Shown piece after piece: positions 1 to 64,000 of a DNA stretch of 64,000 nucleotides (the stretch's first letter is position 1; every line of letters starts with the position of its first letter). Source of the DNA: Antrihabitans auranticaus (GTDB taxonomy: Bacteria; Actinomycetota; Actinomycetes; Mycobacteriales; Mycobacteriaceae). The translations under genes were made by a program, and so were the position numbers. Below the pieces are notes generated by a model. The model saw only the letters and a program-made list of their open reading frames with translations. It had not been told where the DNA came from and did not search any database. Where the stretch lies: NCBI RefSeq assembly GCF_016481275.1, contig NZ_JAEMNW010000001.1, positions 992,001-1,056,000 on the forward strand, read 5' to 3'.

Positions 1-132
1 ATCGAGATCGACAACCAGGCATGGTTTCTCCGGTCTACCCCACTGCAACCGCTGGTCGCGGAGGTGCCCTTCGTCGCGTCACGCACCGACCTCCGCCGGG
101 GTTATGTCGCGAAGTGGCGATTTGGACGGTGA
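1..132 (+). CDS. C-terminal end of an unidentified host protein (partial)
   Basis: Frame 1 is open from the window edge to a TGA at 130-132 and gives a 43-residue C-terminus with host-like codon use. The start lies outside the window. The tail contains no domain I recognise. It runs towards the convergent lipoprotein gene at 301-1353. The 170 bases between them (133-300) show no convincing gene or terminator. Confidence 0.5.
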   Translation: MEIDNQAWFLRSTPLQPLVAEVPFVASRTDLRRGYVAKWRFGR

Positions 133-300
133 CACGTTGCTGCTGGACGGACTCGACGGGACTATTCACACGGGATCAGCCGTGATGCACGTCGACGCGG
201 CTTCGGTGACGGTCTCGCTCGGGGTGGCCACCTCGTCGACGCTCGCTGGCTCCTATTCGAACGCCAATTGCTCGACTGCTGCGAGGTCCTCGGGCGGTTT

Positions 301-1353
301 CTAGTCGCCCGTTCGTGTGGCGACCCACTCGTCGACGAACTCCCCGGCACAGTCGCCGACGTATGTATACGTACCAGTTCCGCGAATCGTCTGTGCGGGG
401 CTAGATCCATCGACGTTTTCGAGCCGATGCACATATTGAGGGTTGTCGCTTTTGCCCGTGGGGCTCGACGGGCAATCGATCAGATGCGCGGATGTGGATA
501 CTGATTCATAGTGACCGTCGACGAACCACAAGAACGTGGGGACGCCGCTTCCGTCGTCGATCATGATCATGCATCTGTCGCCGCTTCGCGTACAGGTCGG
601 AGTCGCTTGCAGCTGCGTGACCGGATACTCGGTGCGTTGTCCGGGAGCGAAATTCGGTGCTGCGACTCGGGTGACATTCACGGTGTAGGTGCCCCGGAAC
701 GCGGCGCCGGGAGGGTCCAGAACAAGCGGTTCGATCGGATCTGCATCTGGCGTGGGTGTTCCGGCGGGCACGTCGCCCGTTCGGGTGAGAGTGATCGTCG
801 CGTCGTTCTTTTGGTGGCATGTATTGCCTTGTAAAAATGTGATGTTGCCGGTCAAGCTCGGCGCCGGATTCGCGTTGCTGGTTGCGGTCAACGTCATGGA
901 GTGAATCCCGGCCCATGGCTCGACTATGACCGCACCGGTTTCATTGTTTTTGCATTCGCGGGGGATACCTTCGATCACGCGTGTCCATGCCGAGCCGTCG
1001 TAAATCAAGTCGAGCCGATCGCGGTTCACGTTCGAAGACTGATCCGGTGCCGTCGATGCCGCGACGGCCGTACACCCCCCAGCGGCACCTTCGCACACCG
1101 ACTGCACCACCCAGGTGAACTTTCTCGGCTTCGGCTGCGTCGCAGAATCGTAGGGCTGGCCGTTGCGAAGGGTATCGACAATTTCCACGGTGTACGTCCC
1201 GGAGAAGGCTGCACCGGGGTTCGACGATGAGTCGCTTTCAGGTTCGCCCGAATCTGTACTCGTTGCGCAGCCAGCAAGTAGTACTGCTGCGGCCAACAAC
1301 CCGAGACCCCCTGGAAGTCGCCGCGGTCTACCTTCACGCCGGCCATGCCGCAT
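301..1353 (-). CDS. Putative secreted lipoprotein with duplicated domain
   Basis: A 350-residue protein starting at the ATG just before a basic stretch and hydrophobic segment that ends in a lipobox (LLAGC), so it is probably lipid-anchored at the outer face of the membrane. The mature part begins with a Ser/Asp/Glu-rich linker. It then has two related halves, each opening with a GAAF-G-TYTV motif and each holding paired cysteines, which suggests a tandem duplication of a beta-rich domain of about 150 residues. The longer upstream reading frame is rejected because it would put 38 basic residues before the signal peptide. Function unknown; it is a host gene outside the prophage. Confidence 0.75.
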   Translation of the reverse strand: MRHGRREGRPRRLPGGLGLLAAAVLLAGCATSTDSGEPESDSSSNPGAAFSGTYTVEIVDTLRNGQPYDSATQPKPRKFTWVVQSVCEGAAGGCTAVAASTAPDQSSNVNRDRLDLIYDGSAWTRVIEGIPRECKNNETGAVIVEPWAGIHSMTLTATSNANPAPSLTGNITFLQGNTCHQKNDATITLTRTGDVPAGTPTPDADPIEPLVLDPPGAAFRGTYTVNVTRVAAPNFAPGQRTEYPVTQLQATPTCTRSGDRCMIMIDDGSGVPTFLWFVDGHYESVSTSAHLIDCPSSPTGKSDNPQYVHRLENVDGSSPAQTIRGTGTYTYVGDCAGEFVDEWVATRTGD

Positions 1354-1906
1354 GTTCGGCCCCTCGCCTCGCAGATTCGGGCGACGATTTCTCACCCTCT
1401 CTGGAAGATAGGCCGATAGATACGGGAACGGGCACAATCGCCAAAACTGGGATCGCCGACCCCGCAAGCACCAGAAAGAACTGCATCTGCAGACACGAGA
1501 TCGGTGTTTCAGAACTCACCGACACCTTGAAGATTCGACACATAGATTCTGGGACGAGTTTCGTAACACTGGTTTGCTGGGTCGACATGTCAGCGCGGAC
1601 GCAGTCGAACTGTGACCCAAAAACGAACGAATATGGGACCGGATGATACCGCTCGGACTAAAAGCGGTTGGGGGGCGAGGGGTCTGAGACCGGCAACCGC
1701 CAACACCCCGGCGAGATCACCGCCAATTATCGCCGCGAACACAATAGGGCCGAGCCTCGCGCACTTGTCGCATAAACGACCCAATGTCGGAGCATGCCGA
1801 AACTGCTTGCGACTGAAGGCTGCTGTAGTGCTGCTACATAACCGTCAGCCTGTTGTGGATCTTGAGTGCGGGACAGGCGATTCCACACTGCGATGAAGGT
1901 CGTTCC
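1354..1906. other. Host intergenic region, no gene seen
   Basis: About 550 bases between the lipoprotein and the membrane protein. Short frames exist on both strands, but none has a ribosome binding site, plausible composition or recognisable product. The lipoprotein promoter must lie in the first part of this stretch, but I see no clear -35/-10 pair. Confidence 0.4.
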
Positions 1907-2527
1907 TCACCGGCGAAGCTCTCCGAGATGGATGCTGAGAGTTCGGATCGCCTTCTCGATATTGACGAGTTCCTTATCATCGCCAAGCACTTTCGGGCCC
2001 TGCGTGGGCGCAGGCGTGGAATCGTCGATGGTGTCTGTTGAAAGGTCGTACACGTCTGTGTATGACGCACCGACGTCGTCTTTGTATGTGACGGTGGCCG
2101 ACACCTTCTGCGATGCCCCGGCAGGTTCGGGTCGGCCTACCTCTTTATTGGGCTCGCGTCGCCACATCACTCGCTGTCGAGCACTGGGAGCGAGTATCCG
2201 CTTTGCTGACAGGTATCTAGCTAGCGGTTCGGTGATGAAGTCTTTTTCGTCGCGGCGAGACAAATCGCCGATGTCCATTCGGACATCGCGCGCGATAGTT
2301 CGTCCCATGTTTCTGACGACAAGATCCCAAGAACCTAGGCCATGAAGTCCCGGCACTACTTCGAGTACCACGTAAGGGCGAGCCTCTCGGTCCACCTGCT
2401 CACGGAGGAGCTGGAGCTGCTTATTTGCACCCCCGAGGGTTCTGAGGGCGACCCATACGAGGCCGCCGGTTGCAATCGCGGTGGAGATTCCTCCGATAGC
2501 TGTCGCCCAGAGCAAGATCGACTCCAT
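1907..2527 (-). CDS. Membrane-anchored hypothetical protein
   Basis: A 206-residue protein with one N-terminal membrane segment (about residues 4-28), a short coiled-coil-like stretch, and a predicted beta-rich soluble domain beginning near RPYVVLEV. This arrangement of one membrane helix, a linker and a small soluble domain with a PYV-type start is common in actinobacterial proteins of unknown function. An in-frame TTG lies three codons upstream, but the ATG at 2527 is preferred. No partner gene is evident. Confidence 0.7.
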   Translation of the reverse strand: MESILLWATAIGGISTAIATGGLVWVALRTLGGANKQLQLLREQVDREARPYVVLEVVPGLHGLGSWDLVVRNMGRTIARDVRMDIGDLSRRDEKDFITEPLARYLSAKRILAPSARQRVMWRREPNKEVGRPEPAGASQKVSATVTYKDDVGASYTDVYDLSTDTIDDSTPAPTQGPKVLGDDKELVNIEKAIRTLSIHLGELRR

Positions 2528-2627
2528 ACGTACCAATGATGCCCGATCCTCGAATCTTTCACTTAAAGGGCGCAGGTGTCGTCATCGGAACTTCGTTCAT
2601 TCGTTTCTCGCGGTCTCGATCGACGGT

Positions 2628-2825
2628 CTACTCGCCCTCGTCCCTGAAAATCAGCTTTCCTCCAGGCATCGGCCCAAAATCATCGATGAGGCCTTCCCTC
2701 GAATCCTTGTAAAAGTCTTCGACGCTTTCCGGCGGATCGCCTGCAATGCCCGGCTCTTCCAACGAGGGATCGTAGCTGTCGGCTGAATCCTGGCTGTGGG
2801 TCATTGAATCGCCGTCCTGTTGCAT
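2628..2825 (-). CDS. Small acidic hypothetical protein
   Basis: A 65-residue Asp/Glu/Ser-rich protein without cysteines or membrane segments. It overlaps the 3' end of the recombinase-like frame in another register, so one of the two may not be translated. Composition looks protein-like, but I recognise no family. Confidence 0.4.
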   Translation of the reverse strand: MQQDGDSMTHSQDSADSYDPSLEEPGIAGDPPESVEDFYKDSREGLIDDFGPMPGGKLIFRDEGE

Positions 2826-3216
2826 TGCGTTCTGATGCCGACTCGTCGACGGTGACCTCACCTCGATGGAACCGGGCAATCTCGGTAGGCCGGTATCCGA
2901 GCGCGGTGAACATCAGCAGCGCGGCATCCCGGCGTCCGAACAATCCTCCTGGCCACCCCACGCCGGCAACCCCTGAAAAGATGGGTGCGACCTGTAGACG
3001 TAAGCGAGCCAGGCGGTCTCGACGGCGTGCATCCAACATGGCCCTGATTTGTGGCGACGTGCCCGGCGCTGGATGGCTATGGATGCGGTGGTGATGATTG
3101 ATCGCGATCACGCGGCGGACCTGGGTGGCGACAGCAGGCGGGTGCTCGTGCACAAACTCCGCGACCGTCAGCGGGTCGGCCGGTAATCGGATCGCCGCAA
3201 TCTCCTCACAATCCAT
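2680..3216 (-). pseudogene. Tyrosine-recombinase-like remnant next to the attachment site
   Basis: From the ATG at 3216 the first 130 or so residues resemble an actinobacterial XerD-like recombinase: a helical N-terminal core-binding part followed by RRDAALLMFTALGYRPTEIA, matching the helix around the first catalytic Arg. No later H-x-x-R, H/W or Tyr motif follows; the frame becomes low-complexity and Arg-rich, and ends. This suggests truncation or a frameshift. It lies outside the prophage beside the tRNA target, as expected for the scar of an older element in the same tRNA. It could also be an unrelated hypothetical gene. Confidence 0.4.
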
Positions 3217-3380
3217 GACTGTCGCGACACACGTACTTTGAAGCGGGCACGGTGCCGAGAAAACCGGCACTTCGTCTTTATCAGAGACGTCTAACGCCTA
3301 CTGCGGACCCACTGCGGACCATCACCACGGATCGAATATCCGAATCCTCGTCCGCAACCCTCTGACCAGCGCTTTTACTG

Positions 3381-3428
3381 TGCCCCCAGTCGGACTCGAA
3401 CCGACACTGTGCGGATTTTAAGTCCGCT
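3381..3428 (-). tRNA. 3' half of the split host tRNA-Leu(UAA)
   Basis: On the minus strand this holds the 3' side of the anticodon arm, a 5-nt variable loop (ACAGT), a T arm (GTCGG / TTCGAGT / CCGAC), the 3' acceptor strand TGGGGGC and discriminator A. The matching 5' acceptor strand GCCCCCA is not nearby; the phage sequence upstream has nothing complementary. It is found at 48752-48746, on the far side of the prophage. As it stands, this half cannot give a functional tRNA. Confidence 0.93.
3416..3428. other. attL: attL core
   Basis: The 13-bp core TTTTAAGTCCGCT is shared with 48714-48726. On the host tRNA strand it reads AGCGGACTTAAAA, covering the 5' strand of the anticodon stem and the whole anticodon loop. 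That is a usual crossover site for tyrosine integrases that target tRNA genes. Confidence 0.92.
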
Positions 3429-3502
3429 TAGTTACCTCTGTTGAGTCCGCTGCACCGCCCTGACCTGCATGTTCTTCGAACAGGGGTCAGGGCGGTTGTC
3501 GT

Positions 3503-3536
3503 TTTGTCACACCAGCTGTGACAACTGTGTGACAAA
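3503..3536. repeat. Arm-type integrase binding sites, left arm
   Basis: Three copies of a TGTGACAA-type motif: inverted at 3503-3511 and direct at 3517-3525 and 3528-3536. The same 9-mer occurs twice beside attR at 48632-48652. Two arms flanking a core, with clustered short repeats, is the usual layout of a tyrosine-integrase attP. The role is inferred from position and repetition. Confidence 0.75.
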
Positions 3537-3609
3537 CCCACGACCGATGACCAGTCCCGATCAGCCGTCGTGTGTGCGCTCAGTTGATCGATATTGCGTG
3601 GCGAAAATC

Positions 3610-4209
3610 TTAAGTTCCGCCCTGAGGCGGTAAATGGGGGTCAAGAATCCTAAGAAGGATCCGTCCGGTCGCCTGCGACAGTAATGCAACCCCGGCATCG
3701 ACCACCATTATGTCTGTAATTGTCCGACTCCAAGAAAGGGAGGAAGTGATAGATCCGGTGCAACCGGCAACATGGTATGTAAGCAAACCCTGCACTTCCG
3801 CCTCTAGAACTGGACTCCTATTCGGTATCCGCTCGACCCCTTCACGATAGCTCCGCACCAGTTCAAACGGATCTACTCGCAGATACAACCCAGGGTATTT
3901 TGATATCTGTTCGATGAGGCACTCATTACATATAAGAAGAGCTACCCTCGGGTCGCTGACACCATGACATTCTCGCTCAATCCGTCGGTTCACATTTTTC
4001 TGTGACAGATCAGCTAACTTACCGAGAAGCTCATCCATGTTCTCAAAGTATTTATAGAACGTTCCGCTACCGACCCGAGCACGCGCAAGCAACCTCTCAA
4101 GCGTGATGGGTTTAGATCGACGCGCCAACTCCACTGCGGCCCGGACGATCTTCATCTTGCTTTGCCGTTCTTTGGTCTGGGCAGCCTTCTGCCTCGGCGT
4201 CAGCACCTC
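3610..4209 (-). CDS. TetR/AcrR-family transcriptional repressor
   Basis: A 199-residue protein. An N-terminal helix-turn-helix of TetR type is visible: KIVRAAVELARRS, then ITLERLLARARVGSGTFYKYF, where the F-Y-x-Y-F motif marks the recognition helix. It is followed by an all-helical C-terminal ligand-binding part. I start it at the GTG at 4209 because the longer frame would run through a promoter and a perfect TetR-type palindrome (4263-4279), which belong upstream of the gene. It is divergent from the rightward operon 4359-8402 and probably represses that operon and itself. The effector is unknown. An alternative start is ATG 4155. Confidence 0.8.
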   Translation of the reverse strand, partial: EVLTPRQKAAQTKERQSKMKIVRAAVELARRSKPITLERLLARARVGSGTFYKYFENMDELLGKLADLSQKNVNRRIERECHGVSDPRVALLICNECLIEQISKYPGLYLRVDPFELVRSYREGVERIPNRSPVLEAEVQGLLTYHVAGCTGSITSSLSWSRTITDIMVVDAGVALLSQATGRILLRILDPHLPPQGGT

Positions 4210-4232
4210 TTTGCCAGTTGTCACAGGTTGCA

Positions 4233-4279
4233 ATGCTAGGACCACAGACAACGCAAGCCAACTTGTTACTACGTAACAA
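4233..4279 (-). promoter_or_regulatory. Promoter of the TetR gene with adjacent palindromic operator
   Basis: On the minus strand a -35 TTGGCT (4261-4256) and -10 TAGCAT (4238-4233) are separated by 17 bases. Immediately upstream is a perfect palindrome of 7-3-7 bases, TTGTTAC-TAC-GTAACAA (4263-4279), the size and shape of a TetR-family operator. It sits between the two divergent genes, so one dimer could control both directions. Confidence 0.6.
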
Positions 4280-4358
4280 CTTGACTTCTCTTGCCTAGAT
4301 GGCATCATCTATCCACGGACCGACGCACGTCAGCCCGAACGTCGAACAGGAGAAGGAA

Positions 4359-4721
4359 ATGACTTCCAACAGCGACAACCGGCCTATCCCATATCGCCGA
4401 GCCGCCCCGCCAGCCCTGCCAGCACCGGCGGGACCAATTCGACGGATCTTCGGCGGCGAACTTGCCAAGCTCGATCGCAATCACGAACTCACGATGCACA
4501 AGGACTTCAACGCCATGGATCGCGCCAACGAGCTGGCACGACGGGTTGCGGCGTACACACACGAACGCATCTCGGATCTCAGTGTCATCACACAGAAGGC
4601 GACAGATGTAGCTCAGCAGAACGACTATGCCGAAGCGCTGGCACCGCGGATACTCGAGCGCCACGACCACATGCAGCAGCAGATTGAGCAAGAAATGGTG
4701 CGGTGGATTCGCAGTCACTAG
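4359..4721 (+). CDS. Hypothetical protein, first gene of the TraG-like operon
   Basis: A 120-residue protein starting at the ATG at 4359, which has a strong ribosome binding site (GGAGAAGG). It has a Pro-rich N-terminus, then a charged alpha-helical region likely to form a coiled coil. No membrane segment and no known domain. It is the first gene downstream of the TetR operator and probably co-transcribed with the genes up to 8402. Confidence 0.65.
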   Translation: MTSNSDNRPIPYRRAAPPALPAPAGPIRRIFGGELAKLDRNHELTMHKDFNAMDRANELARRVAAYTHERISDLSVITQKATDVAQQNDYAEALAPRILERHDHMQQQIEQEMVRWIRSH

Positions 4722-4755
4722 CCGACCGGATCTCACTGAAGGCTAGGTAGTTGGC

Positions 4756-4983
4756 ATGGACGAATTCCCAACCACACCGGAGCGGTTCCCAGCGGTGGCA
4801 AACCCACTTGGTCGCCCGGTCCCGCCCTTGACCCGTCAGGAGTCATGGCAGCTCTACCAATTCGAATACCGGGCTCGCCAAGCACGAGACCGCGCACTCC
4901 GTGAACTGTCGGCTCTAAGTATGGAATGCGTTGTCCGAGAGCTATACGGCAACAGTCGCCCGGTCGTCTGGAACCCTCAGTAA
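4756..4983 (+). CDS. Small hypothetical protein
   Basis: A 75-residue, Arg-rich, probably helical protein with no recognised domain, in the same direction and spacing as its neighbours in the operon ending with the TraG-like ATPase. The start ATG at 4756 follows only a weak AAGG-type ribosome binding site. Confidence 0.55.
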   Translation: MDEFPTTPERFPAVANPLGRPVPPLTRQESWQLYQFEYRARQARDRALRELSALSMECVVRELYGNSRPVVWNPQ

Positions 4984-4997
4984 GGATGTGATCTGAA

Positions 4998-5261
4998 ATG
5001 TATGGCGACGCAACACCACTGGACGAGCAGAAGATCCTCAACGAGCTAGCGCTCTTCTTCGACGAGGTGCAGCTCCGTTTCCGGCAAGCGGACTACGCGA
5101 TGCGAATGTCGGCAGCGAGCTTGAAGCGCAGGCTTCCAGCCGACACGCACCATTTGATCGACTCGGTTGTCGCGCAGCACGCGTGCGACCTAACCAGAGG
5201 CTCCATGCCGCAGGACTGGCGTACCAAGCTTCACAACGTCAAGGTCGGTCGGTCGCAATGA
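4998..5261 (+). CDS. Small hypothetical protein
   Basis: An 87-residue, mostly helical soluble protein that follows an AAGGATGTG ribosome binding site. Its stop codon overlaps the start of the next gene (ATGA at 5258-5261), so the two are probably translationally coupled. No family recognised. Confidence 0.6.
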   Translation: MYGDATPLDEQKILNELALFFDEVQLRFRQADYAMRMSAASLKRRLPADTHHLIDSVVAQHACDLTRGSMPQDWRTKLHNVKVGRSQ

Positions 5262-5440
5262 GATCCAAGAGCATCTTCAGCTTCGGTTGGGCGCTTCTCT
5301 TCATCATGGTCGTCGGTCAGATGTTTATCGCATTCGCGTCTGATTACGTCGGCTGGGTGCTTTTCAGCGTGTTCTTCATTGGGGGCTACATCATCCTCAG
5401 GCGCGCAGTCAAGGCATACCGATACGCCAAAGGTCTATAG
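5258..5440 (+). CDS. Small two-helix membrane protein
   Basis: A 60-residue protein with two membrane segments (about residues 6-25 and 30-46) and a basic C-terminus. The start is the ATG that overlaps the upstream stop as ATGA. A tiny membrane protein just before a DNA-translocating ATPase with its own membrane anchor could be its membrane partner; that is inference from position. Confidence 0.65.
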   Translation: MRSKSIFSFGWALLFIMVVGQMFIAFASDYVGWVLFSVFFIGGYIILRRAVKAYRYAKGL

Positions 5441-5475
5441 ACCAAACACTCGGAAATTGAGACAGTAGGAGGTAG

Positions 5476-7878
5476 ATGAATGAAGCAATCATCTACCTCC
5501 TATCTGTTTCTTTGGTCGGAACCCCGGCCTACTTCGCATGGGACAGATGGGACAAGAAAATGAGAGTCAAACAACGCCAACAAGATATTGCTCGCGACCG
5601 CTACGAACTGATCCACCAAACCGGGCTGTCGGAGAGTGCAGTGAACGCAGGCATTCGCTCGCTGGGCAAGAACATGGAGTCCGACTTCGCAGCGTGGGGA
5701 CCACAGCCGACAATCTGCTTCGAGGTTGCAGCATCGAGTTCCGGTATCAGTCAGAGGATTCACGTTCCCTCACGAGACAGCGAGTACGTCGTTGGCCAGC
5801 TTGAAGCGCACATGCCGGGAATCGATATCACGCCATACGAGTTCGAGCCGACCACTTTCGAAGAGTTGGTCGAGGAGATCAGATCGAACGACAGTCGACG
5901 TAGGAGCGTCGAGTATCAGTTCGGGGTGGAGCTAATGATGACCAATCCTTTACGGTCGTTGCGACTCCCAGCCGCAGACGTGCAATCGGCCAAGTTGCTC
6001 AAGGCCATCCAGACCGACTTTCCCGACGAAGAAGTGCTGTACCAGTTGGTCGTTCGGCAAACCGACCGCGTGAAAATTCCCGAGGACGGGCGCGTCACCA
6101 AAGCGCGGCCGGGATTTGTCGAAGCGTTCCTCACCGGCACCGACGCCGGTAAAACCGAGGTGTCCGACCGACGCCTGAAGGCAAGCGAACCACAGTTCGT
6201 CGTATCGGGTCGGATAGCTGCGCGCGCGAGCGACCCGAAGCGCGCGGAGCAACTGGTCATGAAGGTGATGCGTGCGCTCAAGAGCGAAGACAACCAGACG
6301 AACAAGTTCTACGGCAAGAAGGTCAAACCTCGCCTGTTGAACGACATGGTCAATAACGCGCTGACCCCGCGCCGGTTTGGGATGCAGCTAAGTTCATCGG
6401 AACTTTCTTCCTTGCTGGCGTGGGGTATAGGAGACCCTCAGATAGCAGGCATGCGCCAAGGTATCGCTCGACGACTCCCGACAACAGATGCGATTCCTCG
6501 TGTCGGTCGCGTACTAGGTGATAGCGACGTCTCTGGGAGAAAGCGCCCGGTGGCGGTTTCGTACGAATACACAGGTCACCATATGTTCGTTGCCGGAATG
6601 ACTGGTAGCGGAAAGAGCGTCGCTATGTCCAACTATGCGATACAGGACGCCACCGCAGGGTACGGAGTCACGGTCTTCGATGGAGGCGTTGACATCTCTC
6701 GGCAGCGCCTCCACTACCGATTCTTGGGGGCAATGCCACGGGCGCGCCGCGACGATGTGGCCGTAGTCAGCCCGATGGACGACGCCACTTGCCCTCCGTC
6801 GATCAATTTCCTGGACCAAGACTTTGGCATGGAAGCGATCGATCTCATCGCAGGGGTGTTTGAGGCGATGTATCCAAGTATCCGAGAGGGTGTCGCGTTC
6901 CGCGAGCTTCTTCATCACGGTCTATGGACGCTGGTCGAGCGCGGCGGTTACACCTTCATTGATCTGGCATCCCTGATAAGTCCTCGCAACCCGGCAGAAC
7001 ACGCGTGGGCCGTGGATCTGATCGAAGGCGTGAAAGATCCAGAGCTGAAGGATTTTTGGGCGCGATATCCAGGTGCGAAGGCCGCGCTAGGCGACCGCAG
7101 GCGTGACAGGTGGGATCAGTACGTCGAACCGCTCCTTCGCCGAGTTTGGCAGTTGGCTGGTAGGCCGGAAATTCGCAACATCATCGGTCAGACCAAGAGC
7201 ACGATCAAGTTCCGCGAGTTCCTTCAAGAAAACAAGATCCTGGCTATTAGCTTCGCTGGCATGCCGCCAGCCAGCGCGGAGCTGTTGGCCGCGCTCTTCA
7301 ACGCGTTCATGTGGGCGGCAGCCCAGAAGGCCAAAGCCACTAAGCCAAACTTCGCCTATCTGGATGAATTCCAGATTATGAACAATATCCAGGGTGGGAT
7401 CACCGACATCTTGGCCCGTGGCCGTGCGCTGAACTATCACCTGGTACTCGGCACGCAGTTCATCACCAATCGCAACATATCTGCTGAACTGCGAGACGGC
7501 ATTGTCGCCAACACCGGTACGCGTGTTCTCTTCAAGGCTGCTTCCACCGACGAAGCGCGTCTCTGGTCGCGTGTACTCGGTTCGGATCGGGTGTCTGAGA
7601 CTGATCTACTACGACAGCCTCGATTCCACGGCATCGCACAAATCATGACCGGCGACGATGGCAAGCAAGATACAAGACCGGTCACGTTCAAGGCACTGCC
7701 CGAACCGCCCGAAACCGATATCGAGTTCGCCATCCGTGAAATGAGTCGGCAAAAGTATGGCCGCCCTGTCGATGAAGTCCGCGAGGAGATCGCTACGCGT
7801 CGGCGACTAAAGCTGACCAGACCGCCTCTTGACGAAGGACCAATCGGCTTGGCTTCCGAGGAGGATTACGACGAATGA
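5476..7878 (+). CDS. VirD4/TraG-like (HerA-FtsK superfamily) DNA-translocating ATPase
   Basis: An 800-residue protein preceded by a strong ribosome binding site (AGGAGG). It has one N-terminal membrane helix (residues about 3-20), a region of about 330 residues resembling the N-terminal part of type IV coupling proteins, then a RecA-like motor. The motor has Walker A GMTGSGKS near residues 374-381, Walker B FAYLDEFQ near 626-633, and the following RGRALNYHLVLGTQF helix typical of TraD/TraG C-terminal (TraM recognition) domains. In conjugative elements such proteins bring DNA to a membrane channel. No other type IV secretion gene is seen here, so it may act in phage DNA handling, plasmid-like transfer or defence. 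Family assignment is solid; role is inferred. Confidence 0.85.
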   Translation: MNEAIIYLLSVSLVGTPAYFAWDRWDKKMRVKQRQQDIARDRYELIHQTGLSESAVNAGIRSLGKNMESDFAAWGPQPTICFEVAASSSGISQRIHVPSRDSEYVVGQLEAHMPGIDITPYEFEPTTFEELVEEIRSNDSRRRSVEYQFGVELMMTNPLRSLRLPAADVQSAKLLKAIQTDFPDEEVLYQLVVRQTDRVKIPEDGRVTKARPGFVEAFLTGTDAGKTEVSDRRLKASEPQFVVSGRIAARASDPKRAEQLVMKVMRALKSEDNQTNKFYGKKVKPRLLNDMVNNALTPRRFGMQLSSSELSSLLAWGIGDPQIAGMRQGIARRLPTTDAIPRVGRVLGDSDVSGRKRPVAVSYEYTGHHMFVAGMTGSGKSVAMSNYAIQDATAGYGVTVFDGGVDISRQRLHYRFLGAMPRARRDDVAVVSPMDDATCPPSINFLDQDFGMEAIDLIAGVFEAMYPSIREGVAFRELLHHGLWTLVERGGYTFIDLASLISPRNPAEHAWAVDLIEGVKDPELKDFWARYPGAKAALGDRRRDRWDQYVEPLLRRVWQLAGRPEIRNIIGQTKSTIKFREFLQENKILAISFAGMPPASAELLAALFNAFMWAAAQKAKATKPNFAYLDEFQIMNNIQGGITDILARGRALNYHLVLGTQFITNRNISAELRDGIVANTGTRVLFKAASTDEARLWSRVLGSDRVSETDLLRQPRFHGIAQIMTGDDGKQDTRPVTFKALPEPPETDIEFAIREMSRQKYGRPVDEVREEIATRRRLKLTRPPLDEGPIGLASEEDYDE

Positions 7879-8093
7879 TTAAGTATTCCTTTGATTTGCG
7901 ACCTGATCAGATAGCGCCGATTGAAAGAATGATCGATGAAGCACACGGCCTAGCTGAAGCAATCAACGACCTTATAAAGGACGAAGACTCAGCGCTCGCG
8001 GCCATGCTGCTCGTGACACTTAATGCGTATCTCGAGCACGTCCAGCGCTGTGTTCTGAACGTCGTTGGCCTGCCACAGTTTCGGAAGGACTAG
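7875..8093 (+). CDS. Small hypothetical protein
   Basis: A 72-residue soluble, acidic, helical protein. The start overlaps the ATPase stop (ATGA), so it is translationally coupled to the TraG-like gene and probably works with it. No recognised domain. Confidence 0.65.
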   Translation: MIKYSFDLRPDQIAPIERMIDEAHGLAEAINDLIKDEDSALAAMLLVTLNAYLEHVQRCVLNVVGLPQFRKD

Positions 8094-8402
8094 ATGATGG
8101 ACGAGGACGAGGCAATTCAGGAATTCGCCAACTTTGTCATGGGAAGTGCGGACGAAATCTCAGGCCTAGGGGCCGACGTCGAGCGCCTGCTGCACGCCAT
8201 AGATCAGGCGAAAAGCACCTGCGAGGACCTAATTCGCTACACACGGTTCAGCAACGACGCCGAAGACTACGAAGTTGTCGAGCGGGGTCGGTCGGTTGAT
8301 CGTTCAGTCGCTGCAGCCGTTGCTTCCATGCGAAGCGACATTATCAACGCAGGCAGCACCGCGAACGACTTGTCGCGCGTGCTTAAGTTCTACAACCACT
8401 GA
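8094..8402 (+). CDS. Small hypothetical protein, last gene of the TraG-like operon
   Basis: A 102-residue acidic, helical protein directly after the previous stop, with a GGAAGGA ribosome binding site inside that gene. The operon ends at the strong terminator at 8455-8490. No recognised domain. Confidence 0.65.
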   Translation: MMDEDEAIQEFANFVMGSADEISGLGADVERLLHAIDQAKSTCEDLIRYTRFSNDAEDYEVVERGRSVDRSVAAAVASMRSDIINAGSTANDLSRVLKFYNH

Positions 8403-8454
8403 GTACCACGCGACGAACGGGAGGACGCGACCCGATCAGATGTGAACTAGAAGG

Positions 8455-8490
8455 AATCACCCCGCCTTCCAAACAGAAGGCGGGGTGATT
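8455..8490. terminator. Bidirectional terminator between convergent units
   Basis: A perfect 15-bp GC-rich stem (8455-8469 with 8476-8490) and a 6-base loop, with a T-rich tract on the right for rightward transcripts. It separates the TraG-like operon from the convergent lsr2 gene and can serve both. Confidence 0.9.
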
Positions 8491-8501
8491 CTTTGTCCCT
8501 G

Positions 8502-8888
8502 TCAGCCAGCGTGCGCGGCGTCGTACGCATCCTGTACTGACCGTGAGATCCGTCCTCGCTCGGACACCTCATGCCCGTTCTTCTTCGCCCACTCTCTGAT
8601 GTTGGCCAGCTCTTCTTTGGAACGACCCGACCCAGATGCTTTAGGTGACGAGACTGAAGCGGTCGATGCTGCCTTGCGTGGTCGACCGCGTGTCCCGGTA
8701 ACTTTCGCAGCGGCGGCTACCCACTTGGACAAATCTTTCCTGAACTTCTCTGCGTTTTCGGGGCGCAGATCGATCCGGTAGGTTGTTCCTTCGAAGCCGA
8801 ACTCAATCGCCTCGGCCAGGCCTTCTTGAATCTCCTTGCCGTCGAAGTCGTCGGTAACCTCGATGACCTGTTTGACTATGCGCGCCAT
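8502..8888 (-). CDS. lsr2: Phage-encoded Lsr2-like nucleoid protein
   Basis: A 128-residue protein with the typical Lsr2 layout. The N-terminal dimerisation domain includes the TTYRIDLRPENAEKFR region. A linker rich in Ala, Ser, Gly and Arg, including RGRPRK, follows. The C-terminal DNA-binding domain has IREWAKKNGHEVSERGRIS, where the R-G-R loop enters AT-rich minor grooves. Lsr2 bridges and silences AT-rich DNA in actinobacteria. In a prophage lower in G+C than its host, a private copy could compact the phage genome or interfere with host silencing. It starts the leftward block from its own promoter. Confidence 0.93.
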   Translation of the reverse strand: MARIVKQVIEVTDDFDGKEIQEGLAEAIEFGFEGTTYRIDLRPENAEKFRKDLSKWVAAAAKVTGTRGRPRKAASTASVSSPKASGSGRSKEELANIREWAKKNGHEVSERGRISRSVQDAYDAAHAG

Positions 8889-9020
8889 GATAAGAATTCC
8901 TTTGACTGGAGGTTGCTTAGCCGATAGTACACATAGGCAACGTATAAGGCCGCGTATGAGGCTGAAGACTGCAAACTAGGAAAGTATCCATGTGGAGCCC
9001 TTGCACGCAGCGAGACGTGT

Positions 9021-9224
9021 CTAGGCGATGTCTGAGCGGACAATCTGGACTAGTTCTTCATACCGAGCGATGATGCCGCCTATCTCGTCGTCGCTTAAGA
9101 ACCCTGACCGTCTCCACTCCGCGACGTGATCCTCAGTGAGATCAATGTGTTCGCGAAGGATGGCAGCAGCGAAGACATCTGCGAAGTGGCTATCTTCATC
9201 GACGCCGTTTCGCAGGAACTCCAT
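9021..9224 (-). CDS. Small hypothetical protein next to the holin
   Basis: A 67-residue acidic soluble protein, last in the leftward lysis group. Its start lies three bases after the holin-like gene stop. No recognised domain. The 130 bases from 8889 to 9020 hold the lsr2 promoter region and no gene. Confidence 0.55.
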   Translation of the reverse strand: MEFLRNGVDEDSHFADVFAAAILREHIDLTEDHVAEWRRSGFLSDDEIGGIIARYEELVQIVRSDIA

Positions 9225-9227
9225 GGC

Positions 9228-9425
9228 TTAGCCTTCTTGAGTGAAGAGCTTCTTGATCGTGACTAGAGAGAGGTTAACCACCGGGAGTAAAGGCCCGAAC
9301 AAGTCTTCGTTCTGTGCTACCCATGAGATCAGCGCGCTCAGCACACTCGAGATCACGAGATAGAGCAGTGCTCGTAGGATGTCATGCCATTGCTGTTTGG
9401 TGAGCTTTGTGAGTTTTAGTTCCAT
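9228..9425 (-). CDS. Probable holin
   Basis: A 65-residue protein with a basic N-terminus, one clear membrane helix (about residues 15-37), a second hydrophobic stretch (about 42-58) and a short charged tail. Size, topology and position directly after the endolysin gene fit a phage holin, which makes membrane lesions that release endolysin. Holins share little sequence, so the call rests on topology and context. Confidence 0.7.
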   Translation of the reverse strand: MELKLTKLTKQQWHDILRALLYLVISSVLSALISWVAQNEDLFGPLLPVVNLSLVTIKKLFTQEG

Positions 9426-9433
9426 ATGCCTCC

Positions 9434-10126
9434 TTACTTTTTCCTTCGATATACTGGCTGGCCGAGTACTGTGCCGACTTCTTCAAATTGATCTGCGCCA
9501 GCCGCTTTGAGCTGAGCCTCAAGCTGCTTGATCCTTGCCTGCAATTCGTCGTAGGCACCCGCACGAAGCCGAAAGCTCTTGCTTTCCTGGTAGTTCAGCA
9601 TGTTCTGAAGTACCTGAGTCTTTGGGTTTCCGATATTATTCATGAAGACCTGGTTAACCTCAGGCTGTACGTTCATCGCCAATACTGTTGCGAGCGCGAC
9701 GAATTCTCGATCTGCTATGTCATTCATGTCTTGTCCTTTCAGTCTTAAATATCCCAGGAAGCCTTGCGAGAACATGTGATTGATGCTCACGACGCGGCTT
9801 CCGCCGTAGTTCTGATTCAAAATGCCACCCTTGTACTTGATGCCGATGTGCCCTTCCGGACCAGTCCAGTTGCCTTCATCGTCTGTCCAGACGGCAACGT
9901 CGCCATCCTGGCTCTGCGCGACTGGAACTCGTTCAAATAGCGCGAGCACCTGCGGATTGAAGTAATAGTCCCGAGCGTGACCCCACACCGCTGTCTTGAT
10001 ACCAAGAACTTCCTCCATGTAGAGACGCACATAGCTGACACACTCACCGACGTACGTTCCAGTTCCAGGATTGCCGTATGACCTTCCGAGCGTGTTGTTC
10101 TTAAACTGCTCGAGGCTGATGGTCAT
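9434..10126 (-). CDS. Endolysin with N-terminal CHAP domain
   Basis: A 230-residue protein. Cys29 in GECVSYVRLY and His93 in GPEGHIGI, preceded by GDVAVW, form the Cys-His pair of a CHAP amidase/endopeptidase, which cleaves peptidoglycan peptides or the amide bond. The C-terminal third has a short coiled-coil stretch rather than a recognisable LysM or LGFP wall-binding domain. There is no signal peptide, so export depends on the adjacent holin. For a phage of mycolate-containing bacteria a separate mycolyl esterase (LysB) might be expected; I do not see one here. Confidence 0.85.
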   Translation of the reverse strand: MTISLEQFKNNTLGRSYGNPGTGTYVGECVSYVRLYMEEVLGIKTAVWGHARDYYFNPQVLALFERVPVAQSQDGDVAVWTDDEGNWTGPEGHIGIKYKGGILNQNYGGSRVVSINHMFSQGFLGYLRLKGQDMNDIADREFVALATVLAMNVQPEVNQVFMNNIGNPKTQVLQNMLNYQESKSFRLRAGAYDELQARIKQLEAQLKAAGADQFEEVGTVLGQPVYRRKK

Positions 10127-10128
10127 GA

Positions 10129-10500
10129 CTAAGCGTTCCCCTGGTAGTGAGACAGTCGCTCAGTAAGAACGAGCACCTGACCCTTAAGTTCTGCTCCCTC
10201 AAGCTCTTTGCTGTGCAGCGCTGTTGACAGCGTGTCGATCTTTGCGTTCAGATGCTTGCGCTCCTCAGCCCACTGCTTGCGTTCATCTCGCTGCTCGGTC
10301 TTGAGTCCCTGGATCTCCTGCGTGTATCGCTCATCCAAGGTTTTGATCTGGTCGTTGACGGTGTTGTAGAACGTCTTGAGGTGTGCGTCAGCGGCATTGG
10401 ATACGTCTTTTCGAAACAAGCGACGCTGAACGAGGATCGTCGGGATCACTCCGGCCAGCAGTCCACTGACCGCGCTGACAATCGGAACGACGTAATCCAT
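10129..10500 (-). CDS. Membrane-anchored coiled-coil protein of the lysis group
   Basis: A 123-residue protein with one N-terminal membrane helix (about residues 4-24) and a long charged coiled coil to the C-terminus. Its ATG overlaps the upstream stop as TAATG. The position between tail and endolysin genes suggests a second holin or a lysis regulator. Confidence 0.65.
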   Translation of the reverse strand: MDYVVPIVSAVSGLLAGVIPTILVQRRLFRKDVSNAADAHLKTFYNTVNDQIKTLDERYTQEIQGLKTEQRDERKQWAEERKHLNAKIDTLSTALHSKELEGAELKGQVLVLTERLSHYQGNA

Positions 10501-11552
10501 TACGCCTTGTACTCCGTGATGACCAGTGACGACTTCGCAATCGCGCCATAGCGGCGAGCAGCGCCAGAACCGTTGAAAGTAACTGTGTTACCCGAACCAG
10601 CTCCAGCTCGTACCTTGAAGGTTGTCGTACCAGTTGTGCCAGCCACCATCGAGTGCCTGACGCTAAAGACCACGGGACCGTTCGCACTTGCTTGGAAGAC
10701 TCCGTTCGCCGCAAGGGCATTCGCCGTTGTGTCCTGGAAGATTGCAGCCTGAAGGTTCTCTGCTGCAGCACACGACAGCATGATCGTGGCGTCAATCTGA
10801 AGGATGTTCGTCGTCGACTTCGGGGTGATGGCACAGGTCATGTACTCAACACCCTCAGTGTTCTGAGGGATCGTGTCATCTACTGGAAAGACGGTTGTTC
10901 CTGTTGCCACTGAAGAGAAGGTTGCGGCAGCTCGCTGTACGAGAAAGCCTGTAGCGGCTTTGTCCGATGTGACAGTGCTGCTGCCCATCTCGCCTGTGGT
11001 GAGGGCACCAGGCGCGAGCTTGACGCCCAAGTAGATCGGCGTACGTGCATCAGTGATGTTGGCGTTCGTGACAGTGGTTGCAAGCGCGGCTATTTGGGCC
11101 GTCGCTAGCTTTTCCCAAGCAATGCCTGCACCGACCGACCCTTGGATCGCGGCGTCATTGGCGGCAACTGGCGAACCGGCTGGTGTTCCGGCCACGACTT
11201 TGAATTTGAGCGAGCCCGGTGAGTTGTTCGAGACAAGCGATGTGACTGTTGGATCGCACCAAGCAACGATGGTATCGATACGTGGGTTGGTCGGATCGGC
11301 TGCTGAAATAGCAACGTTGACTGCTGCGGTGTTCCAGCACCAGAAGCTGTACAGCTGAGATGGAAGCTCAAGTTGCGCGTTGCCCGCCGCCACGTCGACC
11401 GACATGTTGGCACCAGCGCCACGCTGGGTTACCTGCAGGCTGGTCGAGTTAATGAACGTCGCTACACCCGGCTGGACTATATGGTTCAGAAACTTAGAAT
11501 GTCCTTCGACATCCGTTTGTGAACTATCAAGTGCTGCGGTGTGTGTTGTAAT
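10500..11552 (-). CDS. Putative minor tail or fibre protein with an ATT start codon
   Basis: A 350-residue Ala/Thr/Ser-rich, beta-rich protein at the end of the tail module, likely exposed on the virion. The first ATG is at 11405. The frame, however, is open 49 codons further up to an ATT at 11552, with no ATG, GTG or TTG between. That ATT sits 7 bases after an AGAGGA ribosome binding site, and the added N-terminus reads as ordinary protein (THTAALDSSQTDVEGHSKFL). A stop codon lies four codons above, so ATT is the best start. Confidence 0.75.
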   Translation of the reverse strand: MTTHTAALDSSQTDVEGHSKFLNHIVQPGVATFINSTSLQVTQRGAGANMSVDVAAGNAQLELPSQLYSFWCWNTAAVNVAISAADPTNPRIDTIVAWCDPTVTSLVSNNSPGSLKFKVVAGTPAGSPVAANDAAIQGSVGAGIAWEKLATAQIAALATTVTNANITDARTPIYLGVKLAPGALTTGEMGSSTVTSDKAATGFLVQRAAATFSSVATGTTVFPVDDTIPQNTEGVEYMTCAITPKSTTNILQIDATIMLSCAAAENLQAAIFQDTTANALAANGVFQASANGPVVFSVRHSMVAGTTGTTTFKVRAGAGSGNTVTFNGSGAARRYGAIAKSSLVITEYKA

Positions 11553-11564
11553 GGTGAGGTCCTC

Positions 11565-11774
11565 TTATAAACCCAATATATCATTCGATATTGAATTTGT
11601 CTCTGCTTGTTTTTGCAATTCAGCAAATTCATTCGGTGATACTTTCAGTTCGGTCTCATGCACTACTGGATCACCATCACTCATGATCCTCAGACTCATG
11701 CCTGGCGCACTGCTCATAAGTATCTGCTCGCCTGATTCCGTTACAACTGCTTTGTACTGCAAATCTTCTTCCAT
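11565..11774 (-). CDS. Small hypothetical protein in the tail module
   Basis: A 69-residue acidic protein without membrane segments, between two tail-associated genes in the same direction. A GGAGGAAC ribosome binding site precedes the ATG. Possibly a minor virion component or chaperone; no family recognised. Confidence 0.6.
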   Translation of the reverse strand: MEEDLQYKAVVTESGEQILMSSAPGMSLRIMSDGDPVVHETELKVSPNEFAELQKQAETNSISNDILGL

Positions 11775-11781
11775 GTTCCTC

Positions 11782-12297
11782 CTAGAGCGGCTTTAGTGCT
11801 GGCCGCGGTATAAGCGCATTACCATTGATGTAGTAAGTGTGGGATGAGCTGTCGTTGTTGGTGATCTGTATATACACGGTGCGTTGTCCGTTCTCGGGAC
11901 TGAGGCCTGAACTGGCGTAGTCGTGCCAGAACGTCGGCGTGAGCAGTCGTTGACCCGACGTGAGCAACGCGCCGCCAGGGTATAGGTGGTCTTCGTCTGC
12001 CGCGTCGATATACACGCTGTACAGGAAGTCCAACAGTGTGTATCGATTGATCGCATCGAGTCCAGCAAAGGTAAAGGGAAGATCGTCGTCCATGAAGACG
12101 ACCGAGAAGCGTGTTGTCGCGCCTGCTGCGATGACAGTTCCTCCAAACGTAAACCCGCCACTAAAGACTGCGTAGTTGAGTGATCCGTTTCCAATCGGCT
12201 GTGGCGCAGTCTTCAGTTCCGTCAAGCGTCTATCGAGATCGTTCATCTTATTGATGAGCGCGTTGTAGATTCCGTTCTCAGCATTGTTTACACCCAT
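11782..12297 (-). CDS. Putative tail-tip or fibre protein
   Basis: A 171-residue protein with a short N-terminal coiled coil (residues about 10-30) followed by a beta-rich, jelly-roll-like domain, a common build for trimeric receptor-binding tips. Its ATG overlaps the end of the Gp37-like gene. The assignment comes from position and composition. Confidence 0.55.
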   Translation of the reverse strand: MGVNNAENGIYNALINKMNDLDRRLTELKTAPQPIGNGSLNYAVFSGGFTFGGTVIAAGATTRFSVVFMDDDLPFTFAGLDAINRYTLLDFLYSVYIDAADEDHLYPGGALLTSGQRLLTPTFWHDYASSGLSPENGQRTVYIQITNNDSSSHTYYINGNALIPRPALKPL

Positions 12298-13400
12298 CAG
12301 ACGATGCTCACTTCCGGCGTCACCGTCTCTTCATCCGTTTCGTCCGCTATATCGAGCGAAATCTTTTCGACGCGAACCATACCGTTGAGGTAGCTAAGAA
12401 ACGGATGATTGTTGACTTTTAGCATCACTCGATCGCCAACCCCGTAATCGGTGATGAATGGTGGTTGGCCGCTATCTACCGAGAAAGAAGGAATCTTGAT
12501 CGGCTGAGCACTTCTTTCCAGTTCAGCCTCCGAACCATCGGTAAGACCGCCGTCACTGTTATCCGTCGCGTTCGAGTTGTAAATGTCCTGCCTGAGCTGG
12601 TAATCGCTCTGTGAGATAGGGTCCTCTGCGTAATATTCGGCCTGCGTACCATCCGCCGCACCCTGCCCAAGTCCGATCACTTCGTTCGTCAGATCAGTTG
12701 CATCAATCGGGGCGCTCAGTTTTGTGATGTTCTTCGGGTATTCGAATACTATGTCCGGTCGATCAGATCCCATGTAAGCGGAAGTATTAAAAGTCTTGTC
12801 GTGAGTAAACCAAATATCGATTGGATCGGTCTGCAGGTTTGTCATGTCCTGCAAGGCATTCATGATGATGGTGCGCTTGTATTGCTTGTCTCGCAGCGCC
12901 GTAGAGCCGCCGGTCTCCCCTCTCGTAACTCCAAAGTCGCCGTTCGTTAACGCCTGACTTTGGTCGATCAACGCCCACGCTAGATCGGTGCGACTTTTCG
13001 CAGTGCCATTTTCAGCCGTATAGACCTCCGAGACAAACCCTGCTGTCGTTGTGCCCGTGCGTCGCTTACTAAATAGCCAGAGGAATCCCATCGCTCGACA
13101 TTCGATTGCGTTCTTCTCTGGATTGAGCGATGCCTCTGCATGGACGAGCTGCCCACCAACGAGATACTTGCCCAGACGACGGACACGTACCTCAGTGCTT
13201 CCAGGTATAAGGGCACGGGAAGGTAGAATCTTGTTCTTGACGCAATACGCTTCGAATGCGTCTAGGTCCAGGTCGAACAAGATATGTTCTGGCTGATTGC
13301 GGCTCATCACGACATGGCGATTAAAGGCAATGCCAGTAAGGTCAGCGATCAAAACACCTGTCTTGCTCCAAAGTTCAAAGCTGTACTTAGACGACGCCAC
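12297..13400 (-). CDS. Siphovirus Gp37-like tail protein
   Basis: A 367-residue protein resembling the Siphovirus ReqiPepy6 Gp37-like family of baseplate or tail-tip hub proteins. Indications are an N-terminal FELWSKTG... beta domain, a DLDAFEAYC region, and the position between a Dit-like protein and fibre genes. I prefer the GTG at 13400, which follows the upstream stop and a GGGG ribosome binding site, over the ATG at 13424, which has none and overlaps the previous gene. Confidence 0.75.
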   Translation of the reverse strand: MASSKYSFELWSKTGVLIADLTGIAFNRHVVMSRNQPEHILFDLDLDAFEAYCVKNKILPSRALIPGSTEVRVRRLGKYLVGGQLVHAEASLNPEKNAIECRAMGFLWLFSKRRTGTTTAGFVSEVYTAENGTAKSRTDLAWALIDQSQALTNGDFGVTRGETGGSTALRDKQYKRTIIMNALQDMTNLQTDPIDIWFTHDKTFNTSAYMGSDRPDIVFEYPKNITKLSAPIDATDLTNEVIGLGQGAADGTQAEYYAEDPISQSDYQLRQDIYNSNATDNSDGGLTDGSEAELERSAQPIKIPSFSVDSGQPPFITDYGVGDRVMLKVNNHPFLSYLNGMVRVEKISLDIADETDEETVTPEVSIV

Positions 13401-13401
13401 G

Positions 13402-14262
13402 TTAAATCCCCAAGTACGCCGCATTAAACGACAACGTAGCGAAGCCGTCGTCGCTCGGGCTATCAGTGGTGATCGAGATGCTGTTGTCGCCCGGTGCGAT
13501 CCCCCACCAGTCGGAAGTGATTGTCTTTGAACCGATTAGCGACGCTGAATCGTTCAGCGTGATCAGCAGCTCATTCATGTCAATTACGGCGGTGTCTCCA
13601 GAGGCCAACGTGTACTCCAGTTGGATGAACTTCCCGGTCGTATCGTTGGTGATGATCGGGTTAGTCAACAACCCAGTGAGCGTGATGAGTGGCAGAGACT
13701 CTTCTGTGCCGTCATTGGTGACAGTGATCGTTCCGCCGCTGGATGGCGCAGAGTCGTAGGGCAGGACCATTGGGACGACGTATCCGCCGCCGCTTGGCCG
13801 AGATATGTTGCCCGAGTTGACAGTTGTGGCTCCATAGATGAACGAGTCGCCCACCAATGCGGTGACCATGAACTCACAGCTCGCTGGTGTATAGAGATCC
13901 ATGATTGGTTTATCGAAGTAAGCATCTACGTAGTAGCTGCGGCCAGCGAGGGTTGTGAACGAAAGCCGGGTAGGAGTTGGATACCCGTTCTCGTCCTTCG
14001 TCACCGCCAATGCGTTGATCAGAGCTTGGCGCTTATCCTCAAAGTCAGCAGCGCTCGTCCCAATGACTTTGCCTCGCAACTTGATCAGACGTTCACCATA
14101 GAAGATGCTCGACACTGTCACGCCGTGTCTTCCCGGACGAGAGTAGCTACCGGTGCGATGGTTTGGGCCATCAAGACCTTCGATCGGAGTCTGTAGAAGA
14201 TAGCCATTGGCCGGAGCCATGTCGACGATCAATTCGAGGGTGTCAATTGAGAAGTCCTGCAT
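13402..14262 (-). CDS. Distal tail (Dit-like) protein
   Basis: A 286-residue protein that follows the tape measure, the usual position of the distal tail protein joining tube and tip. The N-terminal half (PIEGLDGPNHRTGSYSRPGR... FYGERLIKLRGKV) resembles the phage tail component family that includes Dit/gp19.1. The C-terminal half is a beta-rich, galectin-like extension. The ATG at 14262 overlaps the tape-measure stop (TGATG); the longer frame starting at 14310 is less likely. Confidence 0.75.
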   Translation of the reverse strand: MQDFSIDTLELIVDMAPANGYLLQTPIEGLDGPNHRTGSYSRPGRHGVTVSSIFYGERLIKLRGKVIGTSAADFEDKRQALINALAVTKDENGYPTPTRLSFTTLAGRSYYVDAYFDKPIMDLYTPASCEFMVTALVGDSFIYGATTVNSGNISRPSGGGYVVPMVLPYDSAPSSGGTITVTNDGTEESLPLITLTGLLTNPIITNDTTGKFIQLEYTLASGDTAVIDMNELLITLNDSASLIGSKTITSDWWGIAPGDNSISITTDSPSDDGFATLSFNAAYLGI

Positions 14263-16070
14263 CAGACGGTCCTCAGCCTGTAGCCAAGCTCGGCTATTCC
14301 ACGCTCCCAATCGACCCGGCTGTAGTTGTTGATGGTAATTGGGAAGCTTGCACCCCCCTTCTGTCTCGCGATGGCTTGAGCGGTCTCTGATGCGGTCTTA
14401 ACCTGTGTTCCACGTGGCAGATTGGCAATCTCTGGGCCATCCTCACCGAGGATCGTCCAACCCCCGGCCGCATAATTCGTACCGTGCGCATGACCTGGAA
14501 GCTTTATTCCTGCACTGCCCGCTGACAGTGGATTGTTCGATCCGTTCGCTGCTCCAGGTTTGATGGCCGACTGTTTGTTCACCACGTCCTGCATTGTGTT
14601 TGCAAGGTTTCTGAAGCCAGACGCCGAGTCGTTTGCTGAGTCGCGCATCTCTCGCGCAGCTTGCTTAACCGCCTCTTTCCGAGCGATGACATCATCTTGT
14701 TTCTGTTTCACCTCTTGGGTTTTCGCTGCTACGTTGGCAGTGGCATTGCCGAGATCATCCTGGGCTCGCTTCAGGTCGTAGGTAGCCTGTTTCGCTTCGA
14801 GTGAGCCAGGTCCGAACTGTCGGATCGTTTCGGTCAAGTTCCTTTGCGCTTGTTCAACACGAAGACTCGCGCCTTCTTGATCGAGCAGTGCACCGCGTAG
14901 TGCGTCCTGGGCAACCTTTGCGGTTCGGTTGGCATTGGTCAGGGCATCTTGCGCAAGCCGATGGCGTTCGATGGCGCTCTGCGCTCCACCACTCTGACTA
15001 CTGAACGCACCGAGGCCGATGGCAGCGCCTGCTAGTGCCGCCACGATTCCGAATACTCCTCCAGTCAGGAGCGTGGCTGCCCCAGCAGAGACGCCGAGAA
15101 TTCCGGCTAGCGCGCCGACTGCTGGAGTCACAACAGCAATGGCCGCACCGATTGCGCCGACTACTGTGACAAGCCCAAGGAACACTGTGATACCGACTGC
15201 TATGGCCGCGGTGAGACGTTGATGGCTACCGATCCAGTCAGCAGTCTTGCTGATGATTGGGGTGATACCCCTAAGAAGCGGCGTGAACGCCCCTTGAAGT
15301 GCAGATCCAATCTTCTGCCTGAGGGTAAGCGTTGCCGCGCCAGCCTTTGCCTGCTCCCCCGAAAACTGACTCGCGAGGCGAGCTGCGTCGCCTACCTGTG
15401 GATTGGTCTCCTTCAAGATGCCGTTATAGAGCGCCATACGAACCCCCGCATCTGAAGTGGCGCGCATAACGTCTTGTTGGGAGAATCCAGCCTCCTGGAG
15501 GATGACCGATAGGTTCTTAGTGACTCCGGCGTTGTCTACGAGTATCGAGTTGCCGTTCTTGATGCCTTCGGTCGCTGACGCCACTGCTTGACCGAAGCCG
15601 AGAGCCGACTGCCGACCGAAAGCCGCACTATCTTTGAATCGACCCATCAAGGTGATCGCCTGGTCAAGACTGAAGTTGGAGGCGAGCAGGTTCTTTAGTC
15701 CGGTAGCGGCCTCAGTAACCGACATGAGTCCGTCTTTTGCAAGATCTTGAGCCGCACGCTTCGCTCGAGTTTGATCTACCCCGAAAGCCCGTGCGACGCT
15801 GTTTAATCCGGTCAATGCACTGGTAAGGCCACTCGCCGCATCGATCGATACGTCCATCTGGCGGGCGGTCGCACCAAGAGCTAGTCCAGCACCAGTGGTG
15901 ATCGCAGCTATAGGTGCCCAGTTCTCCCGAAGGCGTTGCACCACACCACTGTTCTGGTTTGAGGAGTCGGTGACGCCATCAAGCGCATCGCGCACCCGCT
16001 TCAATACACCGGACGCTTCGTCCTTCGCCGAGATTGTGAGAGTAAGACTGCTGTTGCCTAATATCGCCAT
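14262..16070 (-). CDS. Tape measure protein
   Basis: A 602-residue protein after the two tail-chaperone frames. It has a helical N-terminal part, a central hydrophobic block of membrane-like segments (about residues 285-365) rich in Ala, Gly and Val, and a long C-terminal coiled coil. This is typical of tape measure proteins, which set tail length and help DNA entry. About 600 residues would predict a tail of roughly 90 nm by the usual 1.5 Å per residue, short for a siphovirus. Confidence 0.9.
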   Translation of the reverse strand: MAILGNSSLTLTISAKDEASGVLKRVRDALDGVTDSSNQNSGVVQRLRENWAPIAAITTGAGLALGATARQMDVSIDAASGLTSALTGLNSVARAFGVDQTRAKRAAQDLAKDGLMSVTEAATGLKNLLASNFSLDQAITLMGRFKDSAAFGRQSALGFGQAVASATEGIKNGNSILVDNAGVTKNLSVILQEAGFSQQDVMRATSDAGVRMALYNGILKETNPQVGDAARLASQFSGEQAKAGAATLTLRQKIGSALQGAFTPLLRGITPIISKTADWIGSHQRLTAAIAVGITVFLGLVTVVGAIGAAIAVVTPAVGALAGILGVSAGAATLLTGGVFGIVAALAGAAIGLGAFSSQSGGAQSAIERHRLAQDALTNANRTAKVAQDALRGALLDQEGASLRVEQAQRNLTETIRQFGPGSLEAKQATYDLKRAQDDLGNATANVAAKTQEVKQKQDDVIARKEAVKQAAREMRDSANDSASGFRNLANTMQDVVNKQSAIKPGAANGSNNPLSAGSAGIKLPGHAHGTNYAAGGWTILGEDGPEIANLPRGTQVKTASETAQAIARQKGGASFPITINNYSRVDWERGIAELGYRLRTV

Positions 16071-16073
16071 GAA

Positions 16074-16612
16074 CTATGAAGCCTTTGATGAACGCATTCG
16101 GCGCTCTATGTTTATATATTCTAGGTCAGCGAGGATTACGTCAAGTGGCGTAGCGCAGAACTCCGAATAACTCGCCTTCATTTCCCGCCGCCAAAGGAAG
16201 AAGAGATAATCCCAAGGAAGTTGGGTATCAGACTCACGGCCATCGATCGCCGCGGATATTGCCAGGACTATTCTTTTTTTGCGTCGCCCGACACCGCCTG
16301 GGCCGTGATCGTTAGATTGATCTTATCTGCAAGTACGTTTGAAATCGACTGAAGGTCATTGAAATCCATAAGCGATACGTTCTCGGGAGTTATCGGTGAG
16401 GGTACTCCGTTTACGTCGGTGTACGACCATTCATCGATCAGCTCTGAAAGTAGACGATAGGTGGCAGCTTCCGCCTCGTCCGCGCTTGCGTTATGAATCG
16501 CGAATGCCTGTGGTGCACTCACGCGTACGTTGAGTACCGCATACGATGGGCTTTCAGGTGTATCTGAAGGCAAGATGTACTTCTTTAGTTCTTTGGCTCC
16601 TAACACTGGCAT
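16074..16612 (-). CDS. Tail assembly chaperone, frameshifted (GT-like) product
   Basis: If ribosomes slip back one base on the A7 tract (16280-16274), the frame stays open for 66 more codons to a TAG at 16076-16074, just before the tape measure ATG. The extension contains SDTQLPWDYLFFLWRREMKA, which is protein-like. The fusion is about 179 residues. Programmed -1 slippage at this place is conserved in long-tailed phages, where gpG and gpGT coat the tape measure during tube assembly. The stretch 16071-16267 has no other explanation. Confidence 0.85.
16268..16612 (-). CDS. Tail assembly chaperone, short (G-like) product
   Basis: A 114-residue soluble protein between major tail protein and tape measure, the position of lambda gpG. 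It ends in GCA-AAA-AAA-GAA-TAG: the run of seven A residues just before the stop is a slippery site for -1 frameshifting to the longer product annotated separately. Confidence 0.8.
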   Translation of the reverse strand: MPVLGAKELKKYILPSDTPESPSYAVLNVRVSAPQAFAIHNASADEAEAATYRLLSELIDEWSYTDVNGVPSPITPENVSLMDFNDLQSISNVLADKINLTITAQAVSGDAKKE

Positions 16613-16622
16613 ATAGCGTCTC

Positions 16623-17804
16623 CTATGACGACAAGGCGTTAATTACTTTGACATCCATCGCCTGACCGTCCGAATCATCTTGCGACGGTGTGTATTCGAG
16701 CTCGTAGTAGAGAGCTTCATCAACTTTGATCATCGGTTTGTCACCGCCTTTCGTCACTGTGAGGTTATTCAAAGTCAGGCGGAATTCATGTTGGCCAGTC
16801 GATCCACTGAACATGCGGATCACACAAGCAACCTTGCTCAGCGCCTTGAAGTTTCGTACTTCATCTGGATTGCGGAAAAACTTCTTAGCCTTAAAGGTGA
16901 CGTCAACAGACTTCGAACGGACAAGGGCTCGCGGATCGAATGAACCACTGCCAGGCGCACCCTTCTCGTCCTCGAACGGATGCAGAATGGTGAATTCGCT
17001 TCCCTCTTCAAGCGGCGTGTGCGTAGCACTCAGCGCGGCTGAAGCGGTTGCACCGAAACGGAATTCAGTCCGTGACCAGAGGAATGGATACAGGAAGTTC
17101 TTCGAAGGCGTCGCGGGACGAAGTACCAACATGTCGCCGCTGGTAACACCAGACGGTGATCCCGACAGCGTCACGGTAGTTGAGGTCAGTGAAGTGACCG
17201 TGAAGTCTTGACGAGCGCCGGTTGTCTGGTTGACGACAGCGACCAGGTCGGTAGCAACCAGTCCATCTGATGGAGATGGATAATTGATCGGTGTTTTCAG
17301 CGTCACGACATTTGTACTAACACTTGCGATCTCAGCACCAAGGAATGACTTGAGCGCCGACAGCTTGACCTTCCACCGTGCCTCGTTGCTGACAAACTCC
17401 GGTGCTAGCTCGCTCGCTTGGACACCCATGAAGCGCATCACCTGATTGCCGGTAGAGATGTCTACGGTATACGTGAACGGGTTGGTAAACGATGCTGTGA
17501 ATGGCCACGTGTATGGGTCTGAGCCAGTGATCGAGCCGCGTGTAAGCAGCATGTCGAGCAACATAGCAGTGCTGTTGGGCTCGGCCATGATCGTGACATC
17601 ACCACCGTGCGAACGGATTCCGGGCGTAACCATCTGGCGGGCGAACTTCTGACCGATGACGCTGTTCTCAGTCTCAGGGTTCATAAGGGTCGCGATTGTT
17701 TCGTCGTAGATCGGGACAAACGTCGTTGGGATGACCGCAACCCCCTCGGTTGGTTCCTTCTTTAGAGAGAAATACCCATTGTTGCTACTGATCTCGTTAG
17801 ACAT
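16623..17804 (-). CDS. Major tail (tube) protein
   Basis: A 393-residue protein directly upstream of the tail chaperones. The beta-rich sequence with a central Ig-like insert (about residues 155-215: VVTLKTPINYP... TVTLSGSPSGVTSGDML) fits a siphovirus tube protein with an added surface domain. The ATG at 17804 overlaps the upstream small gene and is preferred over the GTG one codon earlier. Confidence 0.85.
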   Translation of the reverse strand: MSNEISSNNGYFSLKKEPTEGVAVIPTTFVPIYDETIATLMNPETENSVIGQKFARQMVTPGIRSHGGDVTIMAEPNSTAMLLDMLLTRGSITGSDPYTWPFTASFTNPFTYTVDISTGNQVMRFMGVQASELAPEFVSNEARWKVKLSALKSFLGAEIASVSTNVVTLKTPINYPSPSDGLVATDLVAVVNQTTGARQDFTVTSLTSTTVTLSGSPSGVTSGDMLVLRPATPSKNFLYPFLWSRTEFRFGATASAALSATHTPLEEGSEFTILHPFEDEKGAPGSGSFDPRALVRSKSVDVTFKAKKFFRNPDEVRNFKALSKVACVIRMFSGSTGQHEFRLTLNNLTVTKGGDKPMIKVDEALYYELEYTPSQDDSDGQAMDVKVINALSS

Positions 17805-17973
17805 CACCGTTTTCCTTGTTTACCGTTTTCTTCTTTTCTTCCGCTTTGACTTGCTCGAGATTCGGATTCTCTACTGGATGATCGCTTTCGATAACCTCAC
17901 CCGTAGCAACGACACCGACGCCGATAACAGCTAGGTCATAGTCAGAGGTGTTTCTGTATAGATACTTGCTCAT
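17797..17973 (-). CDS. Small tail-module protein
   Basis: A 58-residue protein (begins MSKYLYRNTSDYDLAVIGVG) with a Lys/Glu-rich C-terminus. A GGAAG ribosome binding site precedes the ATG, and the 3' end overlaps the major tail gene start by a few bases, so it is likely translationally coupled. No family recognised. Confidence 0.7.
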   Translation of the reverse strand: MSKYLYRNTSDYDLAVIGVGVVATGEVIESDHPVENPNLEQVKAEEKKKTVNKENGDV

Positions 17974-18006
17974 TACTTCCTAATATCTTCTACTTCGCAT
18001 GTTCCG

Positions 18007-18498
18007 TCAAGAGTGAAATGCGTTGTCTACCAGGTAAGTTATCGACACAATAAGATGACCCTCTTGCGTCATACTGCCATCGGGACGGGAATCGATACCT
18101 AAGTCGAACTCAATGCCCTGATCGATACCCTGGCCATTCAATTCAAAACGATCCATCAGCGCCCTCTTGAGGGTATTTGGCAAATAAGCACCGGTTTCAG
18201 GGTCTCGTGCTTCGACGATGTCGCGAATGCGCTTCTCAGTGAGATCAGTGGGGTCGGCGTCCGCTTTAAAGTCGTCCTTCTTGTTAAAGACCACCTTGAC
18301 TCGTAAGCGTTCAGTGACCTTCTTCATCCCCGACGGTCCATTCCCCATCTGGTCACCAAGCTTCTCCACGACGATGCACGGCATATTGAAGAGTGGGATC
18401 AGGCCAGGATCACCTTCGTAGAATTCCTTGAAGGTATCGGTCGGGTACGACTCGCGAAGGAAGTCGAGAAGAGCAGTGGCCGGTTGTTTGTATGCCAT
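18007..18498 (-). CDS. Putative tail terminator / completion protein
   Basis: A 163-residue protein before the tail tube gene and after a gp10-like neck protein, the expected slot of the tail terminator that caps the tube and joins the head. The alternation of an N-terminal helix, beta strands and an internal helix is compatible with that fold. The ATG overlaps the upstream stop. Confidence 0.6.
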   Translation of the reverse strand: MAYKQPATALLDFLRESYPTDTFKEFYEGDPGLIPLFNMPCIVVEKLGDQMGNGPSGMKKVTERLRVKVVFNKKDDFKADADPTDLTEKRIRDIVEARDPETGAYLPNTLKRALMDRFELNGQGIDQGIEFDLGIDSRPDGSMTQEGHLIVSITYLVDNAFHS

Positions 18499-18959
18499 TA
18501 GACGATCCTCGATTTGATACGACGGATCAGCGAGTTGGCGATGATGCCGACAACGTCATCGTGGAACTGACTGGTCATTTTAAGCATCACGCGTCTCGGA
18601 ATAACACTTCGTTCCTCATCGGACTGGTGGTACTTGAAGTACGGCGCACTGTTGGAAATCGTGACACTCATTGGCGTAGAGCGGTAATGGAACGAGCGCT
18701 GCATTAGTCCCCGGCGTATGAGCACTGGACGGCCTGGATATTTCTTTGCCTTCCATGCGGCGTAGTCCGGACTCAGTCGCTGCCACGGCTCGCCAATGAC
18801 CCCGCCGCGTGAAGCGAAGACCTGCCCGCCGAAAAAGAGCTTGGCCGATTCTCCTACATCCTGCATCGCCCCCCGAAGATCCTTTACGTCTGCTCCGATC
18901 TGGTCGAGCATCCGCGGAATATCCTGCCCGTCAGTGATTCTCATCCTCACGTCAAGCAT
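18498..18959 (-). CDS. Neck / virion morphogenesis protein (gp10-like)
   Basis: A 153-residue protein with features of the phage virion morphogenesis family: an N-terminal helix, the conserved PWQRLSPDYAAWKAKKYPGR segment and RRGLMQRSFHY. Such proteins sit at the head-tail interface. Located between head-tail connector and tail terminator. Confidence 0.75.
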   Translation of the reverse strand: MLDVRMRITDGQDIPRMLDQIGADVKDLRGAMQDVGESAKLFFGGQVFASRGGVIGEPWQRLSPDYAAWKAKKYPGRPVLIRRGLMQRSFHYRSTPMSVTISNSAPYFKYHQSDEERSVIPRRVMLKMTSQFHDDVVGIIANSLIRRIKSRIV

Positions 18960-18961
18960 GG

Positions 18962-19861
18962 TTAGAACACCTGATCCATCGTGAAGGCGCGTGATGCCGA
19001 GTCGTCTGGATAACCAGAGATGTCATCGCCGGTTGAGACAGATTGGCCTTGGTCATCCACCACGTCACCGTCGGCGTTCTTTAGCTGCTCTAGAGCTAGA
19101 CGCGCATCCTTCAGCTTCTTCACTGCACGGGTTGAGGTTTCGCCGTATGCGTCCTGCAAGAGAAGCCCCGCAGCAATCTGAATCGTCAGGCTATTGATCT
19201 GCTCGGGCACAGGTTTGAACGGAACCGTATAGCGATTTGACAGCGCGGTGTTGATCTCAGCTTCTGCCATACGGCGCTTCTGGTCGACCGTCACATCACT
19301 GAGGTTGGTTGCGTTGAGGAACCCCGCGTCACGCCGGATCTCGGTCAGGGAGGCGTAGCGCCCATAGTCATCACCACGTACAGGAGTTGAATCATCGAGA
19401 TCTGTTTCGTCGCCAGTTGTTTCGTTCCAGTAGGTGAGCTTGTACCAGTAGTCCGACGACCCACTTGAGTCCGTGTAGTACGTCACCACCTTGCCAGGAT
19501 CGATCGATCGGCTAGCCAGGGCCGAGAAGGCTACATCGGCTGGAGCTGAGTCATCGACGTTGACCGCACGGTAGATCCGGATCCGATCACCTAGGACGCC
19601 TGTGACTGCATCAAAGCGGCTGTGAGGCTGCCCAAGTCCGTCAACCAACTCCAGTGTGGTTTCGTCGGTCACAGCGTTAACAACGGCCTTCTCGCACGTC
19701 TCAGAGCCCGGTGGACCGACATAGATCGTCTTGCCTGCCTCAAAGCCGGATGTATTCACGACTTTGATCGTGGTTGCGGCAGTTAGAACGCTCTCATCAA
19801 GCGTCGAACGCTCGGTTAGGTTTATATTGGCGAATGATTCAGCTTGAAGCGTTGTTGCCAT
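18962..19861 (-). CDS. Head-tail connector with N-terminal beta domain
   Basis: A 299-residue protein. The last 130 residues (YASLTEIRRDAGF through FKPVPEQINSLTIQIAAG) resemble the small helical gp6/DUF1320-type connectors. The first 165 residues form a separate beta-rich domain (KVVNTSGFEAGKTIYVG) not usual for that family, so this is probably a fusion. Confidence 0.65.
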   Translation of the reverse strand: MATTLQAESFANINLTERSTLDESVLTAATTIKVVNTSGFEAGKTIYVGPPGSETCEKAVVNAVTDETTLELVDGLGQPHSRFDAVTGVLGDRIRIYRAVNVDDSAPADVAFSALASRSIDPGKVVTYYTDSSGSSDYWYKLTYWNETTGDETDLDDSTPVRGDDYGRYASLTEIRRDAGFLNATNLSDVTVDQKRRMAEAEINTALSNRYTVPFKPVPEQINSLTIQIAAGLLLQDAYGETSTRAVKKLKDARLALEQLKNADGDVVDDQGQSVSTGDDISGYPDDSASRAFTMDQVF

Positions 19862-19868
19862 AAATGCA

Positions 19869-21632
19869 TTAGTTTCCTTTGGTCTTCATTATAGTCACGC
19901 GGCTTTCATTACTCAATACAGTCAGGTCATAGCCGGGATTAATAACCGTGGTCCTTCTATTTGTTATGAGCGTTGTAGGAGTTGTTGTTGTCTCAGCCAC
20001 ACCTTCGGCAGCTAGTAGATCGTCCGCTGTAACAATGTCCTCGATGAGCTTGCTGATAAGCCGTGAGCTGTCCTCCCCCGTCGACACGCTCTCGGATCGG
20101 TTGATCGTTATCGATCGATCTGTTGAATCTGCAGTGTTGCTGTTATCTGCTTGGTTTAACTTCACCAGTCGTGAACTTGAGTCGGCTACTCCTACACTGT
20201 CGCTGACTGGATGGCTGAATGACTTGATCCAGGCGTCAGCTATGTTGCCGATGTCCACCCTGTTTAGTGACATGAGAGAGCGTCGGCTATCACTGCCAGT
20301 TACCCCGTCCTGCAGCACCACGTTGATGTGGAGGACTACCTGGTCTGTGGCGTTCGCGTCATCCTCTAGGTCTAGGCCACTGCCGTTTGGAGCGCTCATA
20401 TCATCGGACGTAATGACCGTGTCCGCTCGAGTAATCCAGACACCTGTCGAGCGTGTGTCTGAACCGGATGCGCTGTCTACCAAACCCTTACCCAATGCGC
20501 GATTTGATGCGTCAGCTTCAGTGGTCGAGTCGGTGAACGTACGGCTGAAGGAAGCAGTGCGACTGAACTGGTCACTGGTTGATGTTGAGTCAGCCTTCTG
20601 CAATGCAACCGATCTGAACGAACTATCGGTTGCCGCGGTTGAGTCTGAAGTCGTTCTACCTACTGATCCGGATCGGGTGTCGGTCGCCGAGCTGCTGTCT
20701 GCGCGATTAAGTCCGACACTACGGACAGAGCTGTCAGTTGGAGTTGTCGAGTCACTGAGACTGCGTAGGAATGCGGCAATCCGGTTGAAAGCATCACTGG
20801 CCGTCGCTGTTTCACTGCGGCCGAGCGCGACAGATCGTATCGACGTATCACTTGAACCCACCGAGTCACCGAGCGCCTTGGTCAGCTTTCGAGTCGATGC
20901 ATCGGTGGCGGTAGCCGAATCAGCTGAGTTCTTGCCAGTGCTACGGAGACTGGAATCAGACGACGTCGCCGTGTCAGACGGAGTGGCTGAAAACGCCGAG
21001 CCGCCAAGTGGTTTGTAAGCGACAGCCTGCATTGCCCATGCGCGCCCAACGACACCCGAAATAGTCCATTGCATCGCGTGTGACGTGCTCACGGCCTGGA
21101 CGTACGCGCCGCCACCGCGTCGAGACACTGTGGCGTTGTTGAACTGCGCAATTTCATTCTGAAGCGATGTGAGGGTCGATGTTCCGTTAGCCAGTCCGAC
21201 CGAGTCGACGACGTAGTCACCAGACTGGATGCTGGTCACCGTAACGGTTGCTGCCAAGCTCGTTCCCGTGCCGGTGATGCTGCTCCGCACAGGTGTTGTT
21301 TGATCGGCACCATTGAACGAGATCGACTCGCCAAAGGCATATGTCGTGCCGCTGAACGAGATTGAGACTTGATTTGTACCCGTCGCGGGAGCGATGAGCC
21401 GATACATGCGTACGTGGTAGTTGCCCGAGGGCGTATCTGATTGAGCTGCGATAGCGGTCATGGCGACGCCGTTGTACGTCGCGCCGCTAATCGTCACTCC
21501 TGAGCCAGACCACTGAACAGACACGTGCAGTAATCGGTTCGAACCGGAACACGTGTGATTGAAGTTCAGGGGCGTTGCTGCGGTCGCGCTTGTGTTGCCG
21601 CCTGATGAGGTTGCGTCAACAGTGATAGCCAT
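19869..21632 (-). CDS. Virion surface protein with Ser/Asp/Thr repeats
   Basis: A 587-residue protein. Residues about 1-210 form a beta-rich, jelly-roll-like domain. Residues about 215-530 consist of roughly fifteen units of 20-22 residues, with the pattern R-x-x-x-D-S-x-x-x-x-D-x-S-x-R-S-V-x-L, very rich in Ser, Asp and Thr. A short tail follows. It lies between head and tail genes, so a head fibre or decoration protein is likely. The acidic repeats could bind divalent cations or glycans. Repeat number can vary by slippage. The DNA repeats also leave an open antisense frame, which is not a gene. Confidence 0.65.
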   Translation of the reverse strand: MAITVDATSSGGNTSATAATPLNFNHTCSGSNRLLHVSVQWSGSGVTISGATYNGVAMTAIAAQSDTPSGNYHVRMYRLIAPATGTNQVSISFSGTTYAFGESISFNGADQTTPVRSSITGTGTSLAATVTVTSIQSGDYVVDSVGLANGTSTLTSLQNEIAQFNNATVSRRGGGAYVQAVSTSHAMQWTISGVVGRAWAMQAVAYKPLGGSAFSATPSDTATSSDSSLRSTGKNSADSATATDASTRKLTKALGDSVGSSDTSIRSVALGRSETATASDAFNRIAAFLRSLSDSTTPTDSSVRSVGLNRADSSSATDTRSGSVGRTTSDSTAATDSSFRSVALQKADSTSTSDQFSRTASFSRTFTDSTTEADASNRALGKGLVDSASGSDTRSTGVWITRADTVITSDDMSAPNGSGLDLEDDANATDQVVLHINVVLQDGVTGSDSRRSLMSLNRVDIGNIADAWIKSFSHPVSDSVGVADSSSRLVKLNQADNSNTADSTDRSITINRSESVSTGEDSSRLISKLIEDIVTADDLLAAEGVAETTTTPTTLITNRRTTVINPGYDLTVLSNESRVTIMKTKGN

Positions 21633-21641
21633 CTACTGGCC

Positions 21642-22097
21642 CTACGAGATCGTCAGAGTCCAGGTGATCTGGAGTGTGTCGCTCGCGCCCTTGTTGATTA
21701 CAGAGAAGCTTGAATAGAGGTGCATGTTCCCTGAGCTTGATGCGTCGAAAACGCCAGCTTCAGTGATCGCGCCGGTTCCATCGGCAGCCGCCCAGTCACC
21801 GACCATTGTGATGACGGCGTTGCTTCGGTTCTTACTCGTCAGGGCGTTGCGGTCGAGTTCAGTGTTGAGTGAAGTCGTTCCGCCAGTGCCGGTTCCGATA
21901 GCCATATGTGTTGGCACACCGAGGGTTGGAGAGGCCAGAAGACGGTCGGCAATCATGTTCTTGCCAGCGGTCGTCACCGTGTTGTGGATCTCGCGTTCTT
22001 CTTTGACGAGTCCGTTCTGGTCACGGAGAACGATGTGCGTGGTGTAGCTAATGTCGGCGCTATTAGCTCGAATGTCTTCTTGGAGGCTAGTTTTCAT
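21642..22097 (-). CDS. Putative head or tail accessory protein
   Basis: A 151-residue beta-rich protein starting at ATG 22097. The pattern EEREIHNTVTTAGKNMIADR followed by a Gly/Thr-rich strand region resembles a family found in many phage structural modules, often beside fibre genes. Exact role unknown. Confidence 0.6.
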   Translation of the reverse strand: MKTSLQEDIRANSADISYTTHIVLRDQNGLVKEEREIHNTVTTAGKNMIADRLLASPTLGVPTHMAIGTGTGGTTSLNTELDRNALTSKNRSNAVITMVGDWAAADGTGAITEAGVFDASSSGNMHLYSSFSVINKGASDTLQITWTLTIS

Positions 22098-22302
22098 CGC
22101 GTACCTCCGCGACATCACCCGCCTCTATGAAGTTTGCAGCAGTCTGGTCATCTAGCTCGATGGTTGAGCCCTTGTCGAACTGCTCGCCGCGTTTAAATAG
22201 ACCAGATTCAGATGTAACCACGTACGTCTTACGATCTGTCGCGCCTTCTTGTGCACCGACTGAGGTTTCGATGCTATCAACCGTAGATGCTTCTTCTTTC
22301 AT
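22087..22302 (-). CDS. Small acidic structural-module protein
   Basis: A 71-residue acidic protein starting at the ATG at 22302, which follows an AGGAAA ribosome binding site; an in-frame GTG 12 codons upstream lacks one. Its end overlaps the next gene start. The segment YVVTSESGLFKRGEQFDKGS resembles small proteins encoded near phage capsid genes. Confidence 0.6.
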   Translation of the reverse strand: MKEEASTVDSIETSVGAQEGATDRKTYVVTSESGLFKRGEQFDKGSTIELDDQTAANFIEAGDVAEVRDEN

Positions 22303-22377
22303 GCAAAGGGTTTCCTGTTTAAAACTATTCGTATCCACCCTTATTTAAACACGGTTGATTTGCAAATACCATTGAGA

Positions 22378-23502
22378 TTAGGGTGCAGGTGGATCAGCCT
22401 TCTTCGCCGCCACCTCGCGGACAGTATCGATCATCTTGTTAACGGTCGCAAAGAGATCTTTCGGGATCATACTTAGACTAGCATCGCTAGCCGTTTCAGA
22501 AGACAAGATATCAGGTTTATCAAATACGCGCCGCCCCAACTGCATTCGGATCTCCATCGCTTGCTCGTCAGGTAGCGTATTGCAATAGGCGTTTACCGTC
22601 TGCAATTGAACACTGACCAAGCGCACATGTTGAGCTGTTTCGCGATGCTTTGATGCAATCCGAGCACAGTACGTCGCAAATGCGAAAACAGGCAGGGCTA
22701 TAGCCAGTTTCACTAGCTCCGAGATCCAACCGTTCTCCCCATTCATATCACCAACGACTTTAACGACGATCAAGATACCTATTACTACTGACCCTAGGAC
22801 CGCTATCGACCACCCAATTGCCCTCTGCCCTTCGTACTTGGCGTTTTCAGCGAATGCTCCAGAGAGCGTGCCAGCCGATACCTGCCCCGACGCCACCACG
22901 ACGTCATCCGCTTGCTTTCGAACTATTCGCGTAATCTCCGTTATGTGACTTAGGTACCGATCAGACATCAACCCCTTAATTCTTTCGGGCAGATCTATCT
23001 CGAGGTTAGGTACACCGCTTTTTGATGACAATTCATCCAGGACACCGCGATATGCTCTCGACTCCCATCGCACGACCATATTTGCGAAATCCATAGGAGT
23101 TGCAGGCTTTCCTTCATAGATCGTATTTCCGTCTAAAAAGCTACGGATCATGCTCCGTAGGGCGACTAGATCGTTCTCTCGAATCAACGCTCCGAAAGGA
23201 ACGACTATTGTCCTGGAAGATGAATGGCGTGGCCCTGAACGGGCGTCTGTAATCTTAATCGTAATCTGCGTGCGAAGGTTTGTACTGAGCCGCGTGACTA
23301 CATGAGAAAAGAAATTACCGTCGTCCGGTTCGTTGGCCGCAACTATATCGAGCAACCCATCGATGTCCTGTATGGTTAGATCGTAGGATTCACTCTGAAT
23401 AGATGACACCTGAACACCCTGCAACAGCCGATCCAGCGGCGTCGTCTCAAGGGCGCGCTCGAAGGAAGCTAGGAATGGGTTGTCATTGGGATCGTCAGCC
23501 AT
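22378..23502 (-). CDS. Membrane protein in its own transcription unit (putative moron)
   Basis: A 374-residue protein with two adjacent membrane helices (about residues 232-252 and 264-284) that split a 230-residue soluble N-terminal domain from a 90-residue C-terminal one. It interrupts the head genes and follows a terminator closely, with its own -10 element six bases before the ATG. This is the signature of a moron: a cargo gene expressed in the lysogen. Exclusion of superinfecting phage or another lysogenic trait is plausible, but nothing in the sequence proves it. No family recognised. Confidence 0.7.
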   Translation of the reverse strand: MADDPNDNPFLASFERALETTPLDRLLQGVQVSSIQSESYDLTIQDIDGLLDIVAANEPDDGNFFSHVVTRLSTNLRTQITIKITDARSGPRHSSSRTIVVPFGALIRENDLVALRSMIRSFLDGNTIYEGKPATPMDFANMVVRWESRAYRGVLDELSSKSGVPNLEIDLPERIKGLMSDRYLSHITEITRIVRKQADDVVVASGQVSAGTLSGAFAENAKYEGQRAIGWSIAVLGSVVIGILIVVKVVGDMNGENGWISELVKLAIALPVFAFATYCARIASKHRETAQHVRLVSVQLQTVNAYCNTLPDEQAMEIRMQLGRRVFDKPDILSSETASDASLSMIPKDLFATVNKMIDTVREVAAKKADPPAP

Positions 23503-23508
23503 GGAAGG

Positions 23509-23514
23509 ATCATA
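23509..23514 (-). promoter_or_regulatory. -10 element for a leaderless transcript of the moron
   Basis: On the minus strand TATGAT ends six bases before the ATG at 23502, so transcription would start at or next to the start codon. Leaderless mRNAs are common in actinobacteria. The element lies between the terminator at 23526-23551 and the gene, leaving no room for another promoter. Confidence 0.6.
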
Positions 23515-23525
23515 CCGGGAACCAA

Positions 23526-23551
23526 AAAGGCTGCCGAAGTTGGCAGCCTTT
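23526..23551. terminator. Terminator between capsid-module gene and moron
   Basis: A perfect 10-bp stem (AAAGGCTGCC with GGCAGCCTTT) around a 6-base loop, with T tracts on the minus strand. It should end or attenuate leftward transcription after the gene at 23572. Confidence 0.85.
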
Positions 23552-23571
23552 AAAAACGAACAGTTTGTGTT

Positions 23572-24033
23572 TTACTTGCTTTTCGTACTTTTAGTCGGTT
23601 CTGAATCGTTGCCGTCAGTCTTTGGGTCTTCGACCTTCGATTCAACAGACTTCTTTGCCTCAGCGACGATCCTTTCTGCTTCAGCCTTCGCGTTGGCGAG
23701 GATCACGTCCGCATTCTTTGTCGCCTGTGACAGAAGTTCCTCTGCCTTTCCGTTCGCGGCATCGGTTGCGGTCTTTGCAAGCTCAGTCGCCTCAGCGACG
23801 ATCTCTTCTGCTTCTTTGCGCGCCGCTTCGACAATATCTGCCGCCTCATCGGTGCCAGATTCAGCCGAACCTTCCGACACAGTAAGGAAGGGATCGCTCT
23901 CGATGGCTTCCAACTGCTCTTTAGTCAGCTCTCCAACATAGCCGCCGTCTGCGGGGACAACGACGCCAGCGCGGATACGCTTCTCGGCAACGAAGTTGCC
24001 TGTAACACCTACTCTATAAACTTTGTTTGACAT
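23572..24033 (-). CDS. Coiled-coil protein downstream of the major capsid gene
   Basis: A 153-residue protein. The first 45 residues form a small domain (YRVGVTGNFVAEKRIRAGVV) and the rest is a long Ala/Glu/Lys-rich coiled coil with a disordered tail. The position directly after the capsid gene suggests a head component such as a fibre or decoration. The second of two consecutive ATGs is better placed behind the AAGGAG ribosome binding site. Confidence 0.6.
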   Translation of the reverse strand: MSNKVYRVGVTGNFVAEKRIRAGVVVPADGGYVGELTKEQLEAIESDPFLTVSEGSAESGTDEAADIVEAARKEAEEIVAEATELAKTATDAANGKAEELLSQATKNADVILANAKAEAERIVAEAKKSVESKVEDPKTDGNDSEPTKSTKSK

Positions 24034-24047
24034 CATCTACTCCTTGA

Positions 24048-24944
24048 TTAAGACGCTACCGCGCCAACAATAGTTTGGTGATTGCCGTAACCAGCGTTGT
24101 GACGAGCACGAGTACCCCAGGTAAAGATGTCCTTATCGAACGCACGGTCGCTGTTGAGGTCAGTCTTTGAGACAAGGCTGATCGCAATACGGATCTGCAT
24201 TACAAACGGCAGGACACCTTGCCGAGTGTCGGCAATCGCCCATTTCTTGTTGCTAACAGCAAGGTAAGGCAGGACAACGATCTTGTAGCGCTTGTAGTAT
24301 GGGTTAGAAAGCGCCACGCCGCCTTCATCGATGTATTCGCGACCGATTAGGCGTTCAGCAGCGGCACGAAGGCCAGGGCCAACGATGAGCGTGTCACCGC
24401 TATAGCCGAGTAGATCGCCACGGTCGTCCTTCTGGCCAGCGAGCAACAGCTCAGCGGCGTCTAGGTTGGCGACAGTGATGTCTTTACTAGTGCCGAGGTA
24501 GTTGCTACCACCCTCGTGATCGGCATCGATGAAGTTCTGGCCGTCATAGATGGCTGTAGTGAATCCTAGATCGAACGCGGTAGCCATGAGGCGTGAGTAA
24601 TGAGTACCAGCTTTTGATGCAAGTGAGTTAACAGCGAGCATGATTTGACCCGTCTGGTCGTCTTCGATTGCGTCACGGTCAACATCAAGGGTTGATTCCC
24701 ATTTCTTGTTGCTAATCTCGTAGTTGAAGCTCGAAAGCGTTCCAGGGATACGCTCAGATTTAAACTCACGAAGACCTGGTACTGAGCCGAGCCATGCGTA
24801 TTTCTCGCTGGAACCTTTTGATGGCACGAGATTTGCGATTTGCTTCCACAAGTCGGCATCAGGTGTGTTCTCGTAGCGCTTTTGGAACGTCACTCGGATG
24901 TTTGTATCTAGTCCTTGCAACAGTTCTTTAGTAATGACAGACAT
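24048..24944 (-). CDS. Major capsid protein, Mu gpT-like
   Basis: A 298-residue protein typical of the Mu-like major head subunit (gpT) family: the N-terminal FQKRYENTPDADLWKQIA region, WLGSVPGLREF, YSRLMATAFDLGFT, and VVLPYLAVSNKKWAIADT are recognisable. It adopts the HK97 capsid fold. It follows protease and decoration genes exactly as in Mu-type head modules. Confidence 0.92.
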   Translation of the reverse strand: MSVITKELLQGLDTNIRVTFQKRYENTPDADLWKQIANLVPSKGSSEKYAWLGSVPGLREFKSERIPGTLSSFNYEISNKKWESTLDVDRDAIEDDQTGQIMLAVNSLASKAGTHYSRLMATAFDLGFTTAIYDGQNFIDADHEGGSNYLGTSKDITVANLDAAELLLAGQKDDRGDLLGYSGDTLIVGPGLRAAAERLIGREYIDEGGVALSNPYYKRYKIVVLPYLAVSNKKWAIADTRQGVLPFVMQIRIAISLVSKTDLNSDRAFDKDIFTWGTRARHNAGYGNHQTIVGAVAS

Positions 24945-24950
24945 TTCTTT

Positions 24951-25373
24951 TTATCTCCTTCCTATGAGACCAATTAGATTTTTTACTCGAACGCTAGTTG
25001 CTGAGTTGAACTGAACAACACGACCGACTTTCACATCGTTGGTTGTTGTTGCCGCGAGTGCGACGAGGTTGTCGTCAACCGCGTAGACGTCTACGCCGAC
25101 CCAGGCCTGAGTAGCACTGGCACAGTTCATATCGAATACGCCCTCTTTCCAAACCCGTACAACTTTGTCGCCAGCCGATCCGGTGTTATCAATTGTTTCC
25201 ATCGCTACCCCCGCGAAGACTTCGCTCGCAGTGTCCGCGCTCTTCTTTGCGAAACCAGCTGTGTTGTAATTGACGTTGCTTCCGGCGAAGACCTTGGTGC
25301 TTGCTGCTAGTGGTACGTCTACCAAGATTCCTTCTTGGCGACCGTCTGCTCGTGATGCTGTTAAGTTAGTCAT
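24951..25373 (-). CDS. Capsid decoration (cement) protein, DUF2190-like
   Basis: A 140-residue beta-rich protein between protease and capsid, the slot of small decoration proteins in Mu-like modules. Sequence features such as DVPLAASTKVFAGS and VFAGVAMETIDNTG fit the DUF2190-type fold, which trimerises on capsids. Confidence 0.75.
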   Translation of the reverse strand: MTNLTASRADGRQEGILVDVPLAASTKVFAGSNVNYNTAGFAKKSADTASEVFAGVAMETIDNTGSAGDKVVRVWKEGVFDMNCASATQAWVGVDVYAVDDNLVALAATTTNDVKVGRVVQFNSATSVRVKNLIGLIGRR

Positions 25374-25388
25374 TTCCCGATTCCTTTC

Positions 25389-26510
25389 CTATTTAGATGC
25401 TTCTGCTTTTTTGAACTTCTCGATATCTTCGGCAGTATTGCCAAAGGCCTCTGCCAAGCTCTTCTCTTCATCCGTAATTTTCACGTCGTCTTCAGATTCT
25501 CGACCAGTCCCTTTTTCGCCAGCTGTGATCGCTTTGTTTTCTGGGAGACCGTCTAGAACTTTCAGAATCTTCTCGCGCTGCGATTCGCTCGATGCCATCA
25601 AGAGATCGACAACATCACCAGTCTGGTCTTGTTTGATAGCGCCGCGACTGATGTGAGACTCAACTGAAGCCGTTAGCTTTGTCTTCAGTAATTCTTGCTG
25701 AGCCTCACGACCGGCCTTTGCATCTGCCTGGAGCTGTTTGACCTGAGCTGCACTAAGACCGTGAATCTTTGCGCTTGCCTCTTTTGTTAGATCGGGCTTG
25801 TTATTGCCGTTACTCTCTTCCTCTTCTTTGCTCTTGCTTTCCACATCCTCGGTGAGACCAAACTTCTTCAGTTCGTCCTCCGTTAGATCAGATTTGTGTT
25901 CGGCAAGAAAGGCCTTCTCATCGTCTGTGAGGTCTTCTGCGTTTTTGGCACGTAGTGCTGCGAGATCCATGTCTCCTCCTTCTTTGATTTGCTTATCACT
26001 TCCACCGGCGTCTTGAGACGCCATGACTGGCTGAAGCTTCTTGAATAATGGGGTGTTGGTCAGGCCAGCTCCGGACAATACGTTGTCTACGAAGACGCCC
26101 TCATTTTCTGGGTCTTCCCACGGAAAATCACGTGGGTTCCACTCCGGCGAGATGAACTTGTATTCTTCCTCCCGCAAAGCGCGAGAGCCCTCTTTTGTCC
26201 AGCGGACGTCACCCCAGAGTTCTGCGCCGTTATTCTCGAGCCGCAACCCCGTAATCCATCCAGCAGCCGGACCAGTAGTGTCATGTCCCTTGTTGATCGG
26301 GGCTTCGTAGGCTCCGTTCTTTTGCTTAACTAAGCCGATACCCTGGCCGAAATTTACGACCATTTGTGCTAGATCAGAAGTAGTGTGTTCGAATGCCCCG
26401 TGCCAAGGCGTATGCCAGTGTCCCGCACTGAGCAAGTGAATAGATTCAGGAGGATTACCGTCTGCGTCGGCTTTGATTGCAATAATGCGCTGGACTGCTT
26501 TATGGGCCAT
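25389..26510 (-). CDS. Mu I-like prohead protease with scaffold region
   Basis: A 373-residue protein. The N-terminal 165 residues match the Mu-like I protein: HLLSAGHWHTPWHGAFEHT, ATGPAAGWITGLRLE and YKFISPEWNPR. In Mu, the gene encodes both the maturation protease and, through its C-terminal part, the internal scaffold. Here too the C-terminal half is a charged coiled coil (residues about 180-373), consistent with a fused scaffold. Confidence 0.88.
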   Translation of the reverse strand: MAHKAVQRIIAIKADADGNPPESIHLLSAGHWHTPWHGAFEHTTSDLAQMVVNFGQGIGLVKQKNGAYEAPINKGHDTTGPAAGWITGLRLENNGAELWGDVRWTKEGSRALREEEYKFISPEWNPRDFPWEDPENEGVFVDNVLSGAGLTNTPLFKKLQPVMASQDAGGSDKQIKEGGDMDLAALRAKNAEDLTDDEKAFLAEHKSDLTEDELKKFGLTEDVESKSKEEEESNGNNKPDLTKEASAKIHGLSAAQVKQLQADAKAGREAQQELLKTKLTASVESHISRGAIKQDQTGDVVDLLMASSESQREKILKVLDGLPENKAITAGEKGTGRESEDDVKITDEEKSLAEAFGNTAEDIEKFKKAEASK

Positions 26511-26544
26511 ATGCCTCTAAATATGAAGTTGACTGCCTTTAAAG

Positions 26545-27339
26545 TCAATAGTTATAAATCAAACCGCAACGGCAGCGCGGGTGCGCAGACGGCCTATCCT
26601 TACCATTGCTGAAGGTTTTATCGATACGCACGGTCTCACCATCAATAGGAGCGCACAATGGACAAGCTCTCGCCAACGACTCCCACGTTTTGGTTTTCGC
26701 CCCGGTCTCGACAGCGAAATTCTTGAGCCCAGTCTGGTAAGCATTGACACTCTCGGTGTGAGCGACCAGCTCGGCGCGCACCGGATTATTCAGGACTTTG
26801 GAGATTCGATCGCGGGCGAGATCCACGCTCTCCCCCCGTGCGATGCTTTGCTTTATGGCCTCCCGAATTAAGTCACGTGACGTTTCGGTCATGCCCGTTA
26901 CCAGGCCAGCGACTTGGGTGCGTGCCGCTTCGAGCACTGACTTCGACAGGTTCGAGATCCCCAGGTCGATGCCGTAGGTCAGCTCGCCCGCCTGGCCGCC
27001 AGTGGCGACGATCAGGGTGATGGCGTCAATGACAGCGCGTTGGAGGTCGAGCTGCTCCTCTGCCCAGACAGGATCATCAGCGTTCAGTAGTGGGTTGCTG
27101 GCAGCCTTCAGCGATCCGGCGTACTGCGCCCAGTCCACGTAGTTCGGTGCGTTCCGGGAGAGACGAAACAGGTACTCGGCAACGTCTGACTCGAGCTGTG
27201 CCTCATGCGCCAGAAGCGCTTTGAACGTCTCACTATTGCGCTTGTAGCTAGGCTGCCAGTCTTCACTCGCACGTAGCCCTTGAGAGACCTCGCGACGAGC
27301 GTTAAGCAGCGATAGGCGATTCGTATCCGCTTGTGCCAT
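26545..27339 (-). CDS. Head morphogenesis protein, Mu gpF-like
   Basis: A 264-residue helical protein whose C-terminus carries the SPP1 gp7/MuF signature: VAHTESVNAYQTGLKNFAVE, then a cysteine-rich WESLARACPLCAPIDGETV and HPRCRCGLIY. It is a minor internal head protein that associates with the portal. The ATG at 27339 lies inside the portal gene end; a longer frame starts at 27384. It carries no C-terminal toxin domain. Confidence 0.9.
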   Translation of the reverse strand: MAQADTNRLSLLNARREVSQGLRASEDWQPSYKRNSETFKALLAHEAQLESDVAEYLFRLSRNAPNYVDWAQYAGSLKAASNPLLNADDPVWAEEQLDLQRAVIDAITLIVATGGQAGELTYGIDLGISNLSKSVLEAARTQVAGLVTGMTETSRDLIREAIKQSIARGESVDLARDRISKVLNNPVRAELVAHTESVNAYQTGLKNFAVETGAKTKTWESLARACPLCAPIDGETVRIDKTFSNGKDRPSAHPRCRCGLIYNY

Positions 27340-28672
27340 ATAACTTCTCGTTGAGGGCGACTTTGATCGCACGGGCGTGGTCAACGACGCTTGCCTGTTT
27401 GGTTTCGGCCTCGTCGAACTTCTCTACTTCGACAAGCTTTTTGTCCTTGCTGCTGTCGGTCTCCTCGGGTTTCTTTGCGGTGTAATCGATCTCAGCTAGT
27501 TCCTCGTCTTCAAGCTCCTGCCATCCGATCATCTTGCGGGTCGTGTTCTCATCTCCACCGCGGGGATGGATGACACCAGCTGTTACTAGCTTGCCGATCG
27601 CTTCGCTAAGTACAGGGATGTTGTCATCACTGATCTTGCCGACTCGAAGGGTCGGGTACTCACGACCACTGAAGTTCAGGTCAACCAGTTCCTTGACGAT
27701 GTGGTTTTGGATGACGTCAACGAAGAACTGAGCGGTGTTCTGGATGGACAGTTCAAACAGACGGCTGTGGTCTTCACTAGTTGACCGAGCACCCGAAGCG
27801 CCGGTGGAACCGAAATCGAGGAACTGAGTAAGGGTGTTGAGCAGGATCTGTCGGTTGTGGTGGTTGATCGAGGGTTCCGCATCTTTTAACGAACTCGCCT
27901 TTGGATCGAGGAATTGAACGATCCAGTCCACTGGGTGTTCGATGTAGGCCTGTTCGTGAGCACGGATGTTCTGTGCTGCCTTCCGTATCCGCTTCCTATC
28001 CTCAGCGTCCGCACCCTTTGGAACGGTGATGTCGACAACGCCCAGCGCGTGCTTCTCATGAGCAATAGCGTCAATCCTGTAGAGCTTGTCTTTGATGTAC
28101 CAGTGCTTGTAGGCAGGTCGAAGGATCGAGATTCCTCGGCAGTTGTCACCGCGCTGCTTACGAGTGAAGCGAACGATCTTCTCCACAGGGATTGAGTAGA
28201 ACTTGCCGTCCACTAGTTGGGTGATCCCAGGCTGTTCGTCCTCGGTGATCCACTTCTCGATCGTGGTCTGTTTGCGGTAGCCCAGCTTGGTCAGTCCGAT
28301 CAGCAGCTTGTTCTCGAATGTTATTGGCTCCAAGACCTTCTCGTGAACATCGTGGCCGTAGTCGAGGAATGTGAAGGCCTCGTCCTGGAACTGCTTCCAG
28401 TTGACCAGTTCAAATAGGCAGTGCTCCACGAAACGGGCAACGAACTTGTCCGCCTCATCATCAGATGCCGGATCGATCGTATAGTCAGCGCCGAATATCG
28501 GCTGCTTGATGGCTTCGAGTGTGCTGTTCACAGCTGCGTCGGCGCACATCTCGTCATAGATTCGTATGCCCCGATTGCCATCGAGCTTCATGTTAAATTC
28601 TTCGCCGGTAATAACCCCGCTGTTTATGGTAACGCCGGTCTTGCCAATTTCTTTTTGAGTTTTCTTTGTCAT
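27302..28672 (-). CDS. Portal protein (DUF935/Mu gp29-like)
   Basis: A 456-residue protein with the Mu-type portal pattern: EFNMKLDGNRGIRIYDEMCA, KQPIFGADYTIDPAS and FLDYGHDVHEKVLEPITF are recognisable. It forms the dodecameric ring for DNA entry and tail attachment. It lies between large terminase and MuF genes. Confidence 0.9.
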   Translation of the reverse strand: MTKKTQKEIGKTGVTINSGVITGEEFNMKLDGNRGIRIYDEMCADAAVNSTLEAIKQPIFGADYTIDPASDDEADKFVARFVEHCLFELVNWKQFQDEAFTFLDYGHDVHEKVLEPITFENKLLIGLTKLGYRKQTTIEKWITEDEQPGITQLVDGKFYSIPVEKIVRFTRKQRGDNCRGISILRPAYKHWYIKDKLYRIDAIAHEKHALGVVDITVPKGADAEDRKRIRKAAQNIRAHEQAYIEHPVDWIVQFLDPKASSLKDAEPSINHHNRQILLNTLTQFLDFGSTGASGARSTSEDHSRLFELSIQNTAQFFVDVIQNHIVKELVDLNFSGREYPTLRVGKISDDNIPVLSEAIGKLVTAGVIHPRGGDENTTRKMIGWQELEDEELAEIDYTAKKPEETDSSKDKKLVEVEKFDEAETKQASVVDHARAIKVALNEKLYGTSGYESPIAA

Positions 28673-28688
28673 CTAATTCAAAAATACG

Positions 28689-30080
28689 CTAAAAGTCTTC
28701 GTCTAGCAATCCTGAGGTAACGGTATCTTCTTCATCATCGTCTTCATAATCGAAACGTGAGACAGGCCGCAGAGCGACGTAGAGCGCCATAAGTACGGCG
28801 TCAAACAGGTCAGGGCTGACACCCAAACGCTTCTTGATCTGCTCTTTGCTCTCTACCTTCAACACTTTGTCCGTGATGTCGTAGTTGTGCGTCATGGCTT
28901 CCTTTTGAAGGTCCTTTAGGTAGGGACAGTCGCGGAAATGCTTGATGATGCCCATTTCTATTCCACGGGCGTACAGGTAGATCATCTGCGAACGAAGCTT
29001 GTCAAAGTTCAGCGGGACATCAGCCAGCCCAGGCAGTCCGATGCTCGGATCTGGCGCTGCGCCACTCATGAACTCGTATGGGTGAAGACCTTCGTCGATC
29101 AAATCCCCGACCATCCCCACACCGAGGCCGACCGCGTCGATGCCGGTGTTATCTATGCCGTATTCGTTCTCTGTAGCGTCATCGATCAACCACCGAGCCT
29201 GCTCAGGCAGTTCTACGCGTTCGTTCTTGTCCTTGACGATGGCAATATCGGCAATCGTTGTGCCGTACAGCAATGCACGCACAGAGCGGTCGACACCCTT
29301 CCACGCCACGTCGTAGCCCGCTGAGCGCTTTGCCGCTACGTCCAGCTCGGCGACGATGGATGTAGCCCATGATCGGGATTTGAAGAGCGAGTTCGATTCG
29401 TCGGCGTAGTTCCAGTTGTTGTAGAGATAGCGCTGTGTCCACCACTCAGGGTTCGTCTTAAGTGCGGCGATGTCCTGTTCAGAGAGCCAGCTATCTTCGA
29501 GATCGAACTCAATAACGGCGATGTTTGGTGGCAGGGTGCTGTTCTTCCAGCGGTCATAGAAGTGCTCCTTCGCCCAGCCGTCGTTCGGGTTCATGGTGAT
29601 GATCGAGATAGACGGTTGGCCGTGCTCGTTACGGCGTCCTTTACGCGATGTCGCTTGGATGAACATCTCGTACTCCAGTTCATCGGCTTCATCGATGTGA
29701 TTGCCTGTGGCGTTGATACCTTTAATTTTCTTGCCACCGCGGTCTTTCGTAGGGTCAGCCTCGACAAAAACGATCACTGACTTGTTTGGGAAGGTGAGCG
29801 TCTTGAGCTGCTGGTTGTACGTGTAGTCCTCACCATGGACGAATTCCATCTTGTCCGCCATCTCGAGGTACGACGGGATGATGGTTTTCATCGCAGTGCT
29901 TATGTTTTGGCGAAAGACAGGCCAATAGGTCTTCGGAAACTGATGAGCAATGGAGAGCACGATGTGCGCCGCAATGTCCGTCTTACCCGAGCCCACCACT
30001 CCCAGCAGTACGAGGATGTCGACAGTAGAGTCATTGACCCGCTGGACAGACTCAATCTGTTTCGGTTTCAGCTTCAGCAT
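28689..30080 (-). CDS. Terminase large subunit
   Basis: A 463-residue packaging motor. Walker A GVVGSGKTD lies near residues 27-35 and Walker B HIDEADEL near 130. The C-terminal nuclease domain begins around AGYDVAWKG with its conserved Asp, followed by NTGIDAVGLGVGMVGDL. An acidic tail follows. It hydrolyses ATP to pump DNA through the portal and cuts concatemers. Together with Mu-like head genes it suggests headful packaging, but end type cannot be read from sequence. Confidence 0.93.
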   Translation of the reverse strand: MLKLKPKQIESVQRVNDSTVDILVLLGVVGSGKTDIAAHIVLSIAHQFPKTYWPVFRQNISTAMKTIIPSYLEMADKMEFVHGEDYTYNQQLKTLTFPNKSVIVFVEADPTKDRGGKKIKGINATGNHIDEADELEYEMFIQATSRKGRRNEHGQPSISIITMNPNDGWAKEHFYDRWKNSTLPPNIAVIEFDLEDSWLSEQDIAALKTNPEWWTQRYLYNNWNYADESNSLFKSRSWATSIVAELDVAAKRSAGYDVAWKGVDRSVRALLYGTTIADIAIVKDKNERVELPEQARWLIDDATENEYGIDNTGIDAVGLGVGMVGDLIDEGLHPYEFMSGAAPDPSIGLPGLADVPLNFDKLRSQMIYLYARGIEMGIIKHFRDCPYLKDLQKEAMTHNYDITDKVLKVESKEQIKKRLGVSPDLFDAVLMALYVALRPVSRFDYEDDDEEDTVTSGLLDEDF

Positions 30081-30612
30081 CGTTGTTACCTCGCGCTGCG
30101 ATACTGCTTACGTATACCGGAGGCGCTTCAATACGCCTGCCGTCTGAGGTGTGGTCAAGCTCTTGGCGATCCCGCCAGTTGTCGTTGTTCTTTAACCAGA
30201 AGATTCCCGCCGATGCTGGACTCTCACCCTTGAGCATTCGGCGCTCGACATCTGCCGCGATTCGTCGCTTCGCGCTTTTTATAGCGTTGGAAAACAGGAT
30301 GTCGGAAGCTTCATCTGCATCAGGTGCGCGGTCGTCATACTTACCTGATTCATAGTCGATAAGAACGTCTCTAGTCGTGTTTAGCGTATAGGCGAGGCCG
30401 TTCACTGTGTAGGGTTCGCGTTCCGTGAAGTACTGTATTTCACTAACAAAGGTGGAGCCATCAGCGCGAGTCTCGATAATCTTTCGGGTGCTCAAGTGTG
30501 AATCACAGTTGCCGAAGTAAGCTTCGATCTTTTGGTTAAGCTCTTCGACAGTCTTAAACTTCAAAGGGCGACCGCCCAAATTCTTATCGTCTTGTTCGTT
30601 ATCGAGTGCCAT
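30052..30612 (-). CDS. Terminase small subunit
   Basis: A 186-residue protein overlapping the start of the large terminase. GGRPLKFKTVEELNQKIEAY and the following helical domain with YTVNGLAYTLNTTRDVLIDY match phage DNA-packaging (gp3-like) small subunits, which recognise the packaging site. I prefer ATG 30612; the frame extends to 30654 without better support. Confidence 0.8.
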   Translation of the reverse strand: MALDNEQDDKNLGGRPLKFKTVEELNQKIEAYFGNCDSHLSTRKIIETRADGSTFVSEIQYFTEREPYTVNGLAYTLNTTRDVLIDYESGKYDDRAPDADEASDILFSNAIKSAKRRIAADVERRMLKGESPASAGIFWLKNNDNWRDRQELDHTSDGRRIEAPPVYVSSIAARGNNDAEAETETD

Positions 30613-30696
30613 ATACCAACAGTTATTGCACAAACCGTTCGGAAAGTCCACCATTCATTGACTTAACATTCAATTTGTGAGATTATTAAAGTAGAT

Positions 30697-31101
30697 ATGA
30701 AAGTACGAACCAAAGCCATCTCATTAATTGTTCCAATAGCCATCATTGGCGTTTTAGTAGCCGCTAATCCAGCTTCAACAGCTCGCAACGATAACCAGAC
30801 CGGAAACGACGTTAACGGCCTTCCTGCGCCGTCTCTGACGGTCTTAGCGAGTGATCCAGCAGCACCAATCGCTGATGCTGAGAACGGTGAGCCGCGAACC
30901 GTCGACACTTCTGCGCCGGTAGATCCTGAAACTCCAACTGAGCCTGAAGTTGTTGAGCCGGTGGAGGAACCAGTTATCGATCCCACACCCGTCTACACCA
31001 CTACCGCGGCCTCACCAGCGCCAGCATCAAATGAAGATCGCACTCCAGTGAGTGCTCCTGCCGATAGTGACATCGTTCGTTCTACAACGGCTAGCTTCTA
31101 G
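30697..31101 (+). CDS. Secreted Pro/Thr-rich protein on the opposite strand (putative moron)
   Basis: A 134-residue protein with an N-terminal signal peptide (basic start, hydrophobic stretch of about residues 7-24, likely cleavage near AANPAS-A). The rest is disordered, rich in Pro, Thr, Glu and Ala (PVDPETPTEPEVVEPVEEP). It is the only rightward gene within a 28-kb leftward block, so it has its own promoter and is probably expressed in the lysogen. Pro/Glu-rich secreted proteins may span the actinobacterial envelope. Function unknown. Confidence 0.65.
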   Translation: MKVRTKAISLIVPIAIIGVLVAANPASTARNDNQTGNDVNGLPAPSLTVLASDPAAPIADAENGEPRTVDTSAPVDPETPTEPEVVEPVEEPVIDPTPVYTTTAASPAPASNEDRTPVSAPADSDIVRSTTASF

Positions 31102-31104
31102 CCC

Positions 31105-31197
31105 TTAACGATCTTCAATCCAACACGCTCGAAGGCGCTCTAGTTCAGTTATCAGCCAGGAGATCAGCTGCTTCCCTGGTGCGGATCTCGTTGCCAT
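31105..31197 (-). CDS. 30-residue ORF coupled to the ArdC-like gene
   Basis: The ATG overlaps the stop of the ArdC-like gene as TAATG, and the frame gives a 30-residue basic helical peptide. Translational coupling supports it; length and lack of homology argue caution. Confidence 0.35.
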   Translation of the reverse strand: MATRSAPGKQLISWLITELERLRACWIEDR

Positions 31198-31985
31198 TAT
31201 TCTTCCTCCGCTGGCTCTTCACGGCCAGCCTTCAATATCTTGTCGACGCCAGTAAATATCTGACGGATAGCCAGCGCTGGCGGTACTTCGCCCTGGAGCC
31301 ACGTCTGTATGTAGGCCCGCGTCTCAGCCATGTCCATATGGTCGGCCATCTCCAGCTCGTTGGCTGTCAGTAGTGCGGTGCCCTCGGCCTGGAACTCGAA
31401 CAGCCCACGATGAAGCTGGTACTCGTGCTCGAACTCATCGGCGGTGTGCCCCAGGACGACATGACCAAACTCGTGGAACAGCGTCTTTTCGGGATACCTC
31501 GCTACAGGTGAAACGGCGATCTCTCGTCCGATGCTGTAGCCCTGGACGTTGCCGTCCATCAGCTCAAAAGGAACTTGGGTGATTGCCAGTCGGGCGAGCG
31601 CACGTTCCTTAGACCACGTCGGAGGTTCGTACGGCGGTAGGTCGTCGCCTTCGGTTTCAGAGACTGTGAATAGGCAGTTGACGTACTTGAAGCCACGGAC
31701 TCTCATTTCGTCCTGGCCAAGCTCGTTTTGATACTTGTACGCGATGGGCCGAAGTATGGCTTTGGCCTTGCTGCCCTTGATGACCTGGCGTCCTAGTGTC
31801 TGCCATCGCTTATAGGTGGCAACTGGCTCACGGACGCCCTGTTGAGCAAGGATGATCTGGTTGAGGAAGCTGTAGTTGTAAAAGCGGTTGTATGTGCCGC
31901 CCATCGAGCCAGGCACGGTGAGCGCCGTCTCTAGGAGTTCTGCCCACTCGATTTCTTTAGCTGGTGAGACAAGTCGTTCAGGCAT
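31197..31985 (-). CDS. ArdC-like antirestriction protein with zincin motif
   Basis: A 262-residue protein. The N-terminal half resembles the ArdC single-strand DNA-binding domain (FYNYSFLNQIILAQQG, then a GRQVIKGSKAKAI segment). The C-terminal half is a metallopeptidase-like domain with FHEFGHVVLGH, the zinc-binding H-E-x-x-H. ArdC proteins protect incoming DNA from host restriction during conjugation and infection. Its presence with a TraG-like ATPase again points to conjugative-element relatives. The ATG is preferred over two preceding GTG codons. Confidence 0.85.
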   Translation of the reverse strand: MPERLVSPAKEIEWAELLETALTVPGSMGGTYNRFYNYSFLNQIILAQQGVREPVATYKRWQTLGRQVIKGSKAKAILRPIAYKYQNELGQDEMRVRGFKYVNCLFTVSETEGDDLPPYEPPTWSKERALARLAITQVPFELMDGNVQGYSIGREIAVSPVARYPEKTLFHEFGHVVLGHTADEFEHEYQLHRGLFEFQAEGTALLTANELEMADHMDMAETRAYIQTWLQGEVPPALAIRQIFTGVDKILKAGREEPAEEE

Positions 31986-32024
31986 CACCACCCTCGGGCC
32001 ACGAGTTGATGGGGGTATTAGCGG

Positions 32025-32426
32025 TCATGACTTACTTCCCAGCTTAGACATTGGTTTCAAGAGTTCTATATCATCATCAGATGGCCGTCCTCCTTCATGG
32101 AATAGACGCCACATCGTCACGATGCCAGGTTTGTTCATAACTTTCGCGAGCCACTCGCAAATAAACCTAGGTTCTTCTGTCGCGATGTCAATAGCAGTAA
32201 CGTATCTACCCCAGTCTTCAATATAGGAAGTGACTTGCAAATCGCGATATGTCTTACCGTAACGGAGACGTTTGACACCTGGAGTATCCATAGCAAGGAA
32301 TCTACTATCACCTCTATCGGACCACGCAAAATATGCCGCAATGTCTTCATCCGTTGGTACGACCTTGCTTGTGTGGTAGTACATGATCGTCTTCAAGTCC
32401 AGCTGTTGTTTATTAGTAAGTCTCAT
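32025..32426 (-). CDS. Hypothetical protein
   Basis: A 133-residue soluble protein with mixed charge, coupled to a 32-residue ORF upstream by an ATGA overlap. No domain recognised. Member of the leftward row of small early or accessory genes. Confidence 0.6.
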   Translation of the reverse strand: MRLTNKQQLDLKTIMYYHTSKVVPTDEDIAAYFAWSDRGDSRFLAMDTPGVKRLRYGKTYRDLQVTSYIEDWGRYVTAIDIATEEPRFICEWLAKVMNKPGIVTMWRLFHEGGRPSDDDIELLKPMSKLGSKS

Positions 32427-32521
32427 CTCACCTCGTTGGCAATTCTTGGTTGCCGAACACTCATATTATTTAGTATCTCGTCACGCTTCTGCTGGTAGGT
32501 TTGGTGATTCATTTCGGTCAT
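32423..32521 (-). CDS. 32-residue ORF with strong ribosome binding site
   Basis: Starts MTEMNHQTYQQKRDEILNNM. GGGAGGA lies just upstream of the ATG, and the TGA overlaps the next start (ATGA). The perfect spacing makes this a likely real small gene, either a micro-protein or a translational coupler. Confidence 0.55.
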   Translation of the reverse strand: MTEMNHQTYQQKRDEILNNMSVRQPRIANEVR

Positions 32522-32529
32522 AGTCCTCC

Positions 32530-32889
32530 CTAGTGCCAGTGGTTAATGAATATATAGTCACAGATCGGTCGATAGCCCATGATCTTCTCTAGCTGGTCGA
32601 CCACTTCCTTTTGACGGTCTTTGTTGATAGCCGTATTGAACAGGTCAGAGAGCTTGGTAGGGCCGGACGACAGGAACATTTCATCATCGTCGAATCTCGC
32701 TATGATCGTCCCCGCGACCGCGTAGCCACCGTTCATTCCATCAGACAATATGCCTACCTTGCCTGGTTCCCTGGCGTAAAAGATGTCAAGTTCTTCGGAG
32801 CGCTGCTCGTCCTCACCCTCAATAGATTTGTAGTGTGGGTATTGGATTTCGACTCCGTACATGATTAGTTTTGTGTTACGAACGCTCAT
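32530..32889 (-). CDS. Hypothetical protein
   Basis: A 119-residue soluble protein, Asp/Glu-rich, overlapping the 3' end of the zinc-ribbon gene upstream. No family recognised; operon position only. Confidence 0.55.
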   Translation of the reverse strand: MSVRNTKLIMYGVEIQYPHYKSIEGEDEQRSEELDIFYAREPGKVGILSDGMNGGYAVAGTIIARFDDDEMFLSSGPTKLSDLFNTAINKDRQKEVVDQLEKIMGYRPICDYIFINHWH

Positions 32890-33148
32890 CACCTTCTCCT
32901 TTCATTAGGGCGACCTCTCTCAACTCGTTATCAACCATGCGCGTGACGCACAGGTCACAGATGTCATATTCTTTGCCCGTTCGGTCTACCAGATTCATGA
33001 ACCAGTTCGTTAATTTTCTCTCCGGAGATCTGCCAGCCTTCGCGCTTCTCCAGAAGACATAAAGCCAACTACCTTTACATTTCTTACCGCATATGTCGCA
33101 TATAGTTACGCGGCTCAGCACTTGCGTGTATTCAGTTTTTGATGTCAT
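32876..33148 (-). CDS. Small zinc-finger-like protein
   Basis: A 90-residue protein with two CxxC pairs (CDICGKKC and CDLC) about 45 residues apart, enough to bind one zinc. It overlaps its neighbours by a few bases at both ends. Possibly a nucleic-acid or protein-binding accessory factor. Confidence 0.6.
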   Translation of the reverse strand: MTSKTEYTQVLSRVTICDICGKKCKGSWLYVFWRSAKAGRSPERKLTNWFMNLVDRTGKEYDICDLCVTRMVDNELREVALMKGEGDERS

Positions 33149-33564
33149 GATTTGGGACCTTTCATTAGGGCGGCTTTTTGTTGCTCTAACTCGGTGAGTG
33201 TCGGTATAGGTGCCGGATGACGGCTAGGCTTTGATTCGCCGTCCCAAGTCATCACCTCGTACATCGACGAATTCCAATTATCACCGAAGTAGTAGACCAT
33301 CTCCTGCTCGATACGTTTCGATGCCTTCTCGCCCATCGCGTAGTAGCTGTTATCCCACAGGCTATCCAATATCTTTGCCACACCGATAAGTTGTCCCTTA
33401 CGCTTCCCCTCTATCTCCACTATTGCTTGGTGGTGGGCGACGTATGCCTCGCATGATTTACACAGATCGCGGGTGCTTATGAACTGACGGCCGCAACACA
33501 GACACCTGGGAATATCGCCAGTCGAGATCGTTCCTGGCTGTGCTTCTGTACTAGGAGGGGTCAT
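33145..33564 (-). CDS. Hypothetical protein with zinc ribbon
   Basis: A 139-residue protein. CLCCGRQF and CKSC near residues 22-45 form a zinc-ribbon-like knuckle; the rest is helical. Overlaps both adjacent genes by four bases, a tight translational chain with the J-domain gene. Confidence 0.6.
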   Translation of the reverse strand: MTPPSTEAQPGTISTGDIPRCLCCGRQFISTRDLCKSCEAYVAHHQAIVEIEGKRKGQLIGVAKILDSLWDNSYYAMGEKASKRIEQEMVYYFGDNWNSSMYEVMTWDGESKPSRHPAPIPTLTELEQQKAALMKGPKS

Positions 33565-34148
33565 GACTTAGCTCCAGACTCTGCAAAAGCCTTCTGTACT
33601 TCATGGAATTTCCTCTCGTCACCTCCTTGATCGGGATGATGCTTCATAAGCATTGATCGATATGCTGCCTTTATCGTCTCAGGGCTAGCATCAGGAGAGA
33701 CTTCCAACACCTCGTGCCAAATTCGCGATTGATAAGGCGTGACAATAGTGGCCGCCGGTAAAGCCTTAAAACCACGAAATGCCGCATTAACCATCTCCTT
33801 CGCACCCCAGCGTTCAAGGCCCCGTAGCGCTTCTACAGTCCTCTCTATTGCTCGCATGTTTTCCGCGACTGATGACCACTTGTCGCATGGGATACATTGC
33901 TGCTCTCCACTGAGGACAAAATAGACGGCCACACCCTTATCTTCTGGTGGCCTACGGCTCGCATACGGCTGGCCGTCTTGCCGGAGTTCAATGTTGGTCG
34001 ACAATACGACTTCACGCGCGCCTAGAAGCGCCAGCTCCCGTCGTATGCCTCGTTGCGCCTTGTCCTGGGTCACTTTAAACTGCGATTGTTTAGGACGCTC
34101 TGTGCGCGGCCAATGAGCTGGCCATTGTAGTGGGTACGCCTCAATCAT
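33561..34148 (-). CDS. J-domain (DnaJ-like) protein
   Basis: A 195-residue protein with a C-terminal J domain (about residues 135-193): WHEVLEVSPDASPETIKAAY, the HPD motif in KHHPDQGG, and FHEVQKAF. J domains stimulate the ATPase of Hsp70 (DnaK). The N-terminal 125 residues, with a short CIPC knuckle, probably bind a client. Phage J-proteins can divert host DnaK to replication or assembly; the client here is unknown. Confidence 0.85.
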   Translation of the reverse strand: MIEAYPLQWPAHWPRTERPKQSQFKVTQDKAQRGIRRELALLGAREVVLSTNIELRQDGQPYASRRPPEDKGVAVYFVLSGEQQCIPCDKWSSVAENMRAIERTVEALRGLERWGAKEMVNAAFRGFKALPAATIVTPYQSRIWHEVLEVSPDASPETIKAAYRSMLMKHHPDQGGDERKFHEVQKAFAESGAKS

Positions 34149-34486
34149 CTTTTCACTCCTTTCCGTTCTTCTCCATTAAGTACTAATTTGGCCTCTAACT
34201 CCTTAGCACGTCTCGCGAGATGTCCGACAACATATGACATTTGACTAGCAAAATCCTGGTCATCACGCTCATCGTCGCTTGCTGTTATAGCTGACACCAC
34301 TTCATCCAGCCGTTCCTGCACCATTAGGCGCTGTATGGCTGCTTTGGCTTCGCAGTCAATGCGAGTAAGTGTTCCAGTAGTAATTGCACGCCCGTGCCCA
34401 TACTCGTCCTGTATTAGCTCAGCAACCTTGGAACGGTAAACAAACAGTATTTCGTCTATTGCGGGTAGTGTCTCTTTAGTGCTCAT
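34145..34486 (-). CDS. Hypothetical helical protein
   Basis: A 113-residue charged helical protein starting at ATG 34486 behind a GGAAGAGG ribosome binding site; the upstream extension to 34576 overlaps the next gene and is rejected. Overlaps the J-domain gene start by four bases. Confidence 0.6.
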   Translation of the reverse strand: MSTKETLPAIDEILFVYRSKVAELIQDEYGHGRAITTGTLTRIDCEAKAAIQRLMVQERLDEVVSAITASDDERDDQDFASQMSYVVGHLARRAKELEAKLVLNGEERKGVKR

Positions 34487-34545
34487 TGACTCGGCCTCTT
34501 CCTTCTCGTGTTCGTTAATGAAACAGACTTCACTCGTATGAATAA

Positions 34546-34689
34546 TTACCGCTGATCGGCCTCGGAGGAGAACCACGAACAGTCATCTTCTACGGCTTCC
34601 AAATACCTGTCTAGGAAAGTTGGAACGTGCTCCCCACTCAGCTCAAGGACGTGACCGCTTGTAAAGTGAATACTTACGCCTTTACTCAT
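34546..34689 (-). CDS. 47-residue hypothetical protein
   Basis: The ATG overlaps the stop of the HAD phosphatase gene (TAATG). The product starts MSKGVSIHFTSGHVLELSGE and is acidic at the end. Coupling supports a real gene that works with the upstream pair. Confidence 0.5.
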   Translation of the reverse strand: MSKGVSIHFTSGHVLELSGEHVPTFLDRYLEAVEDDCSWFSSEADQR

Positions 34690-35117
34690 TAGAAATCCCC
34701 CTCAGCGACCTGTAAACATCTCAGGCCGAGTTCATTTCGCCACATGTCTACCACTTGGTTGCGATCGTCGAGCACTAAGCGAACGTTGTATTTTCCCTTT
34801 ACGTGTTGTTCGTACAACTCCCGTTTGATGACGCTGTCTTTGCGCGTGTCACCAGCAGGCCGCATAAGGAGGAATTCGTACTCGACGCCGTTCTTCGTGA
34901 GCCACGCTTCAGTTTCCGGTCGACACACATCATCGCGACCACTCATCAGTACTACCGGCGTACGGAGGTCGCAGAGCAGCCCGTAGACGGTCAGGTCTAG
35001 CTCATCTTCGCCAACAAACTTCCAGGCATACGGCGCTAGCTTCCCGAACCGCTGTCGGGTTGTCATGTGAGCAAGAGTGCCGTCGATGTCGCACAACACG
35101 ATGTCAGGCAGGCTCAT
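34689..35117 (-). CDS. HAD-family phosphatase, polynucleotide 3'-phosphatase-like
   Basis: A 142-residue protein with HAD motif I LCDIDGTLA (Asp10 and Asp12), motif II LMSGRDD, the Lys region RKDSVIKRELY and motif IV LVLDDRNQVVD. Its length and R-x-x-D loop fit the phosphatase domain of T4 polynucleotide kinase, which removes 3' phosphates at broken RNA or DNA ends. The kinase domain is absent. It overlaps the RlaP-type nucleotidyltransferase gene by four bases, which suggests a shared RNA end-healing task. Nucleotide phosphatase activity is the alternative. Confidence 0.75.
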   Translation of the reverse strand: MSLPDIVLCDIDGTLAHMTTRQRFGKLAPYAWKFVGEDELDLTVYGLLCDLRTPVVLMSGRDDVCRPETEAWLTKNGVEYEFLLMRPAGDTRKDSVIKRELYEQHVKGKYNVRLVLDDRNQVVDMWRNELGLRCLQVAEGDF

Positions 35118-35797
35118 ACGTCAGTGCTCCTGTAGGCGCGGTAGATGAAGCCTTCGATCCACTCAATGTCAGGCCGCGACTTCTCGGCGTTCTTCCAGTT
35201 CCGCGTCACCTCTGCTTGTAGCGCAGTGAAACGTTCAGTGCACTCTGGGATGTACTTGTCGTCCCAGCCAGCCTTGATCGTCAACAGGAACGCTCGCAGA
35301 TCAGGATCTGTTATCTGGCAGGGAAACTCGCCAGTTCGAAGGAACTCTGAGCACTGCCAAAGAACTCGGCAGTAGGCGATGGCAAACTTGCTGGTTCGCC
35401 GTTGATCCTTCCGCCCAATGTCGTCGAATAGCTCCATCTTGTTGAGCTGATTTGATGCGTACCCACGAGAAGCCATGACGACCTTGTCCGTATCAATGAA
35501 TTTGCGCCAGTTGGCGCGCATCTCGTCGGCTATCGGTGTCGTTTCGATGATCTGATCGCTGAAGAAGACCTCGAGAATCGTGGCGTTCCCGTGGATCGCC
35601 TGCTTGCAGAAATCGGCCAGCTCGTAGCTGGTGTTGTCCTCGTCACCCTCGATCCAGGTCGTGTTTTTCAGAGTTGCGAACGGCGAGAGAACTGACTTCA
35701 AGTCGTGGATATGCACGCCGCGATAGTCATAGTCAGAGTGTTCATTAGCTAACCCATGGAGACGGCTACCGACGAGCACCTTAGTGAGCTGTTTCAT
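35114..35797 (-). CDS. RlaP/YcgL-type predicted nucleotidyltransferase
   Basis: A 227-residue protein with the polymerase-beta superfamily signature GSRLHGLANEHSDYDYRG (Gly10-Ser11 and Asp22, Asp24 for metal), which is typical of the RNA-repair-associated RlaP family. A helical C-terminal region includes SRGYASNQLNKMEL. Together with the 3'-phosphatase-like neighbour it suggests repair or tailing of RNA ends. A ligase is not seen nearby, so the pathway is incomplete or relies on the host. Confidence 0.8.
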   Translation of the reverse strand: MKQLTKVLVGSRLHGLANEHSDYDYRGVHIHDLKSVLSPFATLKNTTWIEGDEDNTSYELADFCKQAIHGNATILEVFFSDQIIETTPIADEMRANWRKFIDTDKVVMASRGYASNQLNKMELFDDIGRKDQRRTSKFAIAYCRVLWQCSEFLRTGEFPCQITDPDLRAFLLTIKAGWDDKYIPECTERFTALQAEVTRNWKNAEKSRPDIEWIEGFIYRAYRSTDV

Positions 35798-35826
35798 TCA
35801 TTTGTTCTCCTACAAAAACCATCTCA

Positions 35827-35862
35827 GCTACTGCAGGAGCCTCGCAGTGCTCCTGCAGTAGC
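35827..35862. terminator. Long perfect hairpin between two leftward genes
   Basis: A 14-bp perfect inverted repeat (35827-35840 with 35849-35862) and 8-base loop. There is no long T run on the minus strand, so it may be a weak terminator or an RNA-stability or processing element controlling genes below 35797. Confidence 0.6.
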
Positions 35863-35872
35863 CAGTTAAAAA

Positions 35873-36154
35873 TTACTGATACTTCTTCACCGTCTCTTGG
35901 GTGATCACATGCTGACGCGCATCGCCAGTGAGGTTCGCGAACAGGAACCATCCGTAGCCGACGCCGAGCTGGAACGCGATGAGCGCAACGAGGAAGACGT
36001 ATGCGTGAGACTTGAACCAGGCCTTGCATTGTGAAGCGCGAGATGGTTTCGGTGCCTCGGCTAGCTCTGGTCGGCGCTGAGCCACAGGTGCGGTGGACTG
36101 TGCCTTGCGAGTTCGTTTGTATGGTGATGTGGTGTTTGATTGTTTGTTGGTCAT
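35873..36154 (-). CDS. Single-pass membrane protein
   Basis: A 93-residue protein with a basic disordered N-terminus of about 45 residues, one membrane helix (about 50-72) and a short C-terminus, so probably a cytoplasmic basic tail. It is the first gene of the leftward block after the structured leader at 36183-36400. Function unknown. Confidence 0.6.
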   Translation of the reverse strand: MTNKQSNTTSPYKRTRKAQSTAPVAQRRPELAEAPKPSRASQCKAWFKSHAYVFLVALIAFQLGVGYGWFLFANLTGDARQHVITQETVKKYQ

Positions 36155-36182
36155 TGGTTCTTACCCTCGGGCGAGTGCCCTT

Positions 36183-36400
36183 TTAAATGTTGTGCATCAA
36201 CCAGTCGAAACCATCTAGGTAAGGGTGGGCATCACCTAGACGGATGCGACTGGTTGTGTCATACCCAGCACGGGGATGAGTTTCCATTTCTGGACGCCGT
36301 AACGTGAACAACTCATCGTGCCGCTTACCAACCAGGAGTGGTTGTAGGGGGGATACCCCGTGCCGAGTACGACTGCTTTTTAAACTTGATAACCGCAACT
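36183..36400 (-). other. Structured leader region upstream of the leftward early block
   Basis: Gene-free and rich in helices: CAACCAGTCG with CGACTGGTTG (10 bp); GCACG-ATGAGTT with AACTCAT-CGTGC (12 bp with a 3-base bulge); CAACCA with TGGTTG; and a GGGG/CCCC hairpin. It lies between the repeat element at 36413 and the first leftward gene, so it would form the 5' untranslated RNA. A 71-codon frame across it is not believable. It may be an attenuator or regulatory RNA. Confidence 0.45.
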
Positions 36401-36412
36401 GGTTATAGTCTC

Positions 36413-36500
36413 AGTATTACAAATTGTGATACAAAAGTCAATACAAAGTAGTTTAGATCGACCATGTAGCTGTGGAAAACCTACCCCTAACAGATTCGCC
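36413..36500 (+). repeat. Iteron-like element, copy 1
   Basis: It contains AGTATTACAAATTGTGATAC with three TACAA repeats at 12-base spacing, GTTTAGA, CTGTGGAAAAC (DnaA-box-like) and ACAGATTCGCC. The same parts occur at 39934-40002 and, inverted, at 40856-40923. This copy lies between divergent genes 36154 and 36539 and is probably a binding site controlling both. Confidence 0.75.
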
Positions 36501-36538
36501 TATTTGCCCGGCTAATCGCCATTTGGGAAAATTGACGT

Positions 36539-36724
36539 ATGGCGAATCCCGAGTACTTCCTCGTAAAAGCGCACTTCATTGGCGGCAGGCATCCCGATGC
36601 ATGGATGCTGTTTAAGTTCGAGGATGGCCAGTACGAGATCATCGGGGATGGTAACGCCGAGTGGGCGCAGCAGATAGCTGCCGAGTACGACCTGCCAGAC
36701 CGCGAGCATCTTGGGAGAAAGTAA
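36539..36724 (+). CDS. Small hypothetical protein
   Basis: A 61-residue acidic protein (starts MANPEYFLVKAHFIGGRHPD) just right of repeat copy 1, with no clear ribosome binding site, and ended by the terminator at 36725-36786. It could be read from a leaderless or very short-leader transcript. No family recognised. Confidence 0.6.
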   Translation: MANPEYFLVKAHFIGGRHPDAWMLFKFEDGQYEIIGDGNAEWAQQIAAEYDLPDREHLGRK

Positions 36725-36786
36725 AAAACACCCCTTTGTATTTGTGAGCGAGTGGAGGGTAGTTACTGGCTCACAGGGGTGCTTTT
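36725..36786 (+). terminator. Terminator with nested stem
   Basis: The outer stem 36725-36735 with 36775-36786 (CACCCCT/AGGGGTG flanked by A and T runs) encloses a second 7-bp stem TGTGAGC/GCTCACA, ending in TTTT. It ends the gene 36539-36724. Confidence 0.8.
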
Positions 36787-36827
36787 ACCTAACATAAGAA
36801 AGTTAGAATAGGGGGTATAAGGTACAG

Positions 36828-36930
36828 CTACATCAACGTGGTGTAGTTGGGATTAGTTAAGCATGAACAGTAGGTTAATTCAAGATGCCAAGTACAAGCC
36901 GCCCCGAACCAACAAGGGCGGCTTTCTGTT
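36828..36930 (+). ncRNA. Candidate small RNA between two terminators
   Basis: No reading frame. A TATAAG -10-like element (36816-36821) is followed by a hairpin (CTACA/TGTAG, 36828-36846) and a strong terminator with a 9-bp AAGCCGCCC/GGGCGGCTT stem (36896-36924). The unit would give an RNA of about 100 nt. No -35 is convincing; a stretch holding only a promoter-like element and a terminator is otherwise unexplained. Confidence 0.4.
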
Positions 36931-37004
36931 GCGGTGGGCACCCGCCATTCCATTATACAAGATGGCTACCGTTATCTGTCGGTCACAAGTACTAAGCTGA
37001 AGCC

Positions 37005-37424
37005 ATGAACACAGAACAGAACAATAAGCCAGAAGTGCCGACCAACCTGAAGCTGCTGGACTACCCGAAGAAGTGGCTCAAGGAAGAGGCCTTCTGGAAG
37101 GACATCGTTACCCGCACCTGCTCAGTCCTGATCGCCAGCCTCATCATCTACGTTGTGGCACTCGGGTCGGGCACGATCTCTAGTCCTCCGGTCACAGCGT
37201 TCCTGCGTGGTGTTGTCCAGGCGATTGGGATCACTGGGATCGCTGCTGCGGCTGGTGGGCTCGTGATCGGGCACTACACCGGAGTGGCGATGAAGAAGGG
37301 GTACCACAAGCTCGCAATTGGCATCGTCGCGGTTGTGGGTATCGTCGGCCTGGCCTGCACCGCGTATGTGCTCGTGGACTTCATCCAGTTCCTATTCACA
37401 CATGAGCAGCTCAACTGGATCTGA
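37005..37424 (+). CDS. Membrane protein with three predicted helices
   Basis: A 139-residue protein with a soluble 40-residue N-terminus and three hydrophobic segments (about residues 40-57, 65-90 and 103-130). It is a lone rightward gene next to the structured RNA region. It could be a lysogenic-conversion or exclusion gene; no family recognised. Confidence 0.6.
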   Translation: MNTEQNNKPEVPTNLKLLDYPKKWLKEEAFWKDIVTRTCSVLIASLIIYVVALGSGTISSPPVTAFLRGVVQAIGITGIAAAAGGLVIGHYTGVAMKKGYHKLAIGIVAVVGIVGLACTAYVLVDFIQFLFTHEQLNWI

Positions 37425-37656
37425 CCCACGCTAAGTACTCCCTTCTTTCTACGTGTGAAACGCGGGGAGTTAGTACTGAAGCATTACCTGAGTGGGTGCG
37501 GATCGTCGTCATCAGGCATAGCTTGACTACCAACTCCCCTTACATAGCGTTCTAGCTGAACTTACATATCACAGATGAGAGTTCAGTTGATTGCTTACAT
37601 ACGGCTCGGGTGATGTTGTCTGTTGAAGGCATGCGAGAGACGGCAAAACGCTTATA
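37425..37656 (+). other. Gene-free stretch with stems
   Basis: No gene. ACCCAC/GTGGGT encloses CTCCC/GGGAG near 37425-37500, which may terminate the membrane-protein gene. CTGAACT/AGTTCAG pairs near 37555-37588. The stretch ends at the converging gene 37657. Confidence 0.4.
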
Positions 37657-37908
37657 TTAACCTAGTATTCTGTAAGAGGTTTGTTTATTCCATTTTACCC
37701 TATCGAAAGTTGGATCGTACTCAGATAGTACGTCACCCATCGAAGATATTAAGCTATCTAGTGTTGTATGAGGGTCAGTATAATCAACGTCTGAATCTAC
37801 TACTATGCCCGCCCTTTTATCACTTTCTGAACTTACTATCCACATTCCTGCGTTCTTTAACTCGTAAGCTATATCTTCTATGACACTCTTGCTTATATTT
37901 TTAGCCAT
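37657..37908 (-). CDS. Hypothetical protein
   Basis: An 83-residue acidic soluble protein (starts MAKNISKSVIEDIAYELKNA) behind a good AAGGAGAA ribosome binding site. It is divergent from the large structured RNA region. No family recognised. Confidence 0.65.
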   Translation of the reverse strand: MAKNISKSVIEDIAYELKNAGMWIVSSESDKRAGIVVDSDVDYTDPHTTLDSLISSMGDVLSEYDPTFDRVKWNKQTSYRILG

Positions 37909-37929
37909 GTGTGTTCTCCTTGAGATTAT

Positions 37930-39068
37930 GCTTTACCGTCTCACAGCTACCTTCAATCCTTTAGAACACGTAAGAGGGTAGGACGTTTTACACAGGTTCG
38001 TGACGAACTTTTGGATTATCCTCTGTGTGTCCTTGCGGCGCTGTTGCAACAGGTTAGACGTTTTACCCCGACGTCTTGCGGTTTCCGCCTTACCCTCTTA
38101 TGTATTCTAAAGTCGTTATAGACAGACCGGCACTAGCAGCACCGTAACCTTCGTCCCTAGTGCTCCGCCACACGGAGATCATCTACTAGCACCAGTCCAT
38201 CTATAACTCAGACTATATAGGTTGTGCAACAGCATGGTAGCTAGTAGTAAGCATGGCTCGCGTAGGGATTGGCTCGAAAGCCGCACACTGCCGCAGATCA
38301 CTCTTTTGGCTGCCCTCTTACTACTAGCTGGACTATGTAAGCGCTGAACACGAATCGTCCAACCAGGGACAGTGCTCGCCTTCTTACATAGCCATGTTGA
38401 ACATATAAGGCAGGGATTTGCCGAGAAGGCAGAGAACCTTTGTTCAAGCTTTTTACGTCAACAGACGTTACTCGTATAGTCACCCTGCATATCTTCTCTC
38501 ACTGGCACCGTCTGTACGCAGGATGCAATGTACGGATACTTACCATCCCCGTGAAACTGTTCGTCAACGATCTACGCGCCTCGGACGAGTCACGCTACCT
38601 ATTATGAGAAGACTTGTTGCGCTCTATAGCGTCTACCTATTCCGCCACTTATATGTCCATGTTGCTGCACAACCAGATTGTTAAGGTAGTTACGTTGATG
38701 ATCCCTTATACCCTCAGTATAAAGCAGACTTTACGATAGCCTAAAACGTTGAGCTGTATTTACCGGCGTATGCTTTATGTCCTCGCCAGAAGCCAACAGT
38801 CAGGGACTCCCCAGGACATACAAAGAAAGCACCCCTTACGGAGTGCTTGACCTAACTAGTTCACTTCTAATTATAACAAAAAGTGACTTGGTTGCAATAC
38901 CGTAAGGATAGATTCTAGGAGCAACCAGACTTTGAACTAGTTAGGTTGCTGTAATCCATTTAAACACACTTGACGTATTTCTCCAAGGCCTTCATAATCC
39001 CTACCCAGTCCACCGTGACACCCTTGTGGCACAAAGTAGGCCCGCCGAGTACTAGGCGGGCTTTGTGT
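37930..39068 (+). ncRNA. Large candidate structured RNA, about 1.1 kb
   Basis: No credible gene in 1.1 kb, but many helices. Main ones: 37962-37980 with 38091-38109 (19 nt, 17 Watson-Crick pairs); 38239-38251 with 38317-38329 (13 perfect); 38333-38341 with 38383-38391 (9); 38221-38237 with 38657-38673 (17 nt, 15 Watson-Crick plus one G-U, spanning over 400 nt); 38776-38783 with 38813-38820 (8); 38851-38863 with 38933-38945 (13 perfect). Many small stem-loops lie inside. A TATGCT -10-like element lies at 37927-37932 and a rightward terminator at 39040-39068. Size, complexity and phage context recall the large ornate phage RNAs GOLLD and ROOL; identity is untested. Strand is inferred from the terminator. 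Confidence 0.6.
39040..39068 (+). terminator. Rightward terminator closing the structured RNA region
   Basis: GCCCGCC/GGCGGGC, a perfect 7-bp GC stem with 8-base loop, is followed by CTTTGTGTTTGTTT. A CCAC/GTGG hairpin lies just upstream (39010-39029). The T-rich tail is on the plus strand only. This is the main clue for the direction of the RNA. Confidence 0.85.
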
Positions 39069-39123
39069 TTGTTTATACGGCCTTCTGTATCTGCTTGATG
39101 GATAGGCCATCCATAGACCGCCG

Positions 39124-39342
39124 CTATGCTGAACCCGCTAGATCAAAGTTCCAGGTGTGGGTTGGGACACTGGTTTTTCTGAATGTCACTGTCACCAGTA
39201 CTTCGCCGTCACTGTCGCGTAACAGGCTGTATGTGAAACCGCGACCGTTCTTGGTTAGATGTGAACCCGAACAATCTATTCCGACCTCTTTACAGAAGTT
39301 AAGTGCGTCCAGAAGGGCTAGGTTGAAAAGTACGTCTTTCAT
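39124..39342 (-). CDS. Hypothetical protein
   Basis: A 72-residue protein coupled to the YopX gene by a four-base overlap; slightly hydrophobic N-terminal helix, then beta strands. No family recognised. Confidence 0.6.
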   Translation of the reverse strand: MKDVLFNLALLDALNFCKEVGIDCSGSHLTKNGRGFTYSLLRDSDGEVLVTVTFRKTSVPTHTWNFDLAGSA

Positions 39343-39707
39343 TGTCGTTCCTCCAGCAATTCAGGGTTTTCGTAGATGTTGCCGATGACTTCATTCTGAC
39401 CATCAAACGGTGGCACGTTCCATCCGACGATTTCATCGTCACCCTGGATTCCCCACTCAACAACAAACGGACCGTAACCGTTCCATGTACGGTATATGTC
39501 ACCCTCATAAATCTCTACGCCGTTCTTGTCCTTGATGCCGGTGTATTGCATGAAGTAAAACAATGAGTCATAAAACCGACCATCAGCCCAACGCAACTTC
39601 AATGGGCCGACGTTATCATGATGTAAATATAGGGGGTTGGGACCTTCTCCTGGGAATACCATCCAATTGTTAACGCTGTCCCACGCCCTAAACTTAATCT
39701 CTCTCAT
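39339..39707 (-). CDS. YopX-family protein
   Basis: A 122-residue protein with the YopX pattern: the N-terminal MREIKFRAWDSVNNWMVFPG, QYTGIKDKNGVEIYEGDIYR in the middle and VIGNIYENPELLEERQ at the end. YopX proteins are common in phages of Gram-positive bacteria and of unknown function. Confidence 0.9.
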   Translation of the reverse strand: MREIKFRAWDSVNNWMVFPGEGPNPLYLHHDNVGPLKLRWADGRFYDSLFYFMQYTGIKDKNGVEIYEGDIYRTWNGYGPFVVEWGIQGDDEIVGWNVPPFDGQNEVIGNIYENPELLEERQ

Positions 39708-39895
39708 AACTGCTCCCCCTGATCCAACCCGTCTCTCAACAGATCATCCAATGAAGCAGTGGCAGCGAAAAGAAACCCGTCGACATCTTTTACACCGAGA
39801 GCTTTACCTAATTCTTCGATCGCCTGATCCACTTTGCGGATGGCGACTTTCTGCTCGTCCGTGAAGTTTCCGTTTTCGTACTGGTCGATGCTCAT
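39704..39895 (-). CDS. Small acidic protein
   Basis: A 63-residue acidic protein, first of three overlapping leftward genes. A GGGGAAC ribosome binding site precedes the ATG, and repeat copy 2 lies 40 bases upstream, where its promoter should be. Confidence 0.6.
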   Translation of the reverse strand: MSIDQYENGNFTDEQKVAIRKVDQAIEELGKALGVKDVDGFLFAATASLDDLLRDGLDQGEQL

Positions 39896-39933
39896 ATTGA
39901 GTTGTTCCCCTGATTAGCTTTGGTTCTATATCT

Positions 39934-40002
39934 AGTATTACAAATTGTAATACAAAATACAATAGCTAGCGGTTTAGAACCTGTGGAAAACTAGACAGTA
40001 AA
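39934..40002 (+). repeat. Iteron-like element, copy 2 (left inverted copy)
   Basis: AGTATTACAAATTGTAATAC, GTTTAGA and CTGTGGAAAACTAGACAGTA, the last part being identical over 22 bases (39981-40002) to the inverse of 40856-40877. It covers the 3' end of the Replic_Relax gene and the promoter region of the gene at 39895. Confidence 0.8.
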
Positions 40003-40754
40003 TGCACCTCAAACAGATTAGCGGGAACCTCCGCATCGATAATCCATTTCTTTAACTGCCTGAGCCTCTTGTCGTCCTCCACAAGCCATAACACGCGACG
40101 AACCCGGTATGTACTCCACTTATTCGGTATGCCGCTGCGCTCGGCCTCTGCTTGCTGCTCTTTGATGTACTGATGCACGTAGGCGTATCGCTGTAGTTTG
40201 GCTTTGATCTTTCCTATGTTTTCGGTAGCAAGGTCGACCTCAACCCAATAGCGCCATCTGTGGCGAAACTCAGGCACACGCACGTCGAGGTAAAGATCAG
40301 GATCAATCTCAACGCCGCCGATCTGTTCGGCGCTGTACGGGTCGGTTGTCGTGTCGCTGGCTTCTTCTAACCAACCGTCACGGAAGGCCTGGATAGCTGA
40401 GATGTACACCTCGGCAACCTGAACCTTGTGCCGTTCGGGATACACAGCCTTGATCAGCCGGTACTCACCAACCCCGTAGGCCTTGTGTCCTTCCCTGGTC
40501 AGTTGGTAGTAGTTCTCAGCATTGCCACCACGGGAACCGCCAGGTGCAGGAGTCTCGATGACCCGCAGCATGTTTGCTCCTACGCACCTAATTAGAGAGC
40601 GCTTGCGTGGTGTATCCGACACGTCATGGAAGTGGAGGAAATTTACTTGGCTTGTTCGGAGCAGTCTGAAGCGCCCCACATCCCGCAGCATGGCGACATC
40701 CCGGTCGAAAAGTGACACATCTACATAGTAGAGCGCACTAGTCCGACCGGCCAT
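39966..40754 (-). CDS. Replication-relaxation (Replic_Relax) family protein
   Basis: A 262-residue protein with a winged-helix-like N-terminus (VGRFRLLRTSQVNFL... NYYQLTREGHKAYGV) and the conserved VRVPEFRHRWRYWVEVDLATENIGKIKAKLQRY region of the family, resembling the catalytic core of restriction-like nucleases. Members are found on plasmids and conjugative elements, often with TraG-like ATPases. I choose the ATG at 40754 for its strong GGGGGGA ribosome binding site; a GTG at 40826 is possible. It is flanked by inverted repeat copies 2 and 3. The role in replication or relaxation is a family prediction. Confidence 0.85.
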   Translation of the reverse strand: MAGRTSALYYVDVSLFDRDVAMLRDVGRFRLLRTSQVNFLHFHDVSDTPRKRSLIRCVGANMLRVIETPAPGGSRGGNAENYYQLTREGHKAYGVGEYRLIKAVYPERHKVQVAEVYISAIQAFRDGWLEEASDTTTDPYSAEQIGGVEIDPDLYLDVRVPEFRHRWRYWVEVDLATENIGKIKAKLQRYAYVHQYIKEQQAEAERSGIPNKWSTYRVRRVLWLVEDDKRLRQLKKWIIDAEVPANLFEVHLLSSFPQVLNR

Positions 40755-40855
40755 GCCAACATCCCCCCTGGTCAGCGGGCCTACGGGTGTACCGCGATGG
40801 ATTGAGTTGAGGATGGGTTGGGACACACCAGTTCATTGCCTCTTTATCTTATTCT

Positions 40856-40923
40856 TTTACTGTCTAGTTTTCCACAGCTCTAATCATTTTTGTATTGCAT
40901 TTTGTACTACCATTTGTAATACT
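40856..40923 (-). repeat. Iteron-like element, copy 3 (right inverted copy)
   Basis: Minus strand: AGTATTACAAATGGTAGTAC with TACAA units at 12-base spacing, then TTAGAG and CTGTGGAAAACTAGACAGTA. It lies between the divergent Replic_Relax gene and the ribbon-helix-helix gene at 41040, so probably an operator or origin element. Confidence 0.8.
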
Positions 40924-41039
40924 AAAAGTAATACCGGCAACGCAGAGCAACATTGCAGTCTGGACAGTCACCCCGGTAGAACTAATATCAAACGTCAATC
41001 ACCACAGGGGGTCATCATCTATCAAAGGAAAATCATAGT

Positions 41040-41273
41040 ATGAAGACAACAAGCGATCCAGTGTCATTCAGGCCGTCGAAGATCAGGCGACAAGCGATGC
41101 AAATCTATCAAGACAAGATGGGTCTCAAACGCACGCAGGTAATCAACGACGCCCTCACAGACTTCGAGCCGATACGAAAGATCGAGCGCAAGCTGATTGA
41201 TAAGAAACTAAAGCAAGAGGAGAACCAACATGCGAGAAAGGAACGATCCCTGGGTGTATCGGACAGGCAGTAG
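41040..41273 (+). CDS. Ribbon-helix-helix-like DNA-binding protein
   Basis: A 77-residue basic protein. SDPVSFRPSKIRRQAMQIYQ followed by KMGLKRTQVINDALTDF fits an Arc/CopG-type strand-helix-helix. Such dimers bind short tandem repeats. The adjacent repeat element with TACAA units every 12 bases is an obvious candidate target, so this may control the early region or partition. An AAAGGAAAA ribosome binding site precedes the ATG. Confidence 0.65.
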   Translation: MKTTSDPVSFRPSKIRRQAMQIYQDKMGLKRTQVINDALTDFEPIRKIERKLIDKKLKQEENQHARKERSLGVSDRQ

Positions 41274-41376
41274 CCGCCGAACACCGAGCGTTTACACCGC
41301 CAGGCGACGTAGCTTCGCCAAGCCCAGCCTGTTTGCCTTGCTCTTCAGCAAGGTGAAGCAATGGTTGACTCGATAG
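41230..41376 (+). CDS. 48-residue basic protein in an overlapping frame
   Basis: Starts MRERNDPWVYRTGSSRRTPS behind an AGAGGAG ribosome binding site; overlaps the end of the upstream gene by 44 bases and the start of the ERF gene by 16. Strongly basic. The good ribosome site supports translation. Confidence 0.45.
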   Translation: MRERNDPWVYRTGSSRRTPSVYTARRRSFAKPSLFALLFSKVKQWLTR

Positions 41377-42284
41377 AACCGATTCAACCGACACTTCTCG
41401 TTATTCCACCGAAGATCGCCAAAGCGATTGTGCAGTTCCAGAAGGACTGGCAGGCCTTAGAACGCAAAGCCAGCAACGACGAGTACGGAAGTAAGTACAC
41501 GCCCCTCGAAGATGTGCTGGCCTACGCCGTGCCACGCCTTAACGCACTTGGGGTTGGTGTGAGCCAGCCTCCCGCTTCCACGAATGAAGGTACGGCGGGT
41601 CTCTGGACAATCCTGATTCATCAGGATGGCGATACCTACCAAACGTTCACGAAGATCGCGGTGTCAAAGGCTGATCCGCAGCTCCACGTCTCGTCGATCA
41701 CCTATATGCGACGCAAGGCACTCGAATCGATCCTTGGCATTGCATCGAAGGGCGAGGATGACGACGGCAACAATGCTGCTGGCCTCTTCCCTAAACCAAC
41801 AGATGAGCAGCTCGAACAGATCACGTCGCTGTGCGCCGCCATGAAGTACGCACCCAGCCGGATACAAACCGAGCTGAAGAAGGTACGCACCAGCCACCAC
41901 GCAGCCCTAGTAATCCGAAACCTCAACGAACGTACTGCACAGATAGTCCGTGATCACGAGGCGGAAGACCGCTCGAAGGTGGAGATTAACGACGGAAGCA
42001 ACAATCCAACGTACTCACTCTATGACGATCCGCTCCTGAATCGAATGATCGGAATCGGGCTAAAGACCAAGGCGCAGCGCTCGCGGTTCCTTAATCGTGT
42101 AGTCAAGAAGCCGTTCCTGGAGAAGTGTGATGCTGAGGAGCGGGACAAGATCGAGGCCGAGCTGGCTATACATGAGAAGGCAGAGATGCCGCCTGAAACA
42201 AGTAATGAGGCGCTCAGCGCCAGGGAAGGTGATGAAGAAGCAGATAGATCAGAAGACGTTTCAGCAAGTACTGACGTCGCTTAA
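41361..42284 (+). CDS. ERF-family single-strand annealing recombinase
   Basis: A 307-residue protein. The N-terminal 150 residues fit the ERF superfamily: KYTPLEDVLAYAVPRLNALG, then LWTILIHQDGDTYQT and SSITYMRRKALESILGI, followed by a KGEDDDGNNA acidic loop. ERF proteins anneal complementary strands during recombination-dependent replication. The C-terminal part is a charged helical extension. Confidence 0.88.
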   Translation: MVDSIEPIQPTLLVIPPKIAKAIVQFQKDWQALERKASNDEYGSKYTPLEDVLAYAVPRLNALGVGVSQPPASTNEGTAGLWTILIHQDGDTYQTFTKIAVSKADPQLHVSSITYMRRKALESILGIASKGEDDDGNNAAGLFPKPTDEQLEQITSLCAAMKYAPSRIQTELKKVRTSHHAALVIRNLNERTAQIVRDHEAEDRSKVEINDGSNNPTYSLYDDPLLNRMIGIGLKTKAQRSRFLNRVVKKPFLEKCDAEERDKIEAELAIHEKAEMPPETSNEALSAREGDEEADRSEDVSASTDVA

Positions 42285-42672
42285 ACGAGGTGTAAAGCCA
42301 CAGACAGTCGCTGACTCAGTGGACATCGCTCTAACGAGCGTGAATGCCATCCGCCAGGCAAAGACCTGGGCAGAGTGGAACCGCCGTAAAGAGACGAAGG
42401 CCGCCAAACTCGTTCTTCAACGCAAGTTCGGCGTAGCTCCGGCGAAAGCCGAACCCGTTCAGACTCCCGCGCAGGTCGACATATCCGAACGCCTAGCGAC
42501 CATCGAACGTCAAGTTCTAGACATACACGTCGCAGTAGTTGGGTCAGTCGAACCGCGGGTAAGGACGAACCGACTACTGATTCGAGAGCTTGATCGTACG
42601 AAGCTTGGCCGATTCCTGATCAACCGCATTGCCCGCGCAAACGGTGTCCCTAAAGACTGGAGGACTAAGTAG
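42232..42672 (+). CDS. Hypothetical protein with helix-turn-helix-like N-terminus
   Basis: A 146-residue protein starting at ATG 42232 (GGAAGG ribosome binding site), overlapping the ERF gene by 53 bases. KRGVKPQTVADSVDIALTSV resembles a helix-turn-helix, followed by a linker and a helical C-terminus. Possibly a regulator or replication helper. Confidence 0.6.
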   Translation: MKKQIDQKTFQQVLTSLKRGVKPQTVADSVDIALTSVNAIRQAKTWAEWNRRKETKAAKLVLQRKFGVAPAKAEPVQTPAQVDISERLATIERQVLDIHVAVVGSVEPRVRTNRLLIRELDRTKLGRFLINRIARANGVPKDWRTK

Positions 42673-42942
42673 ATGCCTGGCACTATCGAGGGCGGCAAGC
42701 AAGCCGCCCGTACGAACAAGGCTCTGTACGGTCCAGACTTCTACCGCCGCATTGGTGCTATGGGTGGCGCAAAAGGAACCACTGGTGGATTTGCCGCTAA
42801 CCCTGAACTCGCACGGATCGCGGGTGCGAAGGGTGGCAAAAAGAGCCGACGCCGTCGAGCTAACGAGACAGACAGTCAGTACGCAGACCGTCTTGCTGCA
42901 CATCGCACAAAGGGAACTACTCAGCCGAGGTTCGAATGGTGA
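42673..42942 (+). CDS. Small Gly/Lys-rich protein
   Basis: An 89-residue basic protein with repeated G-G-A-K-G and A-G-A-K-G-G-K-K-S motifs resembling the KGG repeats of small stress-related proteins. It starts one base after the upstream stop. Its basic repeats may bind nucleic acid. Confidence 0.6.
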   Translation: MPGTIEGGKQAARTNKALYGPDFYRRIGAMGGAKGTTGGFAANPELARIAGAKGGKKSRRRRANETDSQYADRLAAHRTKGTTQPRFEW

Positions 42943-43220
42943 GCGAGACTGCAACGCTATTCGACATAAACGAGGTGCCTGAGCGCCTACGGATCAAACG
43001 CAACAAGGACGGCACACTCCGGTCATCGGATTTGAAAGCAGTCCAGTGGTACTTAATCGAGCACACTCTCAAACCGAAGGCCGCATCTGCGTATCCCCTC
43101 ATCTACTTCGCTGACCGCCAGGGACAGGAGGTTTGTGTAAACATCACGGAGATCGTTGAGGAGTACCGCGCATTCCGCAAGGCTGCCGCAAAGGCTGCTC
43201 GAAAGAAGAACGCCGCATGA
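42936..43220 (+). CDS. Hypothetical protein
   Basis: A 94-residue protein (VSETATLFDINEVPERLRIK...) overlapping both neighbours. The C-terminus is Ala/Lys-rich and basic. Its coupling to the serine recombinase by ATGA suggests a linked function. Confidence 0.6.
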   Translation: MVSETATLFDINEVPERLRIKRNKDGTLRSSDLKAVQWYLIEHTLKPKAASAYPLIYFADRQGQEVCVNITEIVEEYRAFRKAAAKAARKKNAA

Positions 43221-43903
43221 GCAAGATCGTCGCCTACGCCCGCGTCAGCACCGATAAGCAAACGGTAGAAAACCAGCTCTTTGAAATCACAAACTACTTG
43301 GCACGCGAACAGCGCAAGTACGACGAAGCCGTCGTGGAAACGATTTCAGGCATGAAGTTGGTGGCAGACCGCGAGCTTGGTCGGCTGATGGATGAACTAG
43401 ACGAGGGTGACACGCTTATAGTCAGTGAGACGAGCCGTATCTCTCGACGCTTGGGCGAAATCTACGCGACGATCCAGTACTTCCTAGACCGTGGCGTGAT
43501 CGTGATCGCTGTTAAGCAGAATTATCGGTTCGCCAATGACATCCAGTCCAAGGTGATCGCCTTCGCATTCGGGATCGCCAGCGAAATCGAGCGCGACCTG
43601 ATTTCGTCTCGTACGAAGGAAGCGCTTGCCCGCTTGAAATCAGAAGGCAAGCGACTTGGCCGACCACCGGGCTCAGGCAATCCAGACAAGTGGCTCCTGG
43701 CCGGGAAGGACGAGGAGATTATGAACTACTTGGACAAGGGCGTTTCAAAAGCAGCCATAGCGCGCCTGTACGAAGTTGACCGGGACACGGTTCGCAACTA
43801 CATCGCGGCCAAAAATCTCGAACACACGTTGCGCACGCGCAAATTGAATGATGCCTTGCTAGCGGAACGGACTTGGCACGGCGTTCAGAACCGCAGACTT
43901 TAA
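43217..43903 (+). CDS. Small serine recombinase (resolvase/invertase family)
   Basis: A 228-residue protein. The catalytic domain starts IVAYARVSTDKQ with nucleophile Ser11, includes DTLIVSETSRISRR with the conserved arginines, and is followed by the long E helix. A GRPPGSG hinge leads to a C-terminal helix-turn-helix (GVSKAAIARLYEVDRDTVRN). This is the size of Tn3-type resolvases and Gin-type invertases, not of large integrases. Since the phage integrates by a tyrosine recombinase, this enzyme must do something else: inversion, dimer resolution or plasmid-state maintenance. Confidence 0.9.
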   Translation: MSKIVAYARVSTDKQTVENQLFEITNYLAREQRKYDEAVVETISGMKLVADRELGRLMDELDEGDTLIVSETSRISRRLGEIYATIQYFLDRGVIVIAVKQNYRFANDIQSKVIAFAFGIASEIERDLISSRTKEALARLKSEGKRLGRPPGSGNPDKWLLAGKDEEIMNYLDKGVSKAAIARLYEVDRDTVRNYIAAKNLEHTLRTRKLNDALLAERTWHGVQNRRL

Positions 43904-44050
43904 ACACCCGATTTCAACAAGGCCACCACAATCGCCGAACTTGACTCTCGAAGCTCGCCAAACATTGATCTTGCGAAATGGGCAAGTCCGTGTCGAAGGT
44001 AGTGAACTATGTTTCACTTGACAATTACAACTCAATATGGAGGATTCACA

Positions 44051-44095
44051 ATGGAACTATATATGGACCCGCTCGCAATGGGAAAACGGCTATGA
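44051..44095 (+). CDS. 14-codon leader peptide before the winged-helix gene
   Basis: MELYMDPLAMGKRL follows a strong GGAGG ribosome binding site and its stop overlaps the next start (ATGA at 44092-44095). The next gene has no ribosome site of its own, so this peptide probably couples its translation. An inverted repeat GTGAA/TTCAC lies upstream at 44002-44017. Confidence 0.5.
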   Translation: MELYMDPLAMGKRL

Positions 44096-44391
44096 CACTT
44101 CCCCGCACTCTCAACGAAGCCGTCGAGCAGCAGCTCGAACCCACCACTCAGACAGGACGCATTCTCAAGATCCTGCAGAAGGACGGCGAAATTACTAACG
44201 CGCAGATGTGGCGCATGAAGATCCAGCGCGGATCTGAACGAATCAGGGAGCTTAAAGCTGAAGGTCACGTCATCCGGAGCATCCACCTGAAGGGTCCGTA
44301 CTGGATCTATATGTATGACGGGCAGGGGTCGCCCGAGAGGAAGTCGCGACTCCGCAGCCTCTTCAAGAAGATCCGCAAGGCGCTCAAATGA
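44092..44391 (+). CDS. Winged-helix DNA-binding-like protein
   Basis: A 99-residue protein. TQTGRILKILQKDGEITNAQ followed by RGSERIRELKAEGHVIRS resembles the winged-helix domains of phage and plasmid proteins that detect DNA. The C-terminus is basic. Likely regulator of the late part of this rightward block. Confidence 0.65.
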   Translation: MTLPRTLNEAVEQQLEPTTQTGRILKILQKDGEITNAQMWRMKIQRGSERIRELKAEGHVIRSIHLKGPYWIYMYDGQGSPERKSRLRSLFKKIRKALK

Positions 44392-44504
44392 ACGAGGACG
44401 AACCCGTACCCACGTTCATCTATGTGACTGTCGTCTGCGTCGCTGGAGTACTACTCCTGATCGCGGCATGGTTCGCAGCAACTATATATACAGGAAGCTT
44501 TTAA
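44388..44504 (+). CDS. 38-residue single-pass membrane protein
   Basis: An acidic N-terminus (MNEDEPVPTFIYVTVV) followed by one membrane helix. The ATG overlaps the upstream stop as ATGA. Length and coupling fit a small phage membrane protein. Confidence 0.6.
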   Translation: MNEDEPVPTFIYVTVVCVAGVLLLIAAWFAATIYTGSF

Positions 44505-44512
44505 GGAGGCTC

Positions 44513-44704
44513 ATGAAAGATACGATATCGATTTCTCTAGGTTTAATTCAGGGGATCATTGGAACCCTAGTCATACTTGGCGTTCTGCCGATCATCGCAG
44601 TGGCGTGGCTCTGGGCAGTCATGGGGTTCATCCTCTTCGCACTCATGCTGTCCGTAACGATGGTAATGGTGTTCACCAAAGATGGCGACCGACAAGACTA
44701 TTGA
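44513..44704 (+). CDS. 63-residue two-helix membrane protein
   Basis: Two membrane segments (about residues 8-27 and 30-53), an acidic C-terminus and a strong AAGGAGG ribosome binding site. It could be a second holin-like or superinfection-related protein. Confidence 0.6.
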   Translation: MKDTISISLGLIQGIIGTLVILGVLPIIAVAWLWAVMGFILFALMLSVTMVMVFTKDGDRQDY

Positions 44705-44745
44705 ACCAATATAAGTCCGAGTTATACTCATAGGGGGAGCAAGTA

Positions 44746-44859
44746 ATGAAGTATAGTTACATTCCTACCGGCGTCGATGAAGTTCACCGTCGCATTCGTA
44801 GGTCGAAGGCCAAGCGGCTCGCCGCTCAGAAGAAGGCCGCATCCAAACAGAGCACATAG
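44746..44859 (+). CDS. 37-residue basic protein
   Basis: Starts MKYSYIPTGVDEVHRRIRRS and is Arg/Lys-rich throughout; a GGGGGAG ribosome binding site precedes it. Likely nucleic-acid binding by charge only. Confidence 0.5.
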   Translation: MKYSYIPTGVDEVHRRIRRSKAKRLAAQKKAASKQST

Positions 44860-45144
44860 TTGAGCGGTTGCCCTTATGGCCGTGTTGAGATCTGTCACTC
44901 AACGGCAACCCCTCGCATTGACCTGGTCGCTGTTCCAAACAGAGCATCGTCCAGGGCGTACGACACCGGCTCGTCGTGCGCTTGGTACCTACCCAAATTC
45001 ACCGTGCCTCGCCCGTCGGCATGGACTCCTCGATTAGAAATGTGGATCAAAAACGTAGATTTCAAAGACGGGCACCCAGTCATCCAGCCGCAGCGTCAGC
45101 TTTTTCCGACCCCCGGAAGGCTGGCAGAAGGCTCGGCGGGATGA
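44860..45144 (+). CDS. Doubtful ORF with TTG start
   Basis: A 94-codon frame begins with TTG directly after the previous stop and has no clear ribosome binding site. The end (MWIKNVDFKDGHPVIQPQRQ) looks protein-like. Without it, about 300 bases (44860-45167) would be gene-free. Low confidence. Confidence 0.3.
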   Translation: MSGCPYGRVEICHSTATPRIDLVAVPNRASSRAYDTGSSCAWYLPKFTVPRPSAWTPRLEMWIKNVDFKDGHPVIQPQRQLFPTPGRLAEGSAG

Positions 45145-45167
45145 CCGGGTGAAGGAACCCATTAGAT

Positions 45168-45380
45168 ATGAAGCACGAACAACTATTTGGCGAAGAGCCT
45201 GGACTGATCTCACGCGATGACTGCATTGATCTGTTAGGCACGCCCGAGAAACAAGAGACACGAGACTGGTTGGTGAGCTACGCGATCCGACTGCTCAGTC
45301 TTGCCGATGAACTGACCGACAGCCTCAGGTTAGAAGGTGAAGAACCTAAGCGGCCAAAGAGTCGGATCTATCACCTATGA
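45168..45380 (+). CDS. Small acidic protein
   Basis: A 70-residue acidic helical protein, starts MKHEQLFGEEPGLISRDDCI, coupled by ATGA to the HNH gene. No family recognised. Confidence 0.6.
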   Translation: MKHEQLFGEEPGLISRDDCIDLLGTPEKQETRDWLVSYAIRLLSLADELTDSLRLEGEEPKRPKSRIYHL

Positions 45381-45733
45381 GCGTTGAGCGACTGTGCAAG
45401 GTCTGCGGCAAAAGGATCGTCGTCTACAACACGATCCAGAACAAGTGTCGCGACTGCACGATAAAGAACACCAAACCAATCGCACAGCAGGGTAAGCACG
45501 CTCGGCTCTGGAAGACATTTAGAGACAAAGTGGCTATCCCCTACCTGGACAAGAAGTTCGGACATGTCTGCAGCGTGAGTGGTTGCAACGAGTCGAAGAA
45601 CCTTGATGTCGACCACATCAAGAGTCGGGGGTCCAACCCCGGCCTTCGCTACGACGTGAAGAACCTTCGCTACCTCTGCCGACCACACCACATCGAGCGA
45701 ACCGGAACGGTGCAGTGGTCCCAAAAGTCTTGA
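45377..45733 (+). CDS. HNH endonuclease
   Basis: A 118-residue protein. An N-terminal zinc knuckle (CKVCGKRI and CRDC) is followed by the HNH core CSVSGCNESKNLDVDHIKSR, then NLRYLCRPHHIE. In many phages an HNH nuclease assists terminase and lies beside it. Here it is far from the terminase in linear order, though the attachment site and early genes separate them less on the circular form. A homing or recombination role is possible. Confidence 0.88.
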   Translation: MSVERLCKVCGKRIVVYNTIQNKCRDCTIKNTKPIAQQGKHARLWKTFRDKVAIPYLDKKFGHVCSVSGCNESKNLDVDHIKSRGSNPGLRYDVKNLRYLCRPHHIERTGTVQWSQKS

Positions 45734-45785
45734 TCGCGGGATAAAACCAGTAGCTCATCCGGCTGCTGGTCCAATCCCGAGATCA
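45731..45785 (+). promoter_or_regulatory. Hairpin abutting the ribosome binding site of the first DUF3846 gene
   Basis: Stacked helices TGATC/GATCA, CGGGAT/ATCCCG and an 8-bp CCAGTAGC/GCTGCTGG stem with a 7-base loop, 19 bp in total. It starts at the HNH stop codon and ends one base before the AGAGGA ribosome site of the next gene. There is no T run, so it is more likely a translational or stability element than a terminator. Confidence 0.6.
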
Positions 45786-45796
45786 GAGGACGCACC

Positions 45797-46291
45797 ATGA
45801 AAACCATTGTTGGCCTTGTTGTTCCTGCCGATATGGAGGAGCCCGTTACAGAGCTTCGTTTCGTAAGCGACGACGCCCTGAATGCCATGCAGAAGGTCGT
45901 TGGCGGTTATGTCGATGTTGTCGACACAGCGTTACCGGAGACGACCGTGTGGCTGAACGACGAGGGAATGATCAAGTACCTCGAACCGAATCCCCGCGCC
46001 ACCATGTTCATCTGGGCAGGAGCGCCACGTCGGCGCGGCGGCCAGGCCTACTACGGCGACGTACTCATCACTGGCCAACCAGACGAAGAGGGAAACACCA
46101 CGTCCCTTCCCGATGAACTGCTCGATCTGATCCTCCGAACGGACGAGTACAAGATCGAAGTTCAGACCGGCGGCGATAGCTGGGCTGGCAACGGCAAGAG
46201 GTTCGCCGACTATTGGATAGCTCTGCACTATGTACTTGAGCTGGCCGAACGGTGGGTCTTGGTAACCAACGTACGAGTGGTCGCATCCTGA
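45797..46291 (+). CDS. DUF3846-like protein, paralogue 1
   Basis: A 164-residue protein. TIVGLVVPADMEEPVTEL, QKVVGGYVDVVDT, TTVWLNDEGMIKYLEPNPRA and GDVLITGQPDEEGNTTSLP follow the DUF3846 pattern. It is related to the next gene over its full length. DUF3846 proteins are frequent in actinobacteria, their phages and plasmids, with unknown function. Confidence 0.75.
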   Translation: MKTIVGLVVPADMEEPVTELRFVSDDALNAMQKVVGGYVDVVDTALPETTVWLNDEGMIKYLEPNPRATMFIWAGAPRRRGGQAYYGDVLITGQPDEEGNTTSLPDELLDLILRTDEYKIEVQTGGDSWAGNGKRFADYWIALHYVLELAERWVLVTNVRVVAS

Positions 46292-46302
46292 TCAAACAAA
46301 GT

Positions 46303-46328
46303 CCCCGGCGCAAGCCGGGGCAGCTTTC
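46303..46328 (+). terminator. Terminator between the two DUF3846 genes
   Basis: CCCCGGC/GCCGGGG with a GCAA tetraloop, followed by CAGCTTTCT. It separates the paralogues, so the second needs its own promoter. Confidence 0.85.
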
Positions 46329-46338
46329 TATCTGTGGG

Positions 46339-46344
46339 TACGCT
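46339..46344 (+). promoter_or_regulatory. -10 element for leaderless transcription of paralogue 2
   Basis: TACGCT fits the actinobacterial TANNNT -10 pattern and ends 7 bases before the ATG at 46352, leaving no space for a ribosome site. It lies directly after the terminator. Confidence 0.5.
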
Positions 46345-46351
46345 TCTAGCC

Positions 46352-46669
46352 ATGACCCTGATCGACGCCGTACTCATACCCGCTGACCCCGCCAAAGATG
46401 TTGAGCGCGTTCAATTCGCGCCGAGTGACCTGAAGTATCTGCAAACAGCAGTGGGCGGCTACATCGAGCCAGTGAACCATCAGACGCCACCTTCAACTGT
46501 GTTCGTCAACGAGGACGGTGCGAACAGCGATCTACCGCCCAATACACGAGCAACCCAGTACTTACTAGGAACACCAATCAAGGGCAATGCCGTAGTGACT
46601 GGAACCGCGAACAGTGCTGGCGATGTCACCTCAGTCAGTAAGACAGTGTTAGAGATTTTCGGCTTTTAA
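46352..46669 (+). CDS. DUF3846-like protein, paralogue 2
   Basis: A 105-residue shorter relative of the preceding protein: AVLIPADPAKDVERVQFAPS, QTAVGGYIEPVNHQ, TVFVNEDGANSDLPPNTRAT and GNAVVTGTANSAGDVTSV. The tandem pair arose by duplication, but the second has a separate promoter and terminator, so they may act at different times. Confidence 0.75.
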   Translation: MTLIDAVLIPADPAKDVERVQFAPSDLKYLQTAVGGYIEPVNHQTPPSTVFVNEDGANSDLPPNTRATQYLLGTPIKGNAVVTGTANSAGDVTSVSKTVLEIFGF

Positions 46670-46676
46670 AGTAAAG

Positions 46677-46728
46677 ACCCCGCATCCACCGAGACTTTTG
46701 GTCTCAAAGTGGATGCGGGGTTGTTGTG
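46677..46728 (+). terminator. Very strong terminator closing the rightward block
   Basis: A 13-bp outer stem (ACCCCGCATCCAC with GTGGATGCGGGGT), a 5-bp GAGAC/GTCTC inner stem and TTGTTGTGT after it. It also insulates the converging gene 46759-47076. Confidence 0.9.
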
Positions 46729-46758
46729 TAGTAGGGACAGTTGATACGGGGGCTTCGT

Positions 46759-47076
46759 TCAGTCCTCGCTACCGGGGATGAACCCCTTACGTCGACCCTT
46801 GTTCGAGTCGAGTTCCGGGAGCTTGTCGGCAGGAATCAGCTTGCTGAACTCGGTCACAGTGGCGAACACATCCTGCGTGTTCCCATCCGCACGAGTCACT
46901 TCCAGCTTGACGATGTTGCCGACCGTCTTCAACGCTTTCAGCTCTTCCTCCGAGGTGTCGAACTTCCGAGCTGGCCCGTTCAGTGCCGGATGCTCTCGGA
47001 TCGTGACTTCGATTACCTCTTCTTTTCTGAGCTCGTTTCCGGTGACGTCGCTTACGCGAACCGAACGAAAACCCAT
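46759..47076 (-). CDS. Hypothetical protein divergent from the integrase
   Basis: A 105-residue mixed-charge protein starting at the ATG at 47076 (AGGTGA ribosome site). It has a beta-rich N-terminus (GFRSVRVSDVTGNELRKEEV) and a charged tail. The position opposite the integrase is often that of an excisionase or repressor, but no helix-turn-helix is visible, so it is left unnamed. Confidence 0.6.
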   Translation of the reverse strand: MGFRSVRVSDVTGNELRKEEVIEVTIREHPALNGPARKFDTSEEELKALKTVGNIVKLEVTRADGNTQDVFATVTEFSKLIPADKLPELDSNKGRRKGFIPGSED

Positions 47077-47177
47077 TTGGATCACCTGTTTCTAGGTAAG
47101 GTGCGAACGCGATAGCGGATGCCATCACTGCTCTATTTATGAGGCATTTTGCTATTTAAGTAAATACCGAATCGTGC

Positions 47178-47241
47178 GATAATGAGGGCACAATGAAAGC
47201 CGTGCTGCAACACGGCCAATACTCATAATAAAGCATTGGCC
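47178..47241 (+). promoter_or_regulatory. Integrase leader: -10, 11-codon ORF and two exclusive hairpins
   Basis: GATAAT (47178-47183) is followed by an 11-codon frame (MKAVLQHGQYS, 47193-47228). Two hairpins share bases: GCCGTG/CACGGC (47199-47216) and GGCCAAT/ATTGGCC (47214-47241). They cannot form at once, a layout seen in attenuators where translation of a short ORF picks the fold. The integrase ribosome site lies just after. Confidence 0.45.
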
Positions 47242-47261
47242 TTCTGCAGGATAGGAGGTGT

Positions 47262-48671
47262 ATGAAGATTCAGGTATTAAATTCCCCGAGTAGAATTGAG
47301 GGTAGCCCGATTGGGCACATCCCCCTATCTATCGAGGTACCCCCCGCAATGACGAAACGTCGCCAACTGCCACCAGGAATTAAGCAGTACACACTTCAGA
47401 ATCGCATAAACGGCAAACCAGAAGTCCGATACGAGATCTGCGTCGGGGTTGGGACTGTCGACGGTAAGCGAAAACAGGTGCGCACACGAACTGACGCCGA
47501 TGATCAGCCGCTCAAGACCGAGGCACAGGCACGCGCTGAGCGGGCTCGTCTACTTGCCGCTGTCTCCACAGGCTCCTACGTCCACACGAATGATCTATCT
47601 GTTGCTACGGCCTGTGACAACTGGTTGCTGTCAAAGCACGGTCTCAAACCGTCGACTTTGCGCGGCCATCGCAGCAAGCTGGCGGCGCTGACTGCCAATC
47701 TGGGGAAAGTCGAGGTTCAGAAGCTCAACAAGGCGCAGCTTGACCGCCTGGTTCGAAACCTTCGGGCCGGTACGGCTAAGGGCTGCAAGAAGCCGTGGTC
47801 ATCCCGATCTGTGAACTATCTGCTCTACCTGACGGGGGCAGTGCTCGAGAGCGAGCTGAAACAGGGGCACCTGCAGAAGAACGTCGCAGCCCTGGTTGAT
47901 CGGCTTCCTTCTGAGCGTGAAGAGATGAAGACGCTCACCGAAGAGCAGATGTTCAAGATCTTCGATCATGAGTGCCGGGATCGCCACCTCTGGACGCTGG
48001 CACTTTACGGGCTGCGCCGCGGTGAGATTGCTGGGCTCAAATGGGAGCATATCGACTTCACGGCGAAGACGGTCACTATTGCCGTGAACCGAGTAGCCGC
48101 TGGAAAGCTCGTTCATATTGGCTCACCAAAGTCCGCCAGGAGCCGCCGAGTGTTGCCTATGCCGGATGACCTAATTAATGCGCTCAGAGCGGCGCACAAG
48201 CAGCAGTTGATCGATCGACTGGCCAGTGCCAGCTACACAGGTACAGGTGAGTACGTCGCCTCGTACCCCAATGGCGAACCGTACAGTCCGAACCTCATCA
48301 CGTTCCGGTGGGGAAAGCTCCTGCGCGAGCTGGAGATCCCCCCCGTTCGTCTACACGACGCACGGCACTCCTGCGCCACGCTGATGCACAAGCGCGGCGT
48401 TCCGATTGCCGATATCGCTGCATGGCTTGGACACGCCTCAGCGGCCTTCACTCTGTCGACGTACGCCCACAGCCAAGCCGACTCGCTTATGGCGGCTGCA
48501 CAGAGCTTCCGTAGGATCGACGGGCTAGCTCCCGTAGCCCAATTGGCAGAGGCAGACGACTTAAAATCGTCACAGTGTGGGTTCGAGTCCCACCGGGAGC
48601 ACTCTGCCTCTACGCTGAGTTCTCCGCGAGCTGTGACAAATCCTGTGACAAATGACGCGGTGGGAGCGTGA
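47262..48671 (+). CDS. int: Tyrosine integrase whose 3' end contains a tRNA gene
   Basis: A 469-residue protein with an N-terminal arm-binding domain (to about residue 95), a core-binding domain (about 105-200) and a catalytic domain. Motifs are ALYGLRRGEIAGLKW (first Arg), LHDARHSCATLMHKRG (H-x-x-R), WLGHAS and STYAHS (nucleophile Tyr near 400). The last 50 residues are not integrase sequence: residues about 422-447 are the translation of tRNA-Leu at 48528-48601. It recombines the 13-bp core, with TGTGACAA-type arm sites on both sides. An AGGAGGTG ribosome site lies close to the ATG; a second start at 47349 is possible. Confidence 0.95.
   Translation: MKIQVLNSPSRIEGSPIGHIPLSIEVPPAMTKRRQLPPGIKQYTLQNRINGKPEVRYEICVGVGTVDGKRKQVRTRTDADDQPLKTEAQARAERARLLAAVSTGSYVHTNDLSVATACDNWLLSKHGLKPSTLRGHRSKLAALTANLGKVEVQKLNKAQLDRLVRNLRAGTAKGCKKPWSSRSVNYLLYLTGAVLESELKQGHLQKNVAALVDRLPSEREEMKTLTEEQMFKIFDHECRDRHLWTLALYGLRRGEIAGLKWEHIDFTAKTVTIAVNRVAAGKLVHIGSPKSARSRRVLPMPDDLINALRAAHKQQLIDRLASASYTGTGEYVASYPNGEPYSPNLITFRWGKLLRELEIPPVRLHDARHSCATLMHKRGVPIADIAAWLGHASAAFTLSTYAHSQADSLMAAAQSFRRIDGLAPVAQLAEADDLKSSQCGFESHREHSASTLSSPRAVTNPVTNDAVGA
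48528..48601 (+). tRNA. Phage-borne complete tRNA-Leu(UAA)
   Basis: A 74-nt cloverleaf: acceptor GCTCCCG/CGGGAGC (7 bp), D arm GCCC-AATTGGCAGA-GGC, anticodon arm GACGA-CTTAAAA-TCGTC with anticodon UAA, 5-nt variable loop ACAGT, T arm GTGGG-TTCGAGT-CCCAC, discriminator A. CA of the 3' CCA is only partly encoded (AC). All loops equal those of the split host tRNA, while acceptor, anticodon and T stems carry paired substitutions (2, 2 and 1 base pairs). Leucine tRNAs usually have a long variable arm; both copies lack it. It decodes UUA, a rare codon in the high-G+C host but common in the phage. Confidence 0.93.
48632..48652. repeat. Arm-type integrase binding sites, right arm
   Basis: Two direct TGTGACAAA copies (48632-48640 and 48644-48652), matching those at 3503-3536. 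A shared CTGACCTGCA also lies near each core (about 3460-3469 and 48681-48690), perhaps an accessory protein site. Confidence 0.75.
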
Positions 48672-48713
48672 ATAACCCCTCTGACCTGCAGAGATTCGCG
48701 TCGAGACATTGTT

Positions 48714-48726
48714 TTTTAAGTCCGCT
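48714..48726. other. attR: attR core
   Basis: Second copy of TTTTAAGTCCGCT. To its right follows the 5' half of the host tRNA; to its left phage sequence. Confidence 0.92.
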
Positions 48727-48752
48727 GCCTCTGCCAATTGGGCTATGGGGGC
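48714..48752 (-). tRNA. 5' half of the split host tRNA-Leu(UAA)
   Basis: Minus strand: acceptor strand GCCCCCA, D arm with AATTGGCAGA loop, 5' side of the anticodon stem and the anticodon loop CTTAAAA. It ends where phage DNA begins. Joined with 3415-3381 it gives a 74-nt tRNA with a perfect GCCCCCA/TGGGGGC acceptor. In the lysogen its promoter now drives transcription into the phage, antisense to int. Confidence 0.93.
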
Positions 48753-48797
48753 CAACCCGCCCGAAACATTACAAGAGCGCCGCTTGGCTCTGACCCG

Positions 48798-49316
48798 CTA
48801 CGCCCTCGCACCGAAGTACTTGTGCACCCTCGAACGCTTCCGTCGCAGCACCTGCCAGACCGGCAGCACGCACGCCACAACGCCGATTGCGATGGTGAAG
48901 AGGTTGATGACCGTCGGTTCGTCGCGGCCCCACATCCATATGCCCATGAGGATGTAGAACAGGCCGACCAAGAACAGTCCCAGCGACAGCACGGACCGGT
49001 TTCCCTGCAGCTTCCGGGCGGCAGATTTGTCGTATGCGAGTTCGTCGACGGTGCGGTCGTGATTCGTCTGGCCTTCGATGATCCTGATCTCGGCGAGCGT
49101 CAGCTCGATCGAGCGCACGACCGTCTCGCGACCTTCGACACCGGCGGGCCAGGACTTCAACATGCCGAGCAGCAGTTCCAGCCGGTCGTACGGCGACCGC
49201 TTTGCGACTCGGCTGGTGATCACGGCAGCGGAAACGACGCCGACCGGCGTGACCAGCACCAGATAGTCGGACAACTTTCCGGCCGTCGTCGCAGCAGCCA
49301 TCCACAGCTCCATCAC
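48798..49316 (-). CDS. Host membrane protein of unknown function
   Basis: A 172-residue protein with an N-terminal membrane segment (about 16-34), a soluble helical middle, and two further helices (about 103-122 and 130-152) with a basic end. First host gene right of attR. No family recognised. The 140 bases to the ppx gene (49317-49457) show nothing notable. Confidence 0.65.
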   Translation of the reverse strand: MMELWMAAATTAGKLSDYLVLVTPVGVVSAAVITSRVAKRSPYDRLELLLGMLKSWPAGVEGRETVVRSIELTLAEIRIIEGQTNHDRTVDELAYDKSAARKLQGNRSVLSLGLFLVGLFYILMGIWMWGRDEPTVINLFTIAIGVVACVLPVWQVLRRKRSRVHKYFGARA

Positions 49317-49457
49317 CGAATGATGCCCGATGCAGCGGCCATTCGACGACCTTCCCCGAGTGTGCAGATACGAACGCCGCTACTCGACCAACGCGACGAT
49401 AAGTGCACACTCGAGGGGTCGGGCGGCACACTCCAGACAGAGGCGACGTCCACGCGA

Positions 49458-50408
49458 CTACAGAACGATCGACTGCGCAATACCGTCGAGGATGTCGTGT
49501 TCGCTCACAACGAGTTCGGTGATTCCGGCACGTGCGGCGAGCTCGTCGGCAAGCACCCGCAGAATCACAGCTCCCCCGCCGATCACGTCGACGCGACCGG
49601 GATGCATCGGCCCCAACGCTGCCCGGTCGGAACGCTTCATCCCGACGAGCCGGTCCGCAACCTCGTGCACGTCGTCGATGGACAGGCGTGAGAGATGCAC
49701 CTTCTCTGCGTCGTATTCCGGCAGATCCTGAGCGACGGCGGCGATCGTGGTCATCGTGCCGGCCACGCCGACCCAGCCACGCGCCTGCTCGATCGGCACG
49801 TGGGCGAATGCCTCGGCCAAGCGTTCGGACGCGAATTCCCTTGCTGCGGAGACCTCTTCGTCGGTCGGCGGATCGCCGTGCAGACACCGCTCGGTGATCC
49901 GCACGCATCCGACGTCGGCGGACAGCGCCGCCGTCACGCCGTTCTCGTCACCGAGCACGAGCTCTGTGGAGCCACCACCCAGATCGACCACCACGAAGGG
50001 GCCGTTCGCAGGATCCAACTCGCCGACCGCGCCGGCGAACGAGAGTCGCGCCTCCTCGTCACCGCTGATCACCTCGGCAGCGGCACCGGGGATCGCGGCA
50101 CCGAGTTCTGCGCGGGTCATCGCGAAGAAGTCTTCGCGATTGGACGCGTCGCGAGTCGCGGAGGTCGCAACCATTCGCACTGCGGTGACACCGGTTTCGA
50201 TCATCTTCTGTGCGTAATCGTGCAGAGCCACGCGCGTACGCTCGATCGCCTCGGGAACGAATGCACCGGTCGCGTCGACGCCTTGGCCAAGACGCACGAT
50301 CCGCATCTCACGATGAACGTCGGTGAGGCCGCCGTCCTCAGCGGCGTCTGCGATCAGCAGACGAATCGAGTTGGTACCGCAGTCGATTGCCGCAACCCGG
50401 CGAGTCAT
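49458..50408 (-). CDS. ppx: Ppx/GppA-family exopolyphosphatase
   Basis: A 316-residue protein of the ASKHA fold: AIDCGTNSIRLLIAD (phosphate 1), SGDEEARLSFAGA, VVDLGGGSTELVLG (phosphate 2) and IGGGAVIL are present. It hydrolyses polyphosphate or guanosine pentaphosphate. It is the short form without an HD domain, equivalent to mycobacterial Rv1026 by order. The ATG overlaps the DUF501 stop. Confidence 0.93.
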   Translation of the reverse strand: MTRRVAAIDCGTNSIRLLIADAAEDGGLTDVHREMRIVRLGQGVDATGAFVPEAIERTRVALHDYAQKMIETGVTAVRMVATSATRDASNREDFFAMTRAELGAAIPGAAAEVISGDEEARLSFAGAVGELDPANGPFVVVDLGGGSTELVLGDENGVTAALSADVGCVRITERCLHGDPPTDEEVSAAREFASERLAEAFAHVPIEQARGWVGVAGTMTTIAAVAQDLPEYDAEKVHLSRLSIDDVHEVADRLVGMKRSDRAALGPMHPGRVDVIGGGAVILRVLADELAARAGITELVVSEHDILDGIAQSIVL

Positions 50409-50929
50409 TGTTCCCCTTCATAGTGCGGCCAGTCCGTGGGAATGGCTGTGCCACGCAACTTTCCGGTTGCCGCGAGGGCTACGGACTCGTCACCGAGCGG
50501 GTTCACTCCCGGCCCCTTGGCCAACGAATGCGCCATCAGAACATGTAGGCACTTCACCCGGTCGGGCATGCCACCGCCGGTGAAATCCGTTCCGAGCGAA
50601 TCGATCTCGTTCCGCTCGGCCAAGTAGCTCTCATGCGCGCGCCGATATGCGGCCGCCAATTCCGGATCGGACTCCAAACGCGTTGTCATATCGCGCATCA
50701 CACCGGCGGACTCCTGCCGACTGGCCTCCGCGGTCAGCCGTGGATCGGTCAGGTAGTACAACGTCGGAAACGGTGTGCCGTCCGGCAGTCTGGGCGCAGT
50801 CTTCACAACACCCGGCTGACCATCCGGTGACCGGTAAGCGATCGCCAGCACACCGCGAGGCTCCCTACCCAGTTGCGCGGCAACGATCTCGAGATCCGCC
50901 GGCGTGGGTTCGTCGGAATCCACGGTCAC
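50405..50929 (-). CDS. DUF501-family protein
   Basis: A 174-residue protein starting at a GTG that overlaps the FtsB-like stop (GTGA). RGVLAIAYRSPDGQPGVVKT, FPTLYYLTDPRL, GGGMPDRVKCLHVLMAHSLA and PGVNPLGDES are typical for DUF501, always found next to eno and ppx in actinobacteria. Function unknown. Confidence 0.9.
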   Translation of the reverse strand: MTVDSDEPTPADLEIVAAQLGREPRGVLAIAYRSPDGQPGVVKTAPRLPDGTPFPTLYYLTDPRLTAEASRQESAGVMRDMTTRLESDPELAAAYRRAHESYLAERNEIDSLGTDFTGGGMPDRVKCLHVLMAHSLAKGPGVNPLGDESVALAATGKLRGTAIPTDWPHYEGEQ

Positions 50930-51516
50930 CCTGCCGGCTCCTGCGCTGGCTGCGGCTCCGAAATCTGCTTGTATAGATCGCTGTACCACGGACCGCCCTC
51001 GGGTGGCGGCGGCTTCCGCTTCGCTTGCTCGGCTTCGTACGCACCGGGCAGCTGAACCTGGAACGGCGTCTCGCCGGGCATCACGAGCCGAAGCCGATCG
51101 CGCGCCTGCGCCCTGATGTACTCGGGGTCCTTCTGTTGCTTCTGCTTGGAACGAAGTACGGCGAGATCGTGTTCGAGGACAAGACGTTCCGAGGCGACCT
51201 GCGCCGCATCGGCGCGCTGGGTGAAGTACGTCCGCGCGGGAACAGCGAGCGTCAGGCCGAGTGCACAGACGACAACCGCGAGGATCACCGCTCGACCGGT
51301 CGATAGACCGAGAATTGTGCGTTCCGGCTTCTGTTCCTTCTTCGTCCGGTTGACCACGCGCGGCGGCCGATCACGATCGGTGTCGTGGTTCGGCTTGCCC
51401 TCGGGTGCGCGGAGAAAGCGGGAGGCGCGGCGCGTCCCTTCGGATCGCGCCGCCTTACGGGTGTCACGGCCACCTGGACTGGTCCCCGACCTGCGGCTAC
51501 GCCGCTTGTCAGTCAA
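50926..51516 (-). CDS. FtsB/DivIC-like septum protein
   Basis: A 196-residue protein with a basic disordered N-terminus (about 70 residues), one membrane helix (about 76-97), a coiled coil (about 100-130) and the conserved DPEYIRAQARDRLRLVMPGE segment of FtsB/DivIC. It acts at the division site with FtsL and FtsQ. Equivalent to mycobacterial Rv1024 by order. Confidence 0.88.
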   Translation of the reverse strand: MTDKRRSRRSGTSPGGRDTRKAARSEGTRRASRFLRAPEGKPNHDTDRDRPPRVVNRTKKEQKPERTILGLSTGRAVILAVVVCALGLTLAVPARTYFTQRADAAQVASERLVLEHDLAVLRSKQKQQKDPEYIRAQARDRLRLVMPGETPFQVQLPGAYEAEQAKRKPPPPEGGPWYSDLYKQISEPQPAQEPAG

Positions 51517-51539
51517 TTCGCCGCGCTCCTGTCCACCTG

Positions 51540-52859
<1,320 letters not shown>

Positions 52860-52957
52860 TCACAGTTCGGGTGAAAGCCTAGTCCCCCGCACCTGAGCCC
52901 GCGCAGAGGCGCTCCGACCCCGTGCGCGGTTGGCGAGTCCCTGGACTCCCCAACCGC

Positions 52958-53719
52958 TCACGGGCGGGACAGGCCGACCGAATATGCGGACGCGCGGTCC
53001 CGGACATCACGCAGATAGACGTCGGACTGGTTGTAGGTGTTGACCGCCCGCTGCCAGCCCTCGGGCGTTGTCAGGTCGCCACCGCTTGCGCAGAGATAGC
53101 GCGCAGCGCTCAGCGCGGCATCGTCGATGTTGTCGGCCTCGATCCGCCCGTCACCGTTCGCGTCGACGCCCCAGTGCTTCCAGGTCTCCGGGATGAACTG
53201 CAGCGGCCCCATCGCGCGGTCGTGCACCGGATCGCCGTCCTGTAGTCCGCCGTCGGTATCCGGAATCTCGGCGACGCCGGGACCGCCATCGAGCGGAATC
53301 CCGCGAATCGCTGGTACGACGTTGCCGCCGACCTGCACTTCGGAGCCGCGATAGGTGCCGTGCCTGCTCTCGACGCTTGCGATACCTGCCAACGTGGTCC
53401 AGCCGATCCCGCAATCGGGTCGCGTCTGCGCCAGCACCGCGGCCGCATAGCCGTAGGCCTCGAGGGCAGTCACCCCGATGCCGAGTGCATCTGCCTGTCC
53501 CGCGGCCCAGTCGTGCAACTGGTCCGCGCTGCGTCCAGGTGCGTTGATGTCGATTGCCGGAACCGCAGTACCGAGCCCCGGCGGAATACCTTCGGGAACA
53601 GGCACGCGCCCGGATTCGCGATGCGTCGCAACGAGGATGGTCGCGATGACCAGCAACGTCACCACCGTTGCCGCGGCCGCGGCAATGCCGAACACGATTC
53701 GTCTCACCAGATCCATCAT
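52958..53719 (-). CDS. Lytic murein transglycosylase (LpqU-like)
   Basis: A 253-residue exported protein with an N-terminal hydrophobic segment (about residues 8-30) and an SLT/MltB-like domain: WTTLAGIASVESRHGTY with the catalytic Glu, AMGPLQFIPETWKHWG and ALSAARYLCASGGDL. It cleaves peptidoglycan glycan strands. No lipobox Cys is seen, unlike the mycobacterial lipoprotein at this locus. Confidence 0.9.
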   Translation of the reverse strand: MMDLVRRIVFGIAAAAATVVTLLVIATILVATHRESGRVPVPEGIPPGLGTAVPAIDINAPGRSADQLHDWAAGQADALGIGVTALEAYGYAAAVLAQTRPDCGIGWTTLAGIASVESRHGTYRGSEVQVGGNVVPAIRGIPLDGGPGVAEIPDTDGGLQDGDPVHDRAMGPLQFIPETWKHWGVDANGDGRIEADNIDDAALSAARYLCASGGDLTTPEGWQRAVNTYNQSDVYLRDVRDRASAYSVGLSRP

Positions 53720-54141
53720 CCACACGACCCGCTATTCCGATGTCGCGGCCGGAACAACTCACAGCAACGAACCGCCGACGGTGCGGGGCCGTCCGTGTTT
53801 CGATTGACCGACTGAACAAAGTCGGCTCGAATACCGTCCGATCGCGGAAGTGGAGAAGATGAGCAGCCCGGCCCACCAGGTCCGCCCGCATGGCGCGGTC
53901 GTTGCTTCGGCGGGTCCCACTTCGCCAGGTCGGCCAGGAAGAGGCCGATCCCCGAATCGGCCTCATGGTGACGTTCCAGACCGATTGCTCCCGGATTGCC
54001 ACCGACCGCAATGGATACTTTCAATGCGCCTTGTTTTGTCCGGTTTGTCATGGATAATTGATCCCCGAAGGTGCGGAAACCGCAATCGCCAGTGCGAGGA
54101 ATTCTTCGCTCCGGCCGGGGTGATGGAAAAAGGATACGAAT
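53720..54141. other. Host intergenic region
   Basis: About 420 bases between divergent genes. It must hold promoters for both, but I see no clear motif pair and no convincing reading frame. Confidence 0.4.
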
Positions 54142-55374
54142 TTGCGCTGTCGATTGTGTGATTCAGAACGGCTTTTGAGCGTGCTCGACTTGGGGGCGAC
54201 GCCGCCGTGTGAGAAATTCCTGGAGGCTGGCGAGCTCGACCTTCCGGAGCCCACGTATCCGCTCCACCTGCGGCTATGCGAAGACTGCCTATTGCTGCAG
54301 ATTCCCGCGTTGATCACGCCCGAAGAGACATTTACCGAATACGCCTACTTCTCCTCGTACTCCGACAGCTGGGTGCGCCACGCCAAGGACTTCGTCGACC
54401 AGGCCACCGCGCGCCTCGGGCTCGACAGCGAGAGCTTCGTCGTCGAAGTCGCCAGCAACGACGGTTACCTCCTGCAGCATGCGGTTGCGGCCGGCATTCC
54501 CTGCCTCGGCATCGAGCCCTCGGTCAACGTCGGCGCGGCCGCACGCGACAAGGGCGTTCCTACGGAGACAGCGTTTCTCGACGAGGAACTCGCAGCGCGC
54601 GTCACGGCCGAGCACGGCAAAGCCGACCTGGTTGTCGCGAACAACGTCTACGCACACATCCCGGACCTGCTCGGCTTCACTCGATCGCTGCGAGCGCTGC
54701 TCGCCGACGACGGGTGGCTGAGCATCGAGGTGCACCACGCGCAGAACCTCGTCGAACTCGGCCAGTTCGACACGATCTACCACGAGCACTTCCAGTACTA
54801 CACGGTCCTGTCCGCTGGGCGGGCACTCGCAACCGCCGGCCTGAAAATTGTTGACGTCGAATTGGTTTCGACACACGGCGGCTCGATCCGGGTGTGGGCC
54901 CGACCGGACGGCTGCGCAGGTGAACCGAGTGCACGTGTGCAGGAGATCCTGGCCGCCGAAGAATCCGCAGGCTTGCACAGCGTCGACGGTTATCGCGAGC
55001 TGAAGCCGCGCACCGAAAAGGTTCGCCAAGACCTCCTGCGGTTCCTCCTCGACGCGGCCGCGGCGGGCAAACGAGTGGTCGGGTACGGCGCTCCCGGCAA
55101 AGGCAACACGCTGCTCAACTACTGCGGCATCAGGACGGACCTGCTCGAGTACACCGTCGATAGAAATCCGTACAAGCACGGCCGTTTCACGCCGGGCACT
55201 CGTATCCCGATCCTCGACCCCGAGCAGATCGACAAGGACCGGCCGGACGTCGTCGTCGTTCTGCCCTGGAATCTCGAGACCGAACTCAACGCTCAACTCC
55301 GACACATCGCAGAATGGGGAGGCGAGCTCGTGTACCCGCTCCCCCAGTTGCACAGTGCTGATCTGAAAGGCTGA
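54142..55374 (+). CDS. Sugar C-methyltransferase-like protein
   Basis: A 410-residue protein with three parts: a zinc-binding N-terminus (CRLCDSERL and CEDCLLLQ), a SAM-binding Rossmann domain (VVEVASNDGYLLQHA; VANNVYAHIPD) and a C-terminal domain (VVGYGAPGKGNTLLNYCGI). This is the architecture of TylC3/NovU-type C-methyltransferases acting on nucleotide-linked deoxy-sugars. First gene of a rightward sugar cluster. Confidence 0.88.
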   Translation: MRCRLCDSERLLSVLDLGATPPCEKFLEAGELDLPEPTYPLHLRLCEDCLLLQIPALITPEETFTEYAYFSSYSDSWVRHAKDFVDQATARLGLDSESFVVEVASNDGYLLQHAVAAGIPCLGIEPSVNVGAAARDKGVPTETAFLDEELAARVTAEHGKADLVVANNVYAHIPDLLGFTRSLRALLADDGWLSIEVHHAQNLVELGQFDTIYHEHFQYYTVLSAGRALATAGLKIVDVELVSTHGGSIRVWARPDGCAGEPSARVQEILAAEESAGLHSVDGYRELKPRTEKVRQDLLRFLLDAAAAGKRVVGYGAPGKGNTLLNYCGIRTDLLEYTVDRNPYKHGRFTPGTRIPILDPEQIDKDRPDVVVVLPWNLETELNAQLRHIAEWGGELVYPLPQLHSADLKG

Positions 55375-55383
55375 AGCGACACA

Positions 55384-56187
55384 ATGAAGGTTGTATTGTT
55401 CTGCGGCGGTTACGGCATGCGGATGCGCAACGGCAACGATGACGCAATTCCGAAGCCGATGCAGATGGTCGGGCCGCGACCCTTGATTTGGCATGTAATG
55501 CGGTATTACGCGCATTTCGGGCACAAAGAATTCATTCTCTGCCTCGGTTACGGCGCCAATCACATCAAGGACTTCTTCCTGAGCTACAAGGAAACGGTGT
55601 CCAACGATTTCGTCATGCGCAACGGCGCGGTCGAACTCCTGCACACCGACATCAGCGACTGGTCGATAACGTTCGCCGACACCGGCGTCGAATCTGCGAT
55701 CGGTGAGCGCCTGCGCCGGGTCCGTGATCACCTCGATGGGGACGAGTTCTTCCTCGCCAACTACGCGGACGTCCTTACCGATGCGCCCATGGACGAGATC
55801 ATCGACAAATTCCACGCGTCCGGCGCCGCGGCGTCGATGCTGATCGTCCCGCCGCAGTCGTCGTTCCACTGTGTCGACGTCACCGACAACGGCGAAATAA
55901 AGGACATCACGCCGGTCGGCAGGCTACCCATCTGGGAAAACGGCGGATTCTTCGTTCTCAGTCAGGAGATCTTCGATCTGCTGCCGCCCGGCGGCGACTT
56001 GGTCGAGGACGCGTGCGGAGCGCTCGCGACCCAGGGCCGACTCTTCGGCTACAAGCACATGGGCTTCTGGAAGCCCGCCGACACCTTCAAAGAGCGCGCC
56101 GAACTCGACGCCGGCTACCTACGCGGTGATCGGCCCTGGATGGTCTGGGACACAGCCGATCAGGACGCCGTTCCCGGTCACGCATGA
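55384..56187 (+). CDS. rfbF: Glucose-1-phosphate cytidylyltransferase-like enzyme
   Basis: A 267-residue nucleotidyltransferase of the RfbF group: VVLFCGGYGMRM with IPKPMQMVGPRPLIWHVMRY, NYADVLTD (metal Asp) and GFWKPADTFKERAELD. It would make CDP-glucose, the entry to CDP-deoxy-sugars. The active-site Gly-rich loop is GGYGMRM instead of the common GGLGTRL/M, within RfbF variation. Confidence 0.85.
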   Translation: MKVVLFCGGYGMRMRNGNDDAIPKPMQMVGPRPLIWHVMRYYAHFGHKEFILCLGYGANHIKDFFLSYKETVSNDFVMRNGAVELLHTDISDWSITFADTGVESAIGERLRRVRDHLDGDEFFLANYADVLTDAPMDEIIDKFHASGAAASMLIVPPQSSFHCVDVTDNGEIKDITPVGRLPIWENGGFFVLSQEIFDLLPPGGDLVEDACGALATQGRLFGYKHMGFWKPADTFKERAELDAGYLRGDRPWMVWDTADQDAVPGHA

Positions 56188-56858
56188 TCGGTCTCGATAC
56201 CGGAGCGATCGCGGAGATCGCGCTGCTCGGAGCGCATTGCGACGACATCGCGATCGGAATGGGTGGAACTCTGCTCACGGTCTCGCGAGCCAATCCGGGC
56301 CTGCGCGTGCGCGCGCTGGTGCTTTCCGGCGGTGGCACCGAACGGGAGACCGAAGAGCGTGCGGCGCTTGCCGCGTTCTGTCCCGACGCGGATCTGGACG
56401 TACGAATTCTCGACTTCCCGGACGGGCGCGCGCCTGCGCATTGGGATGCGATCAAGAACGCGCTGGGCGACTTCCGGCGGTCCTGCACGCCAGATGTCGT
56501 ATTCGGAACGCAACGGCACGACATGCACCAGGATCACCGCCTGCTTGCCGAATTGCTTCCCACCGAGTTTCGCGATCATCTCGTTCTCGGTTACGAAATT
56601 CTCAAGTGGGAAACAGATACCCCGCAGCCGGCGATATTTCATCCGTTGGACACCAGAACAGCGGAAGAAAAGGCGCGATTGCTGCACGTTCACTATCCGT
56701 CGCAAGTGGTGCACGACTGGTTCGACGACGCGTCGTTCCTCGGCCTGTCCCGGCTACGCGGCGTCCAATGTCGCAGTCCACATGCAGAGGCCTTCGTCCT
56801 CGAGAAAGCCACCCTGGGGTTCGGACGGACCGAACCCGGAAACATTGGAGAGCACTGA
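56184..56858 (+). CDS. LmbE/PIG-L-family deacetylase
   Basis: A 224-residue protein with the zinc motif LLGAHCDDIAIGMGG (a Cys replaces the usual Pro in AHPDD) and RHDMHQDHRLLAELL. It removes acetyl groups from N-acetyl sugars. It overlaps the cytidylyltransferase gene by four bases, so it acts on a cluster sugar. Confidence 0.85.
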   Translation: MIGLDTGAIAEIALLGAHCDDIAIGMGGTLLTVSRANPGLRVRALVLSGGGTERETEERAALAAFCPDADLDVRILDFPDGRAPAHWDAIKNALGDFRRSCTPDVVFGTQRHDMHQDHRLLAELLPTEFRDHLVLGYEILKWETDTPQPAIFHPLDTRTAEEKARLLHVHYPSQVVHDWFDDASFLGLSRLRGVQCRSPHAEAFVLEKATLGFGRTEPGNIGEH

Positions 56859-56859
56859 T

Positions 56860-57900
56860 ATGCGCGTACTCGTCACCGGCCATCAGGGTTACCTCGGCAC
56901 CGTGATGGTGCCGGTTCTGCAGGCCGCGGGGCACGACGTGGTGGGGCTCGACTCGGGACTGTTCGCCGACTGCATCCTCGGCCCGGCGCCGACCGATCCC
57001 CCCACGCTCGGCGCAACCGAAGACCGACCGTTCGGCACCGATCTGCGCGACGTGACGGTCGACCAACTCACCGGTTTCGACGCCGTGATCCACCTGGCTG
57101 CGCTGTCGAACGATCCGCTCGGCGCGCTCGCCCCCGAAATCACCTACGACATCAACCACCACGCGTCGGTACGGCTTGCCCGACTGGCAAAGGAGGCCGG
57201 CGTCGCGCGGTTCCTGTATGCATCGACGTGCTCCGTGTACGGCTCGGCGGGCGAAGATCTAGTCACCGAGGATGCTCCGCTGCGCCCCCTGACGCCGTAC
57301 GCAGAAAGCAAAGTCCGCGTCGAAGACGATGCCGCGGCCATGGCCGACTCCAGCTTCACGCCTGTATTCCTGCGCAATGCAACGGCTTTCGGCTTCTCTC
57401 CCAGGCTGCGCGCCGACATCGTGCTGAACAACCTGGTCGGTCACGCCGTCCTCACCGGTGACGTCCGCGTGCTTTCCGATGGCACGCCGTGGCGTCCACT
57501 CGTGCACGCGCAAGATATCGCCGCCGCATTCGAGACCTGCCTCACCGCACCTGTGGAGAAGATCGACTGCGTCGCCTTCAACGTCGGCACCGAGAAGAAC
57601 AACCTCACGGTCGCGCAGATCGCGCAGGCCGTCGTCGACGTCGTCCCGGACTCGAAGTTGCTCATCACCGGCGAAAGCGGCGCCGACCCGCGCTCCTACC
57701 GCGTGGACTTCTCCCGGATGCGCGAGGCCCTCGGCTTCGAGGCGCAGTGGACAATTCCCGACGGCGCGGCGGAGCTGTACAAGGGCTACATTGCCGGCGG
57801 CTTGACCAGCGACGACTTCTTCAAGCGCTTCACACGCCTTCCGCACCTCGAGAAGTTGCAGGGCGAAGGCATTCTCGATCAGTCGATGCGCCGAATCTAG
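56860..57900 (+). CDS. NAD-dependent sugar epimerase/dehydratase
   Basis: A 346-residue short-chain dehydrogenase of the extended type: TGHQGYLGTVMVPVL (NAD binding), HLAALSNDPLG, YASTCSVYG and the catalytic PYAESKVRVE (Y-x-x-x-K). It modifies a nucleotide sugar, probably the product of the preceding genes. Start ATG at 56860, two bases after the upstream stop. Confidence 0.88.
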   Translation: MRVLVTGHQGYLGTVMVPVLQAAGHDVVGLDSGLFADCILGPAPTDPPTLGATEDRPFGTDLRDVTVDQLTGFDAVIHLAALSNDPLGALAPEITYDINHHASVRLARLAKEAGVARFLYASTCSVYGSAGEDLVTEDAPLRPLTPYAESKVRVEDDAAAMADSSFTPVFLRNATAFGFSPRLRADIVLNNLVGHAVLTGDVRVLSDGTPWRPLVHAQDIAAAFETCLTAPVEKIDCVAFNVGTEKNNLTVAQIAQAVVDVVPDSKLLITGESGADPRSYRVDFSRMREALGFEAQWTIPDGAAELYKGYIAGGLTSDDFFKRFTRLPHLEKLQGEGILDQSMRRI

Positions 57901-58445
57901 ATTCGCTCGAGCAATTGCGCCCAACTTGCGGCCGCCGCGTCGCGCGCAGAGACCGTGGTAACCGGCAACGGCCAGTCGATGGCGAGGTCGGCGTCGTTGT
58001 AGGCGACGCCGATGTCCTCTGTCGGGTCGTGCGGCCGGTCGATGCGGTAACACACGTCGGCCGTGTCGGTCAGCGCCTGGAAGCCGTGCAGAAAGCCGGG
58101 CGGGACGTACAGATGCCGAAAGTCTTTGTCGTCCAACTGGAATGCCTGCTGCTTACCGAAGGTCGGGGACTCCCTGCGGATGTCGACCAGCACGTCGAGT
58201 ACAGCACCGTTCGCGCATCGGACGAGCTTCGCTTCACCGCGGCCAAGTCGACCGTGCATGCCCCGGATCACGCCTTTACCCGATCGGGATTGCGAATCCT
58301 GCAGGAAAGACGCAGACACACCGGCACCGAGTACGTCGTCGAAAATCGTCGCATCGAACGTACGCGTAAAGAATCCGCGTTCGTCGCAGAAAGGGCTCGG
58401 GATGAGAACGAGAACGTCCGCCAGTTCGGCTGTTTCTATGCGCAC
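57897..58445 (-). CDS. rfbC: dTDP-4-dehydrorhamnose 3,5-epimerase-like protein
   Basis: A 182-residue cupin: SRSGKGVIRGMHGRLGRGEA (catalytic His), LVRCANGAVLDVLVDIRRES, RHLYVPPGFLHGFQAL and a DADLAIDWP end. It epimerises 4-keto-6-deoxy sugars. It is transcribed against its neighbours and overlaps the epimerase gene tail by four bases. Confidence 0.9.
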   Translation of the reverse strand: MRIETAELADVLVLIPSPFCDERGFFTRTFDATIFDDVLGAGVSASFLQDSQSRSGKGVIRGMHGRLGRGEAKLVRCANGAVLDVLVDIRRESPTFGKQQAFQLDDKDFRHLYVPPGFLHGFQALTDTADVCYRIDRPHDPTEDIGVAYNDADLAIDWPLPVTTVSARDAAAASWAQLLERI

Positions 58446-58459
58446 CCGTCAATGCTCCC

Positions 58460-59581
58460 ATGAGTGAGTGCCGCGGTTGCGGGAGTTCGGAACTGCACAG
58501 GGTGCTCGACCTGGGCAAAGTTCCGGCAGCAGACCACTTCCCGCTCGCTGCGGACCCGGTTTCCGTCGACGAGGCGACCCATCAGCTCGCGATGGACCTG
58601 TGCGGGAACTGCGGGCTCGCACAACTCGCCGACGACGACACGGTCACCGACGAACCGCGCGGCGTAGAGCCACAAGCATTGAAAGACCAAGCGGCGGACG
58701 CGGTTGCGCGGGTTCAGGAAGCCGGCTGGCTGACGGGTGCGACCGTCCGCGAATTCGGCAGCCCGCACGGCGGCACGTGGATCCCACTGCTTACCGAGCG
58801 CGGCTTCAGCGAAGCAGCTGCGGATGCACCGGCCGACGTCGTCCTCGATTGCTTCGGGATCATGCACGAACCTGACCAGCGCGCGGCGTTCGCTGCCAGG
58901 GCAGCAGCCACAGCACCGTCCGGAGTGCTTCTCCTGCAATATCATTCGCTGTCGACCATCGTCGCGCAGGGCCAGTGGAATGCACTGCGGCACGGACACT
59001 TCGCGTATTACTCGCTGCGTGCCCTGCTGCGCCTACTCGCCGACGCGGGTATGCACCCCACTGCCGCATGGGAATTCGACCTCTACGGAGGCACGGTGCT
59101 GATCGCCGCTCAGCACGGCAGGGGTGCGATACCCGACGTGGTCACCGATATCCTCCGCCGCGAAGATGCCGTCGGCTCGACCTCTCCCACGGCGGTTTCG
59201 AGCTTGCAAGCTGCGATGGACAAACATGTCCACAGCCTCAGCGCGTGGTTGACGGCCGAGCATGCTGCCGGGCACCGGGTGTACGCCTACGGCGCCGCTT
59301 CGCGAGCCGTTGCACTCTTTGCCATGGCCAAGGCCCACAGCGGCGTCATCACAGGAGTCGCGGACGCCTCCCCAGCCAAGCAAGGCCGTCGCATGCCTGC
59401 GACCGACGTGCCGATCATTTCGCCGGAGGCGTTGGTTGCCGCAGCGCCGGACCGGGTGTTGCTCACCCTGCCAGACCTCATCGGCGAGGTTCGCGCGCAG
59501 TTTCCGAGGCTCGACGGCCGTTGGGTGATCGATTCACCGGAGTCGCTTCAACAGCCACCTTGGACGAACGAGCGGATGTAG
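58460..59581 (+). CDS. Methyltransferase-like protein lacking a clear SAM motif
   Basis: A 373-residue relative of the protein at 54142-55374: zinc-binding N-terminus (CRGCGSSEL; CGNCGLAQL) and C-terminal domain (VYAYGAASRAVALFAMAK). In the middle, the glycine-rich SAM loop is replaced by VREFGSPHGGTWIPLL. It may be an inactive partner, or bind a different ligand. Confidence 0.75.
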   Translation: MSECRGCGSSELHRVLDLGKVPAADHFPLAADPVSVDEATHQLAMDLCGNCGLAQLADDDTVTDEPRGVEPQALKDQAADAVARVQEAGWLTGATVREFGSPHGGTWIPLLTERGFSEAAADAPADVVLDCFGIMHEPDQRAAFAARAAATAPSGVLLLQYHSLSTIVAQGQWNALRHGHFAYYSLRALLRLLADAGMHPTAAWEFDLYGGTVLIAAQHGRGAIPDVVTDILRREDAVGSTSPTAVSSLQAAMDKHVHSLSAWLTAEHAAGHRVYAYGAASRAVALFAMAKAHSGVITGVADASPAKQGRRMPATDVPIISPEALVAAAPDRVLLTLPDLIGEVRAQFPRLDGRWVIDSPESLQQPPWTNERM

Positions 59582-60105
59582 CCGGCGGTCTGGTAGATGT
59601 ACTGCCACACCCATTCCTGCGGCGGTATCGACACTGGGCTGGGCGACATGATCAGCTCACCGTCGTAGCATTTTTCGAAGATGTACCGCGTGCGCGAGAT
59701 GTGCGGCATGAAGGTGACGACGATGACCGACTTCCAGTTGCGCTCCTGCGCAACCTTTCTCAACTCTCGAGCCTCGCCCAAGGTAGTTGGCGGGTCCGGG
59801 CGGAAACACTCGACGGTAAAGCCCTCGTACTCCCGCGAACACCGACTCGTCAGGAACAGATCGCTCGGCCCACCCGGCTGCGACAACAACAGATGCGGCG
59901 CCCAACCCTGGCTGGCGAGCTCGAACCCATACGTGTATCGCTCGTAGTAGCCGTAGCCCCCGATAACGAGAATCGCGTCCGCCTTGCGCAGGCTGTCGAT
60001 CTGCGGCTTGACGTACACCGGCCAGCCGGCAAATCCAGCGACGACGAACGCAACGAGAAGTACGGCGGCAGCCTGCCAGATTCGCCGCGTCGGCGGCCGC
60101 TTCAC
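59548..60105 (-). CDS. YdcF/SanA-like (DUF218) membrane protein
   Basis: A 185-residue protein with one N-terminal membrane helix (about 9-29) and a DUF218 domain: ADAILVIGGYGYYERYTYGF, HLLLSQPGG and SVIVVTFMPHISRTRYIF. Such proteins are linked to envelope polysaccharide. It overlaps the converging gene by 34 bases. Confidence 0.8.
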   Translation of the reverse strand: MKRPPTRRIWQAAAVLLVAFVVAGFAGWPVYVKPQIDSLRKADAILVIGGYGYYERYTYGFELASQGWAPHLLLSQPGGPSDLFLTSRCSREYEGFTVECFRPDPPTTLGEARELRKVAQERNWKSVIVVTFMPHISRTRYIFEKCYDGELIMSPSPVSIPPQEWVWQYIYQTAGYIRSFVQGGC

Positions 60106-60148
60106 AGTTCGGGAAGGTCGGTTCGCGAGATGGTTAGCTCGGCGAAAG

Positions 60149-61165
60149 TCATCCCTTCACTCTAGCGACGAGCTTTCCGGCCGCGTGTCCGAAGACCCGC
60201 TCGACACGCTGCTTGATGGGATGCACACTGCGCATCAGCCCCGGCATCAGATTGACCACGAGCACGACCGCGCCGGCCCGAACCGTCTTACGCTGCGCGA
60301 ACGCCTCACGAGCGTTCTTCCGCGCAGAGTCGTCGTCGCCCTCCAGCAACGCCAACCGCGCATGTCGAATGTGCTTCCAGTAGCGGATCGTTCGCAGCGT
60401 CTGATCCAGCGCTGCACGCTCGTCGGGGTTCTTCAGCGGCATCACCGCCATGTACGACCGCACCAGTTCGGCTTCGAACGAATCGATCTTTTCTGGATCG
60501 CGCGTCAGCGAGTCCATCCGTAACCGATATCTGGCGAGCCGCTGCGGCAGCACCCGACCGTCGTATTCCGGAACCAGCCGGAGCCAGATGATGACGGACT
60601 CGTGTACACCCGGGATGCCCGGATCGTAACCGCCGACCGCATCCCACACCTCGCGCCGAATTGCCGCGGTGTAGTACGGCACGTAACCGGCCAAGATATC
60701 GGTCATCGTCAAGCGGTGTGCCGGGTCGGGACGCTTCTTCACCCCGACCGACCGCAAGTAGCCGGCCGGCAGGTCGTCGTTGTCGTTCTCGAATCGGTAG
60801 GCATCCACGCTGACCGCATCGACCGCAGGATTTGCATCGAGAAACTTGCCGACTGCCGCGCAGAAGCCCGGCATCAGTTGATCGTCACTGTCGAGAACAC
60901 ACAGGTAGTCGCCGGTCGCGTGCTTCGCGGCAGACATCACGCCGCCGACATAACCGCGATTCTCGTGGCGCACGAGCTTGATGCGGGGATCGGCTTCGGC
61001 GTACTCGTTGATGATTGCGGCCATCTCATCGGAGTTTCCGTTGTCGACGACGATGAGTTCCCAGTCGTCCGACGTCTGCCCGACGACGGTGTCGATTGTG
61101 CTGCGAATCAAGTTCTCCGTTTGATACGCGGTGGTGAGAAAGCTGAACCTCGGTGCGGCAGTCAT
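60149..61165 (-). CDS. Family 2 glycosyltransferase
   Basis: A 338-residue protein with the GT-A fold: FSFLTTAYQTENLIRSTIDT, WELIVVDNGNSDEM, the metal-binding LCVLDSDDQLMPG and a helical C-terminus. It transfers a sugar from a nucleotide donor onto a growing glycan. The ATG at 61165 is chosen; the longer frame overlaps the dehydrogenase gene. Confidence 0.9.
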   Translation of the reverse strand: MTAAPRFSFLTTAYQTENLIRSTIDTVVGQTSDDWELIVVDNGNSDEMAAIINEYAEADPRIKLVRHENRGYVGGVMSAAKHATGDYLCVLDSDDQLMPGFCAAVGKFLDANPAVDAVSVDAYRFENDNDDLPAGYLRSVGVKKRPDPAHRLTMTDILAGYVPYYTAAIRREVWDAVGGYDPGIPGVHESVIIWLRLVPEYDGRVLPQRLARYRLRMDSLTRDPEKIDSFEAELVRSYMAVMPLKNPDERAALDQTLRTIRYWKHIRHARLALLEGDDDSARKNAREAFAQRKTVRAGAVVLVVNLMPGLMRSVHPIKQRVERVFGHAAGKLVARVKG

Positions 61166-61175
61166 TGTTTCGTTG

Positions 61176-62537
61176 CTACCAGCCGATCCCGACGTATCCC
61201 GGCTGTAACCGCCGCTGCTCGGCATCGGGCAGTCGCACCAGGTCGATGACCGTCCGATCCGGCCCCAGAGTGTCGATCGCCTCGACGACGGCCTTGTCTT
61301 TGGTCCCGGCGACGAAGACTTCTCCGTGCTCGAGCACCGACTCGATTTCGCCGGTGAGCAATTGCCCGATGTGCGGTAGATGCTCTTCCAGGTAAGCGCG
61401 GTTGGCACCCATCAGCCTCGACAATGCGACGTTCGCGTCGTAGATACGTACGTCGTAGCCTTTGCCGATCAGCCGTTCCGCCAGGTCGACGAGCGGGCTC
61501 TCACGCAGATCGTCGGTGCCCGACTTGAAGGAGAGGCCGAAGATGCCGACCTTCCGCTTGCCGAGGCCGATCACGATGTCTACCGCGCGGCGCAGTTGGG
61601 CTTCGTTCGACACGAGGACGTTGGCCAGCACGGGCAGCTCGAGGTCGTGCTGACGCGCTGTGTGCGTCAGTGCCCGGACGTCCTTGGGCAGGCAGGAACC
61701 GCCGAAAGCGAACCCGGGGCGCAAGTACGCCGGGCTGATGTTGAGCTTGGTGTCGGCGAGGAACATCTCCATCACGGCGTGCGAGTCGAGGCCGAGAGTC
61801 GAACAGAGGGCGCCGATCTCGTTGCCGAAGGTCACCTTCAGCGCGTGGAAGCTGTTGTCGACGTACTTGGTCATTTCCGCAACTGCGATCGGTACTCGGA
61901 AGCGTGGTCCGTCGAGGCCCTCGTACAGGCTCATCACAGCTTCGCCGCTGCGCGAGTCACTTTCACCCACAACAGTTTTAGGCGGATTCTCGAAGTCCCA
62001 CACGCTTGTGCCCTCGCGCAGGAATTCGGGGTTGACACACACCCCGAAGTCGACGCCCGCGCGCTTTCCGGATGCCTTCTCCAGCAACGGAATCAGCACC
62101 GTCTCGCACGTGCCGGGAACCATCGTGCTGCGGAATACGACGACATGCCAGTCAGCCTTGTCCGCCAGCGCCGCCCCGATTTCTTCACTCGCGCTTTCGA
62201 GGTAACGGGTGGAAAGGCCACCACCGGGCGCCGACGGCGTACCGACACACACGATCGAGATATCGGACTCGCGCACCGCCGTCGCCGCATCGTTCGAGAC
62301 GGTCAGCCTCCCGGAGGCCACGACATCAGCCGTCAGTTCACCGATACGTTCCTCGACAACGGGGGCCTTGCCCTGGCGCAAGAACTCGACTTTCTGCGGG
62401 TTTACGTCGACACCGATAACCGCGTGGCCTCGTGCGGCCAGGCACGCTGCCGACACACATCCGACGTACCCGAGTCCGAAGACGCTGACTGCCAATTGGC
62501 CTGCCGCAGTTGCAGACTGCTCGCTCACGATGGTCAC
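61176..62537 (-). CDS. UDP-glucose/GDP-mannose dehydrogenase family protein
   Basis: A 453-residue dehydrogenase oxidising a nucleotide sugar to its uronic acid: VSVFGLGYVGCVSAACLA (NAD), FRSTMVPGTCE, EMTKYVDNSFHALKVTF and the catalytic Cys in FAFGGSCLPKDVRAL. Details such as NPEFLREGTSVWDF are nearest GDP-mannose dehydrogenases (AlgD), but the substrate is uncertain. Confidence 0.92.
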   Translation of the reverse strand: MTIVSEQSATAAGQLAVSVFGLGYVGCVSAACLAARGHAVIGVDVNPQKVEFLRQGKAPVVEERIGELTADVVASGRLTVSNDAATAVRESDISIVCVGTPSAPGGGLSTRYLESASEEIGAALADKADWHVVVFRSTMVPGTCETVLIPLLEKASGKRAGVDFGVCVNPEFLREGTSVWDFENPPKTVVGESDSRSGEAVMSLYEGLDGPRFRVPIAVAEMTKYVDNSFHALKVTFGNEIGALCSTLGLDSHAVMEMFLADTKLNISPAYLRPGFAFGGSCLPKDVRALTHTARQHDLELPVLANVLVSNEAQLRRAVDIVIGLGKRKVGIFGLSFKSGTDDLRESPLVDLAERLIGKGYDVRIYDANVALSRLMGANRAYLEEHLPHIGQLLTGEIESVLEHGEVFVAGTKDKAVVEAIDTLGPDRTVIDLVRLPDAEQRRLQPGYVGIGW

Positions 62538-62560
62538 CTCCGCGAATCGTCAAAACACAC

Positions 62561-64000
62561 TCAATCGTTACTTTGCAATTCTGTTGTCTGTGTAGAAATT
62601 CGATCCGTGTGCATTTGCACGTGAGCGTCCAAACGAGTATCGATTGTCAAAATACAGGGGGCGCCGGAATCGGTCCATGTCAGGTCGACGACGCCATCGG
62701 AATACGCCACTTTCACGTTCTCGACGCCAACATTCTCCACAAATTCCGCATTCTCGAACGGCGTAAGTACGGTCGCGAGGACAAGTGGCAATTCTGCCGC
62801 GCAATACCAACCGAGCAACCATGCCGGTGACCGGGACTCCAACCGGGTCGACCACCAACCGAGGTTGGTCGCCTCGTCGCCGCGAACGTGCTGACCCTGC
62901 AGGCTGGTGGTCGCTGTCGCGGCGATGTGCAGGACCGAACGGCCGTCCTTCGTGACGAGACAGTCCGTGTCACTCACCGCAACATCCAGCGCGGGGTGGA
63001 TCGGCCATGACGCCCGCACATCGTGTGTGCCTGCGCCCGAGAGCCGATCCACAACCACGATCGAACGGGCATCCGGGTGCGCAATCAACCAGCGCCGGTG
63101 CACAACTGGCTCGGCGAGTTGCTCGTAGCCGTAGTGCTCGGCGTCGACCACACCATTGGCGAGATCGACAGACCGCACGTGCGTCCGCGCGTGCATGGTC
63201 CAGAGGAACGGTCCGCCTATTGTCGATTGGTTCGTGCCGTCGACTTCGACGGTCGCATGGGCGCGCGTGCCGCGGTGAACATCCCGCCAGGCGGGATTTC
63301 CGTAGTAGCTACCGGTGCCCGGGTCGCCGACAATGTCTTGCTCGCCAACGCTGATCCCGACCGCCAGCGCGTCGGCATGCCCGTGCGCGGCGATCGAGAG
63401 ATAGCCGAGCGGCGCTACGTCCATCAGCGTCCGGACCGCGCCCCGGCGCAGCACGACAAGCCCCCCGATGGGAGCGTAAGCCGAGGTCCGCCCATCGGCC
63501 GGATCGCCACTGAGGATCAGTTCGCCCGCGGGAGTCGAGGATCGCCGAAGCCGTTCCGGCACATCGATTTCCGCTAGCCAAGCGGCGGAAAGTGTCGGGA
63601 CACCGAACCGCCCGGCCGCAACGTTGCCGCCGAAGGACGCAACGGCGCCGAGGTGCTGGCGAATTGTGCGACGCGGCTCCGTCCCGAGCCGCAGCGCGAA
63701 CCCTTCGTCCTCGTCCCCGTAGCGGGGATCCGGATCGTCCGGACCGACAAGCGCACCGAGATAAGTCGCGCTGCGTTCGACCGCGTCGAGAAATTCGGGA
63801 CGAAAGTCGTTGCGACTGCGCAACAACGCCGAGATGAGAAGTAAAAAGTCAGCGGTGAACACCTGGTAGCCGACCGCCTGTTCGGCCGCGGCACCATCGG
63901 CAAGAATTTGCAGGTCGGCCTCGCGCACCAGACCGGCTATCGCCGATTTCTCCCAGTTGGCTGCCGCGGGCAAGTCCGGAAAGAACATCGCGACGACGGC
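62561..64000 (-). CDS. Heparinase II/III-like protein (5' end outside window)
   Basis: At least 475 residues, open through the window end. An alpha-helical part (AADFLLLISALLRSRNDFRP) is followed by a beta-sandwich with HGHADALAVGISVG and the YYGNPAWRDVHRGTRAHATV segment, typical of heparinase II/III-like polysaccharide lyases, here perhaps in glycan synthesis or export. The internal ATG at 63988 is probably not the true start. Confidence 0.82.
   Translation of the reverse strand, partial: AVVAMFFPDLPAAANWEKSAIAGLVREADLQILADGAAAEQAVGYQVFTADFLLLISALLRSRNDFRPEFLDAVERSATYLGALVGPDDPDPRYGDEDEGFALRLGTEPRRTIRQHLGAVASFGGNVAAGRFGVPTLSAAWLAEIDVPERLRRSSTPAGELILSGDPADGRTSAYAPIGGLVVLRRGAVRTLMDVAPLGYLSIAAHGHADALAVGISVGEQDIVGDPGTGSYYGNPAWRDVHRGTRAHATVEVDGTNQSTIGGPFLWTMHARTHVRSVDLANGVVDAEHYGYEQLAEPVVHRRWLIAHPDARSIVVVDRLSGAGTHDVRASWPIHPALDVAVSDTDCLVTKDGRSVLHIAATATTSLQGQHVRGDEATNLGWWSTRLESRSPAWLLGWYCAAELPLVLATVLTPFENAEFVENVGVENVKVAYSDGVVDLTWTDSGAPCILTIDTRLDAHVQMHTDRISTQTTELQSND

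Follow-up and report, generated by a model that had tools for sequence, protein, structure and literature searches.

tRNA-dependent lysogeny (TDL) was first described in 2024, and in those rows of that paper where no tRNA is reconstructed the common cores measure 8–17 bp (PMC10865867). We analysed a window of 64,000 nucleotides from Antrihabitans auranticaus, in which a prophage separates the two halves of a tRNA-Leu(UAA) gene and carries its own tRNA-Leu(UAA). A 13-bp core without a rebuilt tRNA fits the TDL criterion of a short common core.

Among the phages described there, Mycobacterium phage Gaia (cluster X) shares with this prophage a tyrosine integrase and a core in a host tRNA-Leu gene that is not reconstructed, but its core is 8 bp instead of 13 bp and its tRNA is tRNA-Leu(CAA) (PMC10865867). 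Gaia also carries a tRNA-Leu gene of its own, downstream of int and in the same orientation; it begins 287 bp past int, whereas here the tRNA lies inside the int ORF. Mycobacterium phage Fionnbharth (subcluster K4) likewise breaks a single-copy tRNA gene at a short core (10 bp), carries a tRNA of the same isotype, and has this tRNA overlapping and extending the 3' end of a protein gene; in contrast to the present case, the tRNA is tRNA-Lys(TTT) and the overlapped gene is not int but gene 37 on the opposite strand (PMC10865867). Mesorhizobium phage Lo5R7ANS-like prophages of Sinorhizobium meliloti are also reported to insert in the middle of a tRNA-Leu gene, inactivating it, and to carry a functionally similar tRNA; they differ in the isoacceptor, tRNA-Leu(UAG), and in belonging to Alphaproteobacteria (PMC11476347).

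Prophage and attachment junctions

The prophage occupies about 3429-48713 (45.3 kb, no strand assigned). Its PHROG and Pfam matches include terminase large subunit, portal, head protease, tail, tape-measure, endolysin, Erf and integrase. It sits between the halves of a host tRNA-Leu(UAA) gene broken in the anticodon arm. The 5' half at the right attachment junction (48714..48752, minus strand, 39 nt) comprises the acceptor 5' strand, the D arm, the 5' strand of the anticodon stem and part of the loop, and is identical (100%) to positions 1-39 of the intact tRNA of related genomes. The 3' half at the left junction (3381..3428, minus strand, 48 nt) contains the anticodon arm, a short variable loop, the T arm and the acceptor 3' strand, and is a 100% match to positions 27-74. 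The original prediction placed the split in the anticodon arm with halves at 48752-48714 and 3428-3381, and all of these coordinates hold. The halves overlap by 13 nt and join to 39+48-13 = 74 nt. The complete cloverleaf proposed for the joined halves is recovered as well, since ARAGORN calls tRNA-Leu(taa) on the reconstructed attB (75 bases in the ARAGORN count).

The attachment core is the 13-bp sequence AGCGGACTTAAAA, with a left copy at 3416..3428 and a right copy at 48714..48726, both on the minus strand. A search for the 12-bp core GCGGACTTAAAA found only two places in the window, and two matches occurred in none of 100 shuffles; the 13th base was read from the sequence and the joined halves. 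The two cores are flanked by five TGTGACAA repeats in total, which we regard as putative arm-type integrase sites on the basis of a repeat search and a pattern scan against shuffles. Two of them are direct repeats TGTGACAAAT on the integrase side of the core (48632..48653, plus strand), and three lie on the other side, at 3504-3511 (minus strand), 3517-3524 (plus strand) and 3528-3537 (plus strand). Repeats of the TTGTCACAA type are found at a similar place in relatives.

The attP shares just 13 bp with the attB and has no 3' tRNA half, so that integration, as judged from the junction sequences, cuts the host tRNA-Leu(UAA) gene in two. Beyond the core, the right junction lacks the 3' tRNA half of a canonical tRNA-targeting integration. 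As had been foreseen, neither junction restores a tRNA. ARAGORN reports a single tRNA in the window, the phage copy, with no call at the left or right junction, and Rfam matches nothing at the right junction, even with the cut-off relaxed to E<=10. The left junction (3381-3447) gives a sub-threshold Rfam tRNA match of 26.4 bits (cut-off 29), which consists of the intact host 3' half followed by phage sequence. This match could mean that the left junction still yields a working D-armless tRNA. We find that hardly credible, because the D stem is absent, two acceptor pairs are mismatched, the score stays under the gathering cut-off and ARAGORN makes no call there; from its sequence, the remnant is no rebuilt gene.

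A decayed relic of the 3' half in attP was also considered. The right-junction stretch ACAATGTC..TCGA resembles ACAGTGTCGGTTCGA, but this candidate was rejected, as 795 of 2000 single-base shuffles align equally well to the host 3' half. A relic search against the attP stretches of six relatives detected none (best fraction 0.0565, L099).

Phage tRNA and integrase

The full phage tRNA-Leu(UAA) expected at 48528-48601 was found by ARAGORN at 48528..48602 (plus strand) and by Rfam (RF00005, at the gathering threshold) at 48528-48601 with 61.8 bits. It is the sole tRNA found within the prophage, adjoins attP and is the same tRNA as the broken one. The phage and host tRNAs have 10 differences, which form five compensatory stem pairs, and have similar folds (z about -3.3). 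Upstream of the phage tRNA, the strand that encodes it shows no convincing sigma-70 promoter. No donor was found among 121 genomes of the order, where the closest match is 92% identical, belongs to another family and lacks ARAGORN typing, or among 14 viral contigs sharing the anticodon stem and picked by an exact 21-nt pattern, six of which were compared at full length (best 85%).

The tyrosine integrase ORF (47262..48671, plus strand, 469 aa) matches PF00589 (E 5e-20) and phrog_1 (E 1e-61), and the core motifs are present in the alignment. Its similarity to relatives stops at about 48521 (tails of 39 relatives compared), and the last 48 codons span the tRNA and the arm-type repeats. The phage tRNA thus lies in sense orientation within the 3'-terminal part of the ORF, which thereby acquires a 48-aa tail; it is positioned between the integrase domain and the putative arm-type sites. 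By best BLASTP segment, the integrase is 26% identical to that of Fionnbharth, 22% to that of LeBron and 25% to that of Gaia, all with E 1e-11 or better; judged in this way, and not by phamily assignment, it is not close to these three and yet detectably similar. Relative to published TDL, the features that appear new at the sequence level are the UAA isoacceptor, an integrase 22–26% identical to those of three TDL phages, and a tRNA inside the int ORF. A speculative and rather doubtful reading is that this prophage represents an independent origin of TDL, in a third lineage of integrases. The rescue tRNA within the int frame would make destroyer and rescuer one gene; as the tRNA and the attP arm sites encode the integrase C-terminus, the tRNA would be hard to lose without touching int, and read-through from int could couple the expression of integrase and tRNA.

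Rhodococcus phage REQ2 (L068) and the integrase relatives L079, L085, L159 and ten more use the same tRNA with related integrases (49–65% identity, best segment) and, where shown, similar repeats. In contrast to the present prophage, REQ2 carries the 3' tRNA half in its attP, and tRNA-Leu(UAA) is intact at the 13 loci of integrase relatives. Of 146 integrase loci, 111 were examined. The genome set consisted of the best 80 among 121 found and was covered in full; of the 66 viral loci, 31 were covered, and most of the remaining 35 had low identity. An intact minus-strand tRNA follows int within 300 bp in 59 of the 111 loci; 19 others end too soon, two have a plus-strand tRNA there and 31 have none so near. 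Leu(taa) is intact 53–81 bp after the integrase match in 13 loci (the 13 selected as intact), and no further split Leu(taa) turned up among the 111. Nineteen loci were followed up by blast. L096, L113, L119 and L162 lack a tRNA close to int as well as any long tRNA half there, so further tRNA-dependent cases may be among them. Because these integrase relatives leave the same tRNA gene intact and no second split case appeared among them, the split state looks derived.

Two other searches were made for similar cases. DNA searches of 301 family genomes (own included) with the host tRNA gave matches in 300; the best places were listed and up to three candidates scored per genome, so a split gene may exist elsewhere. 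Follow-up covered 13 genomes whose best scores were weak, other weak ones such as G044 and G295 being left out, and ARAGORN called tRNA-Leu(taa) in 12 of the 13. G050 has tRNA pieces at contig ends and no ARAGORN call, and G290 has an intact gene plus a copy of the 5' half 23 kb away. A pattern search of the viral contigs for a split tRNA adjoining an arm repeat returned nothing. Relatives of the portal protein were uninformative on kin phages: L266, a 43-kb record among three at 49%, had no integrase match, an empty result of little weight.

Probable dependence of the host on the phage tRNA

A genome-wide search with RF00005 gave 49 matches. ARAGORN typed 48 of them at the match itself, the phage copy being the only Leu(taa), and made no call for the 49th (L048, 31.9 bits). 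DNA searches of the genome with the host or phage tRNA revealed no further Leu(UAA) gene among the matches listed. Hence a second intact chromosomal gene, which the original prediction had named as evidence against it, was found by none of these searches, and on genome content the broken host tRNA is non-redundant, with the phage copy as the only intact Leu(UAA) gene found. In the genus, the three other genomes contain one intact copy apiece (99–100% identity, ARAGORN-typed), with the same Ppx/GppA and enolase neighbours in two of them, so that the halves, whose common origin had been the other point at issue, do belong together. Dependence would disappear if excised cells with an intact attB coexisted with the lysogen, or if a gap in the 24-contig assembly hid a second gene. 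We regard this as very improbable, since a single 1.7-Mb contig contains both junctions, the stated completeness is 99.94% and the gene is single-copy in each of the three related species.

Codon usage bears on what the phage tRNA does. In a host sample TTA is rare (65 of 103,781 codons, 0.63 per 1000), whereas in the prophage it reaches 2.83 per 1000 by crude gene calls, about 4.5 times the host value; a role of the phage tRNA in phage translation is therefore possible as well. The tRNA might even serve mainly in lytic growth, for the UUA-richer phage genes or as a replacement for tRNAs cut by host defences, while loss of the host tRNA would be merely tolerated because UUA is rare, as with bldA of Streptomyces, which is dispensable for growth. 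Such an explanation seems improbable to us: of 286 host genes sampled, 56 contain TTA, gyrA and secF among them, and the prophage has no other tRNA that was found than this one, which sits next to attP and is the exact counterpart of the broken one.

We consider TDL, the mechanism named in the original prediction, highly probable for this locus: the phage splits the single tRNA-Leu(UAA) gene of its host and its own tRNA would take over. The tyrosine integrase would act within the anticodon arm of this gene to recombine attP and attB, and UUA decoding would pass to the phage tRNA; the sequence supports the proposal that the phage brings its own replacement. A lysogen that lost or did not express the phage tRNA would leave UUA codons untranslated, those of gyrA and secF included, and death or poor growth would follow; in this sense lysogeny is predicted to depend on the phage tRNA. 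With the only chromosomal gene found broken and the spare copy on the prophage, the bacterium probably depends on its prophage for tRNA-Leu(UAA).

The strain is a natural lysogen in which, by genome content, the only tRNA found for one sense codon is that of a phage, which would show the published mechanism outside laboratory hosts. Whether the phage tRNA was gained before or after the tRNA half was lost from attP is a question left open in PMC10865867. In the integrase group studied here, the same attB is used by canonical and tRNA-dependent members, so that this order becomes testable. The host itself may be addicted to its prophage.

The split host tRNA gene and its phage-borne counterpart

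The prophage (3429-48713) lies between the two halves of a minus-strand host tRNA-Leu(UAA) gene. The junction sequences place the 5' half at 48752-48714 and the 3' half at 3428-3381, exactly where the original prediction had put them. Both halves contain the 13-bp sequence AGCGGACTTAAAA. The window has no further copy of its 12-bp core, and none of 100 shuffles gave two matches. As predicted, the host flanks rejoined at this core form a complete tRNA, called tRNA-Leu(taa) by ARAGORN, whose length is 74 nt as far as the discriminator base (ARAGORN counts 75). Integration split the single host tRNA-Leu(UAA) gene found, and attP is unable to restore it. Rfam gave no match at the right junction, even with the limit relaxed to E<=10, and shuffled sequences fold as well as the host 5' half with the adjoining phage sequence (z 0.26). 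The left junction retains only a sub-threshold remnant, a 26.4-bit tRNA match under the gathering score of 29, which rests on the intact host 3' half, lacks the D stem and has two mismatched acceptor pairs. This match counts weakly against the view that there is nothing at the junctions; the claim that neither restores the tRNA holds.

The prophage contains a complete, structurally conserved tRNA with the same anticodon. The full phage tRNA-Leu(UAA) expected at 48528 is the single tRNA called by ARAGORN in the 64-kb window (48528-48602, plus strand), and Rfam agrees (61.8 bits). The host and phage tRNAs are 86% identical; the 10 differing positions out of 74 pair as 3:71, 7:67, 29:43, 30:42 and 52:64, constituting five compensatory changes, and the remainder is identical. 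Both fold alike (z about -3.3 each), and from its sequence the phage tRNA looks selected for function. The 5' members of the changed pairs 29 and 30 fall in the attachment core, and through these changes the phage integrase may target the phage tRNA less readily. Among 121 genomes of the order, the best match to the phage tRNA (92% identity) comes from another family. The region before the gene has no convincing sigma-70 promoter site.

UUA decoding in the host and the empty site in relatives

The genome assembly (6.51 Mb in 24 contigs, 99.94% complete) holds the window within a 1.7-Mb contig. Across the genome, RF00005 gave 49 matches, 48 of which were typed by ARAGORN at the match itself; the remaining one (31.9 bits) had no ARAGORN call. 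The typed matches include the leucine anticodons CAA, CAG, GAG and TAG, with TAA present in the prophage only, and with either the host or the phage tRNA as DNA query, no further tRNA-Leu(UAA) gene was listed in the genome. No second intact chromosomal copy was found by either approach.

By standard decoding rules, only the UAA anticodon reads UUA. In a codon sample of 400 kb (20 selected stretches, crude gene calls, minimum 150 codons), TTA was present in 56 of 286 host genes and made up 65 of 103,781 codons. Thirty of these 56 genes were scanned against NCBIfam, several having no clear name. Among the TTA genes are secF, which scored above the curated cut-off, and gyrA, which fell below it because the fragment is cut by the stretch end. 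In both, the TTA codons are inside the reading frames. Both genes are generally considered essential. By the crude gene calls, TTA use is about 4.5 times higher in the prophage than in the host sample (2.83 vs 0.63 per 1000 codons), and given this difference it is possible that the phage tRNA aids phage translation as a second role. The original prediction that the prophage breaks a host tRNA and brings its own replacement describes a real arrangement and reads its mechanism correctly: in the lysogen, the phage tRNA would be expressed and charged with leucine, and would keep the cell alive.

A check suggested with the original prediction was for an intact tRNA here in relatives without the prophage, and all three other genomes of the genus examined (G001, G002 and G003) contain one copy of it, with 99-100% identity and typed Leu(taa). 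Its neighbours in G001 and G002 are Ppx/GppA phosphatase and enolase genes, just as at the window locus; the G003 stretch examined showed no match to the window flanks apart from the tRNA. Of the named loci scanned, those of Rhodococcus and Rhodococcoides match the window enolase best (88-89%), which points to a Rhodococcus-like actinobacterium as the host.

Several observations concern other elements at this site. About 41 kb from its intact tRNA, G002 has an additional 47-bp copy of the 3' half, apparently a canonical element at this attB. In the window, the host flank of the 3' half (3297-3380) aligns with the stretch just after the intact tRNA of G002 (locus L074) over 73 bp (89% identity, with roughly 48 bp belonging to the tRNA), and the two share a 23-bp double repeat without differences, a hint that this attB once served an older element. 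A genome of the same family, G290, carries a 42-bp 5'-half copy (L259, C1:955801-955842) 23 kb from an intact tRNA-Leu(UAA) with a divergent 3' half (L245, C1:978982-979055), perhaps another such element. The record of the Mycobacterium abscessus prophage prophiGD02-2 (L061) opens with a 47-bp stretch 95.7% identical to the 3' half, and this prophage also appears to use a tRNA-Leu(UAA) attB.

The prophage, its integrase and the origin of the split state

Recognisable prophage genes encode terminase, portal, head protease, tail, tape-measure and endolysin proteins and Erf. The portal is below 60% identity to all 1070 records of isolated phages (at most 31% among the best 15) and 49% identical to three IMG/VR contigs; judged by this protein sequence, the prophage is not close to isolated phages. 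It also encodes an FtsK/TrwB-like DNA translocase (5476-7878), a relaxase-like replication-relaxation protein (39966-40826) and a DNA invertase family protein (43217-43903), a set that seems unusual for a phage.

The integrase (47262-48671) is a tyrosine recombinase (PF00589) with the core motifs present. Two TGTGACAAAT repeats lie between the phage tRNA and the core, with three TGTGACAA repeats on the far side of the other core; five of the 11 copies of TGTGACAR in 64 kb are at these repeats. TTGTCACAA-type repeats occupy a similar place in integrase relatives, and by likeness to published attP sites the repeats are putative arm-type sites. Similarity to related integrases ends at about residue 420. 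Past the end of the match, the frame continues for 0-27 residues in 39 relatives, often with VTTRDTETG.., vs 48 in the window, where this final stretch of the frame runs through the tRNA gene and the putative arm-type repeats; the phage tRNA thus seems to have taken the place of the usual end of the integrase. In Fionnbharth, a published case of tRNA-dependent lysogeny, the tRNA likewise extends an overlapping gene, but on the other strand, and the gene is not int (PMC10865867).

We collected 146 related integrase loci (the best 80 of 121 genome loci and 66 viral loci) and examined 111. In 59 of these, a minus-strand tRNA lies intact no more than 300 bp from int, and 13 of the 59 tRNAs are Leu(taa), at 53-81 bp; the other loci end too soon (19), have a plus-strand tRNA (2) or no tRNA that near (31). 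Since the 13 loci were chosen for an intact tRNA, their intactness is no separate result, and the weight lies on the existence of relatives at intact Leu(taa) and on the lack of a second split Leu(taa) among the 111 examined loci, some of those with no nearby tRNA being ambiguous. The attP of a relative, Rhodococcus phage REQ2, carries the 3' half of tRNA-Leu(UAA). Two integrase relatives (L126, L156) have an intact tRNA-Gly(ccc) in the orientation opposite to the usual, 72-85 bp after int.

In an integrase tree of 38 rows (L080, L125 and L133 were dropped for stops), the window integrase stands alone on a long branch within a supported set of 15 (100/99), whose other members are seven at Leu and seven at another or no tRNA. 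The tree accommodates the Leu label only with several changes, and neither the branch order within the set nor the immediate ancestor is fixed. From these comparisons, the split-tRNA state looks derived.

Relation to known tRNA-dependent lysogeny

The arrangement fits tRNA-dependent lysogeny, a strategy that a 2024 paper reported in phages of Mycobacterium and Gordonia; Table 2 of that paper has rows without reconstruction for Lys-TTT, Ile2-CAT and Leu-CAA, with cores of 8-17 bp (PMC10865867). In Sinorhizobium, two prophages are reported to inactivate tRNA-Leu(UAG) while bringing a similar tRNA (PMC11476347), and phiLM21-like prophages at tRNA-Leu(UAA) rebuild it (PMC12429752). The term is also defined in the background of a 2026 preprint on phage tRNAs (PMC13015707). 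In the accessible text of a 2026 Rhodococcus phage survey, the term occurs once, in the reference list; the temperate phage Whack, closest to REQ2, is described there as having no recognisable attB match (PMC13313380), which a short core of this type would explain. No tRNA-dependent case at tRNA-Leu(UAA) was recognised in the open PubMed Central literature, judged mostly from listings. Over the best segment, the window integrase is 26%, 25% and 22% identical to those of Fionnbharth, Gaia and LeBron, respectively, and by this crude measure represents a third integrase group. Compared with the known systems, the prophage is new in its isoacceptor, its different integrase group and its unusually tight arrangement of int and tRNA.
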